From contig JAAZXB010000001.1 of assembly GCA_014240375.1 (NCBI GenBank), positions 116,110 to 180,109 on the forward strand: DNA of 64,000 bases, in the 5' to 3' direction. This stretch comes from Planctomycetota bacterium. Its GTDB lineage: Bacteria; Planctomycetota; UBA8108; UBA1146. The notes beneath the pieces were generated by a model. That model worked only from the letters and a program-made list of their open reading frames with translations. It ran no database searches and was not told the DNA's origin. Made by a program: the position numbers and the translations under genes. Below are positions 1 to 64,000 of the stretch, piece after piece (position 1 is the stretch's first letter; each line of letters starts with the position of its first letter).

Positions 1-108
1 GTCCCGACTGCTGTCCCGACTGCTGTCCCGACTGCTGTCCCGACTGCTGTCCCGACTGCTGTCCCGATTGCTGTCCCGACTGCTGTCCCGACTGCTGACC
101 GGATTGCT
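1..108. repeat. 12-bp tandem array (gtcccgactgct)n, eight units plus a degenerate ninth
   Basis: Units at 1-12, 13-24 and so on to 96 are identical except for one C-to-T change in unit six. A ninth copy at 97-108 is degenerate. The array continues past the left edge. On the minus strand it encodes in-frame QQSG repeats of the coiled-coil protein. The near-identity of the copies points to recent expansion or homogenisation. Confidence 0.97.
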
Positions 109-1393
109 GGCCGGAGGAACCGGCCAGTTGTTGGGCTCGACCCAGCGCACGGGATGCGTCTTGCAGATCCCCGGCAGCGGAGCCCGCCTGCGCATCCCCA
201 TCTTCGGCACCACCATTCGAGGCTTCTTGTTGCCTCCAGCGATCGAGTTCAGCGCGCAACTGGGCGAGACGCTGGGCGAGAGATGCGATCCGCTGGCCGT
301 CGCGATCCGCGGCATCCCGAAGAGCTTCACTGGCCTGTGAGAGCGCCTGCTCCTGTTCCTCTCGTGAGCCGGCCGCCGCAGAGACCGACTGCGGCTCGCC
401 AGTCGTCGCAGCGGCAGCCTCATTCGCCGCCTCAGCAGATCTTGCCAGCGCTTCACTGGCAAGACTCAGCCCCTCCAATGCAGCGGCGGCATTTTCATCG
501 CCACGCTGGGCATCATCTGCAGTTTCTCGGCGGAGAGCATCGACACTCTGTTGAACCCGTGCAGTGGCCTTCGCCTGCTCTCGAGCACGCGCCGCCAAGC
601 GCTGGCGTGCGGCGGTCTCTTCTCGATTGCCATCGGTACCCAGCGCTGCGGTCTCCACGGCATCCTGCCGCGCATCCTGCTCGATCCGGGCGACCCTGAG
701 GGCCACCGCCTCGATGCCTTGCTGGCGGCGAGCTTCACGGGAGATGTCATCTGCGATGTCATGGGCCTCTTTTGAGAACTCCATCGCATCACTGGTAGAG
801 TCCTGGTCACGGGTAGAGTCCTCGGCTCCATCGAGTTGCCCTTGTTCTGCGGCGATCTCGTCGATGGCACTGCGAACATCCTCGAGGTCCTGAGCATCTT
901 GCTGGGCGGTTTCGGCCGCCGCAGTACGATCCCGCAATGACCGCTGAGCAGCCGCAATCTCGCCAATCTGCTGCAATCGTTGGGCCACATCCTCGAGGCG
1001 TTGATCGACCTCTTCCCGATTGACCTCACGCTTCTCCAGGATTGCGAGTACCAGTTCCAGATTTTCTCTGACCTTTCGGACTGTTTCGAGGGCCACGATG
1101 TAATCTTCCGATTCGAGCGCTTCCGTGACAGACTTCATGTCATCCTCGAGCAGAGCCCTGACGATTCGTTCTCGCGCAGTTCTCAAGCGGCTCGAGTCTT
1201 CTGGTTGCTCCCCCTCCAGTCGCTGCGCCAACGATTCCATCTGAACCTGCAAGGATCGGAGATATTCTCGAGACTCTTCCTGCAGCCTGGCCAGACGATT
1301 TCCAGTCTGTGCTGATAGATCTATCGGGATCAAGACCGTCAAGAGGAGGAGGAGCAAGAGCCACCGGCTGTCTCGCTTCTTTCGCATCATCAT
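1..1393 (-). CDS. Secreted/membrane-anchored coiled-coil protein with C-terminal QQSG repeats (partial, 3' end beyond window)
   Basis: Absent from the ORF track because no stop lies in the window. I translated it from the ATG at 1393, which overlaps the TGA of the upstream gene by 4 bp. The frame stays open to base 2. The N-terminus reads MMMRKKRDSRW followed by a Leu-rich hydrophobic core and an Ala-Gln end, which is a signal peptide or anchor. Then come some 400 residues of Glu/Ala/Gln/Arg-rich heptad-like helix, almost certainly coiled coil. The visible end is (QQSG) repeated at least eight times, encoded by a perfect 12-bp array. It is the last visible gene of the MoxR/Bat operon and follows a DUF4175-like coiled-coil protein. 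Such Gln-rich proteins are common in planctomycete versions of this cluster, but their function is unknown. Structural or scaffold role is inference only. Confidence 0.85.
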   Translation of the reverse strand, partial: MMMRKKRDSRWLLLLLLLTVLIPIDLSAQTGNRLARLQEESREYLRSLQVQMESLAQRLEGEQPEDSSRLRTARERIVRALLEDDMKSVTEALESEDYIVALETVRKVRENLELVLAILEKREVNREEVDQRLEDVAQRLQQIGEIAAAQRSLRDRTAAAETAQQDAQDLEDVRSAIDEIAAEQGQLDGAEDSTRDQDSTSDAMEFSKEAHDIADDISREARRQQGIEAVALRVARIEQDARQDAVETAALGTDGNREETAARQRLAARAREQAKATARVQQSVDALRRETADDAQRGDENAAAALEGLSLASEALARSAEAANEAAAATTGEPQSVSAAAGSREEQEQALSQASEALRDAADRDGQRIASLAQRLAQLRAELDRWRQQEASNGGAEDGDAQAGSAAGDLQDASRALGRAQQLAGSSGQQSGQQSGQQSGQQSGQQSGQQSGQQSGQQSGQQSG

Positions 1394-3576
1394 CGCTGAT
1401 CTCCTTCTGACTTGTCCCCGCCGAGGGACTCCCTGACCTTGTCCTCGATTCGATTCTCGAGGTCTTTTTCCGCTCGGAGCAACTCCTCAAGTTTGCGAAT
1501 CACAGTGCGTAGATCTCCCCACTCTTGCAAATCAGACACCACATCCGAGAGTCCTCGCTCCACACTCCGAACCGCATCCAGTGCTTGATCGGCATCCTCG
1601 ATCGTGGCTTCCCCTGAGGCGGCCTGATTCGCCAATTGATCCAACGCTTGCCGAGCCGGGGTGATCTTATCCGTCCCCAACGCATCGATTCGCTCCTTCA
1701 ACTCCTGGATCCATGCCAGTTCCTGAGCATCACTCATGCGATTCCGGATCAGTCTCTCGGAGATGGTCGCCAGCCTCTCGGCGGCATCTTCCACGCGGGT
1801 CGAGACTCTGTCCTGGCCATTACGGGCATGACGGACGATCGGCGCCTGGGTACTGGCTTCTTCACCAGAATTCAACGCATCTCGCACGTCTTCCAGTTCC
1901 CTCCGTACCTCGCGCTGAACCGTAAAGGTCTCCTCGAGCCTCTCCTTGAGCAGAGTCAGTTCATCCTGGGTGACCCTCTCCAGTTCCTCCTCGCTGAGAA
2001 CACTGAGGATCCAGGTCCGACTGGACCCGATCTGCTCGAGGGCATCGAGGGCGGTGGCGTGGTACTGAACCCGCTGACCGGCACTCAATCCCCACGTGGA
2101 AAGATCGATCTGAAGTGCTTGGGATTCCTCCGTCGAAGTTCCTTCCACTCTACCGATCTGATCGAGTGCAATCTCCTTCGGCTCCCACTCTCCCTCCAGT
2201 TCTGGAGAGAAGATCAGTTTTCCTGAATTGACGCCGTAGTCGTCGAGGACTCGAATCGACAGATCCAGCAGCGCTCTCGGGGTGATCTCGATGTTCTGGC
2301 CCGGCTCCTCGATGGTCACCTCCGGAGAACGATCGGGGATCACCGCGATGCGCCAGACGATTGGATTGTCGTTGGCAAAACCTTGCTCTGAATCGAGCGA
2401 AATCCACCATCGTCCATTCTCCTCTGCGACGAACGATCCCCGAAGAGTCCGACCACCCTCGATGGCGACCTCTGATTCGATGAACAGCTCCTCATCTCCG
2501 CTGGGACGACCTTCGACACGAACGGCTCGAGTCACATCGATGCTGGTATGTGCAAGGAACTCCACGCGAGTACCGGTCGGAGCCTTGACATGGCCGCTCC
2601 TGACCGAAGCGGCTTCACTGTTCGATGAGAGTCCCGTGTACTCAGGAAATTCGTAGCGGAGTTCAATCTCCTCGACACGTGGCCTGGCGCGGACCCGGAT
2701 CGAGTACAATCGGCCAGTGTAATCGCCGCACTCGACTCGAAACTCGATGTCTCGCTGGAGATTCTGGAAGACATGGCGGAATCCAGCTTCTCCCTTTCGA
2801 TCCAGCGTGAGTTCTTCGCGCAACTCTCTCCGCCCATCCTGGGCCGGAAATCGCACCGCGAGATACGCCCGGGCGTTCCCCCCTCGGTTCTTCTGGATGT
2901 CGACCACCAGCGAGGTGCCCTTGGCGACCACCAGATCCGTATTGACGGGGCTCAAGACTTCCAGTTCGTAAGACCTCGGCCACAGATCCCCTTGCAGCAG
3001 GATGTTGCGAGCGAAGAAGGTCCGTGCCAGTTCGGGACGCAATAAACTGCCAGAAACTGCGGGCACCGCCAGGATCAGGAGTAATCCCATGGCCGCCCAC
3101 ATTCGACTCCATGAGAGAAGCCTCCCCGGCCGCAACTCGTGCATTCGCTGCTCTGCCAGTGTGACCGTCTGTTCGATCAGTGCCGGATTGTAAAGATGGC
3201 TCCTGGGATTGTTGGGGTCGGTCAGTTGGACAGCAGTGATGAGAGCGTCCTCCAGCTCACCAGAGGCCGTCTCGACCATCGAGGCCAACTGATCCTCGGT
3301 CGCGGGTGTACGAGCAGCCAGCAGGATGGCCCGGAAGGTGATCAGCAACAGGATCACCACCGCAATGATTTGTGCCACCCGGAGAGCCCACGGAAGATCG
3401 GCAACCCAGTCGAGCAGGAACATCGCAATCACTGCCGAGATCACCACCACCAACCAGCGGAAGCCCCCGGTCATGGCACGCATCCAGCGCCTGCGTGTCC
3501 GCAATTCCCGAATTCTTTGCAGCGCCAGTTGTGGCCTCTGAAGGGGAGTGGGTTGATTCGATTCGATCACGCTCAC
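1390..3576 (-). CDS. DUF4175-like membrane protein with C-terminal coiled coil
   Basis: 728 aa. Two closely spaced hydrophobic segments lie near residues 35-85 (WLVVVISAVIAMFLL and IIAVVILLLI), with a third near residue 160-180 (MGLLLILAVPAVSG). A large extracytoplasmic beta-rich region follows, and a charged helical C-terminus (about 540-728) rich in Glu, Arg and Ala. The layout of N-terminal helices plus a long periplasmic helical tail resembles DUF4175/TIGR02302 proteins. That is a layout comparison, not a search result. It overlaps both neighbours by 4 bp, so translation is probably coupled. The position in a MoxR/DUF58/BatA operon suggests a role in envelope protein complex assembly or stress, which is inference. 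ATG start supported by the ATGA overlap. Confidence 0.85.
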   Translation of the reverse strand: MSVIESNQPTPLQRPQLALQRIRELRTRRRWMRAMTGGFRWLVVVISAVIAMFLLDWVADLPWALRVAQIIAVVILLLITFRAILLAARTPATEDQLASMVETASGELEDALITAVQLTDPNNPRSHLYNPALIEQTVTLAEQRMHELRPGRLLSWSRMWAAMGLLLILAVPAVSGSLLRPELARTFFARNILLQGDLWPRSYELEVLSPVNTDLVVAKGTSLVVDIQKNRGGNARAYLAVRFPAQDGRRELREELTLDRKGEAGFRHVFQNLQRDIEFRVECGDYTGRLYSIRVRARPRVEEIELRYEFPEYTGLSSNSEAASVRSGHVKAPTGTRVEFLAHTSIDVTRAVRVEGRPSGDEELFIESEVAIEGGRTLRGSFVAEENGRWWISLDSEQGFANDNPIVWRIAVIPDRSPEVTIEEPGQNIEITPRALLDLSIRVLDDYGVNSGKLIFSPELEGEWEPKEIALDQIGRVEGTSTEESQALQIDLSTWGLSAGQRVQYHATALDALEQIGSSRTWILSVLSEEELERVTQDELTLLKERLEETFTVQREVRRELEDVRDALNSGEEASTQAPIVRHARNGQDRVSTRVEDAAERLATISERLIRNRMSDAQELAWIQELKERIDALGTDKITPARQALDQLANQAASGEATIEDADQALDAVRSVERGLSDVVSDLQEWGDLRTVIRKLEELLRAEKDLENRIEDKVRESLGGDKSEGDQR

Positions 3577-4673
3577 CTCTCGAAGATGGGCAAGTACTGG
3601 AATGGAATCTCCAGGATGATGCAGGCCATCGCCGTCGCATAGTTCGGCCCCACCAGATCCTGCCAGGATCCATCGGGGTTTTGCAACGACAGGATGTCAG
3701 ACCATGTGTTCTTGTGCCACAAGGTCCAGTACTCCCCGCCTCGCTGAAATGCCGCCTGTGTGGCGTAGTACATCCCGTAGTAGTAATCAAATGTTTTGAG
3801 AGCCTCATACTTGCGTGGGCGATGGCGGGTGAGATAGGCCAGGCCACGATCGATGACCCGATCCTCGTAGATCCCGGCACCATAGAGAGCGGTAACGCCT
3901 GCTGCGGTGAGGGGGAAGGTGGTCCTCGATCGCTGAACCCGACCAGTGGGTCCGACCTCGTGTTGATACATGAAGCCGCCACTCTCAATATTCGAGGACT
4001 CTCGAACATAGGAGATCGCCGAATCGACCACATCCTTCGGGACATGAATCCCGGCATTTCGGGCCGCACGAAGGGCCATCACCTGGCACACCGTGATGCT
4101 CATGTCCGCATCGTCTGCCCCGGGTTGATAGCGCCACCCACCTGTTTCATTCTGCGCCTGAACGATCAAGCTCACCGAACTCTTGAGCTTCTCCTTGACC
4201 TTTTCCATGCCGGTCATGCCATATACCTCGGCGAGAAAAAGTGTCGCAAATGCGTGGCTGTACATCCGCGATTCATCGGTCGAGATGAAGCCGTTGGTCT
4301 GGACCGTCCTGAGGATGAAGTCGAGACCCTTCTCCACCTGCTCGCCGTACTTGCCCCGACCTGGCAGGCTCCCCTGGGCCAGAAATGCCAGGCACGCCAG
4401 CGAAGTCACTCCGACATGCTTGCCCAGACGGCCTCGATATTCGTAATGAACCTTTCGACCGATCTTGTCGGTCCAGGATCCATCGGCATCCTGGGTCTGC
4501 TTGAGGAACTCCAGTCCGCGCTCGGAGGCGAGGCGTGCTCGCTCCTGCAATTTCAAGTCGATCACCCGAGCAGAATCGTCATCGCCCAGTGATCCTGATG
4601 GAATTGCTGTTGAAGGAATCATCCACAGTAGAATCATCAGCAGTAGTACTGGACGGGTTCCAGTTTGCATCAC
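3573..4673 (-). CDS. Prenyltransferase/squalene-oxidase-repeat secreted protein
   Basis: 366 aa with an N-terminal signal peptide (hydrophobic core VLLLMILLWMI). The rest is alpha-helical repeats of the terpenoid-cyclase/protein-prenyltransferase toroid type. Repeat cores include GLEFLKQTQDADGSW, GGWRYQPGADDADMS and ILSLQNPDGSWQD, with the typical (Q)xxDGSW signature. No DXDDTA-type squalene-hopene cyclase catalytic motif is visible, so it is unlikely to be a cyclase. It is better read as a secreted alpha-alpha toroid, comparable in fold to alpha-2-macroglobulin complement-like domains. It is embedded in the MoxR/Bat operon with 4-bp overlaps on both sides, as in other planctomycete clusters. 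Molecular role unknown. Confidence 0.88.
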   Translation of the reverse strand: MMQTGTRPVLLLMILLWMIPSTAIPSGSLGDDDSARVIDLKLQERARLASERGLEFLKQTQDADGSWTDKIGRKVHYEYRGRLGKHVGVTSLACLAFLAQGSLPGRGKYGEQVEKGLDFILRTVQTNGFISTDESRMYSHAFATLFLAEVYGMTGMEKVKEKLKSSVSLIVQAQNETGGWRYQPGADDADMSITVCQVMALRAARNAGIHVPKDVVDSAISYVRESSNIESGGFMYQHEVGPTGRVQRSRTTFPLTAAGVTALYGAGIYEDRVIDRGLAYLTRHRPRKYEALKTFDYYYGMYYATQAAFQRGGEYWTLWHKNTWSDILSLQNPDGSWQDLVGPNYATAMACIILEIPFQYLPIFER

Positions 4674-6781
4674 TTCCCCCCCTCCCAGATCTTCAGTTTC
4701 TGGGTAATGCAGGTGGCCTGGGACAGATTCGTCAAGATGATCCTATCACCAACGACATCGATCCTGTCCCCTCCACTCAATTCTGGTCTATAGGCACCGA
4801 TTTGCGGATTCCTGCGCTTATTCTGTGAGAGAGCACCGATCTCCCGGGGATCGCGGCTCGAATCGAGCGGCTGAAGCAGGATCACCAAGTTCTCCAGGTC
4901 GGAGTAGATGACCCCACCATCGACGAGGGCAGGTCTCGCCCTCGAGGCGTTTCTGGTCAAAGCCTGGTCCCACTTCTCGGTTCGACCGATGTCATTCACC
5001 AGCATCGTGGTGAGCAGATCTCCAAACAGCACCAGCCTTCCATCGGCCACCCCGAGCATGTGCGGGCCGATACCCTTTCCCTCGACCTGGGATCGAATCG
5101 CACCGGTGGTAGCATCGATGGCATGAAGTTGAGAGGAATCCAGAGGAGTCACGAACAGGGTTCCCTGATGAAGCACCAGCGGATTGGGAGACCAGTGTCC
5201 ACCACTCCTTCTCCCTCCCCGTCGGAATCGATTACGCTGGGAATTCAACGAACTTCGATCGTACTCCGAGATCCACTCGACCTGACCGTCCCATGCTCGC
5301 AGTGCAGCAACCGCTCCAAGATTGGAACAGCAGTATACGGTTCCATCCCGGACCAGCACTCCGCCGAGAAATGGTTCCCTTGCAGGCTCGCCGAACATCG
5401 TCAGTTCGACCTGATTCCCGACGATCGGGCGCGACCAGATCTCCTCGCCAGTCCTTGCATCCAGACACCAGAGAGTTGCATCGATATAGCCGCTCTTTCT
5501 CCAGCCGAGCACCCAAACTTTTCCATCCTGAATCACCGGCATCGAGTTGAAGGAGCTGTTGCGCAATATCTCGTTTCGGCCGGCCCGATCAGCGGTGTCC
5601 CAGAGTAATCCTCCGTCACCGGCCAGATCCCAGCACTTCATTCCTCTCGAAGGCAATGAAACCTGGATATCGAAACCGAGGTAGTCCTCTCTACTACTGG
5701 CCCGGGCCACATAGGAGCAGATCAGCAGCGATCCATCGGTCGACACCCAGAGGCGCGAATCTGGATCCTGTTCCTCGAAATAGGGGGCTCCGGAGTGGAG
5801 ATTGTCATTGGCGATCAACTTGCCGGTACGGAGATCATATCTCAGCAATCGTCGGGACGTGGCTATCGCCACCCAATCCTTGCCAAAACAGGGAGTCAGC
5901 ATCGACCCGGGGAGCGACGGGAAATAACTTCGCCCTCGTCCACCGCCATAAGCGATGTGTTGCGAGAAGTTATGAGTCTTCCAGGCGATCACCCCCTCCT
6001 TGATCGGGTTCTCGGGGAGCGTCAACTGCTCCTCACGACGAGGAACGGGAGCCACCTCCGGCAGCGTCACTCCAAAATCCTCGGCCTGTTCAGTCAGTTG
6101 AAGAGCTCGCTGGCTCTGTCCAGTCCGTTGCAGTGCAATCCATCTTCTGGTCAACAGGGATCGGCTGAGTTCCGACTGGATCGTGAAACTCTCCGAATCA
6201 TCACCCAATTCTGCCACAACATCATCCCAGGCCCGGATGGCGAGCCCCGGTTGATCGCGCTCGAGGAATAGATCCCCGGCGGCCACCAGTGCCTGATTCC
6301 TGACCTCTGTGAGAGGGTACAGATCCGCCACACGCAACAGTTCAGCGGGATCCAGTTGCTCCATCGCACGCTGGAACACCGACCGAGCGCGCGAATCAAA
6401 TTCAGTGCGGTAGACCTGCTGGTGTTCCGGAGGCAGCGATCGCAACACTTCAACAATCTTCTCGGAAAGAGGGCGAGCCACTCGCCAACTGTCCGAAGAT
6501 CCTTCCGTCATCAGGGGATCTTTTCCCCAGATCTTTTCATGGAGAATTTGGAGTTTGCGAATCCCGTCAAGGGTCTCCCCGGAATCGAGATGCGAGAGTG
6601 CATCACGATATTCCTGGATGACTCCGTCGGCACCGACCAGCAGTGGAATCAGGGCCGAACCCACATCTGCATGAACGACCGATCCAGCAGGCCACCCAAA
6701 CAGCGCCCAGCAAATCAGCACCCGTAGCCAGCGGGCGTGCAGCGGAGAATGAAATTCGTGGGTCGGGATTGAAGTATTCAT
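4670..6781 (-). CDS. PQQ-like beta-propeller repeat protein, secreted
   Basis: 703 aa from the ATG at 6781. The ORF track extends 28 codons further into the upstream gene, but ATG at 6781 overlaps its TGA by one base (TGATG), which is the likely start. The N-terminus carries a signal peptide (WLRVLICWALFGWPAG then VVHA). Residues about 25-270 are helical and TPR-like (SGETLDGIRKLQILHEKI). From about 280 on, blades of a PQQ-type propeller appear, for example LWCLDARTGEEIWSRP, VAALRAWDGQVEWISE and LHAIDATTGAI. The blades suggest a protein-interaction platform like BamB. No methanol-dehydrogenase active-site features were seen. Function in the Bat-type operon is inferred to be structural. Confidence 0.88.
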   Translation of the reverse strand: MNTSIPTHEFHSPLHARWLRVLICWALFGWPAGSVVHADVGSALIPLLVGADGVIQEYRDALSHLDSGETLDGIRKLQILHEKIWGKDPLMTEGSSDSWRVARPLSEKIVEVLRSLPPEHQQVYRTEFDSRARSVFQRAMEQLDPAELLRVADLYPLTEVRNQALVAAGDLFLERDQPGLAIRAWDDVVAELGDDSESFTIQSELSRSLLTRRWIALQRTGQSQRALQLTEQAEDFGVTLPEVAPVPRREEQLTLPENPIKEGVIAWKTHNFSQHIAYGGGRGRSYFPSLPGSMLTPCFGKDWVAIATSRRLLRYDLRTGKLIANDNLHSGAPYFEEQDPDSRLWVSTDGSLLICSYVARASSREDYLGFDIQVSLPSRGMKCWDLAGDGGLLWDTADRAGRNEILRNSSFNSMPVIQDGKVWVLGWRKSGYIDATLWCLDARTGEEIWSRPIVGNQVELTMFGEPAREPFLGGVLVRDGTVYCCSNLGAVAALRAWDGQVEWISEYDRSSLNSQRNRFRRGGRRSGGHWSPNPLVLHQGTLFVTPLDSSQLHAIDATTGAIRSQVEGKGIGPHMLGVADGRLVLFGDLLTTMLVNDIGRTEKWDQALTRNASRARPALVDGGVIYSDLENLVILLQPLDSSRDPREIGALSQNKRRNPQIGAYRPELSGGDRIDVVGDRIILTNLSQATCITQKLKIWEGGK

Positions 6782-9219
6782 CAGGGCAGCCGGAAAACCT
6801 TTCGCAGAATCCATTCTACAGTCAGCAGGAGCGTGAACAGTGCCAGAACCCAGCGATGATCCCACAAAGGTTCTCGCTCAGCAGAAATTGGCACTTCTCG
6901 CTCCAGGGCTTCCACCCCCCCTGCGACATCTGCGGCGTCCTTCGCTTCATAGTATTTACCTCCGGAGAGGTGTGCAATCTGCTGCAATCTCTCCCGGTCC
7001 ATTCTCGGATCCGCATACTCCAACTGGGGTACAACTACCCGATAAACGGCACTCGCCACCTCTTCCTCCCGATCGATCAGCGAGATCCGATGCTCCCCCA
7101 GTTCACGAGCCTCGATGGTGGCCTCGTAATATTCGGGTCGAGCCGGATTGCGGATCGCCTGGATCTCGAGTGATCCCTGTTCCTCTGCATCCATCCGCTC
7201 CAGCCTCAGTTGAGCTTCTTCCTCGGATGTCGGCTTGAAGTCAGGGCCCAGCATCCGTGCCAGCAACTTGACTTCATTGCCGAGCACCACTTCCCGGGGA
7301 TCGACACTGACCGAGAATCTCTTCGAAGGTCCAAGCAGCCGCGCCGCTCCGACGAATCGAGTGACCTGGCCCCAGAACCGATAGAACCAGCGATTCCCCA
7401 CCAATCTTCTGAGCCTCCAGGTGTCGTCGGTGAGAGAGATGAAGGTCCGCCCACGACCGAAGTACTGAAACGCAAAAATCGGTCTCGGCCCGTAGGTGAA
7501 GTGCTCATCCGTTTCATGAACAGCGAGTGCCACCGCACCCTTGCGCAATTTTTTGACTTGTTGGTACCAGTAGAATCCTGGCATCGTCAGGTCTGATCGA
7601 CCCTGCCACTGCCATAATTCCTGATTCTTCTCGCTGTCGGAGACCAGTTGCATCACCGGATGCTCGAGTCCCTCGGGGGTCAATTGGACATGGAATGGAT
7701 CGACCAGATCGCGGGACATCGCTCCGCGTTCGTCCGCTTCTTCCAGTTCGACCGGAAGAACCCGTTCGAGTGGATCACCGCGAAATCTTCTCGGCATGAA
7801 CCACTGTCCCGAGATAAACACGAGCCCCCCACCATGGCCATCGACGAACTCGACAATCCACTCCTTCTGGTTGAGAGAGAGTGCATCCGGTCGGATATCT
7901 CCGAGCAGCACCACGTCGTACTGAAACAACTCTTCGCGAGTCCGCGGAAACTCCTTCAGAGATGGAATTCCAGCGGAAGATTCCTGCGGGTATTCCGGGT
8001 CTGCTTCCAGCAGCAAGCACTGGGTTTCCATCGTCGGATCGCGAATCAGTGAATTCTTCAGATACCTGTAGTCGTACCGCGGAGGACCCTCGACGTAGAG
8101 GACCTTGATCTTCCTGGCCACCACGGTGACCGGTTTTTCGAGGATGTTATTCTCACTGAAGAGTTCTCCTGGCTGATACTCGATCTCGACACGGCAGAGG
8201 TATTTACCCGGCGAACGGGGGGAGAACTCGAGCCTGTGCGGCATCACCTGCCCATCTTTGCCGATTCTTGGGTAGTAGGGCACCCGCTGTTCGATTCCAC
8301 CATCTTCGCGCAACAGCTGAAGTTCTGCCCGAACGTCCGCGTCCTCGAATCCCTCCGCTGCGATGCGGAAGTCGACCGGAACACGATCTCCCTCCAGCAC
8401 TACATCTGCGATGTCGAGATCGATCAGCCGGATGTCACGAGGTTCCTCTGCATTGCCGATTCCTATCACATGAATCGGAATCTCGCGGGCTCCGAATCGG
8501 CGAGCCACCTCCTCGGGAGTCACGATGCCACCACTATCTCTACCGTCGCTCAGCAACACCATCGCTGCGACTGTTTTTCCTCTGGCGTCATCGAGAGTAT
8601 CTCCCATCGCATCGCCGATGCGGCTCACACGTCCGCGCAATTCGATCTTGCTGGCATCGAATTGCGGCTCCTCCGTCAGGAGACTGGAGCCCTTCTGAAT
8701 CTTCGGGAGATCAGTGATTCCTCTGACTCCGTCGGAGCCGGTGACGATTCGCACATCTGCATCCTGGCGAAGCCGTTCGACAAGATCGCAAACTCCGCCG
8801 GTCAAGAGTCCACGCGCGATTTCAATCCGCGTCGTCTCCTCGCTCACCTGGATCCCTGCGACCGAGGCGATCGATGCAGGTATCGATGGATCGGACCAAC
8901 GATCCTGGATTCCCATCGAGAAGGAATCATCGACCACCACCAGAACCGTGGAAGATTCAGTCTGTACTCGCTCACGAGTCAGCGTCGGCTGGAACAGGAT
9001 CAGCACCAATACCAGGAGTGCGAGGAAGCGAAGTGATCCCAACAGGACCCTTGCGTTGCGCCCCAACTTTCCCACCTCGCCGCGATAGCCCCAGGCTGAA
9101 ATCCCCAGCAACAGCGGAATGATGACCACGGCAATGACCCACGGCTCGGGAGCCGCGAGCCATTCGACCCTGGTTTCAAGACGGGTTTCCAACAGACACA
9201 AGAGTGGGGACAGGATCAT
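6781..9219 (-). CDS. VWA-domain membrane protein with glutamine-amidotransferase-like domain
   Basis: 812 aa. Two N-terminal transmembrane helices (PWVIAVVIIPLLLGI and LRFLALLVLVLILFQP). These are followed by a von Willebrand A domain from about residue 90 with the MIDAS signature DDSFSMG and the later strand MVLLSDGRDSGG. Residues about 375-560 hold a class I GATase-like fold (VLYVEGPPRYDYRYL, GGGLVFISGQWFMP). No Cys-His-Glu triad was recognised, so catalysis is doubtful. A C-terminal helix (WVLALFTLLLTVEWIL) re-enters the membrane. This matches the large planctomycete VWA proteins found after BatA. It overlaps the BatA-like gene by 4 bp and the propeller gene by 1 bp. Likely a membrane adaptor whose VWA domain works with the MoxR ATPase. 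Confidence 0.9.
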   Translation of the reverse strand: MILSPLLCLLETRLETRVEWLAAPEPWVIAVVIIPLLLGISAWGYRGEVGKLGRNARVLLGSLRFLALLVLVLILFQPTLTRERVQTESSTVLVVVDDSFSMGIQDRWSDPSIPASIASVAGIQVSEETTRIEIARGLLTGGVCDLVERLRQDADVRIVTGSDGVRGITDLPKIQKGSSLLTEEPQFDASKIELRGRVSRIGDAMGDTLDDARGKTVAAMVLLSDGRDSGGIVTPEEVARRFGAREIPIHVIGIGNAEEPRDIRLIDLDIADVVLEGDRVPVDFRIAAEGFEDADVRAELQLLREDGGIEQRVPYYPRIGKDGQVMPHRLEFSPRSPGKYLCRVEIEYQPGELFSENNILEKPVTVVARKIKVLYVEGPPRYDYRYLKNSLIRDPTMETQCLLLEADPEYPQESSAGIPSLKEFPRTREELFQYDVVLLGDIRPDALSLNQKEWIVEFVDGHGGGLVFISGQWFMPRRFRGDPLERVLPVELEEADERGAMSRDLVDPFHVQLTPEGLEHPVMQLVSDSEKNQELWQWQGRSDLTMPGFYWYQQVKKLRKGAVALAVHETDEHFTYGPRPIFAFQYFGRGRTFISLTDDTWRLRRLVGNRWFYRFWGQVTRFVGAARLLGPSKRFSVSVDPREVVLGNEVKLLARMLGPDFKPTSEEEAQLRLERMDAEEQGSLEIQAIRNPARPEYYEATIEARELGEHRISLIDREEEVASAVYRVVVPQLEYADPRMDRERLQQIAHLSGGKYYEAKDAADVAGGVEALEREVPISAEREPLWDHRWVLALFTLLLTVEWILRKVFRLP

Positions 9220-11411
9220 TCTGACCCCCTTCTGGCACGGCCAAAGAAGTAAGCCAGTCCCGTCTCTGTGATGAGTAGGAGCAGCACCGTCCAGAAGAGC
9301 GGATACCAGATGTCTCCCAGCCCTACTCCCATCGAGTTCTCCTCCAGGTCCGATAGCTGGGACCGATCATGGACCACCGAGGGATACAGGGCAGCAATCT
9401 CTTCAGGAGCAGCCAGCACCAGCGCCCCCTCTTCAGATCTTGTATTGACTGCAAAAGCATCACTTCGTACTTCGCCGGTATCCGCCTCGAATCGGATCTC
9501 GTAGACACCCGGAACCCAGCGACCCGGCACTTCCAATCGGAATGACCTGCGATCTTCCGTCTCCTTCAATGCCAGCGGCACCGCTCCTCCTTCAGGGGTC
9601 AGCATCGTGACCCGAGGAGCATATTGCTCCGACGAGACCTGCTGCAACCAAGGTTGACCTAGAGCCAGATTTCGGCCACCGCCATCTCTGAGGATCAGCC
9701 AGGGAAACGCTTCGTGAAGAAAACAAACATAGGCCGGGGTGATGGGGAAATTACTCCAGTCTCGATCCGCTCCGGTACCAAACACCAGCAGCACTCCACT
9801 CTCATATCCCTTCTGGACCAGAATTGGAGTCGAATCGAAGTCGTCCAGTGACATCAGAACATCCGATTCAGCAACCGGAGAGAGTGGTTTCCGGTGACCG
9901 TGAATCGCCACATCACCGAGGCCCGCTTCCGGGAAACCGGAGAGATACTCCAGCACCGGATGATCGGGACTCTCAATCTGCCAGTGGAAAAAGTTCTGGC
10001 GTCGGCGGTCCTCGATTGCAGGCCCAGGCTCGTAGGGGAACCACCCCGAACCATCTCGCCATGCGTGAGTCGACCAGTTCTCTGGATTCATTCGGGGTCC
10101 GTTGAAGATCAGCACCCCACCACCACGCTTGAGAAAGCCCTCGACCTTCTCCGAAATTTCTTCGCTCATCCGCGAAAAATCAGCGAGCACCAGTACCCGG
10201 GCCTTGGCGAGATCTGCCGAATGGAACCGATCTTCGGGGATCACCTCGACCCTGTATGGAGAAAGGCGCACTCCGGTGGGCCCGACCTCATCATTTCCCA
10301 GCGCGGCGACCAGCCAGTCCGACTCGGATGATTCACTGACGGAGTCCCAGCCGCCGTCCACCACCAGTACATCGACCGCTTCCAGCACCTCGGCAGCAAA
10401 GAATCGGACGTCATCACGATCCAGATCATCACTTCTCAGTCGTACCTCGACCCTCGCCACACCCGGCAGCCTGAAGATGTGCGGAAATGAAATGGTGCGA
10501 CCGTCACCACCCTCGACATCGATCATCCGGCTGCCCTGAACCTCTCCGTCGACCAGGAACTCGACCTCGATTCCAGGCACCATCTCGATTCCACGATTCT
10601 CGATCACCGCCTGAAATGCCACTGGAACATCGGAACTGATCAACCCAGAGGATGGACGCAGAGACACCAGCGAGACATTTCGAGGTCGATCAGGACCCAC
10701 CGGATGCAAGATCAAATCGGCACCAGAGGCATCGAGTCTCTCCAGCGCCTCTCGTAATGCCGGTAGTTCAGTACCATCCTCGGAGAGCCAGTCGGCTCGC
10801 TGGAAATCGGAATAGATGTGAAAGGACCACTTGCCGCCCTGCTCCTTGGAAAAGTTTGCGGCTTCCGAGATCAGGACTTCAGGTGCAAGTGTCAGCCAAC
10901 CGGGGTCGAGTTTTTCGAGATCCCCCAGTATCCCTGCCGGCCCCGCTTCCCCGACCAGTTCTGGTAATGGAATCGGTGTTTCCGCCGGTGGCAATCCTCC
11001 TACCAGCATCGAAGTACGATCCCCGGCTGCCAGCCCGAGCAGTAATTGTCGCGCCTGATCACGCGCGGTTTCCATCGTCGTCCTGCTGGTCTTTCGAGCC
11101 GCTGTACTCCCTGAGGCATCGATGATGACAGCTTCCTGGCGAACCTGCTTCCCGAGGAGGGGAAGAGCATCTGTGGTCAGCGAGGGACGAGCCATCGCCA
11201 TCACGAACAGAAGTAATGCCAGAGTTCTCAGCAGCATCAGCAACCAGTTCTCGAGGCGGAGACGACGTTGATGACGCTTCATCGCCTTGAGCAGGAACTC
11301 CATCGCAGCCCACCGACGACGGCGATATCGCTGACGATTGATCAGGTAAATCACGATCGGTATCATGCCCAGTGCAAGGAAGCCGAGCATGGCGGGGTGG
11401 ATGAAATTCAT
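9216..11411 (-). CDS. BatA N-terminal-domain VWA membrane protein
   Basis: 731 aa. The first 80 residues are the typical BatA module: [20 protein letters not shown], then INRQRYRRRRWAAMEFLLKA and a second helix LLMLLRTLALLLFVMAMA. A VWA-like domain starts at about residue 90 (VIIDASGSTAARKTS). It is followed by beta-sandwich and GATase-like segments (VLVVDGGWDSV, GGGVLIFNGP), and a C-terminal helix (PLFWTVLLLLITETGLAYFF) ends in a basic tail. Together with MoxR and DUF58 it forms the canonical MoxR-Bat core. In other bacteria this core is tied to envelope stress, aerotolerance or protein-complex maturation. The role here is inferred from that family. Start supported by a 4-bp overlap with the DUF58 gene. 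Confidence 0.92.
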   Translation of the reverse strand: MNFIHPAMLGFLALGMIPIVIYLINRQRYRRRRWAAMEFLLKAMKRHQRRLRLENWLLMLLRTLALLLFVMAMARPSLTTDALPLLGKQVRQEAVIIDASGSTAARKTSRTTMETARDQARQLLLGLAAGDRTSMLVGGLPPAETPIPLPELVGEAGPAGILGDLEKLDPGWLTLAPEVLISEAANFSKEQGGKWSFHIYSDFQRADWLSEDGTELPALREALERLDASGADLILHPVGPDRPRNVSLVSLRPSSGLISSDVPVAFQAVIENRGIEMVPGIEVEFLVDGEVQGSRMIDVEGGDGRTISFPHIFRLPGVARVEVRLRSDDLDRDDVRFFAAEVLEAVDVLVVDGGWDSVSESSESDWLVAALGNDEVGPTGVRLSPYRVEVIPEDRFHSADLAKARVLVLADFSRMSEEISEKVEGFLKRGGGVLIFNGPRMNPENWSTHAWRDGSGWFPYEPGPAIEDRRRQNFFHWQIESPDHPVLEYLSGFPEAGLGDVAIHGHRKPLSPVAESDVLMSLDDFDSTPILVQKGYESGVLLVFGTGADRDWSNFPITPAYVCFLHEAFPWLILRDGGGRNLALGQPWLQQVSSEQYAPRVTMLTPEGGAVPLALKETEDRRSFRLEVPGRWVPGVYEIRFEADTGEVRSDAFAVNTRSEEGALVLAAPEEIAALYPSVVHDRSQLSDLEENSMGVGLGDIWYPLFWTVLLLLITETGLAYFFGRARRGSE

Positions 11412-12310
11412 CGCTTGCCACCCACCCTGCGAACCAATGCTTCTCTCAGAACCTGGTCAAATCCTTTGGAACAATCTGCCAACTGGTACTGGATTCCACT
11501 GTTTCTGAAATCCTTCCGTAATCGCCTCATGAATTCACGAATCTCGACCAGGTAGGCTTCTCGAACCGCATCCGGATCTGCCAGTTGTGCGGGCATATCC
11601 TCCAGTCCCTCGAACAAAGTCATCCTGTTGAATGGAAAGTTCAACTCGTCCGGGTCCATGATGTGAAGCACCAGAACATCATGGCCAGCATGCCGAAGTC
11701 TTCGTAGGCCATGGACCAGACGATCTTGATCATCGAAGAGATCAGACAACAAAACGATCAGACAACGACGCTTCAACCGGTCAGAGACTCGACCGAGAAC
11801 TTCCCCGATATCCGTAGCATCTTGACCCGATTGTTGCGCCAGCACGCTGACCAAATCCTGAAGATGGCTACGACTCTGAGAGATCGCTGCTTCCGCCCGA
11901 ATCTTGTCATCGAAGACCAGCGCCCCGACTGCATCTTGTTGCCCCAGAATGAGGTAGGCGAGTGAAACAGCGAGCGTCCTGGCATAATCAAGTTTCGTCA
12001 TCGCTCCCGAACCGTAGGTCATCGACTCGCTGGCATCGAGCACCAGTTGGACCCTGAGATTGGTCTCCTCCTCAAATTGTTTGATGTAGAAGCGATCGGA
12101 ACGGCCAAAGACCTTCCAGTCGATATGCCGGATATCATCCCCAGGGACGTACTCCCGGTGTTCTGCAAACTCCACCGAAGATCCATGGAAGGGGCTTCGG
12201 TGCAGTCCGGTGATGGAGCCCTCGACGATCATCCGAGCACGGACGATCAAGCCCGAGACCTTGGCCAGGGAAGCCGGATCGAGAAGCCTCTGCGACTCAT
12301 CTGACGACAT
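11408..12310 (-). CDS. DUF58 domain-containing protein
   Basis: 300 aa, no membrane segment. The DUF58 hallmark is clear: [20 protein letters not shown] near residues 52-71, followed by a VWA-type MIDAS (LVLDASESM) and [14 protein letters not shown]. The length is typical for DUF58 proteins of MoxR operons. It overlaps moxR by 14 bp and the BatA-like gene by 4 bp. DUF58 proteins are thought to act as VWA-containing partners of MoxR AAA+ ATPases. That partnership is family knowledge. The substrate in this organism is not known. Confidence 0.94.
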
Positions 12311-13430
12311 GCGCCGCCGTTTCTTCGAGTAATTTGCGAATGATGTCGTCGGAACTGACTCCCTCTGCTTCTGCTGCGAAGTTGGTCACGATCCGGTGAC
12401 GAAGAACAGGCAAGGCGACCCTGCGGATGTCATCACCGGTCACATGGGGACGGCCATTGAGGACCGCATTCGCCTTCGCGCCCAGAACCAGGTACTGGCC
12501 TGCGCGAGGTCCCGCTCCCCACTCGACATGACGGCGGACGAAATCGGGAGTTTCTTCCGTTCGAACACGGGTCGCCCGAGTCAATCTCAAGGCGTAGCGA
12601 ATCAGATCATCCGCAATCGGGACGCCTCGAACCAACGCCTGCAACTCGAGGATTCGTTTTCCGTCCAGCACCGACTCCACCTCGGCCTCATTTCCTCCTG
12701 TGGTGCGCTGCATGATTTCCAGTTCCTCATCCGAATTGGGATAATCGACGCTGATGTTGAACATGAATCGGTCCAGTTGCGCTTCGGGAAGGGGGTAGGT
12801 CCCTTCCTGCTCGATGGGGTTCTGGGTCGCAAGTACGAAAAAGGGTGGAGTGAGTGGATGGCGGTTACCGCCCACCGTGACTTGCTTCTCCTGCATCGCC
12901 TCGAGAAGTGCAGCCTGAGTCTTGGGTGGTGTCCGGTTGATTTCGTCTGCCAGTACAACGTTGGCAAAAATCGGTCCTGGCACGAAACGGAACACCCGGT
13001 CTCCCGTTTCAGAATCGGACTGGATCACCTCGGTGCCAGTGATATCACTCGGCATCAGATCCGGAGTGAACTGGATCCTGTTGAAGGTGAGAGAGAGTGC
13101 CCGAGCCAGTGTGCTGATGAGAAGTGTCTTTGCGAGACCCGGAACCCCGACCAGCAAACAGTGGCCGCCAGAGAGTAATGACAGCAGCAACTGATCGATG
13201 ACCTCTTCCTGGCCGACGATGACCTTTCCCAGTTGTCGACGCAATTCATCGACTGCCTGCTGAATCTGAGCGATGGTGTCTTCACTCACCTCCGCGTCTT
13301 CACTCACCTCCGCGTCTTCATCCGCCTCTGCGGCTTCATCCGAGGACGACGGGTCGCTGGGAAAGGCCAACTCGCCAGAATCTTCTCCCGGCTCGCTGCC
13401 CTCATCTGGACGATCATCTGCGCTGGTCAT
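12297..13430 (-). CDS. MoxR-family AAA+ ATPase
   Basis: 377 aa. I chose the ATG at 13430, which has a GAGGA Shine-Dalgarno about 6 nt upstream. The ORF track runs 27 codons further without such support. After an acidic low-complexity N-terminus (about residues 1-60) comes a complete MoxR core. Walker A is GVPGLAKT, Walker B is [20 protein letters not shown], sensor 1 is [21 protein letters not shown], and a C-terminal lid follows. MoxR ATPases are chaperone-like remodelers that work with VWA proteins, three of which follow in this operon. The acidic N-terminal tail contains an in-frame 18-bp duplication (EDAEVS twice) and is longer than in typical MoxR proteins. First gene of the operon. Confidence 0.95.
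13279..13332. repeat. 18-bp tandem repeat inside moxR
   Basis: tcttcactcacctccgcg occurs at 13279-13296 and 13297-13314, with a third diverged copy at 13315-13332. It encodes an EDAEVS-type acidic repeat in the MoxR N-terminal tail. The unit length is a multiple of three, so the frame is kept. Confidence 0.93.
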
Positions 13431-13500
13431 GTAGTTTCCTCGTTCCTGGGTCTGGCCAAACGGCGGCTCTTCTTGCCGGGGCAATACCTGCAAGATGGTT

Positions 13501-13527
13501 CCTGGGGACAATTAATGACACCCCAGG
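13501..13527 (-). promoter_or_regulatory. Inverted repeat in moxR leader (possible operator or hairpin)
   Basis: CCTGGGG and CCCCAGG form perfect 7-bp arms around a 13-nt AT-rich centre (acaattaatgaca). It lies about 70 bp upstream of the chosen moxR start. It could be a protein-binding dyad or an RNA hairpin in the leader of the 13-kb operon. No T-run follows on the minus strand, so a terminator is unlikely. Confidence 0.4.
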
Positions 13528-13650
13528 TGGATGGGTCCTCTGGTCCGTGAAAGATAAAGGGTACCGATTCCCGAGGAAACCTACCGTGATGACTGAATTG
13601 GCTCCCATCTACTGCTCTCGCCCCCTCTCGACTCTCCTGCCCGGGTCTCG

Positions 13651-13678
13651 TTGACTTGGATCCTGCCACCCCTAAACT
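13651..13678 (+). promoter_or_regulatory. Candidate sigma70-type promoter for guaB
   Basis: TTGACT at 13651-13656 and TAAACT at 13673-13678 are separated by 16 bp. The -35 box matches 5 of 6 consensus bases and the -10 box 4 of 6. It would give a 5' UTR of about 140 nt before the guaB ATG. Prediction by eye only. Confidence 0.4.
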
Positions 13679-13825
13679 CTGTCCACTGCCCCTTCCAACG
13701 AAATGTCGCCACGGGGTGGTTCCGTCGGATTGTCCGACCGGGAACCTCCCGATCGGCCTGTTTCCTGCCGGAAGAGCGACCTCGAAAGAGTTCCTGCCAA
13801 AAGCAGGGAAAGACGAGGGGGTCTC

Positions 13826-15334
13826 ATGACCGACGGAATGAACGCTCGGGAACTGTTCCAGTCCCACAGCAGCCTCACCTATGACGACATCATCATCTTG
13901 CCCGGATACATCGATTTCGGCGCTCAGGATGTGCAACTTCAGACCAAGATCACCCGTGAAATTGAGCTCGCGGCCCCGCTCTGCTCTTCACCGATGGACA
14001 CCGTCACGGAGACCGAGATGGCCGTGAACTTGGCCTTGCTCGGGGGCATTGGTTTCATTCACTACAACAACACCATCGAGCAACAATCTCGCATGGTCCG
14101 CCGGGTGAAGAGATTCGAGAACGGATTCATCACCGAACCGGTCGTTCTCAGCCCCGCCCACAGCATCCACGATGTGGACGAGATTCGCTCCAAGAATGGT
14201 TTCTCAGGGATTCCCATCACCGAAGATGGAACACTGAGTACCAAGTTGGTGGGCATCGTCACCAATCGGGATGTCGATTTCGAGCAGGATCGGTCGACCT
14301 TGCTGCGCGACGTGATGACCACCAACCTGATCACCGCCCCCAAGGGAGTAACTCTCAGAGATGCCAACCAGATGTTACGCGATTCGAAACGAGGAAAATT
14401 ACCGATCATCGACGAAAATGGGCGCCTCGCCGCTCTCGTTTCCCGCACCGACATCATGAAGAACCGAGAGTTTCCCGATGCCTCGAAGAGTGTCGATAAG
14501 CAACTGATGGTCGGAGCCGCTCTGTCCACTCGCCCCGAGGATCGTGAGCGACTGGAGGCGCTGGTCGAGGCCGGAGTCGATGTCGTTGTGATCGATAGCG
14601 CCCAGGGCCACTCGGTCTATCAGGTCGAGATGCTGAGGTATATCAAGGAGACCTACCCCGACCTCCAGGTGATCGCCGGCAACGTGGTCACTCAGAACCA
14701 GTGTGCAGCACTGATCCAGGCAGGAGCCGACGGAATCCGCGTAGGAATGGGACCAGGCTCCATCTGCACCACCCAGGAAACGATGGCGGTCGGTCGCGGT
14801 CAGGCAGCTGCGGTCTATCACTGCTCACAACACTGCAGGGAACAGGGTGTTCCGGTGATCGCCGACGGCGGAGTGCGCGATATCGGACATATCGTCAAGG
14901 CGTTATCGATGGGCGCCTCTGCAGTGATGATGGGATTGATGTTTTCAGGATCCTCGGAAACTCCCGGTGAGTACTTCTACCAGAATGGCGTACGGCTGAA
15001 ACGATACCGTGGAATGGCCTCGATCGAGGCGATGGATGCAGGTGGTGGAAAGAGATACTTCGCCGAAGATGAACCGGTTCGAGTGGCTCAAGGCGTCTCC
15101 GGCATGGTGATGGACAAGGGCTCGATCCGAAACCTGGTGCCTTACCTGTGTCAGGGCTTGAAGCACGCGTTCCAGGATATCGGGGTCAAGAACCTCGAGA
15201 CACTGCACACGATCCTCAACAGCGGCGATCTGTGCTTTGAAACCAGAACTCAATCCGCTCAGCAAGAGGGTGGAGTTCATGACATGTATTCCTACGAGAA
15301 GCCTGCACTCGGCACCCGAGAGCGTGTCGAGTAA
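13826..15334 (+). CDS. guaB: Inosine-5'-monophosphate dehydrogenase (eukaryote-type)
   Basis: 502 aa from the ATG at 13826, which follows GAGGGGG at proper spacing. The track ORF starts 41 codons earlier without support. It converts IMP to XMP with NAD+ in GMP synthesis, in the cytoplasm. The catalytic barrel is interrupted by a CBS pair (about residues 110-215). The active-site loop GMGPGSICTTQE and ADGGVRDIGHIVKAL are intact. Several blocks resemble animal/fungal IMPDH as I remember it rather than E. coli GuaB: ILPGYIDF, FITEPVVLSP, the TQE after the catalytic-Cys loop, DKGSIRNLVPYL, and the C-terminal SAQQEGGVHDMYSYEK. guaA follows 24 bp downstream. Confidence 0.96.
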   Translation: MTDGMNARELFQSHSSLTYDDIIILPGYIDFGAQDVQLQTKITREIELAAPLCSSPMDTVTETEMAVNLALLGGIGFIHYNNTIEQQSRMVRRVKRFENGFITEPVVLSPAHSIHDVDEIRSKNGFSGIPITEDGTLSTKLVGIVTNRDVDFEQDRSTLLRDVMTTNLITAPKGVTLRDANQMLRDSKRGKLPIIDENGRLAALVSRTDIMKNREFPDASKSVDKQLMVGAALSTRPEDRERLEALVEAGVDVVVIDSAQGHSVYQVEMLRYIKETYPDLQVIAGNVVTQNQCAALIQAGADGIRVGMGPGSICTTQETMAVGRGQAAAVYHCSQHCREQGVPVIADGGVRDIGHIVKALSMGASAVMMGLMFSGSSETPGEYFYQNGVRLKRYRGMASIEAMDAGGGKRYFAEDEPVRVAQGVSGMVMDKGSIRNLVPYLCQGLKHAFQDIGVKNLETLHTILNSGDLCFETRTQSAQQEGGVHDMYSYEKPALGTRERVE

Positions 15335-15358
15335 CCACGAGATCCGAGAGGAGGCCTG

Positions 15359-16915
15359 GTGGCCTCGGAAATCAGCAACCAATTCTGTGCGATACTCGAT
15401 TTTGGATCGCAGTACAGCCAACTGATCGCCCGGCGCGTTCGCGAAAATCGCGTCTACTGCGAGATCCTTCCTTGCACCACTACTGCAGAGGACCTGAAGG
15501 CTCTCGGGGTTCAGGGAGTCATCCTCAGTGGCGGCCCTTGTGGGGTCTACGATGATGATGCGCCGACCTTTGACGCTGCCATCCTCGAACTGGATTGCCC
15601 GGTGCTGGGAATCTGCTACGGCATGCAGGTGGCATGCCAGGCATCCGGTGGGCAGGTCACTCCCTCCCAGGAGCGAGAGTACGGTGACACCACCATCTTC
15701 CTCAACGAGCCTGACAATCCGATTTTTCACGGCTGTGACGGGCGAATGCAGGTGTGGATGAGCCATGGAGATCGAGTCAACGAGATCTCTTCCGAAATGG
15801 TCCCCATCGCCCACACCGAGAACACTCCTCTGGCAGCAGTTTACGACCCAAATCATCAATTCTGGGGACTACAATTCCATCCCGAAGTGACCCACACCCG
15901 TGATGAAGGAAAAATCCTCAACAACTTCCTCTACCGCATTTGCCGCTTTTCTGGTGACTGGGAAATCCAGAACTATGTCTCCCGAGCGATCGAGGAGATC
16001 CGCGAGAAAGTCGGCACCGACAAGGTGATCTGCGCACTCTCGGGAGGAGTCGACTCCTCGGTGGTTGCCATGTTGATTCACAAGGCGATCGGCGATCAGT
16101 TGACTTGCTTCTTCATCGACAATGGCGTTCTCCGCCAGGGTGAAGCGGAACAGGTTTGTGAGGTATTCGGAAATCAGTTCGGACTCGACTTCCGCTTCAT
16201 CGATGCGAGCGATCGATTTCTCGAGCGACTCTCAGGAGTTACCGATCCGGAGGAGAAACGAAAGAAAATTGGTCACCAGTTCATCGAAGAATTCCGTGAG
16301 GCGGCCAAGAAGTTCAAGGGCGCCCGATTCCTCGCCCAGGGGACTCTCTACCCTGACGTGATCGAAAGCGTCAGCCCCTTCGAAGGTCCATCCGCCACCA
16401 TCAAGAGCCACCACAATGTCGGCGGATTGCCGGACGATCTCGACTTCGAGTTGATTGAACCACTACGATTCCTGTTCAAGGATGAGGCCAGGGTAATCGG
16501 TAAGGAAGTGGGCCTGCCCGATGAGATCATCCAGCGCCAACCATTTCCCGGACCAGGACTGGGGATCCGCATCGTCGGGGAGGTCACCCGGGATCGCCTG
16601 GAGATTCTTCGAGCTGCAGATGCCATCGTCCAGGAGGAGTTAAGAGGCTGGAGTCGATTCCGTGACATCTGGCAGGGATTCGCAGTGCTCTTGCCGGTCC
16701 GTTCGGTGGGAGTGCAAGGGGATCAGCGCACCTACGATTGCACTGCTGCCCTGAGAATTGTCGAATCCACCGATGGCATGACCGCCAACTGGATGCTTCC
16801 CCCGCAGGAGGTGCTCGCACGAATTTCAAACCGCATCTGCAACGAGGTGCAAGGAATCAATAGAGTGGTTCTCGACATCTCCAGCAAGCCTCCATCGACC
16901 ATCGAATGGGAGTGA
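15359..16915 (+). CDS. guaA: GMP synthase (glutamine-hydrolysing)
   Basis: 518 aa, GTG start with GAGAGGAGG just upstream. It aminates XMP to GMP using glutamine and ATP. The N-terminal class I GATase carries GICYGMQ (catalytic Cys) and QFHPEVTHT (His/Glu of the triad). The ATP-pyrophosphatase domain begins near residue 215 with the PP-loop ALSGGVDSSV. The C-terminal dimerisation domain contains RQPFPGPGLGIRI and ends in KPPSTIEWE, as in typical bacterial GuaA. Length is normal. It lies directly after guaB, so the two steps from IMP to GMP are co-transcribed. Confidence 0.98.
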   Translation: MASEISNQFCAILDFGSQYSQLIARRVRENRVYCEILPCTTTAEDLKALGVQGVILSGGPCGVYDDDAPTFDAAILELDCPVLGICYGMQVACQASGGQVTPSQEREYGDTTIFLNEPDNPIFHGCDGRMQVWMSHGDRVNEISSEMVPIAHTENTPLAAVYDPNHQFWGLQFHPEVTHTRDEGKILNNFLYRICRFSGDWEIQNYVSRAIEEIREKVGTDKVICALSGGVDSSVVAMLIHKAIGDQLTCFFIDNGVLRQGEAEQVCEVFGNQFGLDFRFIDASDRFLERLSGVTDPEEKRKKIGHQFIEEFREAAKKFKGARFLAQGTLYPDVIESVSPFEGPSATIKSHHNVGGLPDDLDFELIEPLRFLFKDEARVIGKEVGLPDEIIQRQPFPGPGLGIRIVGEVTRDRLEILRAADAIVQEELRGWSRFRDIWQGFAVLLPVRSVGVQGDQRTYDCTAALRIVESTDGMTANWMLPPQEVLARISNRICNEVQGINRVVLDISSKPPSTIEWE

Positions 16916-16924
16916 AATATTTCA

Positions 16925-17029
16925 TTGTCAATATTTGGAATACTCATAGCGCTCCTCGTCATTATTTTCGTGATCGGGATCATCTTGATCCTATCCGGCG
17001 GAGGTAATGATCGTGACGGATTGGATTGA
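16925..17029 (+). CDS. Possible 34-aa single-pass membrane protein
   Basis: Not in the ORF track. A TTG-initiated frame between guaA and ribH reads SIFGILIALLVIIFVIGIIL, then a short polar tail (SGGGNDRDGLD), and stops inside the ribH start region. It is a near-perfect transmembrane helix without interruption. A GGGAG lies 12 nt before the TTG; an ATT codon at 16919 would be better spaced. It could be a real small membrane protein translationally coupled to ribH, or chance hydrophobic coding. I recognise no family. Confidence 0.35.
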   Translation: MSIFGILIALLVIIFVIGIILILSGGGNDRDGLD

Positions 17030-17537
17030 TTCTGTGACCGCACTTTCTCAGGGTTCTCTTGAGGGAACTGGTTTAAAGATCGCCATAGTCGTTTCACGAT
17101 TCAGTGGAGAACCATGTCAACGGTTGCTCGATGGAGCTCTCGAGCGGTTGATGGAACTCGGCACCTCCCAGCAAGACATCGATGTGACCTCGGTTCCCGG
17201 TGCGTTCGAGATTCCCATCGTCGCAACGGAACTGAGCAGAGGCCGCCCCAGGAAATACGATGCGATCATCACTCTGGGTTGCGTCATCCGAGGCGAAACC
17301 CCTCACTTCGATTTCGTTGCTGGTCCCTGCGCAGATGCGCTGATGAAACTACAGAGTTGTGAAAGTCCCTCGATTGCTCTCCAGCAACCTCCCATCATCT
17401 TTGGAGTCTTGACCACCGATGATCGGGCGCAGGCACTGGCTCGCAGTGGTGGCGATCGGGGACACAAGGGCAGAGAATGTGCTGAATCCGCCATCGAAAT
17501 GGCTCAGTTGCTCAAAAAGATCCGGAGTTCAAGGTAA
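17013..17537 (+). CDS. ribH: 6,7-dimethyl-8-ribityllumazine synthase
   Basis: 174 aa from GTG 17013, which has GGAGG 8 nt upstream. The ATG at 17007 lies only 2 nt after the same GGAGG and is less likely. It condenses 5-amino-6-ribitylamino-uracil with 3,4-dihydroxybutanone phosphate in riboflavin synthesis. Family blocks: VPGAFEIPIVATEL, TLGCVIRGETPHFDFV (with the catalytic His) and IIFGVLTTDDRAQALARSGG followed by RGHKGRECAESAIEM. Its stop overlaps the nusB start by one base (TAATG). The ribH-nusB pairing is a common bacterial arrangement. Confidence 0.96.
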   Translation: MTDWIDSVTALSQGSLEGTGLKIAIVVSRFSGEPCQRLLDGALERLMELGTSQQDIDVTSVPGAFEIPIVATELSRGRPRKYDAIITLGCVIRGETPHFDFVAGPCADALMKLQSCESPSIALQQPPIIFGVLTTDDRAQALARSGGDRGHKGRECAESAIEMAQLLKKIRSSR

Positions 17538-17974
17538 TGACCAGTAGTACCGGCCCAAGACGTAAAGCCAGAGAGCTGGCACTCCAGTGCCTTCACCAGT
17601 GGGACCAGCAGGGCCATGAGGCTTCTCTCGAGATCGTCGAGGAAGTGATGGACAGCCTCGGTGCCGAGGAAGAAATTCGTCCTCATGCTCGTGTCATCCT
17701 GGCGGCATACTGGGAGCGACCGGCCGAAATCGACGAGTGGATCGATTCGGCCAGTGAAAACTGGCGAATGAGCCGCATGGCAGTGATCGATCGCAATGTA
17801 CTGCGGATCGCAGCAACAGAACTTCGCTGGATTGAAGATGTTCCGGCACGCGTTGCCATCGATGAAGCGATTGAAATCGTTCGAAGATTTTCTACCGAGA
17901 GTTCGACTTCCTTCGTCAATGGCATCCTGGACAAATTGCTGAAGGAATCGGAGAAAGCAGATGATCCTAGGTAA
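17537..17974 (+). CDS. nusB: Transcription antitermination factor NusB
   Basis: 145 aa. All-helical protein with the NusB blocks RRKARELALQCLHQWD at the N-terminus, MAVIDRNVLRIAATELRW in the middle, and ARVAIDEAIEIVRRFSTESS then FVNGILDKLL at the C-terminus. NusB binds boxA RNA with NusE (S10) to prevent termination in rRNA operons. ATG overlaps the ribH stop, and the 3' end overlaps ftsY by 14 bp, so ribH-nusB-ftsY are probably translationally coupled. Confidence 0.95.
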   Translation: MTSSTGPRRKARELALQCLHQWDQQGHEASLEIVEEVMDSLGAEEEIRPHARVILAAYWERPAEIDEWIDSASENWRMSRMAVIDRNVLRIAATELRWIEDVPARVAIDEAIEIVRRFSTESSTSFVNGILDKLLKESEKADDPR

Positions 17975-18914
17975 GTTGTTCGGGAAAAAAGAACCGAACG
18001 ACACACCCGAGGAAGAGCAGCTGGGGGCCTTCGCCCGGCTTCGCCGAGGACTGGGAAAAACCAGAGCAGCTCTCGCTTCCGTTTTCTCACTCGGCCGCAA
18101 ACTCGATGCAGACTTGCTCGAGGAGGTCGAAACCATCTTGATCCAATCAGACTTCGGCCCCGCGGTGGCGATGGAACTTTGCGATGATCTTGAGGCTGCG
18201 TATTCCGACCGTGAATTTTCTCCCGATGAAGTGGTTCCTTTCCTCAAGAACAAACTGCGCGATCGACTGGGAGACGGTCATTCCATCTCCTGGGCCGAAC
18301 AGGGGACCACGGTGATCGTGGTGGCAGGGGTCAATGGGGTCGGAAAAACCACCTCCATCGCCAAGCTGGCTCACCAGTGGAGGTCAGAGGGCAAGAGCGT
18401 GATCCTGGCAGCGGGAGATACATTCCGTGCCGCCGCCATCGATCAACTCGGTATCTGGAGTGAACGACTCGGAGTCGAGATGATTCGTGGGAAAGCTGGT
18501 GGCGATCCCGCTGCAGTGGTCTTCGATGCGGTTCGTGCTGCCAAGGAGAAGCAGGTAGATGTTCTGTTGATCGATACTGCGGGCCGCCTCCATACCGAGA
18601 AGCCCCTGATGGATCAACTGGGCAAGATTGGCCGGGTGATCGGCAAGCAACTGGAGGGAGCCCCACACGAGGTTCTCCAGGTGCTCGATGCGACCACCGG
18701 GCAGAATGCCATCCTGCAAGCCAAAGCATTCCACGAGGTGATGCCGGTCACTGGACTGGTATTGACCAAACTCGATGGCACGGCACGTGGAGGAGTGATC
18801 TTTCCGATCATGAAAGAGATGGGACTTCCGGTGAAGTACATCGGAGTTGGAGAAGGAATCGAAGACTTGCAGTCCTTTGATCCCGATCGTTTCATCGAGG
18901 CGCTCTTCGACTAG
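17961..18914 (+). CDS. ftsY: Signal recognition particle receptor FtsY
   Basis: 317 aa. SRP-GTPase with a short acidic N-terminal A-domain, the NG N-domain (GKTRAALASVFS), and the G motifs GVNGVGKTTSIAKLA, GDTFRAAAIDQL, DTAGRLHTEKPLMDQL and TKLDGTARGG. It ends with GEGIEDLQSFDPDRFIEALF. It docks ribosome-SRP complexes at the membrane. The length is that of the short FtsY forms. Its TAG stop lies in a CTAG shared with the stop of the convergent gene, leaving no intergenic terminator. Confidence 0.97.
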   Translation: MILGKLFGKKEPNDTPEEEQLGAFARLRRGLGKTRAALASVFSLGRKLDADLLEEVETILIQSDFGPAVAMELCDDLEAAYSDREFSPDEVVPFLKNKLRDRLGDGHSISWAEQGTTVIVVAGVNGVGKTTSIAKLAHQWRSEGKSVILAAGDTFRAAAIDQLGIWSERLGVEMIRGKAGGDPAAVVFDAVRAAKEKQVDVLLIDTAGRLHTEKPLMDQLGKIGRVIGKQLEGAPHEVLQVLDATTGQNAILQAKAFHEVMPVTGLVLTKLDGTARGGVIFPIMKEMGLPVKYIGVGEGIEDLQSFDPDRFIEALFD

Positions 18915-20245
18915 GGCTGCGGATCCGCTGGACCCCTTCTCACCAGTTCGTCTATTCCGTCTCCGTCGAGATCCGCCAGTCCCTCCTCAACGACACCCAC
19001 GATCTCCTGATCCAGTTCTCCGTCTCCATCTTCATCGCCACCACCACCGACCAGTGGGAACCACTTCTCCCCCGCAGAAAGTGCCCTCAATTGCCGCGTC
19101 TGGCCAAGAAAAACCACCGCATGGTAGCCCCCCTGCGGCCGGTTCGGCTGTTGAGCCAGGACTCGATCGCCATTGCTCACGCACCCCACCGCCAGCGGGA
19201 GATTTCCCCCGAGCAGACCGGGGAACGGTCCCGTCGTTCTTTCCAGTACGGCTCCCGATCCAAAATCCAGTACCAGCAGCCCTGACCCATCGGTGGGGCG
19301 ACCCACTCCGAGCAACAGCATCTCATCCTTGCCATCGTCATCGATATCGAACAGGTGCACCCGCACCCGTCCCGCCGGAGCCACCCCACGGATGGTCGGA
19401 GCAGCCCGGTGAGCCTTCCCTTGTGGATCGACGCAACAGATCTCCAGATCATCCGAGGCCGCTGCTGCAGCAGACCCATACAGGCTGTGGATCCCGTCGA
19501 GATCGAGATCTCCAGGGGTTGCACGCGCTTCAGGATGAACCGGGTGCATCACCGAACTCTTCAGTGGTACGTGACCGAGCCCGAGGATGTGACCGGCTTC
19601 ATGCACGATCACTTTTTCCAGCTGCGGCTCGATGCGACGGATCGCCCTCAATCCTCGCGCTGCTGGAGTGGGTTCCGAGGTGGGTTTCGAGGTGGGTTTC
19701 CCGAGTGTCCAGTCGAGATTGGTGTTGAGATGAATCGACCACGGAGTGTCATCTCCGGACTCCGGAGCTGCCGCGATGTGGGCGAGCATCTCCGCCGAGA
19801 TCCCGAAGGAAACACAGGATCGACCATGGTTTTTACCCCTCCAGCCGATCGTCAGGGTGGCCGTCTCCCCTTGCTGGGCTCTGCGAAAGGAACAGGCTCC
19901 TGGAACGTTCCATCTTGCCAGTGCCGACTCGATCACCTGTTCAGCCTTGTGAAGATCGAAGGGGCAATTCGTCGGGTCCATGCGCCAGAGGATTCCATCG
20001 GAACCGACCATCCGGTGCAGGATGGTGAATCGAAACTGGAACGCACCGCCACTGTATCGGTACTCTTCCTGCTGTGATGGCTGCACAAGGTGACAGGCGC
20101 ACAGCAACAGAGGTAGCAGTAGTAGAGAAGAGCGCAGTCCGCGAACCGAAGGGGAGTTCCACGGGGAGTTCCACGGGGAGTTCCACCGAGTGTTCGCCAA
20201 CAGCTGTGACCATCGCTGTCGTATCCACGAGTGCACCAAGTTCAC
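18911..20245 (-). CDS. Matrixin-like zinc metallopeptidase, probable lipoprotein
   Basis: 444 aa, GTG start preceded by GAGGGGAG. After a 40-residue polar N-terminus with three NSPW repeats comes a hydrophobic core, LLLLPLLLCAC, with a plausible lipobox Cys. Residues about 60-235 form a metzincin domain: the zinc motif HEAGHILGLGH is followed by SSVMHP, the Met-turn. The C-terminal part has VCBS/FG-GAP-like acidic repeats (FDIDDDGKDEMLLL, DLDGDGIDELV). This suggests a cell-surface protease or self-processing surface protein. Two in-frame 12-bp repeat arrays lie in the gene. The long region before the signal is odd, and a start misassignment is possible. Confidence 0.8.
   Translation of the reverse strand: MNLVHSWIRQRWSQLLANTRWNSPWNSPWNSPSVRGLRSSLLLLPLLLCACHLVQPSQQEEYRYSGGAFQFRFTILHRMVGSDGILWRMDPTNCPFDLHKAEQVIESALARWNVPGACSFRRAQQGETATLTIGWRGKNHGRSCVSFGISAEMLAHIAAAPESGDDTPWSIHLNTNLDWTLGKPTSKPTSEPTPAARGLRAIRRIEPQLEKVIVHEAGHILGLGHVPLKSSVMHPVHPEARATPGDLDLDGIHSLYGSAAAAASDDLEICCVDPQGKAHRAAPTIRGVAPAGRVRVHLFDIDDDGKDEMLLLGVGRPTDGSGLLVLDFGSGAVLERTTGPFPGLLGGNLPLAVGCVSNGDRVLAQQPNRPQGGYHAVVFLGQTRQLRALSAGEKWFPLVGGGGDEDGDGELDQEIVGVVEEGLADLDGDGIDELVRRGPADPQP
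19677..19700. repeat. 12-bp tandem duplication inside the matrixin-like gene
   Basis: gaggtgggtttc occurs twice in succession (19677-19688 and 19689-19700), with a diverged copy just before. On the minus strand it encodes KPTSKPTSEPT, a linker within the protease domain region. Confidence 0.9.
20151..20186. repeat. 12-bp tandem triplication near the 5' end of the matrixin-like gene
   Basis: ggggagttccac occurs three times without mismatch. It encodes NSPW-type repeats just before the signal-peptide-like hydrophobic core. Confidence 0.95.
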
Positions 20246-20327
20246 ATCTCCCCTCTCGCTGCGACGCAGCCTGCACCTTCGATTCGTTCCCGAAGCGTCC
20301 GCGATGCACGCCCCCCGTGTCAGATGG

Positions 20328-20371
20328 AAAACCGCCCGCTGCCCCGGCGCAAGACGCGGGTCAGCGGGCGG
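20328..20371 (-). terminator. Rho-independent terminator of the di-heme cytochrome operon
   Basis: On the minus strand a perfect 10-bp inverted repeat (CCGCCCGCTG / CAGCGGGCGG) with a 20-nt loop is followed directly by TTTT. It lies 27 bp past the stop of the downstream di-heme gene. Confidence 0.85.
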
Positions 20372-20397
20372 TCCAACTTCTGCAAAAGAATCGAGTT

Positions 20398-21570
20398 CTA
20401 CAGGTCCGAGAGGAACAGGAGTAAAGCATCCTGTTCTTCCTCACTGAGGGCCTGATAGGCTGCTGTGACCTGTTGGGCCTCATCCTGGTGGAGCAAGATC
20501 GCATCCTCGAGGGTGGTGGCTCTTCCATCGTGAAGATAGGGAGCCGTGACCCGAACTCCCCACAGTGGCGGAGTCTTGTAGAAGCCGACGCCAGCGGGAG
20601 TGCCCAGATCAGCGGTACCTCGAAAATCATCCGGATAGATGTCGTGCAGAAGTAGGTCGGAATACAACGGCACCGGACCACCAGACCCCTGCAGGACAGG
20701 AACATGGCACACCGCACACCCCACAGTATTGAAAAGCGCCTCTCCCACCAGCACCTGGGGGTCGGTATTGCCGCCTCGAGGTGGGTACGCCAGATGAACT
20801 GCGAAGAACAACATATCCGAGAAGTCATCCGTCGAGATCTCGGGATCCGCAATGGAATCTGCATCGGACAGCATTCCGAATCCACGACCATCGTCGGGCA
20901 CAGTGATTCCAGTCTCGCCACCGAGAGCATCCCTGAGGAAATCGGAAACGGTAGGCACCTGAGCCTTCCAGCCCAACTTACCCACCTCGGGGACTCCGGC
21001 GATGTCGATCATCCGGGCCACACCTCTGCATCCGTCGCCATCGTTGTCGTTGGGGTCCTCGTGAGAGAGGACCTCAGCATCTGAAATCGTGTCGATCAGG
21101 CCCAGCCCGAGCGTATTGGGAGTCTGGCGCTGTTCGAAAACATCCGCCTGAGGATCCGCATCTTCTCGACCCGGCGTATCGGGGCGCCGCAACTTGCTGG
21201 CCACCTGGCCTCCTGGAAGATCCTGGAAAGGACCGGCACCGCCATTGTCCATGCCGAAACGCATCACATTCACATCGAGTCCGCCGGCACCCCCGATGAT
21301 GGGAGTCTGGTGACAGGACCGACAGGAATCCGCGTTGAGATCGGGAGTCCCCAGGCCTTGCGCCTGGGTCCAATCGCGATCGAACACCTTGCGGCCGCGA
21401 ATCCATTGCTCCAGTTCATTGGCATCGAGTACCCGATCGGGACCGCCCATCGCACCTACCGGTGGAACGGGAGTGTCGTCATCGATGATCTCGGCATTGA
21501 CACCACTGATCACCAGCAAGGTCGAGATCAAGAGCAGCAAACCGGTATTCAAAAATGTTGTGTTATTCAT
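20398..21570 (-). CDS. Di-heme oxidoreductase-family c-type cytochrome
   Basis: 390 aa with a signal peptide (LLLLISTLLVISGVNA). Two CXXCH heme-binding motifs are present: CRSCH (about residue 83) and CAVCH (about residue 293). The surrounding blocks LNADSCRSCHQTP, LGLGLIDTISDAEVLSHEDP and PPLWGVRVTAPYLHDGRATT are typical of the DHOR/DUF1111 family (thiol-oxidoreductase or peroxidase-like periplasmic cytochromes). The ATG overlaps the stop of the paralogous upstream cytochrome by one base, so the two are one operon ending at the 20328 hairpin. Electron donor and substrate are unknown. Confidence 0.9.
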   Translation of the reverse strand: MNNTTFLNTGLLLLISTLLVISGVNAEIIDDDTPVPPVGAMGGPDRVLDANELEQWIRGRKVFDRDWTQAQGLGTPDLNADSCRSCHQTPIIGGAGGLDVNVMRFGMDNGGAGPFQDLPGGQVASKLRRPDTPGREDADPQADVFEQRQTPNTLGLGLIDTISDAEVLSHEDPNDNDGDGCRGVARMIDIAGVPEVGKLGWKAQVPTVSDFLRDALGGETGITVPDDGRGFGMLSDADSIADPEISTDDFSDMLFFAVHLAYPPRGGNTDPQVLVGEALFNTVGCAVCHVPVLQGSGGPVPLYSDLLLHDIYPDDFRGTADLGTPAGVGFYKTPPLWGVRVTAPYLHDGRATTLEDAILLHQDEAQQVTAAYQALSEEEQDALLLFLSDL

Positions 21571-23039
21571 CAGATGGCCTCCAGGAATCGGATCACAGCA
21601 TCCTGTTCGGAAGGAGTCAGAGCATCGTAGGCGTCTCGCGACTGCTGCCCTTCTCCTCCATGCATCAATATGGCATCTCGCATCGTGTCTGCCCTGCCGT
21701 CATGTAGCCAGGGCCCATGGAGTCGAACTCCCCACAGTGGTTGAGTTCGAAACTCATCGGTAGTAATGAGCGGGGCTATCACGCTGAACTGAGGAAACCC
21801 CTGTGAAATCCCATCGGCCAAATCTGGTCCCATATCATGAAGCAACAGATCGGTGTAGGCGTTGACCGGACCCACTGAAGATTCAAGATTGGGAATATGG
21901 CAACTCACACAACTCATCTGGAAGAACAAGTTCTCTCCCAGAATCTCCTCGCTGCCCATCGGCTTGCGAGGTACGGGAGCGAGGAACTTGCTGAAGGTCA
22001 CGATGTCACCCAGATCCGAGGTTGGCATCTCGGGGTCCGCGACGGCATCGAAGTCGACGGTCGAATCATCGGGTCCTGCACCGACCTGCATCATCGAGGC
22101 ACTGACGATTCCACCACTCCCCTGGAATGGATCGGTGGTGATTCCCATCTGATTGTTCAGGGCGCCACGCAGGAACGCCTCGAGGAAGTTGGCCTGTGAT
22201 TTGAATCCGAATCTGCCAATGTTGCCCAGAGCGTCGGAGTTATAGCGGCCACTGATGCCATCTCCATCCAGATCATCTGGATCGGTGTTGGAGTAAATTT
22301 CAGCATTTGAGATCAACTCGAAGAGACCCACACCGAACTGCGGAGGAGCATTTCTCTGCGCCACCGTGACCTGAAGTCCGCCCACCTGGGAAGACTCAGG
22401 AATCGACGGTCTGCCGCCACTGCCCGCACCGGGAACGGTGTAGGAGGGCATCACGATGCTGGGAAGATCATCCGGATCCCAGATGGGTCCCTGACTTCCA
22501 GGTGCACCGACTGCCGCGAAGAAAAAATTCCGGTAGATCGGAGAAGAACCACCGACTTCCGGGGTGCTGTGACAGGCGACGCAACTGACCGCATTGTAGT
22601 ATGGCCCGAGTCCCTCTTCGGGAGTGAACTTCTTGTGCATCAGATCTCGGCCACGAAGGAATGAATCGAAGGTCGCCTGATCGAGGCCCTGAAGAGCACC
22701 TCCAAGGGAGCACTCCGCGTAAGACTCGCATCCGAGATTATCGGCGATCGGATCCGGTCCGCACTCGTTGAATGGCTCTGCAGGAGCGGAGCCGTTCAAG
22801 AACAGGTAAGTGAATCCACTGATGGCGTCCGCAAGGTTGACCACACCGTCATCGTCGTAGTCATAGGCATCTTCACAGTAGCCGACTCCACCTGAAAACA
22901 TGTACTGCAGCATCGTGATGCCATCGGCGAGATCAAAGGTACCGTCCTCATTCACATCTCCACGCTTGAAGTCTGCAGCATGGAGTTGCCCCACGCCGAG
23001 AAGTGTCAGCAGCAGAAACAGGGGAACAATCACTTTCAC
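21570..23039 (-). CDS. Di-heme oxidoreductase-family cytochrome with N-terminal dockerin-like module
   Basis: 489 aa. I use the GTG at 23039, preceded by a perfect GAGGAGGA at 6 nt, instead of the track ATG-equivalent 15 codons upstream. Signal peptide VIVPLFLLLTLLGVGQLHA. Residues about 22-100 form a dockerin-like pair (GDVNEDGTFDLADGITMLQY and YDDDGVVNLADAISGFTYL). The cytochrome follows, with CVACH and CVSCH heme motifs, LGLG/VGLFELISNAEIYS and PLWGVRLHGPWLHDGRAD blocks. It is a paralogue of the downstream protein with an added surface-attachment module. In the other proteins of this window the module is C-terminal, so the N-terminal position is unusual. Confidence 0.88.
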   Translation of the reverse strand: MKVIVPLFLLLTLLGVGQLHAADFKRGDVNEDGTFDLADGITMLQYMFSGGVGYCEDAYDYDDDGVVNLADAISGFTYLFLNGSAPAEPFNECGPDPIADNLGCESYAECSLGGALQGLDQATFDSFLRGRDLMHKKFTPEEGLGPYYNAVSCVACHSTPEVGGSSPIYRNFFFAAVGAPGSQGPIWDPDDLPSIVMPSYTVPGAGSGGRPSIPESSQVGGLQVTVAQRNAPPQFGVGLFELISNAEIYSNTDPDDLDGDGISGRYNSDALGNIGRFGFKSQANFLEAFLRGALNNQMGITTDPFQGSGGIVSASMMQVGAGPDDSTVDFDAVADPEMPTSDLGDIVTFSKFLAPVPRKPMGSEEILGENLFFQMSCVSCHIPNLESSVGPVNAYTDLLLHDMGPDLADGISQGFPQFSVIAPLITTDEFRTQPLWGVRLHGPWLHDGRADTMRDAILMHGGEGQQSRDAYDALTPSEQDAVIRFLEAI

Positions 23040-23403
23040 GGTAGATCCTCCTCTTGTTTTCGATTTCCAAGAGACAGGCTGCAATGGAACAAACAGACTG
23101 TTCGAGTAGATTGCCGGTATTCAGAGTGTCATGCACCGCTGAATACTGACCGTGTATCGCCTGAGCGTCTCGTCGATGGCGAGAACGCTCACTCTGGCCC
23201 CCAACTCGATACGGCAATACGAACAATCGGGGATCTCGATTCTACCCTTCAATACACCCTTTCAACACCGTGGATCTGAATCAAATGTCGTCGAATCGAT
23301 CCAATAGGACTGAAACAGGGTCGATTCGTCGGTGACTCCGCTCCTGCTGGAATCGCCCAGAAGTTCTTCTCACGGCTTCACGGACCGCGGAGCAAAATTG
23401 CCG
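23040..23403. other. Intergenic region with two inverted repeats (364 bp)
   Basis: No credible coding sequence. It contains an 8-bp inverted repeat (gtattcag / ctgaatac, 23117-23146) and a longer hairpin (23162-23191). Both lie upstream of the cytochrome operon on the minus strand and may belong to its promoter or leader. Otherwise nothing recognised. Confidence 0.5.
23162..23191 (-). promoter_or_regulatory. Hairpin in the leader region of the cytochrome operon
   Basis: tgagcgtctcg pairs with cgagaacgctca (11 bp with one bulged A) around a 7-nt loop. No T-run follows on either strand. It lies about 120 bp upstream of the cytochrome start. It may be an operator or RNA structural element. Function unknown. 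Confidence 0.35.
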
Positions 23404-24246
23404 CTAATCGACAGGATTCCCCTGCAGGATGAAGGTAAGGGCCAGAATAGCGCTGAGTACTGCGACGATCGGTCGCAGCAGTCGCTCTCCTCCTTTCAGG
23501 GCAAATTTCCCTCCCAGATACGCCCCGAGTCCGTAGGAAGGGATCAGCACAATCGCCACGGCAAGTTGAAACTTGCCGTGGCTCAGGTACAAGAGGCCCG
23601 ATGCGGCGGACATCGCCACCACCCACCACACCTTCCAGCGCACTGCTTCGACCACCGAAAGTCGCATCGAAGTGGTCAACAACAAGACGATCAAAGCTCC
23701 GACTCCGGCTCCGATGAACCCACCGTAAAAGCCACAGATCAGGCAGCCGATGTAGAATTTGATTCCGGGAGTGGCGGCCAGTGGATCGGCCAGTGGATCG
23801 GTCAGTGGATCGGTCAGTGGTGGATCTGGCCGCGGCAACAGGAATGCCCCGACCGCCACCAACATCAACCCACCCATCACCTGGCGAAACAGACTCTTGT
23901 CGAGGTGCTCGATCTCGACGGCTGCCAGCGCCCCGAGGATCGCAGCCCCTCCCACCAGCATCAGAGGACGCCAGCCGATGGTGGGCGATTCCTGCGATTT
24001 CGAGCCGCTGGAGCGTTCCAACCCACGATTCATCGTCCACCCGGCGACCAGCGCCTGAAAGGCCACGCAGATCCTGTTGGTGCCATTGGCCACCAGCGGG
24101 TCGATCCCCAGCGACACCAGTAGCGGTAGTACCAGCAGCGTCCCCCCACCCACCAGGGTATTGAGGGTTCCAGCCACGACTCCGACCACTGCGATGATCG
24201 CCCAGTTCAATGAGGCCCAGTCCAGTATCGCCCAGTCCAATTCCAA
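23404..24246 (-). CDS. TSUP (TauE/SafE) family membrane permease
   Basis: About 280 aa. I prefer the TTG at 24246 because AAGGGGGG lies 7 nt upstream. The track start (another TTG) is 16 codons earlier. The protein has about seven to eight hydrophobic helices. The N-terminal TSUP repeat is GTLNTLVGGGTLLVLPLLVSLG and the second is CGFYGGFIGAGVGALIVLLL, with the Gly-rich motif in both halves. The family exports sulfite, sulfonates or related organic anions, but the substrate here cannot be told. The central loop carries a (LTDP)n repeat, and the N-terminus a 5-aa repeat (LDWAI-type), both from in-frame tandem duplications. Divergent from the 2-oxoacid oxidoreductase genes. Confidence 0.88.
   Translation of the reverse strand: MELDWAILDWASLNWAIIAVVGVVAGTLNTLVGGGTLLVLPLLVSLGIDPLVANGTNRICVAFQALVAGWTMNRGLERSSGSKSQESPTIGWRPLMLVGGAAILGALAAVEIEHLDKSLFRQVMGGLMLVAVGAFLLPRPDPPLTDPLTDPLADPLAATPGIKFYIGCLICGFYGGFIGAGVGALIVLLLTTSMRLSVVEAVRWKVWWVVAMSAASGLLYLSHGKFQLAVAIVLIPSYGLGAYLGGKFALKGGERLLRPIVAVLSAILALTFILQGNPVD
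23779..23820. repeat. 12-bp tandem array in the TSUP permease gene
   Basis: cagtggatcggc/t occurs three times followed by half a unit. It encodes LTDPLTDPLADPLA in a loop between transmembrane helices. Confidence 0.94.
24200..24244. repeat. 15-bp tandem repeat at the start of the TSUP permease gene
   Basis: Three diverged 15-bp units starting gcccagtycaa or gcccagtccag encode LDWAI-LDWAS-LNWAI. They lie just before the first transmembrane helix. More diverged, thus older, than the 12-bp arrays. Confidence 0.75.
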
Positions 24247-24390
24247 CTTGCGACCCCCCTTCTGGAGCCACTTTCGCACGAGAGTTGCGATCAATACAGC
24301 AGGGTTGGCTTGATTCCCGAACCCGATCCCACGATCCTCTCATCCTGTCAGGAGCCACCAGCAGCGACTCCACCCGACGGGAGGAACCGG

Positions 24391-26175
24391 ATGAATCCGC
24401 GAGTGAACGATTTCTCGATCCGCATTGCTACCCCGAACGGTACCGGGAGCCAGACTTCTAACATCGTGATTCAGCGAGCGCTGATCCAGATGGGGCTGAT
24501 CGCCAGCGCCAAGAATCTGTTCCCGTCCAACATCGCAGGACTCCCGACATGGTTTCAGATTCGTGTCAGTCCAGGTGGTTGGCAGACGATGAACCCTCAG
24601 TGGCAGGTATTGCTGCCCCTCAATCAAGCCACCATCGGTCGCGATCTTCGAGAGAGTGTGCCAAACACCGTGGTCATCGAAAACAGTGACTGGAAAACCG
24701 CCGACAGCGAGTTCGAGGGACTCTGCCGCTACTCGGTCCCCTTCGATCAGCTGGCCCGCAAGATCAGCAATGCGAAGTTGCGGCCTCGCCTCAAGAACTT
24801 GATCTATGTCGGAGTCGTCGCCCAGTTGTTCGACATCCCGATGGAGCAGATTCGAGGCGCCTTACAAACCGTCTTCCCCGGCAAGGAAGCAGTGGTCGAC
24901 CTGAATGTCGAAGCAGCGCAGATCGGCTTTGATTTCGCTGCTGAGAGTCTGACCAAGCAGGATCCGTGGAAGTACGCTCCTGCCGACCAGGTCGGGGATC
25001 AAATTCTTCTCGACGGAAATGAGGCGGCCGCACTGGGAGCGATCTGGGGCGGTGTCTCGGTGGTCGCCTGGTACCCCATCACCCCCGCTTCATCGCTGGC
25101 GGAAGCGATCGAGAAACACATCGGTCGCTGTCGCGATTCGGACCCGGATGGGGGCAACAGGTTCGTGGTGATTCAAGCCGAAGATGAACTGGCGGCCATC
25201 GGGATGGCCCTGGGAGCCGGCTGGGCTGGAGCTCGATCGATGACCTCGACCAGTGGACCCGGAATCTCCTTGATGGCGGAAAACCTGGGGCTGGGCTACT
25301 TCGCCGAGATCCCGACAGTGGTCTACGATATCCAGCGTGTCGGCCCTTCCACTGGACTTCCGACCAGAACCCAGCAGAGCGATGTGCTGCAGGTGGCTTT
25401 TCACTCTCACGGCGATACTCGCTTCCCATTCCTGATTCCGGCCTCTCCCATCGAGTCGTTTCAGTTCTCCTGCCAGGCCTATGATCTCGCGGAGAAGTAT
25501 CAGATTCCGGTGATCTTCCTGTCTGATCTGGACCTTGGAATGAACAGCTGGATGTCAGATCCACTTCCCGAGCCAGAGAATGACATCCATCGAGGCAAGA
25601 TCGCCACCGATGAAGTGATCGCTCGACTGGATGACTGGGGTCGCTACAAAGACGTGGATGGCGATGGAATCCCTTATCGAACCATTCCTGGAATCACCCT
25701 TCACCCTGACGCCGCTCACCTGACTCGAGGGTCAGGTCATGACGAGAACGCCGAGTACAGCGAGTCCCCCGAGGTCTATGAACAAAACCTCGACCGACTG
25801 GCGAGAAAGATCGATGGCATGGTGGTCGATCTTCCCGCTCCCATCCGTCAGGACGGAGATTCCACCCTCGGTGTCATCGCATTCGGAACCACTGACATGG
25901 CGATGAGAGAAGTTCTCGAATCGCTGGAACAAAAGCCCTCGTACCTGCGCCTTCGCTCCTTCCCGTTCCATGACGAGGTGCGGGCATTTATGGATGATCA
26001 CGAGCAAATTCTCGTGATCGAACAGAATCAGCAGGGGCAGATGGCTCAACTTCTACGAATGCACTTTCCTCAACTTGCCGCTCGAATTCGATCCGCAACC
26101 TACTATGGCGGCTTGCCGCTCTCGGCAGGTTTCGTCAAGGATTCGATCGAACAGTCGCGCAGAGTGGAGGCCTGA
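24391..26175 (+). CDS. 2-oxoacid:acceptor (ferredoxin) oxidoreductase, fused gamma-alpha subunit
   Basis: 594 aa from ATG 24391, preceded by GGGAGGA at good spacing; the track start is 27 codons earlier. The N-terminal gamma domain has GTGSQTSNIVIQRALIQMG. The alpha/pyrimidine domain has GNEAAALGAIWGGVSVVAWYP followed by ITPAS, and GMALGAGWAGARSMTSTSGP. The C-terminal transketolase-like domain ends near residue 590. With the beta subunit it oxidatively decarboxylates a 2-oxoacid (2-oxoglutarate is the likely substrate for this KorA-type layout) to acyl-CoA, passing electrons to ferredoxin. Substrate assignment is inference. The TGA overlaps the beta-subunit ATG by one base. Confidence 0.93.
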   Translation: MNPRVNDFSIRIATPNGTGSQTSNIVIQRALIQMGLIASAKNLFPSNIAGLPTWFQIRVSPGGWQTMNPQWQVLLPLNQATIGRDLRESVPNTVVIENSDWKTADSEFEGLCRYSVPFDQLARKISNAKLRPRLKNLIYVGVVAQLFDIPMEQIRGALQTVFPGKEAVVDLNVEAAQIGFDFAAESLTKQDPWKYAPADQVGDQILLDGNEAAALGAIWGGVSVVAWYPITPASSLAEAIEKHIGRCRDSDPDGGNRFVVIQAEDELAAIGMALGAGWAGARSMTSTSGPGISLMAENLGLGYFAEIPTVVYDIQRVGPSTGLPTRTQQSDVLQVAFHSHGDTRFPFLIPASPIESFQFSCQAYDLAEKYQIPVIFLSDLDLGMNSWMSDPLPEPENDIHRGKIATDEVIARLDDWGRYKDVDGDGIPYRTIPGITLHPDAAHLTRGSGHDENAEYSESPEVYEQNLDRLARKIDGMVVDLPAPIRQDGDSTLGVIAFGTTDMAMREVLESLEQKPSYLRLRSFPFHDEVRAFMDDHEQILVIEQNQQGQMAQLLRMHFPQLAARIRSATYYGGLPLSAGFVKDSIEQSRRVEA

Positions 26176-27215
26176 TGAGCGAAGAACAGAAGAAACCAGC
26201 CACCAATGCACTCGGTCTCGCCAAATCAGAGTACAAGGGCGGGCCGTCGACGATGTGCAAGGGTTGTGGTCACGACAGGATCTCGGAGGCGGTGATCCAG
26301 GCCTCTTACGATCTGGATATCGATGCCAGGAATATCCTCAAGATGAGTGGCATCGGCTGCAGTTCCAAGACGCCGGCGTATTTCCTCGGCAATGCGATGG
26401 GGCTCAACTCGACCCACGGCCGGATGCCCAGTTTCTCCACCGGTGCCCACGTGGCCAACACCACCATGTCTCCCCTCGGAGTCAGTGGCGATGGAGACTC
26501 GGCCAGCATCGGGATGGGTCAATTCGTGCACATCATCCGTCGCAACCCCAGGATGGTCTACATCATCGAAAACAATGGGGTATATGGCCTGACCAAGGGA
26601 CAGTTCTCTGCCACCGCAGATCGCAGGAGCCCGTCGAAGCGTGGAGCGTTTCCACGCGAATCCTCCATCGACCTGTGCGGCCTGGCGCTGGAACTGGGTG
26701 CCACCTTCATCGCGCGCTCCTTCAGTGGTGACAAGAAACAACTGGTCCCCTTGTTGAAGGCGGCTCTCTCCTTCGACGGACTCGCCTTTCTCGATGTGAT
26801 CTCACCTTGCGTGACCTTCAATAACCACGAGAGTTCGACCAAGTCCTATACGCATCAAAAGGAGATGGGTGTCACCTTCCACGATCCCCACTATGTAAGT
26901 CCGCAGGAGCAGATCGACATCGAGTACGCCGAGGGAGAACTGCAAGAGGTCACTCTCCACGACGGTTCTCGTCTGCTACTGAGAAAACTGGAGAACGATT
27001 TCGACCCGACCGATCGAAATGCTTCCTTTGCCGCTCTCCAGGAGACCCGCAACAAGGGGGAAGTCCTGACCGGCCTGATTCACATCGACATGGAAGCGGA
27101 ATCACTGGCGGCCAATGCAAAGATGACCCGAGAGCCTCTGGCGACCCTGATGCAGGGGGATCTTCGACCCGCGGCGGGCGTGCTCGACCGGATCAACGAG
27201 GGATTCAAGATCTGA
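26175..27215 (+). CDS. 2-oxoacid:ferredoxin oxidoreductase, beta subunit (TPP-binding)
   Basis: 346 aa. The N-terminal cysteine motif STMCKGCGHD and a further Cys (GIGCSS) fit the 4Fe-4S ligands of the KorB/PorB family. The thiamine-diphosphate motif is GDGDSASIGMGQFVHIIRRN, followed by ENNGVYGLTKGQFS. SPCVTFNN is also typical. It acts with the fused gamma-alpha subunit encoded directly upstream. No separate delta (ferredoxin-like) subunit is present, as is usual for the two-subunit type. No clear terminator is visible in the 48 bp before the convergent tldE. Confidence 0.94.
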   Translation: MSEEQKKPATNALGLAKSEYKGGPSTMCKGCGHDRISEAVIQASYDLDIDARNILKMSGIGCSSKTPAYFLGNAMGLNSTHGRMPSFSTGAHVANTTMSPLGVSGDGDSASIGMGQFVHIIRRNPRMVYIIENNGVYGLTKGQFSATADRRSPSKRGAFPRESSIDLCGLALELGATFIARSFSGDKKQLVPLLKAALSFDGLAFLDVISPCVTFNNHESSTKSYTHQKEMGVTFHDPHYVSPQEQIDIEYAEGELQEVTLHDGSRLLLRKLENDFDPTDRNASFAALQETRNKGEVLTGLIHIDMEAESLAANAKMTREPLATLMQGDLRPAAGVLDRINEGFKI

Positions 27216-27263
27216 GCGTTCGGCTGGAGGATTCCTCCGGAGATCGCACTGCCTACGGGTAGA

Positions 27264-28586
27264 TCAGCCCACCACGCGGAGATCGGTGACCATCATCCCC
27301 GGCAGTTTTACACCACCAAGATGTCGCTTCGAATAACTATGCAGTTCGGGCAAGACCTCGGTTCTCGACCCCAGGTCCACCAGGCCATCTCCGAGCAATC
27401 GAATCAGCGAATCATCGATCCGTACGGTACCGATCGGAGCCACCGGCTTCCCATCTTTGACCCTCAACGCAACCCAACGCGTAACTCCCGTGATTCGAGC
27501 CCCCTCGCGAGCGGAGAGGTTGGTGTAATGAACATGTGACAACCAGATCCCGTCTCCCAGTTGCTCGAAAGACCGATCGGGATCGATGGAACCGGGGCCC
27601 ATCTCGAGACCGACAGGCATCTCTCCCCCCGACGCACCATTGTGCTCGTAGCCAAACTCCTTGGCAGTCCTCGGGCTGGTCAGTTTCTCGTTACCGACTC
27701 CAGCCGAGACCAGTTCCACCGGAGCGGGTATGCCATGACCTGCATCATTGAACAGAGGCGCACCCACCGCTGACGGATGATCGCGCAGTACCACCCGCGG
27801 ATCGAGTTTGGTCCCGTCGTACAAGCATGCCAGTGGACTGGAGCCTGTTTTCACCGCTCGTGCGGAAAAACCGCCACCCCACAACACCGGCTGGATCAGA
27901 TTCCCCACCGCTGCCGGTTCAAGCCATGCACGATAACTTCCCACCGGGACGGTCTCGATCGGGCGAGAGAGGATTTCAGCCATCGCGTGAGCCTGTTCTC
28001 TGCGCCTCAGAGCAGAGTTGGGCTCCCAGCTCTCGGCTGCCCAGACCCAACGAGTCGCTCCTCCACCCAGCAGATGCATCGATCCATCGATCACCGTTCG
28101 AGGAGCTTCGAACCAGCGTCTCAATCCTCCACTGGTCGCAGCAGCACGGTACATCGTCCCCGTGATGGCGATGCCACAGGTTTCCAGACCCTCCAGCTGC
28201 CCTGCCAGGGCATCGGTCAACTCATCCGGTTCAGGGATCACTCCATCGCCACGATACTCGTCCCGAACCGGTGACGGCAAATCCGGCAGATGCGGATCCT
28301 CGGGCAGATCATCCACTGCGATCGAAAGCGCGGTGATCGAACTTCTCAGTGGCGCACGATCATTCTGCAATGAACCCGTAAGCATCAAATGGGAGCAAAC
28401 TTCCTTGCCTCCCTTTCTCAGTGAGATGGAAAGATCCCGCTGTTCGATCGACCCACACTGCCGAACTCGTCCCGAGGAGATCCTCGAGAATCCTGTCTCC
28501 TCTGCAGAGAGGCCGAGGGTCAACTCTTCTCCCTCACCTCGCAGCGAATCGGCATAGTCTGCGAGATCATGAAACCACGACTGCAT
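27264..28586 (-). CDS. TldE/PmbA-type metalloprotease-related protein
   Basis: 440 aa. Matches the TldD/PmbA superfamily layout: an N-terminal alpha/beta domain (LSAEETGFSRISSGRVRQCG) and a C-terminal beta-barrel domain with TGSSPLACLYDGTKLDPRVV, LFNDAGHGIPAPVELVSAG and LSHVHYTNLSAREGARITG. It lacks the HExxxH zinc motif, which fits the PmbA/TldE partner rather than TldD. TldD and TldE form a heterodimeric metalloprotease that degrades small or modified peptides and matures some antibiotics such as microcin B17. The tldD gene is directly upstream with no gap, so the pair is complete. Confidence 0.88.
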   Translation of the reverse strand: MQSWFHDLADYADSLRGEGEELTLGLSAEETGFSRISSGRVRQCGSIEQRDLSISLRKGGKEVCSHLMLTGSLQNDRAPLRSSITALSIAVDDLPEDPHLPDLPSPVRDEYRGDGVIPEPDELTDALAGQLEGLETCGIAITGTMYRAAATSGGLRRWFEAPRTVIDGSMHLLGGGATRWVWAAESWEPNSALRRREQAHAMAEILSRPIETVPVGSYRAWLEPAAVGNLIQPVLWGGGFSARAVKTGSSPLACLYDGTKLDPRVVLRDHPSAVGAPLFNDAGHGIPAPVELVSAGVGNEKLTSPRTAKEFGYEHNGASGGEMPVGLEMGPGSIDPDRSFEQLGDGIWLSHVHYTNLSAREGARITGVTRWVALRVKDGKPVAPIGTVRIDDSLIRLLGDGLVDLGSRTEVLPELHSYSKRHLGGVKLPGMMVTDLRVVG

Positions 28587-30041
28587 CTAACCCTCCCGAC
28601 CAAAAACTTCGAGCCCCCGAAAACGACAGGCAGGCATCGCGTGTCCAACAAAGACCATCTGGTTCGGTTCACCCTTACCACAGTTGGGAGTCCCCCGGAC
28701 CTTCCAGGTCGCCGCATCGCCGACGGCATCGAGAGAGTTCCAGAAGGGGATGGTGGTACTGCGATAACCCGCATCCTTCACCCGCCCCTTCAGTTCACCA
28801 TTTTCGATCAAGCGTGCATCTTCCACGCCAAACTGAAACTTCCAGCGATGGTCGTCGATCGACCATGAGGAATTCACATCGAGCCAGATTCCTTTCTCAA
28901 CCGCGCCGATCAGTTGTTGCAGGGTGGAGTCTCCCGGTTCGACGTTGAGGTTCGCCATCCGGTCGATCGGAGGGCGGTTCCACGAGCACGCTCGAGAGAC
29001 CGCGATGGCATCATCTTTCCGATCGAGCCTCTGAGCACTGAGGGCTCCGCCGATCCCCCTGACCAGCAATCCATCCTTGATCAACGGCGTTTTCCGGGCC
29101 GGCAATCCCTCGTCATCAAAGCCTGCACTACAAACTTCCCCCTCGACGGTCGGATCGATGACCACGTTGAGGATTTCTGGTCCCCACCGAAGCGATCCCA
29201 GATCCTCGATCTTGACGAAACTGGTTCCTGCATAATTTCGTTCGTCACCGAGGATTCGATCCAGTTCCAGCGCATGGCCGATCGACTCGTGCACCTGGAG
29301 AACCATCTGCTCCGGGCCGATCACCGCATCCATCACGCCTGTGGGGCAGATCGGTGCCAGCAGGGTCTCGATGGCGTTGCTGCCGATGGTCTGCGGTAGA
29401 TCATCGAAGCCGCACCGATCGAGAACTTCGATTCCCCCCAGCTGGGCATCGCTGCGACCCCCATTGGTTCGCGACTGGACATCCTGGCCATCGGAAGCGA
29501 CCGCCTGGAGCCAGGGAATCACCCGGTCATGAATTTGATCGATCCGAACAGCGTCAGTGGTGACGATGGTGGTCTCGGTCCGTACTCTCCTCACCGAAGC
29601 GGTACGCTGCACGATTCGGTCATCGGTACGCAGACCCTGGCATGCAGATCGCACCCGATCGATGATCTGACTCTTCGAGACCCCTGACCAGGGCTGGTCG
29701 ATGGAGTGGCTCCATTCGCCGGACACTTCTGGCTTCGGAGCGGTGGAGAAGTCGATCACTCCTCTCGATCCACAGGCGCGAGCCCAGCGCTGTGCGACCC
29801 TCGCCGCCTGATACAGTCCTCCGAGTGACAGATCGCTGGTCGCCGCTACCCCCATTCCTTCTCCTTCGATCACGGTGACCATGGCACCGTGATCCTCGGA
29901 GATTGACGGGGGGAGCAGCACATCATCACGAACCGTGAAAGACTCTGTTACGCTCCGCACCATCCTGAGGCTACACCATGTCCCTCGCGGGGAGATGTTG
30001 CCGAGGAGTTGTACCGGATCGCTGATCTGTTCCTCGCTCAT
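28587..30041 (-). CDS. tldD: TldD-type metalloprotease subunit
   Basis: 484 aa. The zinc motif HESIGH, followed by ALELDRILGDE, gives the HExxxH plus downstream acidic ligand of TldD proteases. Other family features are SLGGLYQAARVAQRWA in the N-terminal domain and GFDDEGLPARKTPLIKDG in the C-terminal domain. It is the catalytic partner of the TldE-like protein encoded downstream. It overlaps nagA by 4 bp. A tldDE pair joined to an amino-sugar operon suggests use on peptides attached to or derived from glycoconjugates. That link is inference. Confidence 0.92.
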   Translation of the reverse strand: MSEEQISDPVQLLGNISPRGTWCSLRMVRSVTESFTVRDDVLLPPSISEDHGAMVTVIEGEGMGVAATSDLSLGGLYQAARVAQRWARACGSRGVIDFSTAPKPEVSGEWSHSIDQPWSGVSKSQIIDRVRSACQGLRTDDRIVQRTASVRRVRTETTIVTTDAVRIDQIHDRVIPWLQAVASDGQDVQSRTNGGRSDAQLGGIEVLDRCGFDDLPQTIGSNAIETLLAPICPTGVMDAVIGPEQMVLQVHESIGHALELDRILGDERNYAGTSFVKIEDLGSLRWGPEILNVVIDPTVEGEVCSAGFDDEGLPARKTPLIKDGLLVRGIGGALSAQRLDRKDDAIAVSRACSWNRPPIDRMANLNVEPGDSTLQQLIGAVEKGIWLDVNSSWSIDDHRWKFQFGVEDARLIENGELKGRVKDAGYRSTTIPFWNSLDAVGDAATWKVRGTPNCGKGEPNQMVFVGHAMPACRFRGLEVFGREG

Positions 30042-31243
30042 CGAATTCTCTCCATCTCATCGGGCAATCTGGGGCCTTCGGGATCCCGCACCGGGATTCC
30101 GCCACGCAATACGGTCACCTCCACGCCCTGCTGCGCTGCGAGACCGTGGATCACCAGGTCCGCTCGATGATCCGAGCGGATCGCACCGCGCCTCGGGAGC
30201 CCTAGATCGGCAGCCGCATTGGCTGCGCCCAGCGCTGCAGTCACGGATGGGTCCCACCCGAGCCGCTTCGATGTTTTTGCGAGTGCTTCGGGTAACAGGG
30301 TCACGCTTCCTGCCAGAGTTCCATTTTCCAGAGTCGCTCTCGAGCCATCGGAACAAACCTCTTGCCCACAAAAACTCCCCGATGCGCTGCCCATTCCCGT
30401 CAGTGGCATCGCATCACTGACAGCCATCAGACCCGCTGTCCCCTTCATTCGCAGTGCCATCCTCACCATCTCATCATCGAGATGATGCCCATCGAGGATC
30501 ACCTCGCAGCGAACTCTCTCATCGAGGAGCAAGGCGGTCACTGGCCCGGGGTCCCGGTGATGGATCGAAGGCATGGCGTTGCACAGATGTGTACACCTCC
30601 GTGCTCCGGCATCGATGGCCGCAGCGGTCTGCTGTGCGGTGGCACAGGTATGGCCGATCGATCCACGGACTCCGACCGTTGCAAACTTACGCTGAACGTC
30701 CATCGGAACCTCTTCTGGAGCAAAGGTCATGATCCTCAACTGACCTCCAGCGCCATCGAGCAGCCGATCGAACAGCCCCTCGTCCCACGAGTGGATTCCA
30801 GCTTCTGGCAAGGCTCCCATCCGACCCGAGGAGACAAATGGACCCTCGAGGTGGATGCCCAGGATCGACCTGCTCAGTTCCATGGCGCGCGAACACTCTC
30901 GCAGCGCAGCGACCATCTCCTGCTCGGTACCGGGGACGATGGTCGGGTAGATGGTGGTGATTCCCATCGCCGCAAGATCTTCTGCACTCGCCGCGATCGC
31001 TTCGGCATCGGTTCTCGAAAAATCGGTGCCATTGACACCGTGGATGTGAGCATCGATCCATCCAGGGGTGACCCTGCGGCCACCCAGATCCCAGATTTCA
31101 TCTCCTGTGGCGCTGCCTGGCGGGGCCAGGTTGGCGATCACCGTTCCCTCGATGACCAGGTCTGCACGGATGATCCTGTCCGGCAAGACCGCCTCGGCAT
31201 CTCGAAGAACGATGCGCTGCAGAGAATCCTCTGGATTACTCAT
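30038..31243 (-). CDS. nagA: N-acetylglucosamine-6-phosphate deacetylase
   Basis: 401 aa. Amidohydrolase-superfamily TIM barrel. The entry strand has DAHIHGVNGTDF, with a real HxH metal motif as in Bacillus NagA; E. coli NagA has lost it. Further metal/substrate residues appear in LEGPF, GSIGHTCA, CTHLCNAM and SDAMPLTG. It deacetylates GlcNAc-6-P to glucosamine-6-P for amino-sugar or cell-wall recycling. It follows a ROK kinase with a 4-bp overlap; that kinase could supply GlcNAc-6-P. No nagB is seen in the window. Confidence 0.92.
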   Translation of the reverse strand: MSNPEDSLQRIVLRDAEAVLPDRIIRADLVIEGTVIANLAPPGSATGDEIWDLGGRRVTPGWIDAHIHGVNGTDFSRTDAEAIAASAEDLAAMGITTIYPTIVPGTEQEMVAALRECSRAMELSRSILGIHLEGPFVSSGRMGALPEAGIHSWDEGLFDRLLDGAGGQLRIMTFAPEEVPMDVQRKFATVGVRGSIGHTCATAQQTAAAIDAGARRCTHLCNAMPSIHHRDPGPVTALLLDERVRCEVILDGHHLDDEMVRMALRMKGTAGLMAVSDAMPLTGMGSASGSFCGQEVCSDGSRATLENGTLAGSVTLLPEALAKTSKRLGWDPSVTAALGAANAAADLGLPRRGAIRSDHRADLVIHGLAAQQGVEVTVLRGGIPVRDPEGPRLPDEMERIR

Positions 31244-32187
31244 CCTTCGCTACCTCCCCTCACATACTTCTCGGCACACATCGCGGCACCGATCCAGCCG
31301 GCTCGATTGCCGTGTTGCGCACGGACCACCTTCAGGTCTGCGCTTGCTTTTGGCAGTACTCGCGACCGAAGCTCCGATTCAATCAGTTCCAGTTGCCTCG
31401 GACGTGCATCGATGATTCCTCCTCCGATCACCACCACATCGGGATTGAGCAGATGCAACGCACTCATCATCCCCGCTCCCAGTGCGTGTGCACCTTCATC
31501 GAGAATCTGATTGGCAAGGGCGTCTCCGGCGATCCCCGCCTGCACCAGTTGCGAGACTCCCGGGGATTCATCGAGGTCTCTTCTTCGACCCCACTCCGCC
31601 GCCATGCCCCAACCCCCGGCATACGCCTCGACGCATCCGACCAGACCGCAATTACAGGAACGTCCCGATCGCTCCAGGATGATGTGGCCCAGTTCCATCG
31701 CCCCACCGGAGGGACCGCGCAACAGTTCCCCATCGATGACGGCTCCTCCCCCGATCCCGGTTCCGACCGTAGCCAGCAGCAGAGTTCGAGCTCCGATTCC
31801 AGCTCCGGTGCAGTACTCCCCCCACGCCGCGGAGTTGGCATCATTTTCGACCACCGCCGGAACATCGAATCGATCGCGCAAGAAACCGACGATGTCGGTA
31901 CCGTGCCACCCCCCCAGGTTGGCCACTGGAAAGCGGATGATGCCGCTGACTGGATCGACCACCCCGGGTGTTCCCAGGCCGATGGCCGCCACTTCACCGG
32001 GATGGGCGGAGGCCTCGAGCAAGGCCTCATCGACGGCCGCTGCGAGGGCCTCGAGGATCGCTTTTTGACCCAGATGGGCCTGGCTGGGTCGCCGATCGGA
32101 CCACACCACCTCGCCACGCTGGTTACACAGGCCGACCTTGACCTCGGTACCCCCGAGATCGAGGCCGACAAAAAATGAAACAGACAT
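31240..32187 (-). CDS. ROK-family sugar kinase
   Basis: 315 aa from ATG 32187 (MSVSFFVGLDLGGTEVKVG); the track ORF runs 58 codons upstream through a repeat and is not credible there. The ATP phosphate-1 motif GLDLGGTEVKVG, the sugar-binding VENDANSAAWGEY and the ROK zinc motif CNCGLVGCVEAYAGG are intact. The family phosphorylates glucose, GlcNAc or ManNAc. Because nagA overlaps its end, GlcNAc is the most likely substrate (NagK-like), but glucokinase cannot be excluded. No HTH domain, so it is a kinase and not a ROK repressor. First gene of the ROK-nagA-tldD-tldE operon. Confidence 0.9.
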   Translation of the reverse strand: MSVSFFVGLDLGGTEVKVGLCNQRGEVVWSDRRPSQAHLGQKAILEALAAAVDEALLEASAHPGEVAAIGLGTPGVVDPVSGIIRFPVANLGGWHGTDIVGFLRDRFDVPAVVENDANSAAWGEYCTGAGIGARTLLLATVGTGIGGGAVIDGELLRGPSGGAMELGHIILERSGRSCNCGLVGCVEAYAGGWGMAAEWGRRRDLDESPGVSQLVQAGIAGDALANQILDEGAHALGAGMMSALHLLNPDVVVIGGGIIDARPRQLELIESELRSRVLPKASADLKVVRAQHGNRAGWIGAAMCAEKYVRGGSEG

Positions 32188-32256
32188 GGTCCTCCAGGCC
32201 GGTACGGTGGGCCGGCTGAGCCCAGCATCGCTTGCCCGAAGCGGCGAAGCAAGCCG

Positions 32257-32284
32257 GCCTTGTCGAGCCCGCCTTGTCGAGCCC
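32257..32284. repeat. 14-bp tandem duplication between the ROK kinase and DUF962 genes
   Basis: gccttgtcgagccc occurs twice back to back in the 152-bp divergent intergenic region. The unit is not a multiple of three, unlike the arrays inside genes. Confidence 0.93.
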
Positions 32285-32339
32285 AGCGAAAGATGGAACC
32301 GGAGTCCGATTCGATGGACAATCTCAACGGAGGTCACAG

Positions 32340-32690
32340 ATGCCTGGTACGCCTGATCCACAACAGAACCGCCCGGACGATGGAGGCAGCGGGATCCAGC
32401 GCTGGATCGATCGTTATCGCGCCGATCACAATCACCCGCTCAACCACCTCACTCATTTCATCGGGATCCCGGCCATCGTCGTCTCCCTGGTGGTGGTCTT
32501 CTTCGACTGGCAGTGGGGTGTGGGACTCTTCGTCGGCGGTTGGATCCTCCAGTTCATCGGCCATGGAATCGAGGGTAATCGTCCATCCTTCATGAAAGAT
32601 CCTCGATTTCTGCTGATCGGCCCCCTGTTCATCCTGCAGGAAGGCTTTCGTAAATTGAGCCGAAGACAGTCACCACCAGCAAAGAAATGA
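32340..32690 (+). CDS. DUF962/Mpo1-like membrane protein
   Basis: 116 aa from ATG 32340 with GGAGG 6 nt upstream; the track start is 36 codons earlier. Family block NHPLNHLTHFIGIP carries the conserved His residues. Two to three hydrophobic helices follow (AIVVSLVVVFFDW, VGLFVGGWILQFIGH). The second His-rich part is GHGIEGNRPSFMKDP. Yeast Mpo1 is a 2-hydroxy fatty-acid dioxygenase of this family; the bacterial members are mostly uncharacterised. It overlaps the following PVC-type gene by 4 bp. Confidence 0.88.
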   Translation: MPGTPDPQQNRPDDGGSGIQRWIDRYRADHNHPLNHLTHFIGIPAIVVSLVVVFFDWQWGVGLFVGGWILQFIGHGIEGNRPSFMKDPRFLLIGPLFILQEGFRKLSRRQSPPAKK

Positions 32691-35287
32691 ACCCGATGCG
32701 ATCACCCCTGATGAATCCGATGATCCCGGCGCTATCGATGATCCTGCTGTGCACCTTACTGCCAGCGCAGAATGGAGATCGCAAGGGAGAAACACAGGCA
32801 GAAAACTGGCGCCAATGGGATATTCCAGCCGCTCCTGTCCTGACACCGGATCAGGCGCTGGATTCATTCGAGGTCGCCGCTGGTTTCCACGTCGAACTGG
32901 CCGCATCCGAGCCACAGGTGGTAGACCCCATCGCCATCGCCTGGGACGAAAAGGGGCGATTGTGGGCGGTGGAGTTGAGAGCCTACATGCGCACCGTCGA
33001 TGGAGACGGCGAGACCGATCCTCTGGGACAGGTGGTGGTGCTGGAGGATCGCGACCAGGATGGATTTTTCGAGCGCAGTACCGTGTTCCTCGATGAACTG
33101 GTCAGTCCTCGAGCCATCTCCATCGTCGAGGGTGGTGTGCTGATCGCTGAACCACCGCACCTCTGGTACTGTCGAGACCTCGATGGAGATCTCCGATCAG
33201 ACATCCAGACCGAAGTCGCTCGCTATGGTGATGCCAATCCAAATGTGGTGGAGCACACCGAAAGTGCCTTGCTACGCACCGTCGATAACTGGTTCTACAA
33301 CTCCAAGAGCAGCCGCCGATTTCGCTTCGACGTGATCGACGGAAAACCGCAGATCGTCACGGGTAAGAGTGCCTTCCGGGGTCAATGGGGTCTCGCCCAG
33401 GACGACCAGGGGCGCCTCTATTTCAACCACAACTCGACCTGGCTTCTCGCCGACCCGCTCCCCACCGAGTTGCTACTTCGCAACCCCAACTGCGGCAAAC
33501 CAGTGGGCCAGCCGGGTCGATCGGGGCACCGAGTGATCAGTGACCAGTCGACCTGGCCGGTGCGCATCAACCCAGGCATCAATCGCGGCTACCAGCCAGG
33601 GATGCTGAGAGAAGATGGACGACTTCGCCGCAACACATCGGCAGCCGGTTTGACCATCTTCCGTAGCCACAGCTGGGGAGACGAATGGAATGGTGTCGCG
33701 TTCGTCGCCGAGACCACCGGCAACCTGGTCGCAGCATTCCGCTTACGAGAGCAAGGCTCACGCATCACCGGAGAACAGTTGACCTTCCCCCACGACCAGT
33801 ATGTTCAGCAGGCTTTTCTCGGTTCCACCGATGAACGGTTCCGACCCGTGGATGTCGAGGTCGGCCCCGATGGCAACCTGTATGTCGTCGACATCTATCG
33901 CGGTGTCGTCCAGCACCGCCAGTTCGTCACCTCGTATCTACGCAAGCAGGTCGAGGAACGGAAACTGGAACAACCCGTCGGCCTCGGACGAATCTGGCGA
34001 ATCGTCGCAGACGATCCGCCGGCGCAAGTCGAACCGCTGGCATTGCTCGCAGGAGAAGCCGGGCGCATCCGAGCCCTCAGCCATCCAGTCGGCTGGGTGC
34101 GAGATCAAGCCCAACGACTACTGGTCGAGGCGGGAAGTTCAGCACCTGTGAAAGAGTTGAAGCAACTCGCCAGTTCCATCGACTCACTGGCGACCGGCCG
34201 ACTCCATGCCCTGTGGACCCTGAGTGGACTGAATGCCCTCGATGGCGCACTGCTGAGTCGTGCCCTGGAGGATCCCGACGAGGCGGTGAGGCGCGCCGCC
34301 TGTCGGATCATCGCCGAACCGACGCCGATCGCTGAACCCGATGTAGCCCCACTGGTCGCAGCACTCGCTGCCAACACGGCACAACTCTCCGAGATCGAGA
34401 AGATCCACCGGGTGCTGGCACTGGGCGCCTTTCCCGACCACCCCATGGCGCTCGCTGCGTTGCTCGACATCCTGCGGCGAGATGGAACCAACGCCAACAT
34501 CCGCATGGCGGCGCTCAGTGGCTGGAACGATTACCAGATCGAGCGGATCGGACGCCTGCTGGGCGACCACATCGATTCATTTCCCGGGCGCGAAGCGCTG
34601 CTGAGGGAAACCACTCGATCGGCTCTGAGATCCCACCCCTCCTCCCTCGGCTTGCTGCTCGATTCCCTCGATGATCTCGAGAGCGCAGATCCGCGGCTGA
34701 CCGCGATGCTCGGGGCGATCCGTGTCACCACCGACGACCAGCGCTGGAAGGCTCCCGTACTCGCCACCATCCCACCGCTTCTGCAACGGAAGGATCTGGC
34801 GGGATCTGCCGCGACCGATGCCGCGGCGATCGTCACCCGGCTCACCTTCGATCCGTCGTCACTGCCGAAGGTGACCCCGTGGACCGAACAACAACGGCGC
34901 CTCGCCAGCCACGGAGCGGCAGCCTTTGCCTCCTCCTGTGCCCTCTGTCACGGACCCGCGGGAAGGGGCCAGCCCGCTCTCGGCCCGTCGCTGATCGACA
35001 GTCAGTGGTTACTGGGAGAGGAGAGCATCCCCATCCGACTGGTGCTGGATGGGCTCTCCGGTCCCGTCGAGGTCGCTGGAGAAGTGTGGGACATCACGAT
35101 GCCTGGCCACCGAGAGAACCCACTGCTCGACGACGAGGGGATCGCCGCACTATTGACCTGGGCGAGACGACAGTGGGGCCATGGTGCCTCCCCCATCGAT
35201 CCCAAGAGCGTTTCCGAACTGCGCCTCCTGACCTCCGGACGCACGCTGCCATGGACGGTCGAGACGCTGAAGGAGGATCCTCGATGA
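32687..35287 (+). CDS. PVC-type heme-binding/propeller protein with C-terminal cytochrome c
   Basis: 866 aa. A signal peptide (ALSMILLCTLLPAQ) is followed by a six-bladed propeller-like 'membrane-bound dehydrogenase' domain typical of Planctomycetes: GFHVELAASEPQVVDPIAIA, then WDEKGRLWAVELRAYM and GPDGNLYVVDIYRGVVQHRQF. Residues about 440-720 are HEAT-like helical repeats. The C-terminal cytochrome c carries CALCHG (about residue 750) and a possible axial Met in ITMPGH. Such proteins are abundant in Planctomycetes and often sit with DUF1080 or DUF1501 proteins, as here. A role in sugar or polyol oxidation is inferred. ATG overlaps the DUF962 stop by 4 bp. Confidence 0.9.
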   Translation: MNPMRSPLMNPMIPALSMILLCTLLPAQNGDRKGETQAENWRQWDIPAAPVLTPDQALDSFEVAAGFHVELAASEPQVVDPIAIAWDEKGRLWAVELRAYMRTVDGDGETDPLGQVVVLEDRDQDGFFERSTVFLDELVSPRAISIVEGGVLIAEPPHLWYCRDLDGDLRSDIQTEVARYGDANPNVVEHTESALLRTVDNWFYNSKSSRRFRFDVIDGKPQIVTGKSAFRGQWGLAQDDQGRLYFNHNSTWLLADPLPTELLLRNPNCGKPVGQPGRSGHRVISDQSTWPVRINPGINRGYQPGMLREDGRLRRNTSAAGLTIFRSHSWGDEWNGVAFVAETTGNLVAAFRLREQGSRITGEQLTFPHDQYVQQAFLGSTDERFRPVDVEVGPDGNLYVVDIYRGVVQHRQFVTSYLRKQVEERKLEQPVGLGRIWRIVADDPPAQVEPLALLAGEAGRIRALSHPVGWVRDQAQRLLVEAGSSAPVKELKQLASSIDSLATGRLHALWTLSGLNALDGALLSRALEDPDEAVRRAACRIIAEPTPIAEPDVAPLVAALAANTAQLSEIEKIHRVLALGAFPDHPMALAALLDILRRDGTNANIRMAALSGWNDYQIERIGRLLGDHIDSFPGREALLRETTRSALRSHPSSLGLLLDSLDDLESADPRLTAMLGAIRVTTDDQRWKAPVLATIPPLLQRKDLAGSAATDAAAIVTRLTFDPSSLPKVTPWTEQQRRLASHGAAAFASSCALCHGPAGRGQPALGPSLIDSQWLLGEESIPIRLVLDGLSGPVEVAGEVWDITMPGHRENPLLDDEGIAALLTWARRQWGHGASPIDPKSVSELRLLTSGRTLPWTVETLKEDPR

Positions 35288-36447
35288 AGTTTCTCTGGCT
35301 CCCCATGCTGCTGATCGTGGGATCCTTTCCCTGCGCCGATTCTCCCGCCCCTACCGGCCAGGAAGATCCCGCGGCAGTGCCCTGGGAATCGCTCATGCCG
35401 CCGCAAGACCTCAGTGGCTGGAAGATCGTCGGCGGCACCGCTTCCTACCGCATCGAAGATTCGCAGCTGATCGGTCAAAGTACTGCCGGAAGTCCCAACA
35501 CCTGGCTCGTCACCGAACGACACTTCGGTGACTTCGAACTGGAGTACGAGTTCCTCTGCGATCCGTCCCTCAATTCCGGCGTGCAGATTCGCAGTGAAGC
35601 CAGCGGCGGGATGGCCCGCGGATTTCAGGTGGAGATCGATGTCGATGATCGGCGCCAGCGTTACTGGAGTGCCGGACTCTACGAGGAGGGGGACCGGGGC
35701 TGGATCGACAGCCTCGAGGACAACCCACAGGCGCGGGCCGTTCACAAACCTGACGACTGGAATCGTGTCCGCGTCGTGGCGGTGGGAGCGCACCTGCAGA
35801 CCTGGCTCAACGGGGTTGCCGCGGCGGAGGTGTTCGACACCCGACGGCTCAGTGGATTCATCGGACTCCAGGTTCACGGGGTGGGAAACCGCCAGGAGCC
35901 GCTGGAGATCCGCTGGCGTGGTTTACGGGTGAGAGATCTCGGCTCCCACCACTGGAGCGTCCTGAAACCACCGACCGATTCCGACTGGGTGGAAACGATC
36001 ACCCTGCCGCAGGGCTGCTCCACATTCCGTCTCGAGGTGACGGCGGAGAAGGATGCCGAGCCGCTGGGAATCCATTGGGGGGATGGGGAGACCCGTTCGG
36101 TCAGTTTCCACTTCTCCGACAAATCCATCGATTACTCCTACCGGGGAAAGGATGGGGTGGATCCGGCAGGAGACACCCTCCATGGCCCCTTCGGAACGGG
36201 TCAGATCGGATTCCGCGGTCGCTTCCAGGTCTTCAGCGGGTCCCCCGAGAGGAGTTCCCTGGTGGTCAGCGACGGCAGGGATCGACTGCTGCTGGAGATC
36301 CCCGGCCCGGCAGGTGGCGGTCAGATCCGCCTGAGCAAGAGGCGTAGCAGGATTCAGCGGATCGAAGTGCTGATCCCCAGAATTTGTGCCGAAAAGCCGC
36401 AACAGAAGACCCCGGAAGGCGTTGCACCGAAAACTCCTCCCCGGTAG
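35284..36447 (+). CDS. DUF1080 (3-keto-disaccharide hydrolase-like) secreted protein
   Basis: 387 aa from ATG 35284, which overlaps the upstream TGA by 4 bp (ATGA). Signal peptide WLPMLLIVGSFPCADS. Residues about 40-220 form a concanavalin-like DUF1080 domain: DLSGWKIVGGTASYRIEDSQ, FGDFELEYEFLCDP, LNSGVQIRSEASGG and DDWNRVRVVAVGAHLQTWLN. Some members of this family hydrolyse 3-keto-disaccharides. A second beta-rich domain of unknown type fills residues 230-370. Co-operonic with the PVC-type cytochrome, which may oxidise sugars to keto-sugars. That metabolic link is inference. Confidence 0.88.
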   Translation: MKFLWLPMLLIVGSFPCADSPAPTGQEDPAAVPWESLMPPQDLSGWKIVGGTASYRIEDSQLIGQSTAGSPNTWLVTERHFGDFELEYEFLCDPSLNSGVQIRSEASGGMARGFQVEIDVDDRRQRYWSAGLYEEGDRGWIDSLEDNPQARAVHKPDDWNRVRVVAVGAHLQTWLNGVAAAEVFDTRRLSGFIGLQVHGVGNRQEPLEIRWRGLRVRDLGSHHWSVLKPPTDSDWVETITLPQGCSTFRLEVTAEKDAEPLGIHWGDGETRSVSFHFSDKSIDYSYRGKDGVDPAGDTLHGPFGTGQIGFRGRFQVFSGSPERSSLVVSDGRDRLLLEIPGPAGGGQIRLSKRRSRIQRIEVLIPRICAEKPQQKTPEGVAPKTPPR

Positions 36448-36482
36448 ACTTCGGGCTTCGGACAAACCCCACGGAGGTCGAG

Positions 36483-36620
36483 ATGAAGGTCAAGATTCGC
36501 AAGAGCGGCATCAAGCGCAAGAAGCAGGGCTTCCGTGCCCGGATGCGCACCAAGGCTGGTCGCAAGCAGATCAATGCTCGCCGTCGTCGGGGAAGCTCCC
36601 GCATGACCGCCTGGAGCTAA
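36483..36620 (+). CDS. rpmH: 50S ribosomal protein bL34
   Basis: 45 aa, very basic. ATG at 36483 with GGAGGTCGAG directly upstream. The core GFRARMRTKAGRKQINARRR matches the bL34 signature (GFRARMATKNGRKVL in E. coli, from memory). The N-terminus MKVKIRKSGIKRKKQ differs from the usual MKRTFQPS. It is not followed by rnpA or yidC and is not near dnaA, unlike the classical arrangement. A short hairpin with a T-run lies about 70 bp downstream. Confidence 0.93.
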   Translation: MKVKIRKSGIKRKKQGFRARMRTKAGRKQINARRRRGSSRMTAWS

Positions 36621-36687
36621 CTGCCAGCAAGTTCTTCATAGCACTAGTTCACCCACCGATCACCGACCGATCAATGGCAAGTGACTG

Positions 36688-36707
36688 CTGCGTTTGGCGC
36701 AGATTTT
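36688..36707 (+). terminator. Candidate Rho-independent terminator of rpmH
   Basis: CTGCG-TTTGG-CGCAG (5-bp stem, 5-nt loop) is followed by ATTTT. The stem is short but all GC-rich, and it is placed properly about 70 bp past the rpmH stop. Confidence 0.5.
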
Positions 36708-36725
36708 AACCGATCCCCATCCCAG

Positions 36726-36757
36726 CTGCATCCATCTGCTACTGCATCCATCTGCTG
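36726..36757. repeat. 16-bp tandem duplication, intergenic
   Basis: ctgcatccatctgcta/g occurs twice in succession in the rpmH downstream region. The unit is not divisible by three. Confidence 0.93.
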
Positions 36758-36990
36758 CCGTGTCGATCTGCGAAGTCGATCTCTCGATGCGACAGTTCGC
36801 ACATCTCGCACACCCCACCTCCCGTGACCAAATGCCAGCCGTGAAATCAGCGGTGTAGATCCACACTTCGAGGACGAGTTTCAATTGCGGAGGCGACCGG
36901 GAATCATCACGGGTGACCGTTGAGTTGCCCCTGCTCGTGGATGGCTCGCCCGCATCTCATCGCCTCAAAGCGGCAGCATCAGGAAGCAGC

Positions 36991-37016
36991 CTGAGGACGC
37001 TGCCTGAGGACGCTGC
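36991..37016. repeat. 13-bp tandem duplication, intergenic
   Basis: ctgaggacgctgc occurs twice without mismatch just downstream of the MinD-like gene's stop. A similar cagcctgagg context precedes it. Confidence 0.93.
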
Positions 37017-37031
37017 GTGCTGGCGGAGCCA

Positions 37032-37934
37032 TCAGCGGGTCAGATCGCTCAAAAACTGCTGACGAGGGTCGTCCCCATTCATGCAACAGAGATCCTTGAC
37101 CAGTTGGCGGATCGACGCTTCGGCGATGGCATCTCTCGCCTCCAGCAGGGTCCCCTGGTCACCGGGGATTTCGATCTCAGGAATCCACCCGAGATAGCGT
37201 GGCAATCTGCTGGTCACGATCTCTGAGATGTCTTTCCGGATGGAAGCCCATCGTTCCAGATCATTCACCAGGCTCTTGCAGACACTCTGCGCCATACCTT
37301 CATCCTCGGCCTTGTTGGCGACGATCCAGTTGGCAGTGACCCGGTCAGGGTTGTGCTTATCCTCGTCCAGATCGTAGAAGTGGAGCATCTTCAACAAACT
37401 GACCGCGTCAGCCCGAAGGGTGTCCTCTTCGCCGGTGATGACCACTCGATCATCTGCCATCATGCAGAAATCGCAGACATTTCCATCGATCCCTGCACGG
37501 GTATCGAGCACCACCACATCATAGGATGAGGATCGGTCCAACTGACTGAACTGGTCCAGTATCGCCTTGAATTGATTGTAGAATTGTTGCTGACCCTGAT
37601 CGTCCCAGTTGCCGAAACTCCTCAAATTGGAATCACCCAAACTGCTGAGAACCGAGAATCTACCGCCTTCAACACTTCGGGTGCCGATCGACTCCACCTC
37701 GATCAAGGCGGACTTGAGCTTTTCTGGCTGAGCCAGCGCTCGTTGAAGGGTACGCTTCTGGCCCTTGCTCTTCAGGCCCAGTTTGGTGTGGACATTTGGC
37801 GTACCCAGATCGGCATCAATCAGGGCAACTTTTTTGCCCATTCTCGCCAGTTCTCGGCAAAACAGAATCGAGAACACGGTCTTTCCCGCACCCCCTTTTC
37901 CCCCGGTACTCGCAATAATTTGTGGTCGAGACAT
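37032..37934 (-). CDS. MinD/ParA-family ATPase
   Basis: 300 aa. Deviant Walker A KGGAGKT at about residues 12-18, then VALIDADLGTPN with the switch aspartate and VVLDTRAGIDGNV as Walker B. The middle part with LRADAVSLLKMLHFYDLD and VANKAEDEGMAQS resembles FlhG/MinD-like P-loop proteins. No obvious amphipathic C-terminal membrane helix. Such ATPases position cell-division, flagellar, chemotaxis or secretion complexes. No ParB, MinC or flagellar gene is near. The gene follows the FHA-protease gene by 49 bp on the same strand, so it may serve that membrane protein. That is inference. Confidence 0.85.
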   Translation of the reverse strand: MSRPQIIASTGGKGGAGKTVFSILFCRELARMGKKVALIDADLGTPNVHTKLGLKSKGQKRTLQRALAQPEKLKSALIEVESIGTRSVEGGRFSVLSSLGDSNLRSFGNWDDQGQQQFYNQFKAILDQFSQLDRSSSYDVVVLDTRAGIDGNVCDFCMMADDRVVITGEEDTLRADAVSLLKMLHFYDLDEDKHNPDRVTANWIVANKAEDEGMAQSVCKSLVNDLERWASIRKDISEIVTSRLPRYLGWIPEIEIPGDQGTLLEARDAIAEASIRQLVKDLCCMNGDDPRQQFLSDLTR

Positions 37935-37983
37935 CGATCTCGCTCTCTTTCATCGATAGGGCGCGGGACTCATCATGCACCGC

Positions 37984-40900
37984 TCAAGGGCGCACTTCTA
38001 CCCACCATTCAAGTTGCTGTTGGAGAAGACCTTGGTCATCCCGAAGTACCCAGCGGGTTGGGTCCTTCACATGGCAACGCACCCGGTGCCATCCCGGTTC
38101 CAGATCCTTCGATCGAATCTGCGCGGCCTGTACCAATTTCCCGGTGGGATCCAAGCCACTCTGAGCTCTCCTCCATCGCTCTCCTGGCCTCTTGTCGACC
38201 ACAGCGGTGTCCCCCCTCGAGGCTTCCCCCGCTGCTGCCGGTCTCTGCAATCCGTAGGAGAGAACCAGCCACTCGACCTCCAGATCATGAGTCCTCGGCT
38301 GAAGCGTCCAGACCTTGAGGATCACCTCCTCGTCTTCAGACTTCTGTAGCACCAGGTCCCCGGGCTCTGGCTCTGCTCGATCGATCGGTCGAACCCTGCG
38401 GTAGATCACCTTGACCATGTGTTCCATGCAGACGACACAGAATCCGCTATTGTCTCGCATCATGCAGGAAACCTGAGGCCGCCACACATGAAATGGCTTG
38501 CGGTCTCCGCCCTCGAAGAGTCCGACCTTGCTGCCATTCCACCAACGATCCTCCGCTTCGATCCACTCACGCCAGATCACTCGGGATTCCACCTCGGATT
38601 TGTTACTTCCATGCATCAGGTTGGGAGGGGCTTCCCGGGTCGCCACCACATCATCTCTGCCAGGAGGAGGCGGTTTGTCTGGATTCGACCCCGGTTCGGA
38701 GTCGTACTCATCATGGAGGCCACCCAGTGAATGCCCCACTTCATGGTTGACCAGGCCGAGGGCTCCCTTGGGAAGACTGGTCACTCCTCCCCCGCCGGTC
38801 GCGACTCCTGCCGTGTCATTGGCGATCACCACCGACTGCCGGTCCTTGCCAGCATCCCCGAGGTGAGACAGGATCTCGAATACCTTGCTGCCATTGGATG
38901 TAAGAACGTCGTAGCGAACCATACATCCGAGAGCGGTGTCCTTGACGATTTCACCGGGTTCGCGAGACACTCCCTGGTCCTTCGACTGGAGGTGAACCGC
39001 AGTGACATTGAAGTACTGCTCGTACTCTCGGTATGGGTCGACTGAAAAGAGCAGTTTTTCACAGGTACGGGCGTGGTTCAGGAACGACTCCTGATGTGAA
39101 TCCTCGACCAGGTATCCATCGCCAAGGATGAAGAGGTCGATGCGGTTGGCGGTCTCGCCACTTTCTCTCAGCGGAACCTCGGCGAGGTACGGATTTTCGA
39201 GCAATTCCCGGGCTACTGACGATTGTTCCGCATCATCCGCTTCTGCAACCACTTCTCTCAACATGCGATCCGCCAGGGAGAAGGATCCTTCCTCCCTGAG
39301 AAGTTGCACGTACTCGATGATCACCTCGATCTTGTTCGACTTCTTGAGCCTCTTGGCCTGGGCGATCGCCTCTCGCTCACGCTCCTTGCGAAGGCGACGA
39401 CTCTCGATGATCTGTTCCTTTTCCATCGTAGTGACCAGACGACCCTCATATTCTTCGTAGCCACCGATGATTGGAACACCCCCGCGGCTGCGCTGGAGGA
39501 TCGCTTCAGCCAATTCAGTCCCCCTGCTACGACGATGAAGATTGACCAGAGCTCTGTGGAAACCATCGACATCTCCGGATGCCTCCGCCAGGTAGACCAT
39601 CCCCATCACCCCTTCCAGGGAATGAGGTACCCCCCTGAACAGGATCGCTCGCTCCGAGGAATTGACCTGTACCCACTGCCGCTGGTCGACCATCTTTCCC
39701 CCGGCGATCTCTCGTTCCAGGGTCAATCGATCTCGAGTGGCCTGATAAACACGGGTGGATCCGCTGGCCAGTTCCACCTGTAACTCCCCGCCCGATGCAC
39801 CTTCGAGAAACTCGTCGAACATCGTCGACAGGGCTGCCGCCTTGACCAGCATCTCCAGCGCCTCGATGTGATCATCCGGAGGTAGATCCATTGCGATGGC
39901 TCGATGCAAGACTGGCGGCAATTCGAGATACCGGCACTCCTCTTGAAGTCGCCTCGCCATCGAGAGTAGATATGCCCACTCCTGTGGCGGCTGATCTCGT
40001 TTCGCTCTCTGCCGCCAACGAACATCTGCGACCCCCTCGACCAGTTCTCCCAGAGCCAACTCGTACTCCGGAACCCCACCGAGGCGGGAGCGGGCCATCG
40101 CGATGATCCTCAACGCCTCTCCAGGTTGGTTCTGATCGAGCAAGACGGTGATCTGCTGCTGAATCACTTTCAGTTTGCTTCGAGCCAGGGCTGTAACGCC
40201 ATCGGCACGCGCCCGCCAGTAGCCATGATCGGCGTCGGAGCCATCGACCACTGCCAGGAACCTGGTGATCGAATGAGCTTCACCGAGACGATCATCGAGG
40301 ATGATGCTACCCAGGACCTGATCGAGAGACTGTCTCCTCTCCAGATCACTGGCCAAGCGCAATCCTTCGAGCGCCGCTGCGAGATCCGCCGAACTCCTTG
40401 CCGCCTTGCTCGAGGGGAATCTCCTGCCGATGGCACGAAGCGCATCGATGGAATCCCAGGTGATCTCGGCCGCCGCAAGTTCCTGTTCGATCAGTGCCCG
40501 TTCCACCTCTCCATCGTCTGGCGGAGTGGCGATCCCCAGCGGATCGAGAAGCGTGAGTTCTGAATCCCCACCGGTTCCCTGGTTCTGAACCGCTTCCTTG
40601 CGAATGGTCCCCGGCCCGTTGACATACTCGCGGCTGATCAATACCAGCAGCAGCAGCAGCAGGACCACCAGCGCTCCATCTGTAATACGGGCAATGACCG
40701 GGCGCCCCCTTCTGGGGAGGGCTGGTCGAGGATCTGTAGAAGGACTCGGATCCCCGGTTCCGCCCGACGGACTTGCCGGGTTCCTCGGTCGTGCCCCGCC
40801 TCTAGAACCCTTGCCAGGAGCCTGCACCCTTGGTCGGTGCTCTTCAGTCCGAATCTCGATGGCAGCGGCTCCGATCTGGATCCGATCACCCGCACGAAGC

Positions 40901-41148
40901 AGTGCCGAATCGATCGACTCTCCATTGAGCTGGGTGCCATTCGCTGAGCGCTTGTCGATGATCCGGAGCTGGCCCTTCTCGAATAGAATTTCTGCGTGAA
41001 TCCTGCTCGCCTTGGGAACATCGATCACTACATCGCACTCATCTGATCTTCCGAAATTGATGCGTTTCTTTCCCTCTGTGGAGATCTCTTTTTCGACCCC
41101 GTCGAGGATCAAAAAGATTTGCAGTTTCGGATTGGGAGTACTCGCCAT
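37984..41148 (-). CDS. FHA - transmembrane - M64-type metallopeptidase protein
   Basis: 1054 aa. An N-terminal FHA domain (about residues 25-100) has the phosphothreonine-binding pattern INFGRSDECDVVI, SRIHAEI and SANGTQLNG. A Pro/Gly linker and one transmembrane helix (ALVVLLLLLLVLISREY, about 155-175) follow, so the rest is extracytoplasmic. Residues about 200-660 are helical, TPR-like. The M64 (IgA-peptidase-like) domain spans about 665-930, starting IDLFILGDGYL and containing the zinc motif HEVGHSLGGLHDEY, plus CMMRDNSGFCVVCMEHM. A C-terminal beta domain (about 940-1054) ends the protein. The architecture suggests a protease connected to cytoplasmic Ser/Thr phosphorylation. Function is inferred. 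Start ATG with GGAG upstream. Confidence 0.88.
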   Translation of the reverse strand: MASTPNPKLQIFLILDGVEKEISTEGKKRINFGRSDECDVVIDVPKASRIHAEILFEKGQLRIIDKRSANGTQLNGESIDSALLRAGDRIQIGAAAIEIRTEEHRPRVQAPGKGSRGGARPRNPASPSGGTGDPSPSTDPRPALPRRGRPVIARITDGALVVLLLLLLVLISREYVNGPGTIRKEAVQNQGTGGDSELTLLDPLGIATPPDDGEVERALIEQELAAAEITWDSIDALRAIGRRFPSSKAARSSADLAAALEGLRLASDLERRQSLDQVLGSIILDDRLGEAHSITRFLAVVDGSDADHGYWRARADGVTALARSKLKVIQQQITVLLDQNQPGEALRIIAMARSRLGGVPEYELALGELVEGVADVRWRQRAKRDQPPQEWAYLLSMARRLQEECRYLELPPVLHRAIAMDLPPDDHIEALEMLVKAAALSTMFDEFLEGASGGELQVELASGSTRVYQATRDRLTLEREIAGGKMVDQRQWVQVNSSERAILFRGVPHSLEGVMGMVYLAEASGDVDGFHRALVNLHRRSRGTELAEAILQRSRGGVPIIGGYEEYEGRLVTTMEKEQIIESRRLRKEREREAIAQAKRLKKSNKIEVIIEYVQLLREEGSFSLADRMLREVVAEADDAEQSSVARELLENPYLAEVPLRESGETANRIDLFILGDGYLVEDSHQESFLNHARTCEKLLFSVDPYREYEQYFNVTAVHLQSKDQGVSREPGEIVKDTALGCMVRYDVLTSNGSKVFEILSHLGDAGKDRQSVVIANDTAGVATGGGGVTSLPKGALGLVNHEVGHSLGGLHDEYDSEPGSNPDKPPPPGRDDVVATREAPPNLMHGSNKSEVESRVIWREWIEAEDRWWNGSKVGLFEGGDRKPFHVWRPQVSCMMRDNSGFCVVCMEHMVKVIYRRVRPIDRAEPEPGDLVLQKSEDEEVILKVWTLQPRTHDLEVEWLVLSYGLQRPAAAGEASRGDTAVVDKRPGERWRRAQSGLDPTGKLVQAAQIRSKDLEPGWHRVRCHVKDPTRWVLRDDQGLLQQQLEWWVEVRP

Positions 41149-41180
41149 CGATCAACTCCGTGCCATGGATTACTCAGTAG

Positions 41181-41220
41181 AGGGGACAGAGAGGTAATCT
41201 CCCGTTGAAGTACCTCCCCT
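41181..41220 (-). other. Inverted repeat between the FNR-like and FHA-protease genes
   Basis: GAGGTA (41191-41196) pairs with TACCTC (41211-41216), with outer AGGGG/CCCCT. It lies between two minus-strand genes and has no T-run. It may be a weak terminator or operator. Confidence 0.3.
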
Positions 41221-41224
41221 TGGG

Positions 41225-42148
41225 TTATTCGAGTCCTAGATCTGCGCGAAGGCGAGCGACAACTTGCTGATCTTCCAGATCGATGACCGGATCGGAGTCA
41301 TATTGCTCGAAGAACAGCGAAGCCGGTCGAGTTTCGGGAATATCGAGTGCCTTCCGTATCTTCTTTTCAGCGGGAACGAATCCTCTCCCCGCCAATCTCA
41401 AGATCGATTGACCAATGGTGCCTTGCAGGCCGCAAACCAGAACCACTGCCTGATCCGGTCCGAAAGTTCCGGCGGACAGCGACAAGCTGGATTCTAGCAA
41501 CTCCAAGCCATCGGGCTTGAAACAATCCTCAGCTCTGCCCGTCCGACCGCTCCAGTCGGGACACTCTGTGGGTCGACTGACGGTCGGGATGTAAACCAGC
41601 CCGTGCTCCTGCGACAACTGCTCCAACTCTTCTCGATATCCGAGATCTCCCGAGCGAGAAACACCATGAATGATGCAGGTCTTGGTGACCGATCTGCCAT
41701 GACGAAGATCATCTCGAACGATGGAGACAAAGGGAGCCAGACCAGTCCCAGCGCTGACGTAAATCCGACACCGATCGTCCTCCAGCCCGACCGTCCCCGG
41801 GATGGTGAAATGCCCCTTGGGCTTGGGTCTGAGAAAGACTCTATCCCCTTCCGAGAGACGGAACAGGCTGTGAGTGAGGGGGTTCTTCGATTCTGGCCGG
41901 GCCACTCTACGGATGTAGAACTCGACGTGTCCTCGCTCAGCAGGCTCCGAGGCGATCGACATCGGACGCTGAACTCCAGCCAGATCGGGCTCCACGAGAT
42001 TATTGACCCCGATCACCATGTACTGCCCGGGGACGAACCAATCTCCCTCTGGTAACTCCTCATCGAGGGCCACCTTGAAGATCGACAACTCCTCTGAAAG
42101 GTCAATTTTGCCTATTATTGTGGCATTCGGTTCCAGGACCTTGGCCAA
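41225..42148 (-). CDS. Ferredoxin/flavodoxin-NADP+ reductase-like flavoprotein
   Basis: 307 aa from a TTG at 42148, which has AGGAGG 6 nt upstream; the track start 30 codons earlier has no such signal. The FAD-binding beta barrel carries RPMSIAS (the RxYS-type motif) and GHFTIPG. The NADP-binding Rossmann half carries YVSAGTGLAPFVSIVRDD and VLVCGLQGTIGQS. Such FNR-type reductases exchange electrons between NADPH and ferredoxin. They could regenerate ferredoxin pools used by the 2-oxoacid oxidoreductase at 24-27 kb, though the two are not adjacent. C-terminus extends about 30 residues past the usual FNR core. Confidence 0.86.
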   Translation of the reverse strand: MAKVLEPNATIIGKIDLSEELSIFKVALDEELPEGDWFVPGQYMVIGVNNLVEPDLAGVQRPMSIASEPAERGHVEFYIRRVARPESKNPLTHSLFRLSEGDRVFLRPKPKGHFTIPGTVGLEDDRCRIYVSAGTGLAPFVSIVRDDLRHGRSVTKTCIIHGVSRSGDLGYREELEQLSQEHGLVYIPTVSRPTECPDWSGRTGRAEDCFKPDGLELLESSLSLSAGTFGPDQAVVLVCGLQGTIGQSILRLAGRGFVPAEKKIRKALDIPETRPASLFFEQYDSDPVIDLEDQQVVARLRADLGLE

Positions 42149-42298
42149 TTCAATCCTCCTGCTCGGGAATTTACTGCGTAATCCAGACCCGGAGAGTCTC
42201 CTCGCGCGGCTTCGCCGGGTCAAGGTCTCGGAGTCCAAGTGGACTCGCCCTGCTGTGGTGCTCAGAATGCTCCCTCAGAAGATCCTGGAGGAACCGAG

Positions 42299-43027
42299 AT
42301 GGAAATGACGGGAAAAGTCGCCCTGGTGACCGGCTCGGCTCACAGAATCGGCCGTGCCATGGCGTACCGGCTCGCCGATGAAGGGATGCATGTAGCCATC
42401 CACTGGAATCGCTCTCGGGAGCAGGCGTTGGAGACGGTGGCTGCTTGCCGGGCACGAGGAGTCGAAGCGCTGACGGTCCAGGGAGATCTGTCTGACCCCT
42501 CGATCGCCCCCGAGATCATCGCCGAGGCCTGTACCCTCGGTCCGGTTCAGGTCCTGGTGAACAACGCTTCTCGATTCGTGCCGAACCGACTGATGGAAAT
42601 CGACGCAACCCAGTTGGAGATAGACCATCGCATCCATGTCGTCTCGCCGACGATTCTGGCTCGCGAATTGGTGAAGCGATTACCCGAAGGCTTGCAGGGT
42701 CGAATCATCCATATGCTAGACTGGCGCGCTTCCGATGCGGATCCCCGCTACCTCAGTTATGGCCTGGCCAAGGCTGGATTACTACACCTGATGAAGATGC
42801 TCGCCGCTGAACTCCCTCCCGAAATCACGGTCAATGGAATCTCTCCCGGATCCATCCTGCCACCGAGTAACGAACTGGCGTCAGTGCCGACGATGAACCC
42901 AAAGGCGGAATCGGCAGAAAACCCGTCCTTGGACCGCTTGACCGATGTGTTGATCGAACTGGTCCGTCAAGATGATGGTTCCACGGGTCAAGTCGTTGCC
43001 GTAGATGGATGGAGAACCATGTCATGA
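42299..43027 (+). CDS. Short-chain dehydrogenase, pteridine reductase (FolM/PTR1)-like
   Basis: 242 aa from ATG 42299, preceded by GGAGGAACCGAG; the track ORF starts 20 codons earlier. Rossmann motif TGSAHRIGRAMA and NNAS. The catalytic stretch is D-x-(n)-YGLAKAG, with Asp in MLDWRAS, close to the Asp-Tyr-Lys set of PTR1/FolM rather than the usual Ser-Tyr-Lys. The C-terminal SPGSILP and GQVVAVDGW are SDR-typical. It overlaps folB by 4 bp and folK follows, so it is probably a dihydropterin/dihydrofolate reductase of a folate operon. FabG-like function is less likely given the context. Confidence 0.82.
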   Translation: MEMTGKVALVTGSAHRIGRAMAYRLADEGMHVAIHWNRSREQALETVAACRARGVEALTVQGDLSDPSIAPEIIAEACTLGPVQVLVNNASRFVPNRLMEIDATQLEIDHRIHVVSPTILARELVKRLPEGLQGRIIHMLDWRASDADPRYLSYGLAKAGLLHLMKMLAAELPPEITVNGISPGSILPPSNELASVPTMNPKAESAENPSLDRLTDVLIELVRQDDGSTGQVVAVDGWRTMS

Positions 43028-43407
43028 GTACATCCCCACAACACCTCTCCAGTCTTGACACCATCCACATCGAGGATCTGGTGGTCAGGACCGTCATCGG
43101 TATCTTCGATCACGAGCGGGATCGATGTCAGGATGTCCTGATCAACATCACCATCTGGACAGATATTGCCCGGGCAGCCGCCACTGATTCCATCGAGGAC
43201 GCCGTGAACTACCGCGAGTTGACCAAGAAGATCATCCACCATGTTTCAAAATCCCAATGCCTGCTGCTGGAAAGACTGGTTCAGGAAGTATCCGAGCTGA
43301 TCCTTGAGGAGAGCCAGATCAAGGCGGCCAGGGTCAAGATAGAAAAGCCGGGAGCATTACGTCATTCACGTTCGGTCGGGATCGAGATCTTGAGAGAACG
43401 CCCGTGA
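43024..43407 (+). CDS. folB: Dihydroneopterin aldolase
   Basis: 127 aa. ATG at 43024 overlaps the SDR TGA (ATGTCATGA context), 4-5 codons inside the track ORF. Family blocks: IHIEDLVVRTVIGIFDHERD with the catalytic Glu, VLINITIWTDIARAAATDSI, VNYRELTKKIIHHV, and the C-terminal KIEKPGALRHSRSVGIEI. It cleaves dihydroneopterin to 6-hydroxymethyl-dihydropterin and glycolaldehyde. Its stop overlaps the folK GTG. Confidence 0.93.
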   Translation: MSTSPQHLSSLDTIHIEDLVVRTVIGIFDHERDRCQDVLINITIWTDIARAAATDSIEDAVNYRELTKKIIHHVSKSQCLLLERLVQEVSELILEESQIKAARVKIEKPGALRHSRSVGIEILRERP

Positions 43408-43925
43408 GCGATGTCCGACCTGCATATGCACTATTGCTGCTGGGGTCCAACATCGATCCGGAGCGAAACATCGAAGCAGCCAAAGTGCAGTTGCGAGCCT
43501 GTACCGACCTGATGTCCCTCTCCCCGATCTACCAGACCCCGGCAGTCTCTGCTCCGGGGACTGCGGATTACCATAATCAGGCGGTGATCCTTCGAGATCC
43601 GCTCACCTTCGAGCAACTCAGATCTCAATTGAAACGGATCGAAACGGCGCTGGGACGAATCAAAAGCACCGATTCCAATGCTCCCCGAACGATCGATATC
43701 GACATCCTGGCCGGCGCAGACGACTCCCTCGAGATGATCTTGGAGTGGCCCATCGACCCGGCGCTATCCACGCTACATCACGCAGCGATACCTTCCTCCA
43801 CCATCGCATCGAAGTGGAGATTTCCTTCTTCACTGGTGAGCGTTTCAGAGGTCTCTCAGCAACTGGGATCGGTGCCAGAAGGGTTCAAAAAACTCGGCGG
43901 GAATCGGGCTGCTAGGGGCAAATGA
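43404..43925 (+). CDS. folK: 6-hydroxymethyl-7,8-dihydropterin pyrophosphokinase (HPPK)
   Basis: 173 aa, GTG start overlapping the folB TGA by 4 bp. LLLGSNIDPERNIEAA at the N-terminus, SPIYQTPA, YHNQAV and the signature ALGRIKSTDSNAPRTIDIDI agree with HPPK. It transfers pyrophosphate from ATP to hydroxymethyl-dihydropterin, the step after FolB. The end (HHAAIPSSTIASKWRFPSSL) diverges from the usual HPxxxxRxFVLxPL, so the C-terminus is somewhat atypical. Its 3' end overlaps the convergent beta-helix gene by 14 bp. Confidence 0.92.
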   Translation: MSDVRPAYALLLLGSNIDPERNIEAAKVQLRACTDLMSLSPIYQTPAVSAPGTADYHNQAVILRDPLTFEQLRSQLKRIETALGRIKSTDSNAPRTIDIDILAGADDSLEMILEWPIDPALSTLHHAAIPSSTIASKWRFPSSLVSVSEVSQQLGSVPEGFKKLGGNRAARGK

Positions 43926-45720
43926 GACCACAGGTGATGGCATCGTCGGTCGGATCCTCGCCGCAGGCAGCCGACGGAGCAGGAAGTGGAATGCCAGAAA
44001 CGAAAAGATAGTCGAGGATCTTGATCCCATCGGTGATGTTGACGGATCCATCATCGTTGGCATCCGCCGCATCCATGCAGTCGATCTGAGCACTCCCAGG
44101 TATGAAGAGCAGCGCCAGCAGCTGAATCGCATCCGCCAGGTTCGTACTGGAACTGGCATCGACATCGCCTCTACGGAAACTTCCAGATCCTTCGGGCCCA
44201 AGGGCTCCCATGTCCGGCGCGGAACCATCGGGATCGACGGGAAGAGCTGGATTTCCTCCGTTGATACATGGAGAACCAGGCTCAAGCGCCAGGTTCCCTG
44301 CACTCACATCGACGAATAACGGATCTTCATCGATGCAATCAAAGGAGTAGAGAGAGGAGGTGGCGAGACCTTCAATGCAGCTGAAAAAGGCGTTGGTGGA
44401 TCCCGGCAAGACCTGAACCGGCTGAGGACCCCCTCCAACGATGATGCAGGAATCGATGGTCAGGATGTTGGGAATGCTGTTGTTGACCGTGATGTTGGCG
44501 ACCAATCCAGCGGCAGGGGGGCCAAAAGTGCAGCGCTCGAGAAGGACCGATGCAACGTTGAGACTGACACCTAAATTGGCTCCACTGGCCGTGGCGGAAT
44601 TGCCGTAGAAGACGCAGAAGAACAATTCTTGAGTTTCGGTTCCGTCTCCGGAATCGATCAACACTCCGCCGCCATTGGCCCCTCCCACATTGTCATGGAT
44701 CCGGCAATGATCGAGAGTGACTCGAGAAAAATCGGACACCACCAATCCACCACCTGTGACTGCGGTGACATTCTGGGCGATTTCACAATCGAGGAAGGTG
44801 GCATCGGAGTCCTGATACAACCAGACTCCTCCGGCAAGAAGATCAGTGTTGTTCTCGTTCAATAGACACGATTGAAGCTGCAAGTTACTACTCTCGCAGT
44901 AGATCGCTCCCGCAACGATGTCCGCGTGGTTTTGCAGGATCAAGCAATCGACCAGGGAAATTCCTACGGAGGACCCGGTGACGGCAATCCCACCGCCAGC
45001 ATCGATCGCTTGATTCTGAGATACCTCGACCTGATCCAGTTCGATGGTAGTGACATTCCCGCCGTCGATGGCGATTCCTGCTCCGATGGTCGCCTGGTTC
45101 TCCATCACGATGCAATTGGAGATCCTGGGTGACGAATCGATGATGTAAATCCCACCACCCTTCCTCACTCCGTTGATCAGCACTCCGCCACCACCGCGAA
45201 TCGTGAACCCATCGAGATGTGCCAGTGCGCTCTCCCCTGAAGTAAATCGAACCACTGGATTATCGAGAGTACCGGAGATGATGGTGACCTCGGGGCCCGC
45301 TGCTGACCGGATCAAGATCTGCTTCCCTGCAAAATCGATCGCCTCGTTCCAGCTGCCGGGAGAGACCACGATCTCATCTCCATCGACCGCCAGGGCGATG
45401 GCCGCATTGATGGTGGACGCATCGAGGGGCACCTGGATCTCCGCCCCCTGTAACCACGAGCCACCCTGCGTCTGGCTGTAGAGACCCAGTGAATCGCTCC
45501 ACACCGGAAGGATCCAGACGATGAAGATCAGCCACAATTTTGGGATGATGGTGGGGTTTGGGATGATGATGGGGTTTGGGATGATGATGGGGTTTGGGAT
45601 GATGGTGGAGAGGAGAGTTCGCCTCTCCGAATCGATGCAGATCACTCCAGACTGCCTTCCACGGGTATTGGTCGAATAATTGGGCTCGATCAATGGTTCT
45701 GATAATCTCGATAGACTCAT
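43912..45720 (-). CDS. Right-handed beta-helix surface protein with C-terminal dockerin-like module
   Basis: About 602 aa. The start is uncertain: ATG 45720 is used, while the track start is a GTG at 45771 with no Shine-Dalgarno. A repeat-rich N-terminus (PNPIII units) precedes a hydrophobic core, LWLIFIVWILPVWSDSL, which is the likely signal. Residues about 100-480 are beta-helix coils of the pectate-lyase/parallel beta-helix type (HLDGFTIRGGGGVLING, ISNCIVMENQATIGAGIAID, LDHCRIHDNVGGANGGG). The C-terminus has the dockerin-like pair GDVDASSSTNLADAIQLLAL and NDDGSVNITDGIKILDYLF, ending ICP. Such proteins bind or cut polysaccharides; no catalytic residues were assigned. Confidence 0.85.
   Translation of the reverse strand: MSLSRLSEPLIEPNYSTNTRGRQSGVICIDSERRTLLSTIIPNPIIIPNPIIIPNPTIIPKLWLIFIVWILPVWSDSLGLYSQTQGGSWLQGAEIQVPLDASTINAAIALAVDGDEIVVSPGSWNEAIDFAGKQILIRSAAGPEVTIISGTLDNPVVRFTSGESALAHLDGFTIRGGGGVLINGVRKGGGIYIIDSSPRISNCIVMENQATIGAGIAIDGGNVTTIELDQVEVSQNQAIDAGGGIAVTGSSVGISLVDCLILQNHADIVAGAIYCESSNLQLQSCLLNENNTDLLAGGVWLYQDSDATFLDCEIAQNVTAVTGGGLVVSDFSRVTLDHCRIHDNVGGANGGGVLIDSGDGTETQELFFCVFYGNSATASGANLGVSLNVASVLLERCTFGPPAAGLVANITVNNSIPNILTIDSCIIVGGGPQPVQVLPGSTNAFFSCIEGLATSSLYSFDCIDEDPLFVDVSAGNLALEPGSPCINGGNPALPVDPDGSAPDMGALGPEGSGSFRRGDVDASSSTNLADAIQLLALLFIPGSAQIDCMDAADANDDGSVNITDGIKILDYLFVSGIPLPAPSAACGEDPTDDAITCGLICP
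45539..45610. repeat. 18-bp tandem array, four units, in the beta-helix gene
   Basis: tttgggatgatgrtggrg occurs at 45539, 45557, 45575 and 45593 with one or two substitutions per copy. It encodes PNPIII-type repeats just before the signal-like hydrophobic core. Confidence 0.95.
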
Positions 45721-45774
45721 GATACAGGTAAGAGATGCCCGGATAAAGAGGCAGGTGGTGCTCCGGCACACTGC

Positions 45775-45792
45775 GTTTAGCGTAGGCTAAAC
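45775..45792 (+). promoter_or_regulatory. Candidate DtxR/MntR-type operator
   Basis: GTTTAGC-gtag-GCTAAAC is a perfect 7-bp dyad, 63 bp before the start of the metal-ABC substrate-binding gene. It resembles DtxR/IdeR-type boxes (TTAGG..CCTAA style). A DtxR-family gene lies at the other end of the same cluster. It is also in the divergent promoter region of the beta-helix gene. Confidence 0.55.
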
Positions 45793-45855
45793 ATTATTTT
45801 GCACACTGTAAAGTTTTGGATGGCGCAGGGAGCGGGGCCGCTCCAGAATTGATGT

Positions 45856-46800
45856 ATGAAGTCATTGTTGCTCAGGTCATGGATACTCTGGTCATGGTTG
45901 CCGCTGGTGGTCGCAGGGTGCACCGACTCCCCTCGGTCGGCACCCAGCCCCCCATCACTTCAAATTCTATGCACCACGGAGATGATCGCGGGGCCGATGC
46001 GAACCCTGGTCGGGTCCCATGCTGAGGTCTCCTCACTGATGGGTGCGGGTGTCGATCCTCATCTCTACAAGCCTTCCCCCACCGATGTTCAGCGTCTCCT
46101 CGATGCCGATCTCGTTCTCTTCCATGGTCATCATCTGGAGGGACGGATGGGCGACATTCTCCACAGCAGGAATTCGTCAGGTGTCGATCCAAACCTCCAC
46201 CGTTTCATCGCCATCTCGGAAAGGATTCCGCGAGAACGACTGATCCACTCGTCTGCGGATACGGTCGATCCTCACCTGTGGATGGATATCTCGCTGTGGA
46301 TCGAAGTGATCCGAAAAATGAAAGAGGTGCTCACCTCCATCGATTCCGATCATCAGATCGACTATGAGCAATCTCTGGAGCAACTGGTCGAAGAACTGAC
46401 CCTGCTGGATGCTCAGGTCTTTGATCTGATTGCAGAAATTCCAGAGGCGCTGAGGATCCTGGTGACCGCCCATGATGCATTTGGTTACTTCGGAAGGAGG
46501 TACCAGATGGAGGTGATGGGCATCCAGGGGATCAGTACCGAATCTGAAGCTTCCATCGACCGGGTCAACCGACTGGTCGAAATCCTCAGCAATCGCAAGA
46601 TCCCGGCGATCTTCGTCGAATCGACGGTATCTGAACGCAATGTTCGGGCGCTGATCGAGGGCTGCGCTTCTCTGGGTCATCGCCTGCGGATCGGTGGAGT
46701 TCTATTCAGCGATGCTCCGGGGCCGTCCGGTTCAGGTGCCGAACGGTGGAGAGACATGGTTCTACAGAATGCTCGGGTGATCTCGGAGGCCCTCCGGTGA
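45856..46800 (+). CDS. Metal ABC transporter substrate-binding lipoprotein (ZnuA/TroA/MntC-type)
   Basis: 314 aa. Lipoprotein signal WILWSWLPLVVAGC with the lipobox Cys at about residue 22. Cluster A-I solute-binding protein features: GVDPHLYKPSPTDVQRL with the first metal His, FHGHHLEGRM, DPHLWMDISLW with the second His, and TAHDAFGYFGRRYQMEVMGI containing the C-domain metal ligands. It lacks the His-rich loop typical of zinc-specific ZnuA, so Mn(II) or Fe(II) are as likely. It delivers metal to the two permeases encoded downstream. Overlaps the ATPase gene by 4 bp. Confidence 0.93.
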   Translation: MKSLLLRSWILWSWLPLVVAGCTDSPRSAPSPPSLQILCTTEMIAGPMRTLVGSHAEVSSLMGAGVDPHLYKPSPTDVQRLLDADLVLFHGHHLEGRMGDILHSRNSSGVDPNLHRFIAISERIPRERLIHSSADTVDPHLWMDISLWIEVIRKMKEVLTSIDSDHQIDYEQSLEQLVEELTLLDAQVFDLIAEIPEALRILVTAHDAFGYFGRRYQMEVMGIQGISTESEASIDRVNRLVEILSNRKIPAIFVESTVSERNVRALIEGCASLGHRLRIGGVLFSDAPGPSGSGAERWRDMVLQNARVISEALR

Positions 46801-47585
46801 AATCCCCCGCCATCGAAATTCACGACTTGACCGTCTCGTACCGTGAGAAGCCGGTACTCTGGGACATCGACGCAACCATCCCCGAAGGATCGCTCTGTGC
46901 CATCGTGGGCCCCAATGGAGCCGGGAAGAGCACCCTTCTCTCCGCCATCCTCGGCACCATTCACCCCGCCAGCGGTTGGCTGAAAATCTTCGATCACGAG
47001 GTGGGGAAGTCACAGGAACTGATCGGATTCGTTCCACAACGCGAGAGTGTCGACTGGGATTTCCCGGTCGACGTGCTCGATGTGGTGCTGATGGGCACTT
47101 ATTCCAAGTTGGGTTGGTTTCGAAGACCTGGAAAAGCACAACGCGACCGGGCGATGGAGTGCCTGGAACAGGTGGGAATGGCCGACCTCAATAAGCGCCA
47201 GGTGGGCGAACTGTCTGGAGGCCAACAGCAACGCGTGTTCATTGCAAGATCACTGGCACAGGATGCTCGATTGATCCTCATGGATGAGCCCTTTGCAGGA
47301 GTCGATGCGGCCACCGAAGAGGCGATTCGACTGGTCTTGTTGGATCTCAAGAAAAAGGGCCGAACCGTAGTTCTCGTACATCATGATCTGCAGACGATTG
47401 AAAACTTCTTCGACCATGTGTTGCTGCTCAACCTACGGCTGGTCGCAGCCGGCCCCACAGCAGAGACCTTTACCCGAGAGAACCTGCTGCGAACCTATGG
47501 TGGTCGCCTCACTCTTCTCGATGAGGCAGCGGAAGCGGTCCGACGCATCCGAACCGGAAGGTCTCGAACCGGCAGGGATCGATGA
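46797..47585 (+). CDS. Metal ABC transporter ATP-binding protein
   Basis: 262 aa, GTG start at 46797 overlapping the upstream TGA, with GGAGG just before; the track ORF begins 17 codons earlier. Walker A GPNGAGKSTL, Q-loop GFVPQRESVDWDFPV (typical of Mn/Zn importers), signature LSGGQQQR, Walker B LILMDEPFAGVD and switch His VLVHHDL. It energises metal import at the cytoplasmic face. It overlaps the first permease by 4 bp. Confidence 0.96.
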   Translation: MKSPAIEIHDLTVSYREKPVLWDIDATIPEGSLCAIVGPNGAGKSTLLSAILGTIHPASGWLKIFDHEVGKSQELIGFVPQRESVDWDFPVDVLDVVLMGTYSKLGWFRRPGKAQRDRAMECLEQVGMADLNKRQVGELSGGQQQRVFIARSLAQDARLILMDEPFAGVDAATEEAIRLVLLDLKKKGRTVVLVHHDLQTIENFFDHVLLLNLRLVAAGPTAETFTRENLLRTYGGRLTLLDEAAEAVRRIRTGRSRTGRDR

Positions 47586-48805
47586 TGATCTCTCCCAACA
47601 CCCTGGTCATCTTGCTCGGATCCACTGCTCTGGGAACCTGTTGTGGGCTTGTCGGGGCGCTGATGCTACTCAAACGACGGGCGCTGCTCGCCGATGCGAT
47701 CGCCCACTCGACGTTGCCTGGAATCTGCATCGCTTTCCTCCTCGGGGGTAGCCGATCTCTTGCTGTACTCGGAGTCGGAGCTGTTCTCAGTGCCCTTCTA
47801 TCGGCAACACTGGTGTCGTGGCTTCCGAGAATCACCCGTATTCGTAAGGATGCGGCGACCGCCTGCGTTCTGGGGATCATGTTTGGTGCCGGAATCGCTC
47901 TGATCGGAATCATCCAGCGATCGGGGCTGGGGGGTTCGGCGGCAGGTCTCGACGGACTATTGCTCGGTCGAACCGCAGGCATGCTCAGGTCAGAGGCGCT
48001 GCTCTTCGGTATCTCAGCATTGATGATGAGCCTGATCATCCTCGCACTACGCAAGGAATTGCTGGTCAGTTGCTTTGATCCTCGATTCGGCCTCTCCGCA
48101 AAGATACCTGCAAGATCGATCGATTTTCTCCAGACTTCGCTGTTAGCAGCAACCATCGTGATCGCACTGCCGGCAGTAGGAGTGGTATTGACCGCTGCAC
48201 TGGTGGTCATCCCGGCAGCCGCTGGCCGATTCTGGACTGACCGCTTCGATCTACTTCTCGCGATCTCGGCGCTGATCGGCGCGGCTTCTGGTCTGGTCGG
48301 CACTCTCATCTCTTCCCTCCACGCGGATCTCCCAGCCGGTCCGGTCATCGTGCTATCGGCCACCACCTTGTTCATCATCTCCTTGATGTTGGCCCCGAGG
48401 CGCGGCTGGATCTCTCGCCATCTGCAGCAACGATCCCGTCTTCAAGACCGACAGATCCGTCAGTTCCTCGATGGGATCCTGAGTTCGGAACTGGAGGGAT
48501 CATCGGGGATCGCTGGGAAACGACAGCCTGGGATCACCGCCGCCATCGATCGCAGGAATCGGGTCGTCTCGAGCCGCAACGGTTGGATCGAGACCGATTC
48601 ACAGCGGATCCGACTGACCCAGGAAGGGCGCAAAAGAGCCGTTCGAGCACGGAAGGCGCTGCAGATCTGGCGCGAATGGCTCACTTCTGAAGCCTCCATC
48701 GATCGCGACCTGATCGATCTCGATGAACAAGATATCGAGAAGATCTTGCCGCCAGACCTGATCGATACCTTGCAACGGTCGATCGACCATCGGGGGACTT
48801 CATGA
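47582..48805 (+). CDS. Metal ABC transporter permease with C-terminal DtxR-like domain
   Basis: 407 aa. Residues 1-275 form an ABC-3 family permease with eight or so hydrophobic helices (ALGTCCGLVGALMLLKRRAL, DAIAHSTLPGICIAFLL, VVLTAALVVIPAAAGR). The remaining 130 residues are soluble and cytoplasmic. They contain RIRLTQEGRKRAVRARKALQ then a helical segment IDLDEQDIEKILPPDLIDTL, which resembles the winged-helix wing and dimerisation helices of DtxR/MntR. Such permease-regulator fusions are known in annotation of Mn/Fe importers, but their role is unclear. It may sense metal or bind DNA. Overlaps the next permease by 4 bp. Confidence 0.9.
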   Translation: MMISPNTLVILLGSTALGTCCGLVGALMLLKRRALLADAIAHSTLPGICIAFLLGGSRSLAVLGVGAVLSALLSATLVSWLPRITRIRKDAATACVLGIMFGAGIALIGIIQRSGLGGSAAGLDGLLLGRTAGMLRSEALLFGISALMMSLIILALRKELLVSCFDPRFGLSAKIPARSIDFLQTSLLAATIVIALPAVGVVLTAALVVIPAAAGRFWTDRFDLLLAISALIGAASGLVGTLISSLHADLPAGPVIVLSATTLFIISLMLAPRRGWISRHLQQRSRLQDRQIRQFLDGILSSELEGSSGIAGKRQPGITAAIDRRNRVVSSRNGWIETDSQRIRLTQEGRKRAVRARKALQIWREWLTSEASIDRDLIDLDEQDIEKILPPDLIDTLQRSIDHRGTS

Positions 48806-50037
48806 TCGATCCACTACTCACACCGGTGGCCTTGCAGATCATGATGGTGGCTGCTTGCGCTTCTGCAGCTTGCGGATTGCTCGGAGTCCAGCTGGTACTC
48901 CGAAGAAGAGCCATGCTCGGCGATGCGATCGCTCACGGCGTCCTTCCAGGACTGGTGATCGGATTCATCGTGAGTGGATCCAGGGATCTATTTCCGATGC
49001 TGGTCGGAGCACTCATCGCTGCGATCTTCGTCTCGATCCTTGCGGAATGGCTGCGCGAACATGCTGGTGTCGACGGAGGAGCGGCTCTGGGTGTTGTCTT
49101 TACCAGCTTATTTGCACTGGGAATCATCCTGGTCGAAATATTTGCTCGTGATGTGGATCTGGATCCGGGATGTGTGCTGTACGGAATGGTCGAGTATGCA
49201 CCGGTCCATCAAGTCGAGTGGTTCGGATACTCCGTGCCGCGATCTTTGACTCCGGTTCTCGGCGCACTTCTACTCAACCTCGGTGCGACCGTATTGTTCT
49301 GGAAGGAATGGAAGTTGTGCGCCTTTGATCCCCAACTGGCACGCGCCTCACGATTACCTTTCCGAACCCTGGAACAGGGACTACTGGTCCTCGTTGCGAT
49401 CACATCGGTAGCATGCTTCGAAGCGGTCGGGTCGGTGCTGGTGATTGCGATGATCGCAGTTCCCGCAACCATCGGTCACGTCCTCTGCGATCGGATGAGC
49501 TCGATGGTCATCGTCTCGACATTGGCGGGAGTAGTCTCTGCAGTCCTTGGAACCGTGGGAGCGATTCAACTTGAAACCGGAGTACCTGGAATGATGGCAG
49601 TATCTGCTGGCGGATTGCTGGTAGGAGCGGTGCTGCTGGCCCCTGGTAGAGGATTGATTCCAGCAGCGACCCGTAACTTCTCCTGGACGATGAGAGTCGA
49701 GATGGAAGACATCCTTGCTGAAGCCCACCTACAATCGATGGATTCTCCACCAGACCACAACGATTCCGCTGGTGCACATTCCTCGAGGTTCTTCCGCACC
49801 CTCGCCACATGGCTACTGTGGACGCTGGGCTACATCCGGAACGGAATCCCGGTCGGCCGTGGAGAACGGATGGCTCGCGCACTGCTGAAGAAGCGAACTC
49901 TGTGGAAACGGTTCGCTGCAGAACGTATGGGGTTGGCCTCGGATCATCTCGATGAACCCGCACACAGAATAGAACATCATCTCGATGAAGACCTGACAAG
50001 GCGGCTCGAATCGGGTTTCGACTCCGAAGAGGACTAA
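48802..50037 (+). CDS. Second metal ABC transporter permease with C-terminal DtxR-like domain
   Basis: 411 aa. ABC-3 permease (residues 1-285): CGLLGVQLVLRRRAMLGDAI, AHGVLPGLVIGFI, AVGSVLVIAMIAVPATIGHV. The C-terminal 120 residues contain a winged-helix-like part and FAAERMGLASDHLDEPAHRI then EHHLDEDLTRRLE. The latter is very like the DtxR dimerisation helix (compare ILGVPWDQVDAEVERLEHAV in the regulator encoded downstream). Two different permeases suggest a heterodimeric channel. The shared TAA/TAG region overlaps the convergent regulator gene by 4 bp. Confidence 0.9.
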   Translation: MIDPLLTPVALQIMMVAACASAACGLLGVQLVLRRRAMLGDAIAHGVLPGLVIGFIVSGSRDLFPMLVGALIAAIFVSILAEWLREHAGVDGGAALGVVFTSLFALGIILVEIFARDVDLDPGCVLYGMVEYAPVHQVEWFGYSVPRSLTPVLGALLLNLGATVLFWKEWKLCAFDPQLARASRLPFRTLEQGLLVLVAITSVACFEAVGSVLVIAMIAVPATIGHVLCDRMSSMVIVSTLAGVVSAVLGTVGAIQLETGVPGMMAVSAGGLLVGAVLLAPGRGLIPAATRNFSWTMRVEMEDILAEAHLQSMDSPPDHNDSAGAHSSRFFRTLATWLLWTLGYIRNGIPVGRGERMARALLKKRTLWKRFAAERMGLASDHLDEPAHRIEHHLDEDLTRRLESGFDSEED

Positions 50038-50717
50038 AGGGCGATCGATCGCACCAGGATGCTACTGGCCAGTGTGCCGCCGAGGGCGATCGGTCGATCG
50101 ATCTCTTTCGAGTTCAATAACAACGGCCCCCCCCCTGGTTCCTTCGCCTCGATGCTGATGATGGAGCCTGGCGTGACTCCCCGCTCACCCAGCCACTGAA
50201 GTACTTCAGGGCCAGAGTCGATGACCCTCACGACCTCCAGTTCTTCTGTGATGGGTGCTTCAGTGAGAAGGATCTCTTCCGCAGTGGTCGGCAAACAGCC
50301 GTCACGATCGGGTATCGGCGACCCATGAGGATCCCGCGCCGGAAAACCCAGCGCTTCCTCCATCCTGCAGATCAGATCATCGCTGACGGCATGCTCGAGA
50401 CGCTCCACTTCAGCATCCACCTGATCCCAGGGAACCCCGAGGATCTTCGAGATATAGGTTTCGAGGATGCGATGGCGGCGGACCATCTGCAGTGCCAGTT
50501 CCCTACCTCCAGTTGTCAAGCGCACCCCTCGATAAGGTTCGTGCTCCACCCAGCCTCGCTCCCCGAGGCGACCGGCCATGCGGGTCGCGGATGGGTGCGA
50601 GACCCCGACCCGATCCGCCAGTTTGCCGGTGGGAACCCACTGCTCCGGTTCTCCTGAGAGTTTCCAGAGTGCTCTCAGGTAGTTCTCCTCCGATTCGCTC
50701 GGCAAGACACCTCCCAT
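50034..50717 (-). CDS. DtxR/MntR-family metal-dependent transcriptional regulator
   Basis: 227 aa from ATG 50717 (MGGVLPSESEENYLRALWKL) with AGGA 8 nt upstream; the track start 54 codons earlier is unsupported. The N-terminal winged helix has VGVSHPSATRMAGRLGERGW and YRGVRLTTGGRELALQMVRR. The dimerisation/metal domain has LGVPWDQVDAEVERLEHAVS with the conserved Glu-His. The C-terminal SH3-like FeoA domain (about residues 150-227) includes GVTPGSIISIEA. It should repress metal uptake when loaded with Mn or Fe. The candidate operator at 45775-45792 lies in front of the importer. Confidence 0.92.
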   Translation of the reverse strand: MGGVLPSESEENYLRALWKLSGEPEQWVPTGKLADRVGVSHPSATRMAGRLGERGWVEHEPYRGVRLTTGGRELALQMVRRHRILETYISKILGVPWDQVDAEVERLEHAVSDDLICRMEEALGFPARDPHGSPIPDRDGCLPTTAEEILLTEAPITEELEVVRVIDSGPEVLQWLGERGVTPGSIISIEAKEPGGGPLLLNSKEIDRPIALGGTLASSILVRSIAL

Positions 50718-50879
50718 GGTCGGTATTGATCCTGCTACGATCCTACACCATCCACAGCGGTCGGGGTTGACGGCTGGCAAAGAAGCGGCGACAACCGACC
50801 TGGACAACGAACCTTCCGGTTCCTCGGTCCCGAACAGCAACCTGTGGGAACCACTTCCTGTCTCGACCCTGGAGGACAA

Positions 50880-51353
50880 TTGAACTCATCTGACCACCAA
50901 GACAACGGCAGATCTTCGCGCGATGACACCTTTCACTTCACCACCGAGGTCAAGGTACGCCTCCCCGAAACGGATGCGATGGGAATCGTTTTTCACGGGA
51001 ATTACTTCACTTTTCTAGAAGTCGGCAGGGTCGACTATCTGCACAACCTGGACCTTGCCGAGGGACACAGACCGATTCGAGATTTTGAAAATGTAGTGGT
51101 CTCCGCTCAATTGGACTTCAAGTCTCCCGCTCGACTCCACGACCTGTTACGCATCGATGTCTGCACCAGAGAAATCGGTCGCAGTTCATTTACATTTGGT
51201 TTCAAAATTCGCCACAAGCAGGAAAACCGAGTGGTTGCTCTGGGTTCCACCACTCACTGTGCCATCGATGGTGAGTTCCAATCGATCGGCGTCCCGGAGA
51301 GTTTCCGAGAGACGATCTCCCGTTACGAAGGTTGGAAGGACATCTCCGGATGA
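50880..51353 (+). CDS. Acyl-CoA thioesterase (YbgC-like, 4HBT fold)
   Basis: 157 aa from the TTG at 50880, preceded by GGAGG at 4 nt; the track GTG 12 codons earlier lacks a Shine-Dalgarno. Hot-dog fold with the 4HBT active-site region RLPETDAMGIVFHGNYFTFL followed by EVGR, containing the catalytic Asp and the His/Asn pair. VSAQLDFKSPARLHDLL is also typical. It hydrolyses an acyl-CoA; the substrate is unknown. Its TGA overlaps the HIT gene ATG. Confidence 0.87.
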   Translation: MNSSDHQDNGRSSRDDTFHFTTEVKVRLPETDAMGIVFHGNYFTFLEVGRVDYLHNLDLAEGHRPIRDFENVVVSAQLDFKSPARLHDLLRIDVCTREIGRSSFTFGFKIRHKQENRVVALGSTTHCAIDGEFQSIGVPESFRETISRYEGWKDISG

Positions 51354-51742
51354 GTAGCATCTTCAGTTCGATCATCGCCGGAAAAATTCCCTGCCACCGG
51401 GTATGGGAAGACGACGATCACCTTGCGTTCCTCGACATCCGACCGGTTCAGCCAGGCCATTGCCTGGTCATTCCCAAGCGAGAAGTCAGTTACATCTTCG
51501 ACATGGCTCCGCATGAATATGCTGCGCTATGGGCAGCAGTTCGAGTGGTAGAGAAGAAGATCCGTAACGCCACCGGATGTTCACGAGTCGTGGTGTCGGT
51601 GATTGGCTGGGAGGTTCCCCACGTCCATGTCCATCTGATCCCCACTTCTGACATCTCCGACTTTCAGTTTCCTGGACCCTGCGACCTCAAAGCACCCCCA
51701 CTCGAGGAACTGGCCTCAAGAATTCAACAGGCACAGGAGTGA
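51350..51742 (+). CDS. HIT-family nucleotide-binding protein
   Basis: 130 aa from ATG 51350 in a 4-bp overlap with the thioesterase; the track ORF is 6 codons longer. The HIT signature HVHVHLIP lies near the C-terminus, with SSIIAGKIPCHRVWEDDDHL at the N-terminus as in Hint/PKCI-type proteins. These are purine nucleoside phosphoramidases or AMP-lysine hydrolases. Length is normal for the family. It overlaps the following flavoprotein gene by 4 bp. Confidence 0.93.
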   Translation: MSSIFSSIIAGKIPCHRVWEDDDHLAFLDIRPVQPGHCLVIPKREVSYIFDMAPHEYAALWAAVRVVEKKIRNATGCSRVVVSVIGWEVPHVHVHLIPTSDISDFQFPGPCDLKAPPLEELASRIQQAQE

Positions 51743-53031
51743 ACACCACCAGCAGTTCCGATTTCGACATCGCCATCGTCGGCGCCGGCGCTGCCGGTCT
51801 CGCTGCGGCTATTTTCGCAGCGGAAACGGCTCTCGAAACTGATCTGAAAATCGTCTTGCTGGAGGGTGCCCGTAAACCAGGTGCGAAGATCCTCATCTCT
51901 GGAGGTGGTCGCTGTAATGTCACCCACCATCGCGTCGAACCTGCGGACTTCCACGGCAAAAAAAATGTGGTCCGGAACATCTTGAAAGCTTTTGATGAGA
52001 AACAAGCCATCGAGTGGTTTCGATCCCTCGGGGTCGAACTCAAGCGAGAAGAAACCGGCAAGATGTTTCCCGTCACCGATAAGGCCAGAACAGTTCTGGA
52101 TGCGCTGCTTCGACGCTGCGATCAGTTGGGTGTCGAGTTGTATTCTCAATGGAGAGTGGAGTCGATCACCCCTTCAGAATCGGGTTGGAGCCTGACCGGA
52201 CCGAGTGGTGAGATTCAGGCTCGGAGACTGATCGTATCGACCGGAGGCAAATCCCTGCCGAAGAGTGGTAGCGATGGTCACGGCTGGAAGATGATGAAAA
52301 CGCTCGGGCACTCGGTGACCGACACCTGGCCAGCCCTGGTTCCCTTGCTACTTCAAGATGGTCATGGACACGAGAACTTGTCGGGGATCTCTCATCCTGC
52401 CCAGCTCACCGTCAACAGCGATGGAAAGAAGATCAAATCCACCACTGGAGAGATGCTGTGGACCCATCTTGGGATCAGTGGGCCGGCTCCGATGGATATC
52501 AGTCGAACCTGGATCCGTCAGGCCCAACTGGGCCATTCCCCGCAACTGGTTCTCTCCTTCCTTCCCGATGAAGACACCGCTTCGGTCGATCGCTGGTTGA
52601 TCGATCAGGGCCAACGATCTCCACAGCGTTCGGTTCTTCACGTCCTCAGTTCCCGTGTACCACGACGGGTCGCAGAGTTCATCGGCTCGCACGCTTCAGT
52701 GGACCTCTCTGCACCGCTGGCGCAATTCCCTCGTGAATCCAGACGACGCCTCTCACGAGAACTGACCTGCCATCTGCTGGTGGTGACTGGAGATCGAGGC
52801 TGGAAGCTGGCAGAGGTCACCGCTGGCGGAATCCCCCTCGATGAAGTCGCCTATCAGACGATGCAATCGAGGAGATGCGATGGACTCTATCTCGCCGGGG
52901 AAATCCTCGACTGCGAGGGGCGTATTGGTGGATTCAACTTCCAGTGGGCATGGGCCACCGGCTCGATTGCCGGTTCCTGCAGTGCCCAATCGCTGCTTGA
53001 AAACCGCTCGCAACTCGGTTCAAGGGAGTAG
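51739..53031 (+). CDS. HI0933-family (YhiN-like) FAD-dependent oxidoreductase
   Basis: 430 aa, GTG start overlapping the HIT gene by 4 bp. FAD motif IAIVGAGAAGLAAAIFAAET, the family hallmark ARKPGAKILISGGGRCNVTH, and the C-terminal GGFNFQWAWATGSIAGS. SVTDTWPALVPLL and GEMLWTHLGISGPAPMDISR are further family blocks. The HI0933 proteins are flavoproteins of unsettled function, sometimes annotated aminoacetone oxidase. It is the last gene of the thioesterase-HIT-HI0933 run and ends 22 bp before a convergent peptidase gene. Confidence 0.93.
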   Translation: MNTTSSSDFDIAIVGAGAAGLAAAIFAAETALETDLKIVLLEGARKPGAKILISGGGRCNVTHHRVEPADFHGKKNVVRNILKAFDEKQAIEWFRSLGVELKREETGKMFPVTDKARTVLDALLRRCDQLGVELYSQWRVESITPSESGWSLTGPSGEIQARRLIVSTGGKSLPKSGSDGHGWKMMKTLGHSVTDTWPALVPLLLQDGHGHENLSGISHPAQLTVNSDGKKIKSTTGEMLWTHLGISGPAPMDISRTWIRQAQLGHSPQLVLSFLPDEDTASVDRWLIDQGQRSPQRSVLHVLSSRVPRRVAEFIGSHASVDLSAPLAQFPRESRRRLSRELTCHLLVVTGDRGWKLAEVTAGGIPLDEVAYQTMQSRRCDGLYLAGEILDCEGRIGGFNFQWAWATGSIAGSCSAQSLLENRSQLGSRE

Positions 53032-53053
53032 CGAAACTCGCTCGTAAAACTGC

Positions 53054-55945
53054 TCAGGGGCAGCTTCCGCCATCGAGGCACTCCTCTAATGGATCGGGGG
53101 TGGAATCCCATCCGCAGGAAGGGAAGGGGGCAGCTGGCGGAGTGCCTCCTCCAAACAGATAGATGACCAGTGCCACCGTATCAGAGATATTCACCTCGCC
53201 GGTGTCATGGACATCCGCTGCGTCAATACACTGAAGAGTGCTTCCATTGAACAGGTATCCAAGAATCGCCACCGCATCGGAAATATCTGTGGCCCCATCT
53301 CCGTTGGAATCTCCCCGTCGAAAGGATGGGCCAGTCTGACAGATCCGCGTGATCACACGAAAATCATCGATGCCTGCTTCCACGATCGACCCCGCATCCA
53401 GATCCGATGCGACGAATCGCATTCGCACGGTGTTGGTCAGTGAAATCAACTGTGACGGATCGAAGGAGTGCAAGATCCAACCACCGTTAGTGTCTGGACC
53501 ATTCTGTGGTCCCACTTGCTCAACAGTGACCCAGTTCACCAGATCGTTTGTAATTTCAATCTGCCAGGTATCGGTGTAGGGCGCTGCTCCGGTACCGTTG
53601 ACATACCAGCGCCAGTACTCGATGAGGACGACATCTGCTGAATAAGGCTCGAGGTCCATCACCGAGGAAAAGAGTGTGGTGGCGCCACCATCGACATCAT
53701 TTTCACCCTGACCGCCTCCCGCACTCCCCTGGCCGGTCACCCAGCACTGCGAGCCGATCTCACTGTGGTCGGCACCGGGAGCCGCCACCGTTCCTATCGG
53801 TGTCACTCGGGTCCAGGCTCCGGTGGTCGCGCCATCCGATGGGGCTCCCACCGTCCAGCCGAGATCCTGCTCCATTGGATTCTCAATGAACGCTTCCTGA
53901 AGTAGATAAACAGGAACCGAGAAGGGATCAGCCGCTCCGGAGTCCGGTGAGGCGTGAGTTCCTCCAGTGAGGTCCCCGAAACTGAAGTAGTACTCGACGG
54001 GATCCCCGCACGAATAGCCTGGAATCGTCGCCATGAAACCTCCTCCAACCTCCTGCACGACAGAAAATGTGCTGAAAGCACCCGGTCCCTGTCGCACATG
54101 GAGCAACCCTGAATCGGGATCGGGAGTGGCAGCCGCCGCCGTGACCTCCAGTCGAATCTGACGCTCTTCCTGTGGCAACAGAGACTCTGGCAACCCCAGG
54201 GGGTAGGAGATCAAGATATCTGCCACTGATGGACAGTTGATCGACTGTTGTGCGAAAGCATCGCAGATCTCTGAGTAATTGGGAGTTCCGTTATCCAGCG
54301 AAGAATCGTCATCATCGAGGGTGAGTAGTTCGATGGCGGTCTGTGGATGGGCACTCGAAGGTCCAGAGCCACCGGTGGTGATCAGACTCCAATCCACAAA
54401 CAACTGTTGCACCTGGGAGAGCCCCTCGGCGGATCCGTACACCGCTCCAAAATTCTCCCGCACTCTCCAGAATGCCGCCCCCAGGATCTGGCCACAGTTG
54501 TGGACAGAAGTGGACTGGCAAGGGTACTGGATATTCGCCGCCAGAGGATTTCTGACCTGTGTTCCTGGCCCTTGAAAGTCATGTCCGATGATGGGGTCGT
54601 CGTAGATCAACATACTCATCAGATCGCCGTACCCTTCGCCAAAACCACCCTGAGAAAGACCCAGACGGTTGACCACGAAGTGCCCATACTCGTGAGAGAT
54701 CACACTTGCGTAGGCGGTGTTCACACAGCCTCCGCCCGCCTGGTAGAAGTTGATGCTCTGCTCCCCCGGGCTGAAAAAAGCATTACAGGTATCGAGGATG
54801 TTGACATTGCAGAGGATCGAGATATCGATGCCGGGATTACCCGCGACCGTCCGATCTCTGAAAAAGTCGTGGGTGATATTGGTGTAGTGGAATGCATTGA
54901 CCTCGGATTGCACCAGCGCATCGGCCACAGGGTTCAATGAAACCGTGGCAGGTCCCGGTGGAATCGCAGGAGTGCTGACCAGTAGATTCGCAGCGACATT
55001 ATTTTCTACCCTGACCCAGTCTCCGATCAGTTGCGAAACCAGGCTGACCGGGGCCGTACCTCCATGGGGACAGGTGAAGGATCCATCCAGCGCAGAGGTG
55101 GTCGATCCGCTGCCAGAAATCGATACGGGAACGGCTCCAACCGCCTGCTCCACTGCCGGATTCGTGGCACTGTCGGGGCGATTATTCTGATTGACCCGAC
55201 CCCGGACTTCTCCAACCACATCTTCATGAACCAGATCGTTGCGCACGCCAAGAACTTCGCCGGTTTCCGGATCGATGAGAATGCTCCAGTCCTCGATTCC
55301 ATGTGAACTGGGGGTGGTCGCCTTGACCCGGTAAAGGAGACGGGATTCACTGCGCAAAGATGCGCTGGCCTGAATCAGCAGCTCTCCCTCGGACCAGCGC
55401 TCGATTTCGATTCCAGGAAGTTCGCGGGTCGCGATTCGAGTCGCCTGTTGCGGGGTCAACAAGACCGGCGCGTAGCCTGACAGAGGTTGTTGAGCGAGGT
55501 GGCCCGCTGCATACACCACTGCAGGGTCTCCTGTTTGCAGATCTGGTCGAACCAAGATTCGCAATGCGGAAGACTCCACGGGCACGCCATCGATGACTTG
55601 CCGGTAGGCGTACACCGAGGCCTCTCGGGTCGGTAAATCGGTCTGGTAGATCATCTCAAGGTCTTCCTTGAAGACTCCAAAGAGCGCTACATGTTGCTCA
55701 AGAAAATTCAGAACCGCGTCGTCATCACTGGTTCCCCGGCTGATGACGCCACCGTAGATATGAGTTCTTCCCAGACCATCGCGATCCACCCGGATCGAGG
55801 GATCACCGGTGATCAAGGCTTCGATGGAAACCTCGATCTCCTCCTCAAATGGACGTTCTGTCCACTCCTGGGCCAGTGAGATATTGGTGGCCACCCACAG
55901 CAGGCACGTCATCCCGAATACCACCTGGCCTGGCAATCGCTGCAT
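53054..55945 (-). CDS. Secreted gluzincin-type metallopeptidase with FTP region and C-terminal dockerin-like module
   Basis: 963 aa from ATG 55945, with GAGGAG 6 nt upstream; the track ATG 7 codons earlier is less well placed. Signal peptide VVFGMTCLLWVATNISLAQ. Residues about 30-230 look like an FTP/PepSY propeptide. The peptidase domain has ASVISHEYGHFVVNRLG (HExxH) and, 20 residues on, GFGEGYGD, probably the third zinc ligand, as in M36 fungalysin-like enzymes. Later beta-sandwich domains include VGPQNGPDTNGGW. The C-terminal dockerin-like pair is GDSNGDGATDISDAVAILGY and EVNISDTVALVIYLF. Exported, probably surface-bound protease; paralogue downstream at 56160. Confidence 0.88.
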   Translation of the reverse strand: MQRLPGQVVFGMTCLLWVATNISLAQEWTERPFEEEIEVSIEALITGDPSIRVDRDGLGRTHIYGGVISRGTSDDDAVLNFLEQHVALFGVFKEDLEMIYQTDLPTREASVYAYRQVIDGVPVESSALRILVRPDLQTGDPAVVYAAGHLAQQPLSGYAPVLLTPQQATRIATRELPGIEIERWSEGELLIQASASLRSESRLLYRVKATTPSSHGIEDWSILIDPETGEVLGVRNDLVHEDVVGEVRGRVNQNNRPDSATNPAVEQAVGAVPVSISGSGSTTSALDGSFTCPHGGTAPVSLVSQLIGDWVRVENNVAANLLVSTPAIPPGPATVSLNPVADALVQSEVNAFHYTNITHDFFRDRTVAGNPGIDISILCNVNILDTCNAFFSPGEQSINFYQAGGGCVNTAYASVISHEYGHFVVNRLGLSQGGFGEGYGDLMSMLIYDDPIIGHDFQGPGTQVRNPLAANIQYPCQSTSVHNCGQILGAAFWRVRENFGAVYGSAEGLSQVQQLFVDWSLITTGGSGPSSAHPQTAIELLTLDDDDSSLDNGTPNYSEICDAFAQQSINCPSVADILISYPLGLPESLLPQEERQIRLEVTAAAATPDPDSGLLHVRQGPGAFSTFSVVQEVGGGFMATIPGYSCGDPVEYYFSFGDLTGGTHASPDSGAADPFSVPVYLLQEAFIENPMEQDLGWTVGAPSDGATTGAWTRVTPIGTVAAPGADHSEIGSQCWVTGQGSAGGGQGENDVDGGATTLFSSVMDLEPYSADVVLIEYWRWYVNGTGAAPYTDTWQIEITNDLVNWVTVEQVGPQNGPDTNGGWILHSFDPSQLISLTNTVRMRFVASDLDAGSIVEAGIDDFRVITRICQTGPSFRRGDSNGDGATDISDAVAILGYLFNGSTLQCIDAADVHDTGEVNISDTVALVIYLFGGGTPPAAPFPSCGWDSTPDPLEECLDGGSCP

Positions 55946-56159
55946 GGAAATCTCCTCGAAGAGCATCTGAATGAAGTTTCATCGATTCAGAAGCGGGGAC
56001 TCACTGTTCTGGATGCTGGACTCACCAGGGTCAGAACCGAGGTCATTCTAATCCAAGCCACCACACTCAGCGAGTGGCTGGGACCGAAGAGGCTGAGGGT
56101 CTGGAGGAGGGAACAGACACCCCTCCTGGGCTGTCGATCGGAAAGGCCCCACTCTCGAC

Positions 56160-58985
56160 TCAGGGGCAGATCAGACCATTCAGGCAACCGATGGAATCGG
56201 ACGTGACGTCGGCACCGCAGTCGAGGGAAGCACCAGGAAATCCAAGAAAGAGCTCATTGAGAATCTGAATCACGTCACTCAGATTTACCTGCCCTCCGTC
56301 ATCCACATCGCAGGCGTCCTCACACTGAAACGAGCCGGCGTTGCCAAACAGGAGTTCGAGCATCTGAATCGCGTCGCTCAAATCCCTGTTTCCATCGATA
56401 TTGCAATCACCCCGGATGAAGTCGTTCTCGACTGGCGGGGGTGGAGTTGTACTGCAGGAGAGATTATGAATCTCGATCAGATCCACGCCCGCCTCGACCA
56501 CATTGCCGAATCCGGTATCGCCGACGTGGAACCGCAACATCACTGTCCCGGATGGAGAGGCGCCTTCCTGGATCCAGAACCCATTCTGATACCACCCTCC
56601 CAGTGCTTCAGGATTACCCCTACCCACCTCCTCGACCTCCACCCAGGTGAGTCCCTCATCCAGGCTCTTGTAGACGAACAGGGAGTCATCGGGAGTGGTG
56701 ATGGATGTCGCATTGGAAAACCACCGCCAGTAGGAAACTCGGTGAAGGCCCGTATCGCTGAGTGGGTATGCCACGCTGGTCAGGGTGGTATCCCCACCAT
56801 CGACATCATGCGCTCCCTGAGTTTGTCCAACGCCTCCAAGGCCCGTAACGTAACAGGTCAAATCCCCACTGGAGGAAGGAACTCCACCGCTAGCCTGCGC
56901 TGCAGAAGCATACGGGTCTCCCCACTCCCATCTTCCTGCGGTCGCGGTATCCGAAGCCTCGGCAGTACTCCAACCTGGATCGGTGCTGAATTGCTCCTCC
57001 ACAACGGTGATCAGATCCGTGGCCACAGTCGTGGAGTAGTAGACTCCCAGATCAGCATCGGGTGGAAGGGTGGTGGTTTGGCTGGCATCATCCTGAATGC
57101 TGACAAACCACTCGATGGAATCGAGGCAGTTCAGCGGAGGAAAGGTTCCCTCATAGACCCCCGGAGATGTTTCGGTGAGCAAGAAGGCCTGGAATGGAGC
57201 CCCCTCGAATCGATAGATGACCATCGAGCCATTTGGAAGTGGAGTCGCAAGGATCTCCTCAACCAGCACCCGAATCGGAGTCGAAGCCGCAGGGGGCACC
57301 GTCGCTCCTGGGCCCAGATCCAACCCCAGGAGGAGAGTGAGTAGTTCTGGACAGACGACGCCGTGAGCCGCAGCTGCCGCACAGATCTCGTCAAATTGGG
57401 GGGTGCCATTCTCCACATTGGTATCATCATCGTTGACCGTGAGGACCTCGATCAGCATGTCATAGTGAAAAGGTTGAGATGCGCTAGCACCGATCGTCAG
57501 GCTACTCCAGTCGACAAACAGCTCCCTGATGAGGGCAGTTCCTGCCGCTTCCCCCAGTTGCGTGACCATCGTCTGCCGCAGGTCAAACCAGAATCCAGCC
57601 AACGCCTGGCCGCAGTAATGAATCCCTGAAGAACAGGGAATCTGTACATTTGCAGCGACGACGTCTCGGACAAAGGTCCCCGGGCCGGAAAAATCCCTGC
57701 CGATGATCCCCTCACCCAGATAGACCACCGCCAGTGAATCACCATAGCCTTCCCCGAATGACTGCTGTGCCAGCCCAAGGGAATTGACGATGTGATGGCC
57801 GAACTCGTGAAGTACGACCGAAGAATAAGCACTATCTACGCATCCGGCTCCGGATTGGAGGAAGCGTAGCATCGTCAATGCGGGATCATAATAAGCGTTG
57901 CAGCTCCCTGCCATTCCAGTGGTCGCTGTCACCGGGGTCACCATCGCTGGGAATCCCCCGGGAGCATCGACATAGAATCGGAACGCCTCTTCCATGTAAT
58001 GGAAGGCGTTGCCCTGTGCCGTCTCGGCAATGACTTGCCCACTGTTGATGACCAGATCCACTCCTGCTGGATCTGCAGTGGCAGAGGCGGTCGCATCGGC
58101 AGAACTGTCACTGGAGATTGAACCCCACTGGCCCTGTAGGCCGGCCAGCACCGTGAAATTGGAGCCCGTGGCATTCGACAGCAAGAAGGATCCGTCAGCA
58201 GCGGTGAAGGTGCTAACACCTCCGCCAGAGACCTGCGCTCCTGACAGAGGAAAGCTGATGGTGGTTCCCGGTGATTGCGGAGCGGTACCTTCAGTTCTGA
58301 AGACGCTGGCGGTTCCTGGTACATCGATCTGACAGATCTGTTCCTCGACTGCGAGGACTTGACCCGACTGAGCATCGACATCGACACGAAGATTACTGTG
58401 ATGCCCCGGTATGGTAGAAACTCCCGAGTTGACCCAGCAGAGGGTCGGTTCTCCATCTTTACCCGGTGCCAGTTGCAGCGTCGGCTGCAACCAGTCACGA
58501 GAAGGGTGCCCCAACCTGGCGACTTGCAACGCTGAGTCTTTGTTGAGAACTGGTGCTGGAATCTCCTCAGGAGTCGAGTAGCGAAATGCTCGATAGGTAA
58601 CGGTCCAGAGTCCCGTGAGCCGATCGCGTATCGCGAGGCTCCGTCCCAACGCCCCTCGAACTGAATACCCGTTCATCTGCTGAGTCCAGCCGGCAAACAC
58701 CTGGTCCTCAGATTTTTGCCGAATCCAGGACAGGTTCATGGTGGAGGAGGTGTCGGGTCCCAGTGTTCTCTCGAGATCCATCGTCAGAGCAGCATGCACA
58801 TCCGTGGAGGCGGGGCCCAGACGGGTACCGTCCCTCAATTCTGCCCCCAGCATCGATTCGGGGTTGAGAAGTACCGCCGACAACACGATCCACGTCATTG
58901 TGAAGTTAAAGGTCCCCCACACATGGATGGATCGATGGGATCCAGATGGACTAAATCCTCGACTGAGAATCAATTTCAGAGACAT
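56160..58985 (-). CDS. Secreted gluzincin-type metallopeptidase, paralogue, with C-terminal dockerin-like module
   Basis: About 941 aa. The start is uncertain: ATG 58985 used, GTG 58991 in the track, neither with a clear Shine-Dalgarno. An internal ATG near 58898 would give a shorter signal peptide. The signal region includes MTWIVLSAVLLNPE. The peptidase domain carries SSVVLHEFGHHIVNSLG and SFGEGYGDSLAVVY, matching the neighbour's HEYGH...GEGYGD. It continues with FVRDVVAANVQIPC-type similarity. The C-terminal dockerin-like pair is GDCNIDGNRDLSDAIQMLEL and GGQVNLSDVIQILNELF, ending GLICP. Tandem paralogy suggests duplication followed by divergence in the N-terminal propeptide. Confidence 0.86.
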   Translation of the reverse strand: MSLKLILSRGFSPSGSHRSIHVWGTFNFTMTWIVLSAVLLNPESMLGAELRDGTRLGPASTDVHAALTMDLERTLGPDTSSTMNLSWIRQKSEDQVFAGWTQQMNGYSVRGALGRSLAIRDRLTGLWTVTYRAFRYSTPEEIPAPVLNKDSALQVARLGHPSRDWLQPTLQLAPGKDGEPTLCWVNSGVSTIPGHHSNLRVDVDAQSGQVLAVEEQICQIDVPGTASVFRTEGTAPQSPGTTISFPLSGAQVSGGGVSTFTAADGSFLLSNATGSNFTVLAGLQGQWGSISSDSSADATASATADPAGVDLVINSGQVIAETAQGNAFHYMEEAFRFYVDAPGGFPAMVTPVTATTGMAGSCNAYYDPALTMLRFLQSGAGCVDSAYSSVVLHEFGHHIVNSLGLAQQSFGEGYGDSLAVVYLGEGIIGRDFSGPGTFVRDVVAANVQIPCSSGIHYCGQALAGFWFDLRQTMVTQLGEAAGTALIRELFVDWSSLTIGASASQPFHYDMLIEVLTVNDDDTNVENGTPQFDEICAAAAAHGVVCPELLTLLLGLDLGPGATVPPAASTPIRVLVEEILATPLPNGSMVIYRFEGAPFQAFLLTETSPGVYEGTFPPLNCLDSIEWFVSIQDDASQTTTLPPDADLGVYYSTTVATDLITVVEEQFSTDPGWSTAEASDTATAGRWEWGDPYASAAQASGGVPSSSGDLTCYVTGLGGVGQTQGAHDVDGGDTTLTSVAYPLSDTGLHRVSYWRWFSNATSITTPDDSLFVYKSLDEGLTWVEVEEVGRGNPEALGGWYQNGFWIQEGASPSGTVMLRFHVGDTGFGNVVEAGVDLIEIHNLSCSTTPPPPVENDFIRGDCNIDGNRDLSDAIQMLELLFGNAGSFQCEDACDVDDGGQVNLSDVIQILNELFLGFPGASLDCGADVTSDSIGCLNGLICP

Positions 58986-59236
58986 ATCCACTGAAGTAAT
59001 CCAGACTAACTAAACAGATAGAGCCTTACCGATTGGTAATGCAAGCAAGGTCCTATAACGAACATGGCCGTTCGCTGACCGATAACAATAAAATCTAGCG
59101 TCCTGCAATCGCAAAGCCCAAAATAGCCGGGCTTCCTTATCTATATGCAGAACCACTCGACTCCTAAATCTAACCTCCTTGTAATGAGGAGAGTAAGGGA
59201 CACCCCCGAACATGTCAAACTATTCATTACGTTATT
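58986..59236. other. AT-rich intergenic region (about 250 bp)
   Basis: Noticeably more AT-rich than its surroundings. It contains a short inverted repeat (aagccc / gggctt, near 59115-59135) and probably the promoter of the downstream minus-strand peptidase. No gene or RNA recognised. Confidence 0.5.
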
Positions 59237-59632
59237 TTATTCCACTATTTTCGGCAGCACAACTCCCTTGTTAATCGACACCATCGCCCCCCGATCCACC
59301 CCTAACCAGCCCCAGGAGAGCAATAGCCCCGATCCACCCAGCGGTGTCACCCACCGAAACAGGGAAGGGCCTCCTCCTGCAAGGAGCAGCAGGGAACCAC
59401 AAAAAAGCACAGTCGCCAATAGCATCAATCGTCCCTGTCCGACTCTTCCGATGGCACCACAGATCCAGATTCCAATGGCGTGCCAGAACAGGAATCTGCA
59501 CCCGATCTCCCACTGTCCCAGCGCAGCAGGATCCGCAGTCTCCTGCAGACGATGAGTTCCCCAAGCACTACACCCAACAGCAATCGCCGCCAGAAAATAT
59601 GCAACTCTGATCAATCCAGATGAACTCAGCAC
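59237..59632 (-). CDS. DUF423-family small membrane protein
   Basis: About 131 aa from the GTG at 59632, which has an AGGGGGG just upstream and overlaps the methyltransferase stop; the track ATG lies 12 codons earlier. Four hydrophobic helices: VAYFLAAIAVGCSAWGTHRL (the typical DUF423 GA(F/W)G.H pattern), FLFWHAIGIWICGAIGR, LMLLATVLFCGSLLLLAGG and a last one near LLLSWGWLG. The family is conserved, of unknown function. It is the last gene of the SRPBCC-methyltransferase operon. Confidence 0.82.
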   Translation of the reverse strand: MLSSSGLIRVAYFLAAIAVGCSAWGTHRLQETADPAALGQWEIGCRFLFWHAIGIWICGAIGRVGQGRLMLLATVLFCGSLLLLAGGGPSLFRWVTPLGGSGLLLSWGWLGVDRGAMVSINKGVVLPKIVE

Positions 59633-60798
59633 AGCCCCCCCTGCTCTCGTTCGATGGCAAAGAGCCATTCATGCACTTCATCTTCTGTTCGCCCTTCGGC
59701 TGGCCGAAACTGCCTGCTGGCTCCTCCTCGGTCACTCCTGAATCTCCGATATGGAATCTCGTGCAACATCTGATCCCTGTCACCTGCGGGTGACCAGGAC
59801 TGGAGCATCTGAAGAATTTCCGTTCTCGAGAGGATCCCTTCTTCACTGTAAGAAAGAACGATTCCCCTCGCCTGTGCTCGTTGAATGATGCTTTGCATCG
59901 CATCTCTACAGTCCGTTCCTCGACGGCTACATAGTGGAGAAGACACATCTTTCCACGGTAACAATCCGGTTTTTCCATACAGTTGGAGTTCAAGGGAATC
60001 GTCAGATTCCTCCATCGGCAACCGTGAAATCACTTCTGGAAGATGGTAGTTGGCTCCATATTGTCGGTGATTATAAGGCGGATCGAGATACAGAAGATCG
60101 CACTCCACCTGCTCGATCCACTCCCCGGCCTCACAACGATTGGCCTGTCCGATCGGCCCCTCGACGGTGGCAGGAATTCGAAGTTTCAGATCATTCAGTG
60201 AGTTCTGTTGCCAACTCTTGAGATAGGCACCGTAGGTTCCAGAGATGTTGGCCACTCGATCTGCGGCATCGATGACACTGACAATCAACAGCCACATCTC
60301 ATTCTCCTGCAAACGATCATCGATTCGCCACTGTCGGATCTGATCGATGATGGCATCCAGACGAGCGGCATTGACCGGAGTCAGATATCCCCTCTCCGCC
60401 GTCCCTGCTGGAGAAAACTGCCGTACCAGAATTCCCTCTCTGGCAGGCAATTCCTGCTCCAGATACCGAATCAATTTCAGAAAGGGCATCCATGCATCGG
60501 GATCAGCGGGACTCGCATCGTGGACCCTCTTGGCTTCCATCGGTTCCATCGATTCCCAATGATCCTGAACTCCACTGAATGACGGCGGGCCCGGGCATTC
60601 CAGATAGACCTTCTGGAACGCCAAAGAACAGTGCATCAGATCGGTGGAAATCACACGGTAGCCACGAGCCCGGAAAAAACGGCCGACAGACCCGCTACCT
60701 GCAAACAGATCGCAGACGGTGCCACCTCGAAAACCGGCCCGCTTGGCTGCGAGCAGGATCTCATCGAGCAATGGAGTCTTGTTTCCAAGCCAGCGCAA
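59626..60798 (-). CDS. D12-class DNA adenine methyltransferase (first of a pair)
   Basis: 390 aa, TTG start with GAGGAG upstream, beginning 1 bp after the TAG of the second methyltransferase. The N-terminus LRWLGNKTPLLDEIL matches the motif X region (YxGxK). SAM motif I is CDLFAGSGSVGRFF and catalytic motif IV is LLYLDPPYNHRQYG. A 150-residue insertion between them probably recognises the target. The family methylates N6 of adenine in DNA. The adjacent paralogous enzyme could methylate the other strand of an asymmetric site. No endonuclease-like gene is near. Confidence 0.88.
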   Translation of the reverse strand: MRWLGNKTPLLDEILLAAKRAGFRGGTVCDLFAGSGSVGRFFRARGYRVISTDLMHCSLAFQKVYLECPGPPSFSGVQDHWESMEPMEAKRVHDASPADPDAWMPFLKLIRYLEQELPAREGILVRQFSPAGTAERGYLTPVNAARLDAIIDQIRQWRIDDRLQENEMWLLIVSVIDAADRVANISGTYGAYLKSWQQNSLNDLKLRIPATVEGPIGQANRCEAGEWIEQVECDLLYLDPPYNHRQYGANYHLPEVISRLPMEESDDSLELQLYGKTGLLPWKDVSSPLCSRRGTDCRDAMQSIIQRAQARGIVLSYSEEGILSRTEILQMLQSWSPAGDRDQMLHEIPYRRFRSDRGGASRQFRPAEGRTEDEVHEWLFAIEREQGGLC

Positions 60799-60799
60799 T

Positions 60800-62200
60800 C
60801 TACTCCTCGCAAAGCAGGAGTAATTCTCGAACCGATCGGTTGGAATCCCCCTGCCCCGAGTGCATCAATAGTTTCTCGCGGATCTCAACCTGCCCGAAGT
60901 ACTCCAGCAGTAACTCTCGAAACTTCCGTGCCGGGTTCTGTTCCCCCTGCTTGGCCCAGCGACCGGTCAGAAGTCCAGTATCGGTGGAGTACGAGATCAG
61001 CAGCCTAGAACTCCGATCCTTGCACGCTTGAGCCACTCCTCGAAACGCCTCCTCAACCCGAACGCTGCTGCAGAAATCGGAGCGGTACCTGATCTCCTGC
61101 TTTGGATATCGACCCTTGGTCAGAGAACCTCCCCGGCTCTCCAGTTCTGGATAGTCGTAGGCAACCAGGGTTTCCAGAACATGGTAAAAGCGCGAGTAGT
61201 TGTCTGCGGTATAGGGCGGATCCAGATAGACCAGATCCACTTCCTCGTCATCGAGTGGACTTCCTGGAGCGAGCAATCGCTGAACATCGCTACAGAAGAC
61301 CCGGTTCCCTGCGAGCCTTGGATGGTGGGACCACTCTCTCAGGATCGCTTCGAGCGCCAGTTCGAATTGCTGATCGATGTCGATTATCCGGCGCTTGGCC
61401 ACCGCTACAAGTTCAGGATCTCGGGCGATCGATCGAGGCTGAGCAAAGTGACTGGTCCCAGACGTACTTACCGAAACCGCATGCAGCAGAGCTGCGAGGT
61501 ATATTGCCCGCTTCCTCTCCCGAAAAGGATCCGAGGAGGGGATCGCCTCGATGGCATGGCGGATCGAATCGATCCGAATCGACTGCCTCAGTCCAAAGTA
61601 GACATGAGACCAGTACGCCGTGCAGAGCATCGCCGGAGAGCCCCCTGAGGATTTCCGTCTCTGGTCGAGCAAGTGTTCCAGACGACTCGCAAGAGGCTGA
61701 TGAACTCCTCCATCATCTTCATCGGATGAGATTCCGCTGGCGTCATGGGGAATCGGAGCCTGGGCCACAAAGGAGCGATAACGCTCCATGGCACCGCTAT
61801 CGCTCGCATTTCCCGAACCCTCTTTCAGCACCTGGTCGAGCAATGAATCTTCCAGGTCCAGGGCTCTCGGCGCCAGGTTGGTGAGCCACTGAGCATTCTC
61901 CTCTGTCGCACTACCCAGATCCTGGAGATGGTCCAACTGGTCGAGGTAGTTTCGCCACGACTCATCCCCCTCGAGGTGAGCGCTCGCCACGATGGAGGAG
62001 AAGTGTTGAACATCGTTGCTCAGGATCCGATAGGTCGGGGCGAACCAGCGAGATACGGCAGCGGTTCCAGCACACGCGTCGAGAAGAGTTTGACCTGGAT
62101 CCAACAGATCACGTACTGCACCGTCGAGGAATTCTTCGCACAGTCTCGTCTTGGCTCCCATGTACCAAAGGGTTCGTAATTCTGCCAGATCTCTGCTCAT
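60800..62200 (-). CDS. D12-class DNA adenine methyltransferase (second of a pair)
   Basis: 466 aa. Motif X LWYMGAKTRLCEEFL, a variant motif I LLDACAGTAAVSRWF (Phe of FAGSG replaced by Cys/Ala) and motif IV LVYLDPPYTADNYSRF. It is longer than its neighbour because of a bigger helical insertion (about residues 75-300), which includes an acidic low-complexity stretch SSDEDDGG. The variant motif I still keeps the Ala-Gly backbone, so activity is plausible. Overlaps the upstream SRPBCC gene by 4 bp. The target sequence cannot be read from the protein by eye. Confidence 0.87.
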   Translation of the reverse strand: MSRDLAELRTLWYMGAKTRLCEEFLDGAVRDLLDPGQTLLDACAGTAAVSRWFAPTYRILSNDVQHFSSIVASAHLEGDESWRNYLDQLDHLQDLGSATEENAQWLTNLAPRALDLEDSLLDQVLKEGSGNASDSGAMERYRSFVAQAPIPHDASGISSDEDDGGVHQPLASRLEHLLDQRRKSSGGSPAMLCTAYWSHVYFGLRQSIRIDSIRHAIEAIPSSDPFRERKRAIYLAALLHAVSVSTSGTSHFAQPRSIARDPELVAVAKRRIIDIDQQFELALEAILREWSHHPRLAGNRVFCSDVQRLLAPGSPLDDEEVDLVYLDPPYTADNYSRFYHVLETLVAYDYPELESRGGSLTKGRYPKQEIRYRSDFCSSVRVEEAFRGVAQACKDRSSRLLISYSTDTGLLTGRWAKQGEQNPARKFRELLLEYFGQVEIREKLLMHSGQGDSNRSVRELLLLCEE

Positions 62201-62763
62201 CCGTGACTACCCACCCGTTCGAGAATTTCGCGAAGACTGGCGAGCCAATCCCTCTGCAGATCGGCACAGCGCACAGCACGCCGTCCGATGATGAGAGAAG
62301 CCCAACCCTTCCATGATGACACGAATTCGACCAGAGAGCCGCCGCCGTCCGCCATGATCATCAAGCGCACCTGACTTCTGAAAGGCCCTCTCCCAGCATC
62401 CCAGGAGATGCCCCTCAGCGGGAGTGCGTTCGAGTCCTGAGAACCTGCAATGGAGATAACTTCGTCTTGCATGATCACACCGCCAGAGAGGGGTGCCCCC
62501 CCCCAGGGTTGCCAGATCAGTTCAAATCGTGATCCCGGTTTCCACGCCTCTCCCTGGATCCACCGAGCAGATTCCAGGCCCTGGCACCACCGAGGCCATT
62601 CCTCCAGCTTGGAAATCGACTCCCAAGTCTCCTTGGGCTCGATGTTGAACCAGGTGGTTTCACGAACCGAGAGTATACGCAAGGTTTCCGGAACCCCTCC
62701 CTGGGCCAGGTCGGACCCACTCCATGCTCGAAGAGCCCGCAGTGAGGCCCCAGCGTCCGGCAT
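62197..62763 (-). CDS. SRPBCC-fold protein
   Basis: 188 aa from ATG 62763 with AGGAG 8 nt upstream; the track start is 9 codons earlier. Residues about 30-185 look like an SRPBCC (START-like) domain: FNIEPKETWESISKLEEWPR, then WKPGSRFELIWQPWG and the C-terminal helix LIIGRRAVRCADLQRDWLAS. The family binds hydrophobic ligands. The first 30 residues are a polar extension. It overlaps the methyltransferase gene by 4 bp and would be the first gene of that operon. Whether it relates to DNA modification is unknown. Confidence 0.75.
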   Translation of the reverse strand: MPDAGASLRALRAWSGSDLAQGGVPETLRILSVRETTWFNIEPKETWESISKLEEWPRWCQGLESARWIQGEAWKPGSRFELIWQPWGGAPLSGGVIMQDEVISIAGSQDSNALPLRGISWDAGRGPFRSQVRLMIMADGGGSLVEFVSSWKGWASLIIGRRAVRCADLQRDWLASLREILERVGSHG

Positions 62764-62943
62764 TCTGTGTCTCCTGCTGGATGGGGTCAAGTCCAGCGAC
62801 TCAGATCAGATGACAAGTTGCATTTACCCTGTAATAATATGAATAGACTCAGGAATTGATGGGCAATCCCTCACGATCCCCATCGAGGCCTGATCTCTGC
62901 AGAGCAAATTACTTTGGATCCATTTGAAGGGCGTATTTGTTTC

Positions 62944-63411
62944 ATGGCTCGACCTCTTCTGCCATTGGTGCAGGCCATCATCCTTTGCGACAGAGTTTAC
63001 AAGGATGACGAGACACGCAAATGCGTGCTGGCTGGCACTTTCAACCAGATCCCCTTGGCGGAGTTCCCTTGTGAATATCAGCCCGCATCACTGTACCTCA
63101 ATCTGAGTGATTTCTCCGGTCACCACACCGTTTCATTCCGTTTCAAACGTCTCGCAGATGACTCCATTCTCGAAGAGAGTCCCGATTTCCCCCTCGAACA
63201 TTCAGATCGCAGAGAACACCACGAGTGCATCTTTGAACTGCCACCGATGGAATTCCCAGAACCGGGACGCTACACCTGGGAAGTGGTCTTCAACGGAACC
63301 GATGTGATCGGTACCGCCGACGTGGAAGCGGTATTGATGGAACTCAGCAGTCATGAAGAAGAGTTGAATGAGGGCCCGCAAAATGAGGGCCCGCAAGAGG
63401 AACAGAACTGA
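62944..63411 (+). CDS. Conserved small protein (possible DUF6941 member)
   Basis: 155 aa from ATG 62944 (MARPLLPLVQAIILCDRVYK); the track TTG is 10 codons earlier. The compact beta-rich sequence has LVQAIILCDRVY, VLAGTFNQIPLAEFP, then an Ig-like end GRYTWEVVFNGTDVIGTA. I recall similar small cytoplasmic proteins as DUF6941 in planctomycetes, but I cannot confirm this. The acidic C-terminal tail contains a duplicated NEGPQ from an in-frame 15-bp repeat. Divergent from the methyltransferase operon. Function unknown. Confidence 0.75.
   Translation: MARPLLPLVQAIILCDRVYKDDETRKCVLAGTFNQIPLAEFPCEYQPASLYLNLSDFSGHHTVSFRFKRLADDSILEESPDFPLEHSDRREHHECIFELPPMEFPEPGRYTWEVVFNGTDVIGTADVEAVLMELSSHEEELNEGPQNEGPQEEQN
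63367..63396. repeat. 15-bp tandem duplication at the 3' end of the small conserved gene
   Basis: aatgagggcccgcaa occurs twice without mismatch and encodes NEGPQNEGPQ. It keeps frame. Confidence 0.94.
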
Positions 63412-63420
63412 TCGTCTTTT

Positions 63421-63459
63421 CTGCAGCACATCACTGCAGTACATCACTGCAGTACATCT
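63421..63459. repeat. 13-bp tandem array, three units, intergenic
   Basis: ctgcagcacatca, ctgcagtacatca and ctgcagtacatct follow each other. They lie just past the stop of the small conserved gene. The unit is not divisible by three. Confidence 0.92.
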
Positions 63460-63504
63460 CCTCGACCACTCCCGTCGAGGGATCATGCCCGGGCCGATGA
63501 CCTC

Positions 63505-63608
63505 GTCACACCGTCACACCGTCACACCGTCACACTGTCACACCGTCACACCGTCACACCGTCACTCCGTCACTCCGTCGCTCCGTCGCTCCGTCACTCC
63601 GTCGCTCC
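63505..63608. repeat. 8-bp satellite array, 13 units
   Basis: gtcacacc, changing gradually to gtcactcc and gtcgctcc, is repeated with an exact 8-bp period. The gradient of variants shows stepwise local copying. The right end enters the last codons of the minus-strand HEAT-like gene and supplies its stop. The units are adjacent with no spacers, so this is not CRISPR. Confidence 0.95.
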
Positions 63609-63914
63609 ATCACCATCCGCTTCCCCCTTGGATGCTGGTTCCACTCCAATAATCTTGTTGAAGTGTCCACGTAGGATCTGAATCTTCCCTGGTTTGAGAT
63701 TCACCAGTTGTTCCTCGAATAACTCACGAAGTCGATGACGAGCCAGCAAAGCTGTAACCCTCGCAGCAACTCTCGGACTCGGATCCCTCAGCGTGGGAGC
63801 CATGACTCTGGCCTCATCCACTCCCGGACCGAGAGCGAGGACCTCCTTCAACAGCGCCTTTCGCTCCCGCCCCCGCGATTCGAGATATTTCTCCAACAAA
63901 TCTTCGGGGATCAT
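63594..63914 (-). CDS. Small HEAT-like helical protein
   Basis: 106 aa from ATG 63914 with GGAG 9 nt upstream; the track start is 17 codons earlier inside the preceding gene. Helical sequence LLEKYLESRGRERKALLKEV then APTLRDPSPRVAARVTALLA, the latter much like one HEAT repeat. The Gly/Asp/Ala tail GEADGDGATE ends in a stop lying within the 8-bp satellite, so the C-terminus was probably created or altered by the repeat. The ATG overlaps the stop of the partial upstream gene by 4 bp, so it belongs to an operon entering from the right. Function unknown. Confidence 0.7.
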   Translation of the reverse strand: MIPEDLLEKYLESRGRERKALLKEVLALGPGVDEARVMAPTLRDPSPRVAARVTALLARHRLRELFEEQLVNLKPGKIQILRGHFNKIIGVEPASKGEADGDGATE

Positions 63915-64000
63915 CTCAATCGCTCCAGAAGTTGTGCCTGATCCTTCTTTGCAGTGGCAATCCATTGCAAGATGAACTGGTTGGTTGCACCGGGTTCAAG
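63911..64000 (-). CDS. C-terminal fragment of a gene entering from the right edge
   Basis: Not in the ORF track. The minus-strand frame from 64000 reads 29 residues (including FILQWIATAKKDQAQLLERL) to TGA at 63911-63913, in an ATGA overlap with the HEAT-like gene. The overlap and helical content support a real 3' end. Too little remains to name it. Confidence 0.6.
   Translation of the reverse strand, partial: LEPGATNQFILQWIATAKKDQAQLLERLR

Follow-up and report, generated by a model that had tools for sequence, protein, structure and literature searches.

What fills a single stretch of DNA from an uncultured planctomycete with short tandem arrays, and does the reading frame govern the length of their units? 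The stretch, 64,000 nucleotides long and referred to here as the window, was given a first-pass annotation which counted 13 such arrays, held that their units are multiples of three inside genes and never between them, and attributed them to a lineage-wide, recent duplication process with purifying selection against frame-breaking copies, possibly due to loss of mismatch repair. It proposed comparing unit length modulo 3 between coding and non-coding DNA, and copy numbers between strains. Filtering of coding repeats by frame is textbook knowledge.

Materials and Methods

The window (G000:C32:116110-180109) belongs to a metagenome-assembled genome (MAG) of 3.39 Mb in 120 contigs, hereafter G000, and the public relatives of this lineage are uncultured Planctomycetota. 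The analysis covered 1.18 Mb of G000 (~35% of the genome). Sampled alongside it were four congeneric genomes (G001-G004), as well as relatives from the family and the class. Congener samples amounted to ~120-130 kb each for G001, G003 and G004 (~4% of each genome) and 288 kb for G002, the stretches being selected partly because they are syntenic with the window. At the nucleotide level G004 is ~94% identical to the window, G003 ~90%, G001 81-85% and G002, in most matches, 68-78%. All sequences are consensus MAG sequences.

Genes were called in one pipeline for every genome, by a home-made, self-trained codon-usage caller, and arrays were called by Tandem Repeats Finder (TRF; score at least 50, units 7-60 bp). 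Exact duplications were tallied once per locus. The null model combined codon-shuffled genes with Markov-resampled spacers.

Results

All 13 arrays, with the unit lengths first assigned to them, were recovered by TRF in the places originally given or only a few bases away (Table 1). The coding status of the array at 20151-20186 is uncertain: a GTG far upstream (20245) and the start called for the gene (20086) enclose it, and a lipoprotein-like signal sequence follows shortly after. Several of the coding arrays are located in low-complexity tails or linkers. The array at 1-109 adjoins an assembly gap of 100 N (G000:C32:116010-116109); the G003 orthologue of its gene carries ~132 bp of related 12-bp repeats.

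Table 1. Tandem arrays of the window and the state of the same loci in congeneric genomes
Position	Strand	Unit (bp)	Copies	Context	Congeners
1..109	-	12	9.1 (true number may differ, next to gap)	coding, QSGQ repeats; gene ends beyond the window	
13278..13338	-	18	3.4	AAA ATPase of MoxR type, acidic linker at N-terminus	single copy in G004 and G003
19668..19700	-	12	2.8	matrixin-like (Peptidase_M10) gene	3 copies in G004; single in G003 and G001
20151..20186	-	12	3.0, perfect	N-terminal extension or 5′ leader of matrixin-like (Peptidase_M10) gene	one copy in G004; ~one copy or less in G003
23775..23820	-	12	3.8	coding	3 copies in G004; 1-2 in G003
24197..24241	-	15	3	coding	2 copies in G004; 3 in G003; 1 in G001
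32252..32284	.	14	2.4	intergenic, upstream of ROK-family gene	3.4 copies in G004; 6.4 in G003; 1 in G001
36726..36756	.	16	1.9	intergenic	no array in G004 or G003
36973..37016	.	13	2.8	intergenic	spacer filled by other arrays in G003 and G004
45539..45608	-	18	3.9	near N-terminus of beta-helix protein, before hydrophobic segment	~one copy or less in G003 and G004
63367..63396	+	15	perfect duplication	DUF6941 protein, C-terminal tail	single in G003 and G004, without junction microhomology
63421..63458	.	13	2.9	intergenic	~1.3 copies in G004; 4.3 in G003
63504..63603	.	8	12.5	intergenic	~2 copies in G003 and G004

TRF reports two more weak arrays in the window, at 4616 and 47550. The latter (47550-47582) is a 15-bp near-repeat kept in all five congeneric genomes, and thus old rather than a fresh duplication. 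The 8-bp array at 63504-63603 represents a minor short-unit class, intergenic 8-bp duplications being in excess as well (7 against 1.25 expected). Elsewhere in the genome (G000:C43, C76 and C120), in-frame repeats in coding DNA whose units are long (171, 441, 483 and 486 bp) form a further, separate class.

The abundance of short arrays and their range of sizes can be read directly from the sequences. In the first 784 kb of G000, 114 arrays scoring at least 50 were observed, against ~5 expected under the null model, whilst a 50-kb control from E. coli K-12 gave no arrays. Exact intergenic duplications in G000 peak sharply at 13-15 bp, with counts of 3, 4, 16, 11, 15, 7, 4 and 2 for units of 11, 12, 13, 14, 15, 16, 17 and 18 bp respectively; the G000 sample holds none of 10 or of 19-24 bp, and longer units occur once each at 25, 31 and 48 bp. 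The null expectation for exact duplications is about 0 above 10 bp. The distribution of unit sizes is narrow and unimodal (mean 14.3, SD 1.6 bp), and exact duplications with units of 5-7 bp exceed the null model slightly, if at all.

The frame rule is strict within genes, and there is no such rule between them. By TRF, 94 of 98 coding units in the 1.18 Mb are divisible by three, as are 52 of the 55 exact coding duplications with units of 11-18 bp, whereas among non-coding or gene-border arrays the share is 28 of 86 (binomial P=1.0 against 1/3; Fisher P=3e-21 for coding versus non-coding). The genic part of the original claim is thereby upheld, as is the difference modulo 3, but the rule must be confined to genes, because the non-coding share equals the one third expected by chance; the lack of multiples of three between the genes of the window was small-sample luck. 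Exact coding loci of at least 11 bp have units of 12 (29 loci), 15 (19), 18 (4), 21 (2), 24 (1) and 11 bp (3) only. The three of 11 bp are the frame-breaking ones, two of them in one weak ORF call and the third close to a gene's 3′ end; most of the TRF exceptions are arrays with imperfect copies, belong to an ORF of weak support or, in one case, correspond to an array that is intergenic in G000.

The strength of this filter can be measured directly by taking intergenic DNA as the reference. Relative to it, coding DNA retains 27% of the in-frame and 0.8% of the frame-breaking duplications of 11-18 bp (acceptance 0.27 and 0.008), i.e., genes are depleted ~4-fold in the former and >100-fold in the latter, in agreement with the purifying selection initially proposed. 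Circularity of the gene caller, with frame-breaking arrays concealing broken genes, was ruled out by collapsing the arrays and recalling the genes, after which only 2 of 56 frame-breaking non-coding arrays fell inside a gene, both at gene edges. Among the spacers, array density is 1398/Mb in convergent, 576/Mb in co-directional and 253/Mb in divergent (promoter-bearing) ones.

The excess of arrays appears to mark a subclade made of G000, G001, G003 and G004, as judged from nucleotide identity. Intergenic density reaches 753/Mb in G000 and 628/Mb in G001, G003 and G004 pooled, against 43/Mb in G002 and 171/Mb in other family members. G002 has 1 intergenic array in 23 kb where G000 has 86 in 114 kb (P=2.6e-6); it also falls below the pooled congeners (P=3.5e-4), and G000 is in excess over the whole set of family members sampled outside the subclade, of which G002 is one (P=1e-9). 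In the exoVII/mutL block common to both genomes, 80 kb of G000 contain 4 non-coding arrays and G002 none. The coding-array density of other class members, partly very GC-rich, is 110/Mb, not below the 92/Mb of G000; in G017, the one class member tested, about half of the coding arrays correspond to chance.

Turnover between relatives is fast. At the orthologous loci of species 81-95% identical, the unit of most G000 arrays occurs once or in a different number of copies, as the array at 32252 illustrates with its four states in four genomes, and 11 of the 17 loci alignable in G004 are single-copy or absent there. A raw indel survey from pairwise alignments, noisy as it is, also contains tandem indels of 12, 14 and 15 bp. 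Together with the excess over G002 and over the family outside the subclade, the fast turnover bears out the lineage-wide and recent character attributed to the process. No account of such a lineage emerged from our literature search.

The units themselves seem to have nothing in common. The identity of each unit to its nearest neighbor is the same as for shuffled units, and a shared motif and mobile or family-forming repeats are ruled out, the units being unrelated to each other. Origin from shorter microsatellites or from hairpin-prone units is excluded too, since there is neither a sub-period nor a hairpin bias. At the junctions, a direct repeat of at least 2 bp flanks 24 of the 30 clean intergenic arrays (80%) in the subclade, against 16% by chance (P=3e-14). 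Such a repeat flanks 9 of the 22 clean coding arrays, and 11 of the 22 have none; microhomology is also missing from the clearest polarised event (63367) and from several other polarised births. Part of the births thus need no microhomology, given that half of the clean coding arrays and the duplication at 63367 lack a flanking direct repeat.

As to the repair and replication genes, each of the five genomes G000-G004 encodes MutS1, MutL, RecJ, ExoVII, Pol I and two Y-family polymerases. The MutS1 and MutL frames are full-length in G000, and G002 has both genes as well. The Pol I 5′ nuclease domain is found in the five genomes, G002 included, and the key residues of the 5′ nuclease and the 3′ exonuclease are intact in the array-rich G000, G001, G003 and G004. 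Ku is absent from all 16 genomes searched, and Cas1 occurs in G000 only, not in the other array-rich genomes. Differences in Ku, Cas1, MutS/MutL, RecJ, ExoVII, Y-family polymerases or Pol I were accordingly rejected as the cause, none of them tracking the array-rich genomes. The Cas1 domain of G000 (G000:C67:1448-2242) lies in an open frame of 809 aa, far longer than Cas1 alone and possibly a fusion; the other family genomes searched have none.

Discussion

The explanation we favor, and regard as rather probable, is a raised rate of slippage-type duplication between direct repeats of 2-8 bp about 14 bp apart, followed by purifying selection. The subclade of G000, G001, G003 and G004 would acquire, judging from standing variation, new tandem duplications of 11-18 bp in essentially random and mutually unrelated sequences. 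A duplication may start when the nascent strand or a 5′ flap misaligns between the two direct repeats, converting ABA into ABABA. Slippage between the now-identical units could then add further copies, with the copy number growing and shrinking. Purifying selection purges nearly all frame-breaking copies in genes and about three quarters of the in-frame ones, and probably also many copies in promoter-bearing spacers. Several findings speak against this interpretation: births without microhomology are not accounted for, plain slippage predicts neither so narrow a size range nor a sharp upper limit, no tested repair gene differs between array-rich and array-poor genomes, and the coding-array density of other class members is no lower than that of G000.

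A bolder reading is one in which an enzyme or replication defect specific to the subclade, with a molecular ruler of ~14 bp, seeds tandem duplications genome-wide and independently of sequence, by a bacterial process not described before. We consider this doubtful. More improbable still is a process in which the length ruler built into an enzyme spaces its staggered nicks by 11-18 bp, the filling and religation of the overhangs duplicating the stretch between them with no need for homology. The narrow, unimodal distribution of unit sizes is what such an enzyme would produce, and the same can be said of the births without microhomology, amongst them about half of the coding arrays. Casposon relatives of Cas1 leave target duplications of 14-15 bp. 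On the other hand, the direct repeats that flank most clean intergenic arrays argue against it, as do the absence of Ku from the 16 genomes searched and the confinement of Cas1 to G000.

Slightly less probable again is that duplications arise at an ordinary rate and that selection is relaxed in the subclade, allowing neutral arrays to build up. The concentration of arrays in convergent spacers, where selection is presumably weakest, is in line with this; nevertheless, the frame filter is very strong, arrays are born and lost rapidly, and the non-coding fraction is similar in G000 (9.7%) and G002 (8.1%) in spite of a 17-fold difference in intergenic array density.

A classic mutator, in which the lineage would have lost mismatch repair, proofreading or the exonucleases that stabilise repeats, comes next in order and has little to recommend it. 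Such a mutator would give lineage-specific repeat instability, and a point-mutant MutS, DnaE or DnaQ is possible. Loss of mismatch repair, as first suggested, is however not supported, because MutS and MutL have been retained, along with Pol I, RecJ and ExoVII; the two Y-family polymerases are kept too, the active-site residues of Pol I are intact in the array-rich genomes, and exact duplications with units of 5-7 bp rise barely, if at all, above the null model. A classic mutator is thus largely refuted already. That the arrays are assembly artefacts of metagenome-assembled genomes is hardly credible: the array at 1-109 does adjoin a gap, but an artefact would be blind to reading frame, which the coding units are not, and separately assembled relatives have the same units in other copy numbers.

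What goes beyond textbook knowledge in this lineage is the combination of intergenic arrays that become ~17-fold denser inside a single genus, a sharp unit size of 11-18 bp, units unrelated to each other, and births visible between species. It amounts to a natural experiment through which the control of short tandem duplication in bacteria could be traced, and provides a clean measure of the strength of selection on in-frame versus out-of-frame insertions.

Amongst known systems, mismatch-repair mutators with microsatellite instability resemble G000 in having a lineage-specific instability of repeats, but G000 keeps its repair genes and shows no marked excess of 5-7 bp units. A closer likeness is found in yeast rad27 (FEN1) mutants, in which ABA becomes ABABA with B of 1-91 bp, a published example being an intergenic unit of 16 bp in 2-4 copies (PMC5677150). 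As in rad27, duplications in G000 are short and later variable in copy number, and most of the clean intergenic arrays of the subclade, but fewer than half of the clean coding ones, have short direct repeats at their flanks; yet rad27 is a eukaryotic case with a broader range of sizes, and G000 possesses the bacterial counterpart of the nuclease, the 5′ nuclease of Pol I, in intact form.

The arrays also resemble the prokaryotic satellites, or bacterial minisatellites, described by Subirana and Messeguer (2019, PMC6749651), i.e., tandem units of 10-200 nt, multiples of three when coding and in many cases mutually unrelated; the units of G000 are likewise tandem, unrelated, and multiples of three in coding DNA. 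They differ from the transposed or family-forming satellites of the Leptospira and Chloroflexus type, where related units are dispersed genome-wide, and the intergenic ones, almost all of 11-18 bp, do not derive from 6-8-mers, unlike those of Burkholderia or Chloroflexus (PMC6749651). Counting only arrays of at least 4 copies with units of 10-200 nt, which places many arrays of 2-3 copies outside the definition, G000 has 58 in 1.18 Mb, or ~49/Mb. The bacterial maximum in the published table is 23/Mb, with 4/Mb for Rhodopirellula baltica (PMC6749651), so that, in a comparison that is rough since the finder differs, G000 stands above every tabulated bacterium and below the richest Methanosarcina.

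Follow-up and report, generated by a model that had tools for sequence, protein, structure and literature searches.

Orphan methyltransferases (MTases) as such are common, and the core ones among them mark genomes in replication control, repair and gene regulation; those that are well studied are single enzymes with palindromic sites. Conserved orphans of type II typically leave part of their sites in the cell unmethylated. Two MTases are found together in a number of restriction-modification (RM) systems. LlaJI has two MTases for the asymmetric sequence GACGC/GCGTC, plus McrB-like and PD-(D/E)XK subunits (PMC1459862), LlaI has been described as an McrBC relative requiring two MTases (PMC3874153) and McrB-like GTPases often have predicted MTases associated with them (PMC11090510). 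In the FokI-type pair M1/M2.Csp12AI (GGATG/CATCC), the two enzymes share an asymmetric site, each marking one of its strands, and a FokI-like restriction endonuclease (REase) is encoded 1.2 Mb away (PMC4752239).

The Planctomycetota pair that is the subject of this study, MTases A and B, has points in common with several of these systems. Like the LlaI/LlaJI/BsuMI-type systems (type II, with an McrBC-like GTPase and a nuclease), it consists of two MTases together, in a B-A order homologous to the M genes, but the Planctomycetota loci are without an McrB-like GTPase and without a LlaJI/McrC-like nuclease. The MTases of LlaJI itself are, moreover, 5mC enzymes, whereas A and B are of the D12 m6A type. 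Like conserved orphans of type II (Dam, CcrM and the MTase families described by Blow et al. 2016; PMC4752239), A and B have no REase detected in the loci read or among the families sought, occur in more than 50% of the species of their class and have a record that fits vertical inheritance and purifying selection; they differ in being two dissimilar enzymes rather than one, with their closest homologous pairs in McrBC-like RM operons. With M1/M2.Csp12AI they share the arrangement of an adjacent m6A-type pair with no REase adjoining (PMC4752239), but where Csp12AI has its distant FokI-like REase, a search for the FokI cleavage domain gave no match here, its control being silent as well. The orphan MTases of Halobacteria (CTAG, GATC) are likewise class-wide amid patchy RM systems, but they are single enzymes with palindromic motifs (PMC6471742). 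Conserved orphan MTases being already known, the notable feature of the present case is the class-wide retention of two enzymes at split loci. We consider it likely that A and B are an orphan m6A pair derived from the modification half of a LlaI/LlaJI-type (McrBC-like) RM operon and kept vertically as a core mark.

The methyltransferase pair in the window

The window, that is the whole stretch of 64,000 nucleotides that was analysed (G000:C32:116110-180109), comes from a 3.39 Mb MAG in 120 contigs with about 95% completeness. The locus reads, on the minus strand, SRPBCC-like gene, MTase B, MTase A and DUF423 gene, with a divergent gene upstream:

59237-59668, minus strand: DUF423 small membrane protein (Pfam E=3.2e-14)
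59626-60798, minus strand: MTase A, D12-class N6-adenine DNA methyltransferase, 390 aa, TTG start
60800-62200, minus strand: MTase B, D12-class N6-adenine DNA methyltransferase, 466 aa, ATG start
62197-62763, minus strand: SRPBCC-like gene (Polyketide_cyc2 E=1.3e-4, under the Pfam cut-off)
62914-63411, plus strand, divergent: DUF6941 gene, which by its synteny marks the upstream side of the locus within the family and order

Exactly one base (60799) separates the stop of B from the start of A, the SRPBCC-like gene (62763-62197) overlaps the start of B by 4 bp and the DUF423 ORF overlaps the end of A by 43 bp. The start of the SRPBCC-like gene is uncertain, its nearest relatives having 175 aa. 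The start residue of A is identical in its orthologues, some of which use an ATG or GTG codon in place of the TTG of the window, and in some loci elsewhere the A gene overlaps B by a few bases. Since orthologues of both A and B can be aligned over their full length across the class, the two are not a chance pair of ORFs.

Both proteins match MethyltransfD12 (PF02086) over the Pfam cut-off (A, E=2.3e-23; B, E=5.2e-12) as well as several type II MTase models of PADLOC. The initial annotation, which had reported two different D12-class N6-adenine MTases 1 bp apart, thus agrees with the coordinates, the spacing and the PF02086 matches. MTase A has the motif I DLFAGSG and the motif IV DPPYNHRQY (DPPYNHRQYG in the window protein). 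MTase B has the motif IV DPPY, the conserved blocks DPPYT.DNYSRFYHVLE and STSGTSHFAQPR, and a further sequence feature, DPPYTADNYSRF. The catalytic motifs are intact, motif I and DPPY being conserved across the alignments. AlphaFold models of the two MTases are confident (mean pLDDT 88.9 for B and 89.4 for A), and a fold search found the predicted fold of A to be closest to E. coli Dam and that of B to E. coli and T4 Dam. Sequence searches with A and B returned no significant solved relative, so that it was the fold search alone that placed both near Dam, and neither is recognised by the curated NCBIfam Dam model (TIGR00571), for which A scores 14 bits against a cut-off of 114.85 and B gives no match. 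A and B are probably active, chromosomal DNA m6A methyltransferases.

No motif that could be ascribed to A or B emerged from the k-mer statistics, and no published methylome for the group was found in the literature searched. AGCT is strongly depleted in the window (76 seen vs 198 expected); the other f1 loci have a ratio of 0.60, those of f4-f6 one of 1.25. GATC is 3.6 times commoner in the window than base composition predicts, with no excess under a higher-order model.

Homologous pairs in restriction-modification operons

Pairs of homologues in the same B-A order, with about 25-31% identity, are found outside the Planctomycetota in Bacillota, Bacteroidota, Myxococcota and Burkholderiales, namely in Fundicoccus, Peptoniphilus, Anaerostipes, a Bacteroidetes MAG, a Myxococcales MAG, Janthinobacterium, Herbaspirillum, Cupriavidus and a Burkholderiales MAG. 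Next after these pairs come genes for McrB-like AAA proteins and/or for an RE_LlaJI nuclease or a protein with a weak PD-(D/E)XK match. When the loci were searched by tblastn with McrB-like or R1-type restriction genes, matches were obtained in 9/9 non-planctomycete B-A loci, the Anaerostipes locus having only the first gene of the restriction set, followed by unrelated genes. The same genes gave no match in the Planctomycetota loci examined, where the sequence available downstream reaches 3.5 kb or more for 17 of the 22 adjacent pairs.

A sister group to these (B homologues L142, L148, L153, L154, L163 and relatives) has as its neighbour, in the loci examined, an N6_N4-type MTase and/or a nuclease of the PLD type, the latter with a weak NgoFVII match.

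Distribution, gene order and inheritance in the class

Orthologues of B were found in 26/29 genomes of the class, one copy each (16/16 among the good-quality genomes), and those of A also in 26/29; among the other Planctomycetota sampled, the counts are 13/363 for B and 19/363 for A. Both f3 genomes are without A and without B, from which it follows that not every member of the class strictly needs the pair. G023 is without A only and G024 without B only, both being fragmented genomes that are 80-83% complete, and in G016 the B gene is split over two contigs. The A gene of G007 (G007:C25:16018-17208) has one in-frame TGA, which is either a sequencing error or a sign of a pseudogene. The initial annotation had offered an orphan epigenetic system as one option, and this has gained support, each of the two genes being intact, present once per genome, spread through the class and subject to strong purifying selection. 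That nearly every sampled member of the class keeps both genes suggests that the DNA mark has a housekeeping function and is not what is left of a defence system, and such class-wide conservation fits the orphan rather than the RM pattern of Blow et al., in which 57% of orphan MTases but 9% of RM MTases are conserved even at the level of the genus (PMC4752239).

In f1 and f2, which represent the window's family and order, A adjoins B, with B first (in G016 they lie at the ends of two contigs). In f1 the SRPBCC, DUF423 and DUF6941 genes flank the pair, and the conserved neighbourhood also comprises a DUF4139 protein pair, a DUF480 gene, a SpoU methylase and two large putative metalloproteases. 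In f4-f6, B and A are found at two different loci, each of them syntenic, B with biotin synthesis genes and prephenate dehydrogenase as neighbours and A with a chaperonin, a sigma-54 activator and a Mur ligase. The conserved unit is therefore formed by the MTases, not by the four-gene order, and since almost every f4-f6 genome retains both A and B despite their separate loci, their co-retention is independent of operon linkage. These statements on synteny rest on clusters confirmed by Pfam or tblastn because the ORF caller favours long antisense ORFs in GC-rich genomes (e.g. cluster 10).

In comparisons of close relatives, A has a dN/dS of about 0.06 and B one of 0.11-0.17, compared with 0.07 for the neighbouring SpoU rRNA methylase and about 0.24-0.47 for the SRPBCC and DUF423 genes, values that are to be read with the caveat that the dS values for G002 are mostly saturated. 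The A and B trees have 15 of 20 splits in common, and the distances between sequences are correlated (0.89, with 0/2000 permutations as high). In the B tree, the Planctomycetota sequences are set apart from the rest by a branch whose SH-aLRT support is 100%, and the groups within match the genome families. This agreement between trees, together with the low dN/dS, fits vertical inheritance under purifying selection. The B tree being unrooted, loss of restriction in the class lineage is the likely direction rather than a proven one.

Taken as an orphan pair of RM origin, A and B would descend from the M1 and M2 genes of a LlaI/LlaJI-type McrBC-like operon whose GTPase and nuclease genes have since gone. 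They would probably read a single asymmetric sequence, with each enzyme responsible for an adenine on one of the strands and the site thereby marked in full, and almost the whole class would have kept this vertically as a core genome mark, comparable to those of Dam and CcrM, and not for restriction. Most likely, one enzyme methylates adenines on the first strand of a single asymmetric site and the other enzyme those on the complementary strand, a proposal that is based on the presence of two MTases in the homologous systems and on the co-retention of the genes after their separation. The comparison with type IIS systems drawn in the initial annotation would accordingly be a reasonable hypothesis.

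It is conceivable instead that A and B are independent orphan MTases with unrelated motifs that are neighbours in some families by chance. Their separate loci in f4-f6 would be in accord with this scenario, as would the presence of A without B in eight genomes outside the class, the solitary A-like MTases on phages and plasmids and a third A-like orphan in the window genome. It is nevertheless unlikely, because A is present in 36/39 genomes with B, including 11/13 outside the class (Fisher p = 2e-14 for co-occurrence outside the class, kinship ignored), and because the two genes were ancestrally adjacent in two-MTase RM operons.

Phages were also considered as a source of the pair, or as carriers of copies of it, and this was rejected since the matches on viral contigs were confined to A-like MTases of distant relationship and two short stretches resembling B. 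The third D12 MTase of the window genome (G000:C43:191480-192544; L100:7481-8548) has 355 aa and 39% identity to A over part of its length. No nuclease was found among its tested neighbours, it is kept in 12 other genomes of the window's family with 62-97% identity and it is probably another core orphan.

The search for an endonuclease and the putative role of the pair

According to the initial annotation, the operon held only an SRPBCC and a DUF423 protein besides the MTases, with no endonuclease beside them. This has been borne out (albeit with an SRPBCC match below cut-off), since Pfam and PADLOC detected no nuclease family in the four genes and the tested neighbours except a housekeeping RNase HII; a restriction domain in the SRPBCC-like or a neighbouring gene, which would have spoken against an orphan pair, was among the features sought, and the idea of a nuclease hidden in a neighbour gene was thus rejected. 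Searches of whole genomes covered named REase families only. RE_LlaJI was found in 0/30 relatives, with a control that matched in B. subtilis, and PF10117 (McrC) in 2/30, the window genome being negative. Searches with the Cupriavidus McrB and for the FokI cleavage domain gave no match, nor was there a control that matched in either.

The two PF10117 genes (G008:C21 and G010:C45; L203 and L202) belong to the window's family and lie on contigs other than that of the MTase pair.

These results bear on the possibility that A and B belong to a complete type II or IIS RM system whose endonuclease is encoded elsewhere or is of an unrecognised family. The precedent of M1/M2.Csp12AI (PMC4752239) keeps this scenario alive, the more so as the window genome is a MAG that is about 95% complete and unknown REases are hard to recognise. 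It is decidedly unlikely, however, in view of the absence of RE_LlaJI in all 30 relatives with a working control and the scarcity of PF10117, and because RM systems are patchy and mobile while the A-B pair is vertical and class-wide.

A decaying RM remnant, kept only because restriction was lost recently, is very unlikely. It would be consistent with restriction genes that are absent here and present beside the distant homologues, and with the in-frame stop in A of G007, but the genes are full-length ORFs throughout the class and beyond, with a dN/dS of 0.06-0.17, and their flanks are without trace of restriction genes. The suggestion of an RM remnant in the initial annotation therefore holds as ancestry, given the homologous pairs in McrBC-like RM operons, and not as decay. 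Scarcely credible is a defence or stress module of four genes in which the SRPBCC and DUF423 proteins take part, for although the genes are overlapping, co-directional and conserved in order within the family, a search of other genomes found the four-gene order nowhere but in the window's family and order. The MTases are found more widely and among housekeeping genes, without SRPBCC and DUF423 neighbours outside the window's order, and these two genes evolve faster and match no PADLOC model; the operon is thus not the functional unit, SRPBCC and DUF423 were rejected as functional partners and the undescribed defence module that had been envisaged was not upheld.

An orphan m6A pair of RM origin could have wider implications. 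We infer, by analogy, that its mark may have a regulatory, replication or repair role. The more ambitious reading, in which A and B form a domesticated two-enzyme system that marks both strands as a class-wide core epigenetic signal and has been selected even after the separation of its genes, is possible, although we place it slightly below the balance of probability. If it is true that an asymmetric site is marked on both strands, strand identity would be encoded in the mark itself, unlike in the palindromic Dam and CcrM systems, and a pair that is vertically kept throughout a class and homologous to the MTases of McrBC-like operons would represent a clear domestication of a two-strand modification module. 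The prediction, which concerns a largely uncultured, marine branch of Planctomycetota, is that a single asymmetric m6A motif marked on both strands will be found across the class and will be absent from f3.

Two features of the surroundings of the pair may be added. The window has, at 53054-58991, two tandem, diverged genes whose large, secreted products carry HEYGH/HEFGH motifs like those of zinc proteases and end in dockerin-like C-termini; in most of the family, related genes, again in tandem, are found downstream of the MTases. On the other side, a short tandem-repeat array of the type caccgtca/ctccgtcg (63508-63610) is located between the DUF6941 gene and the next gene.
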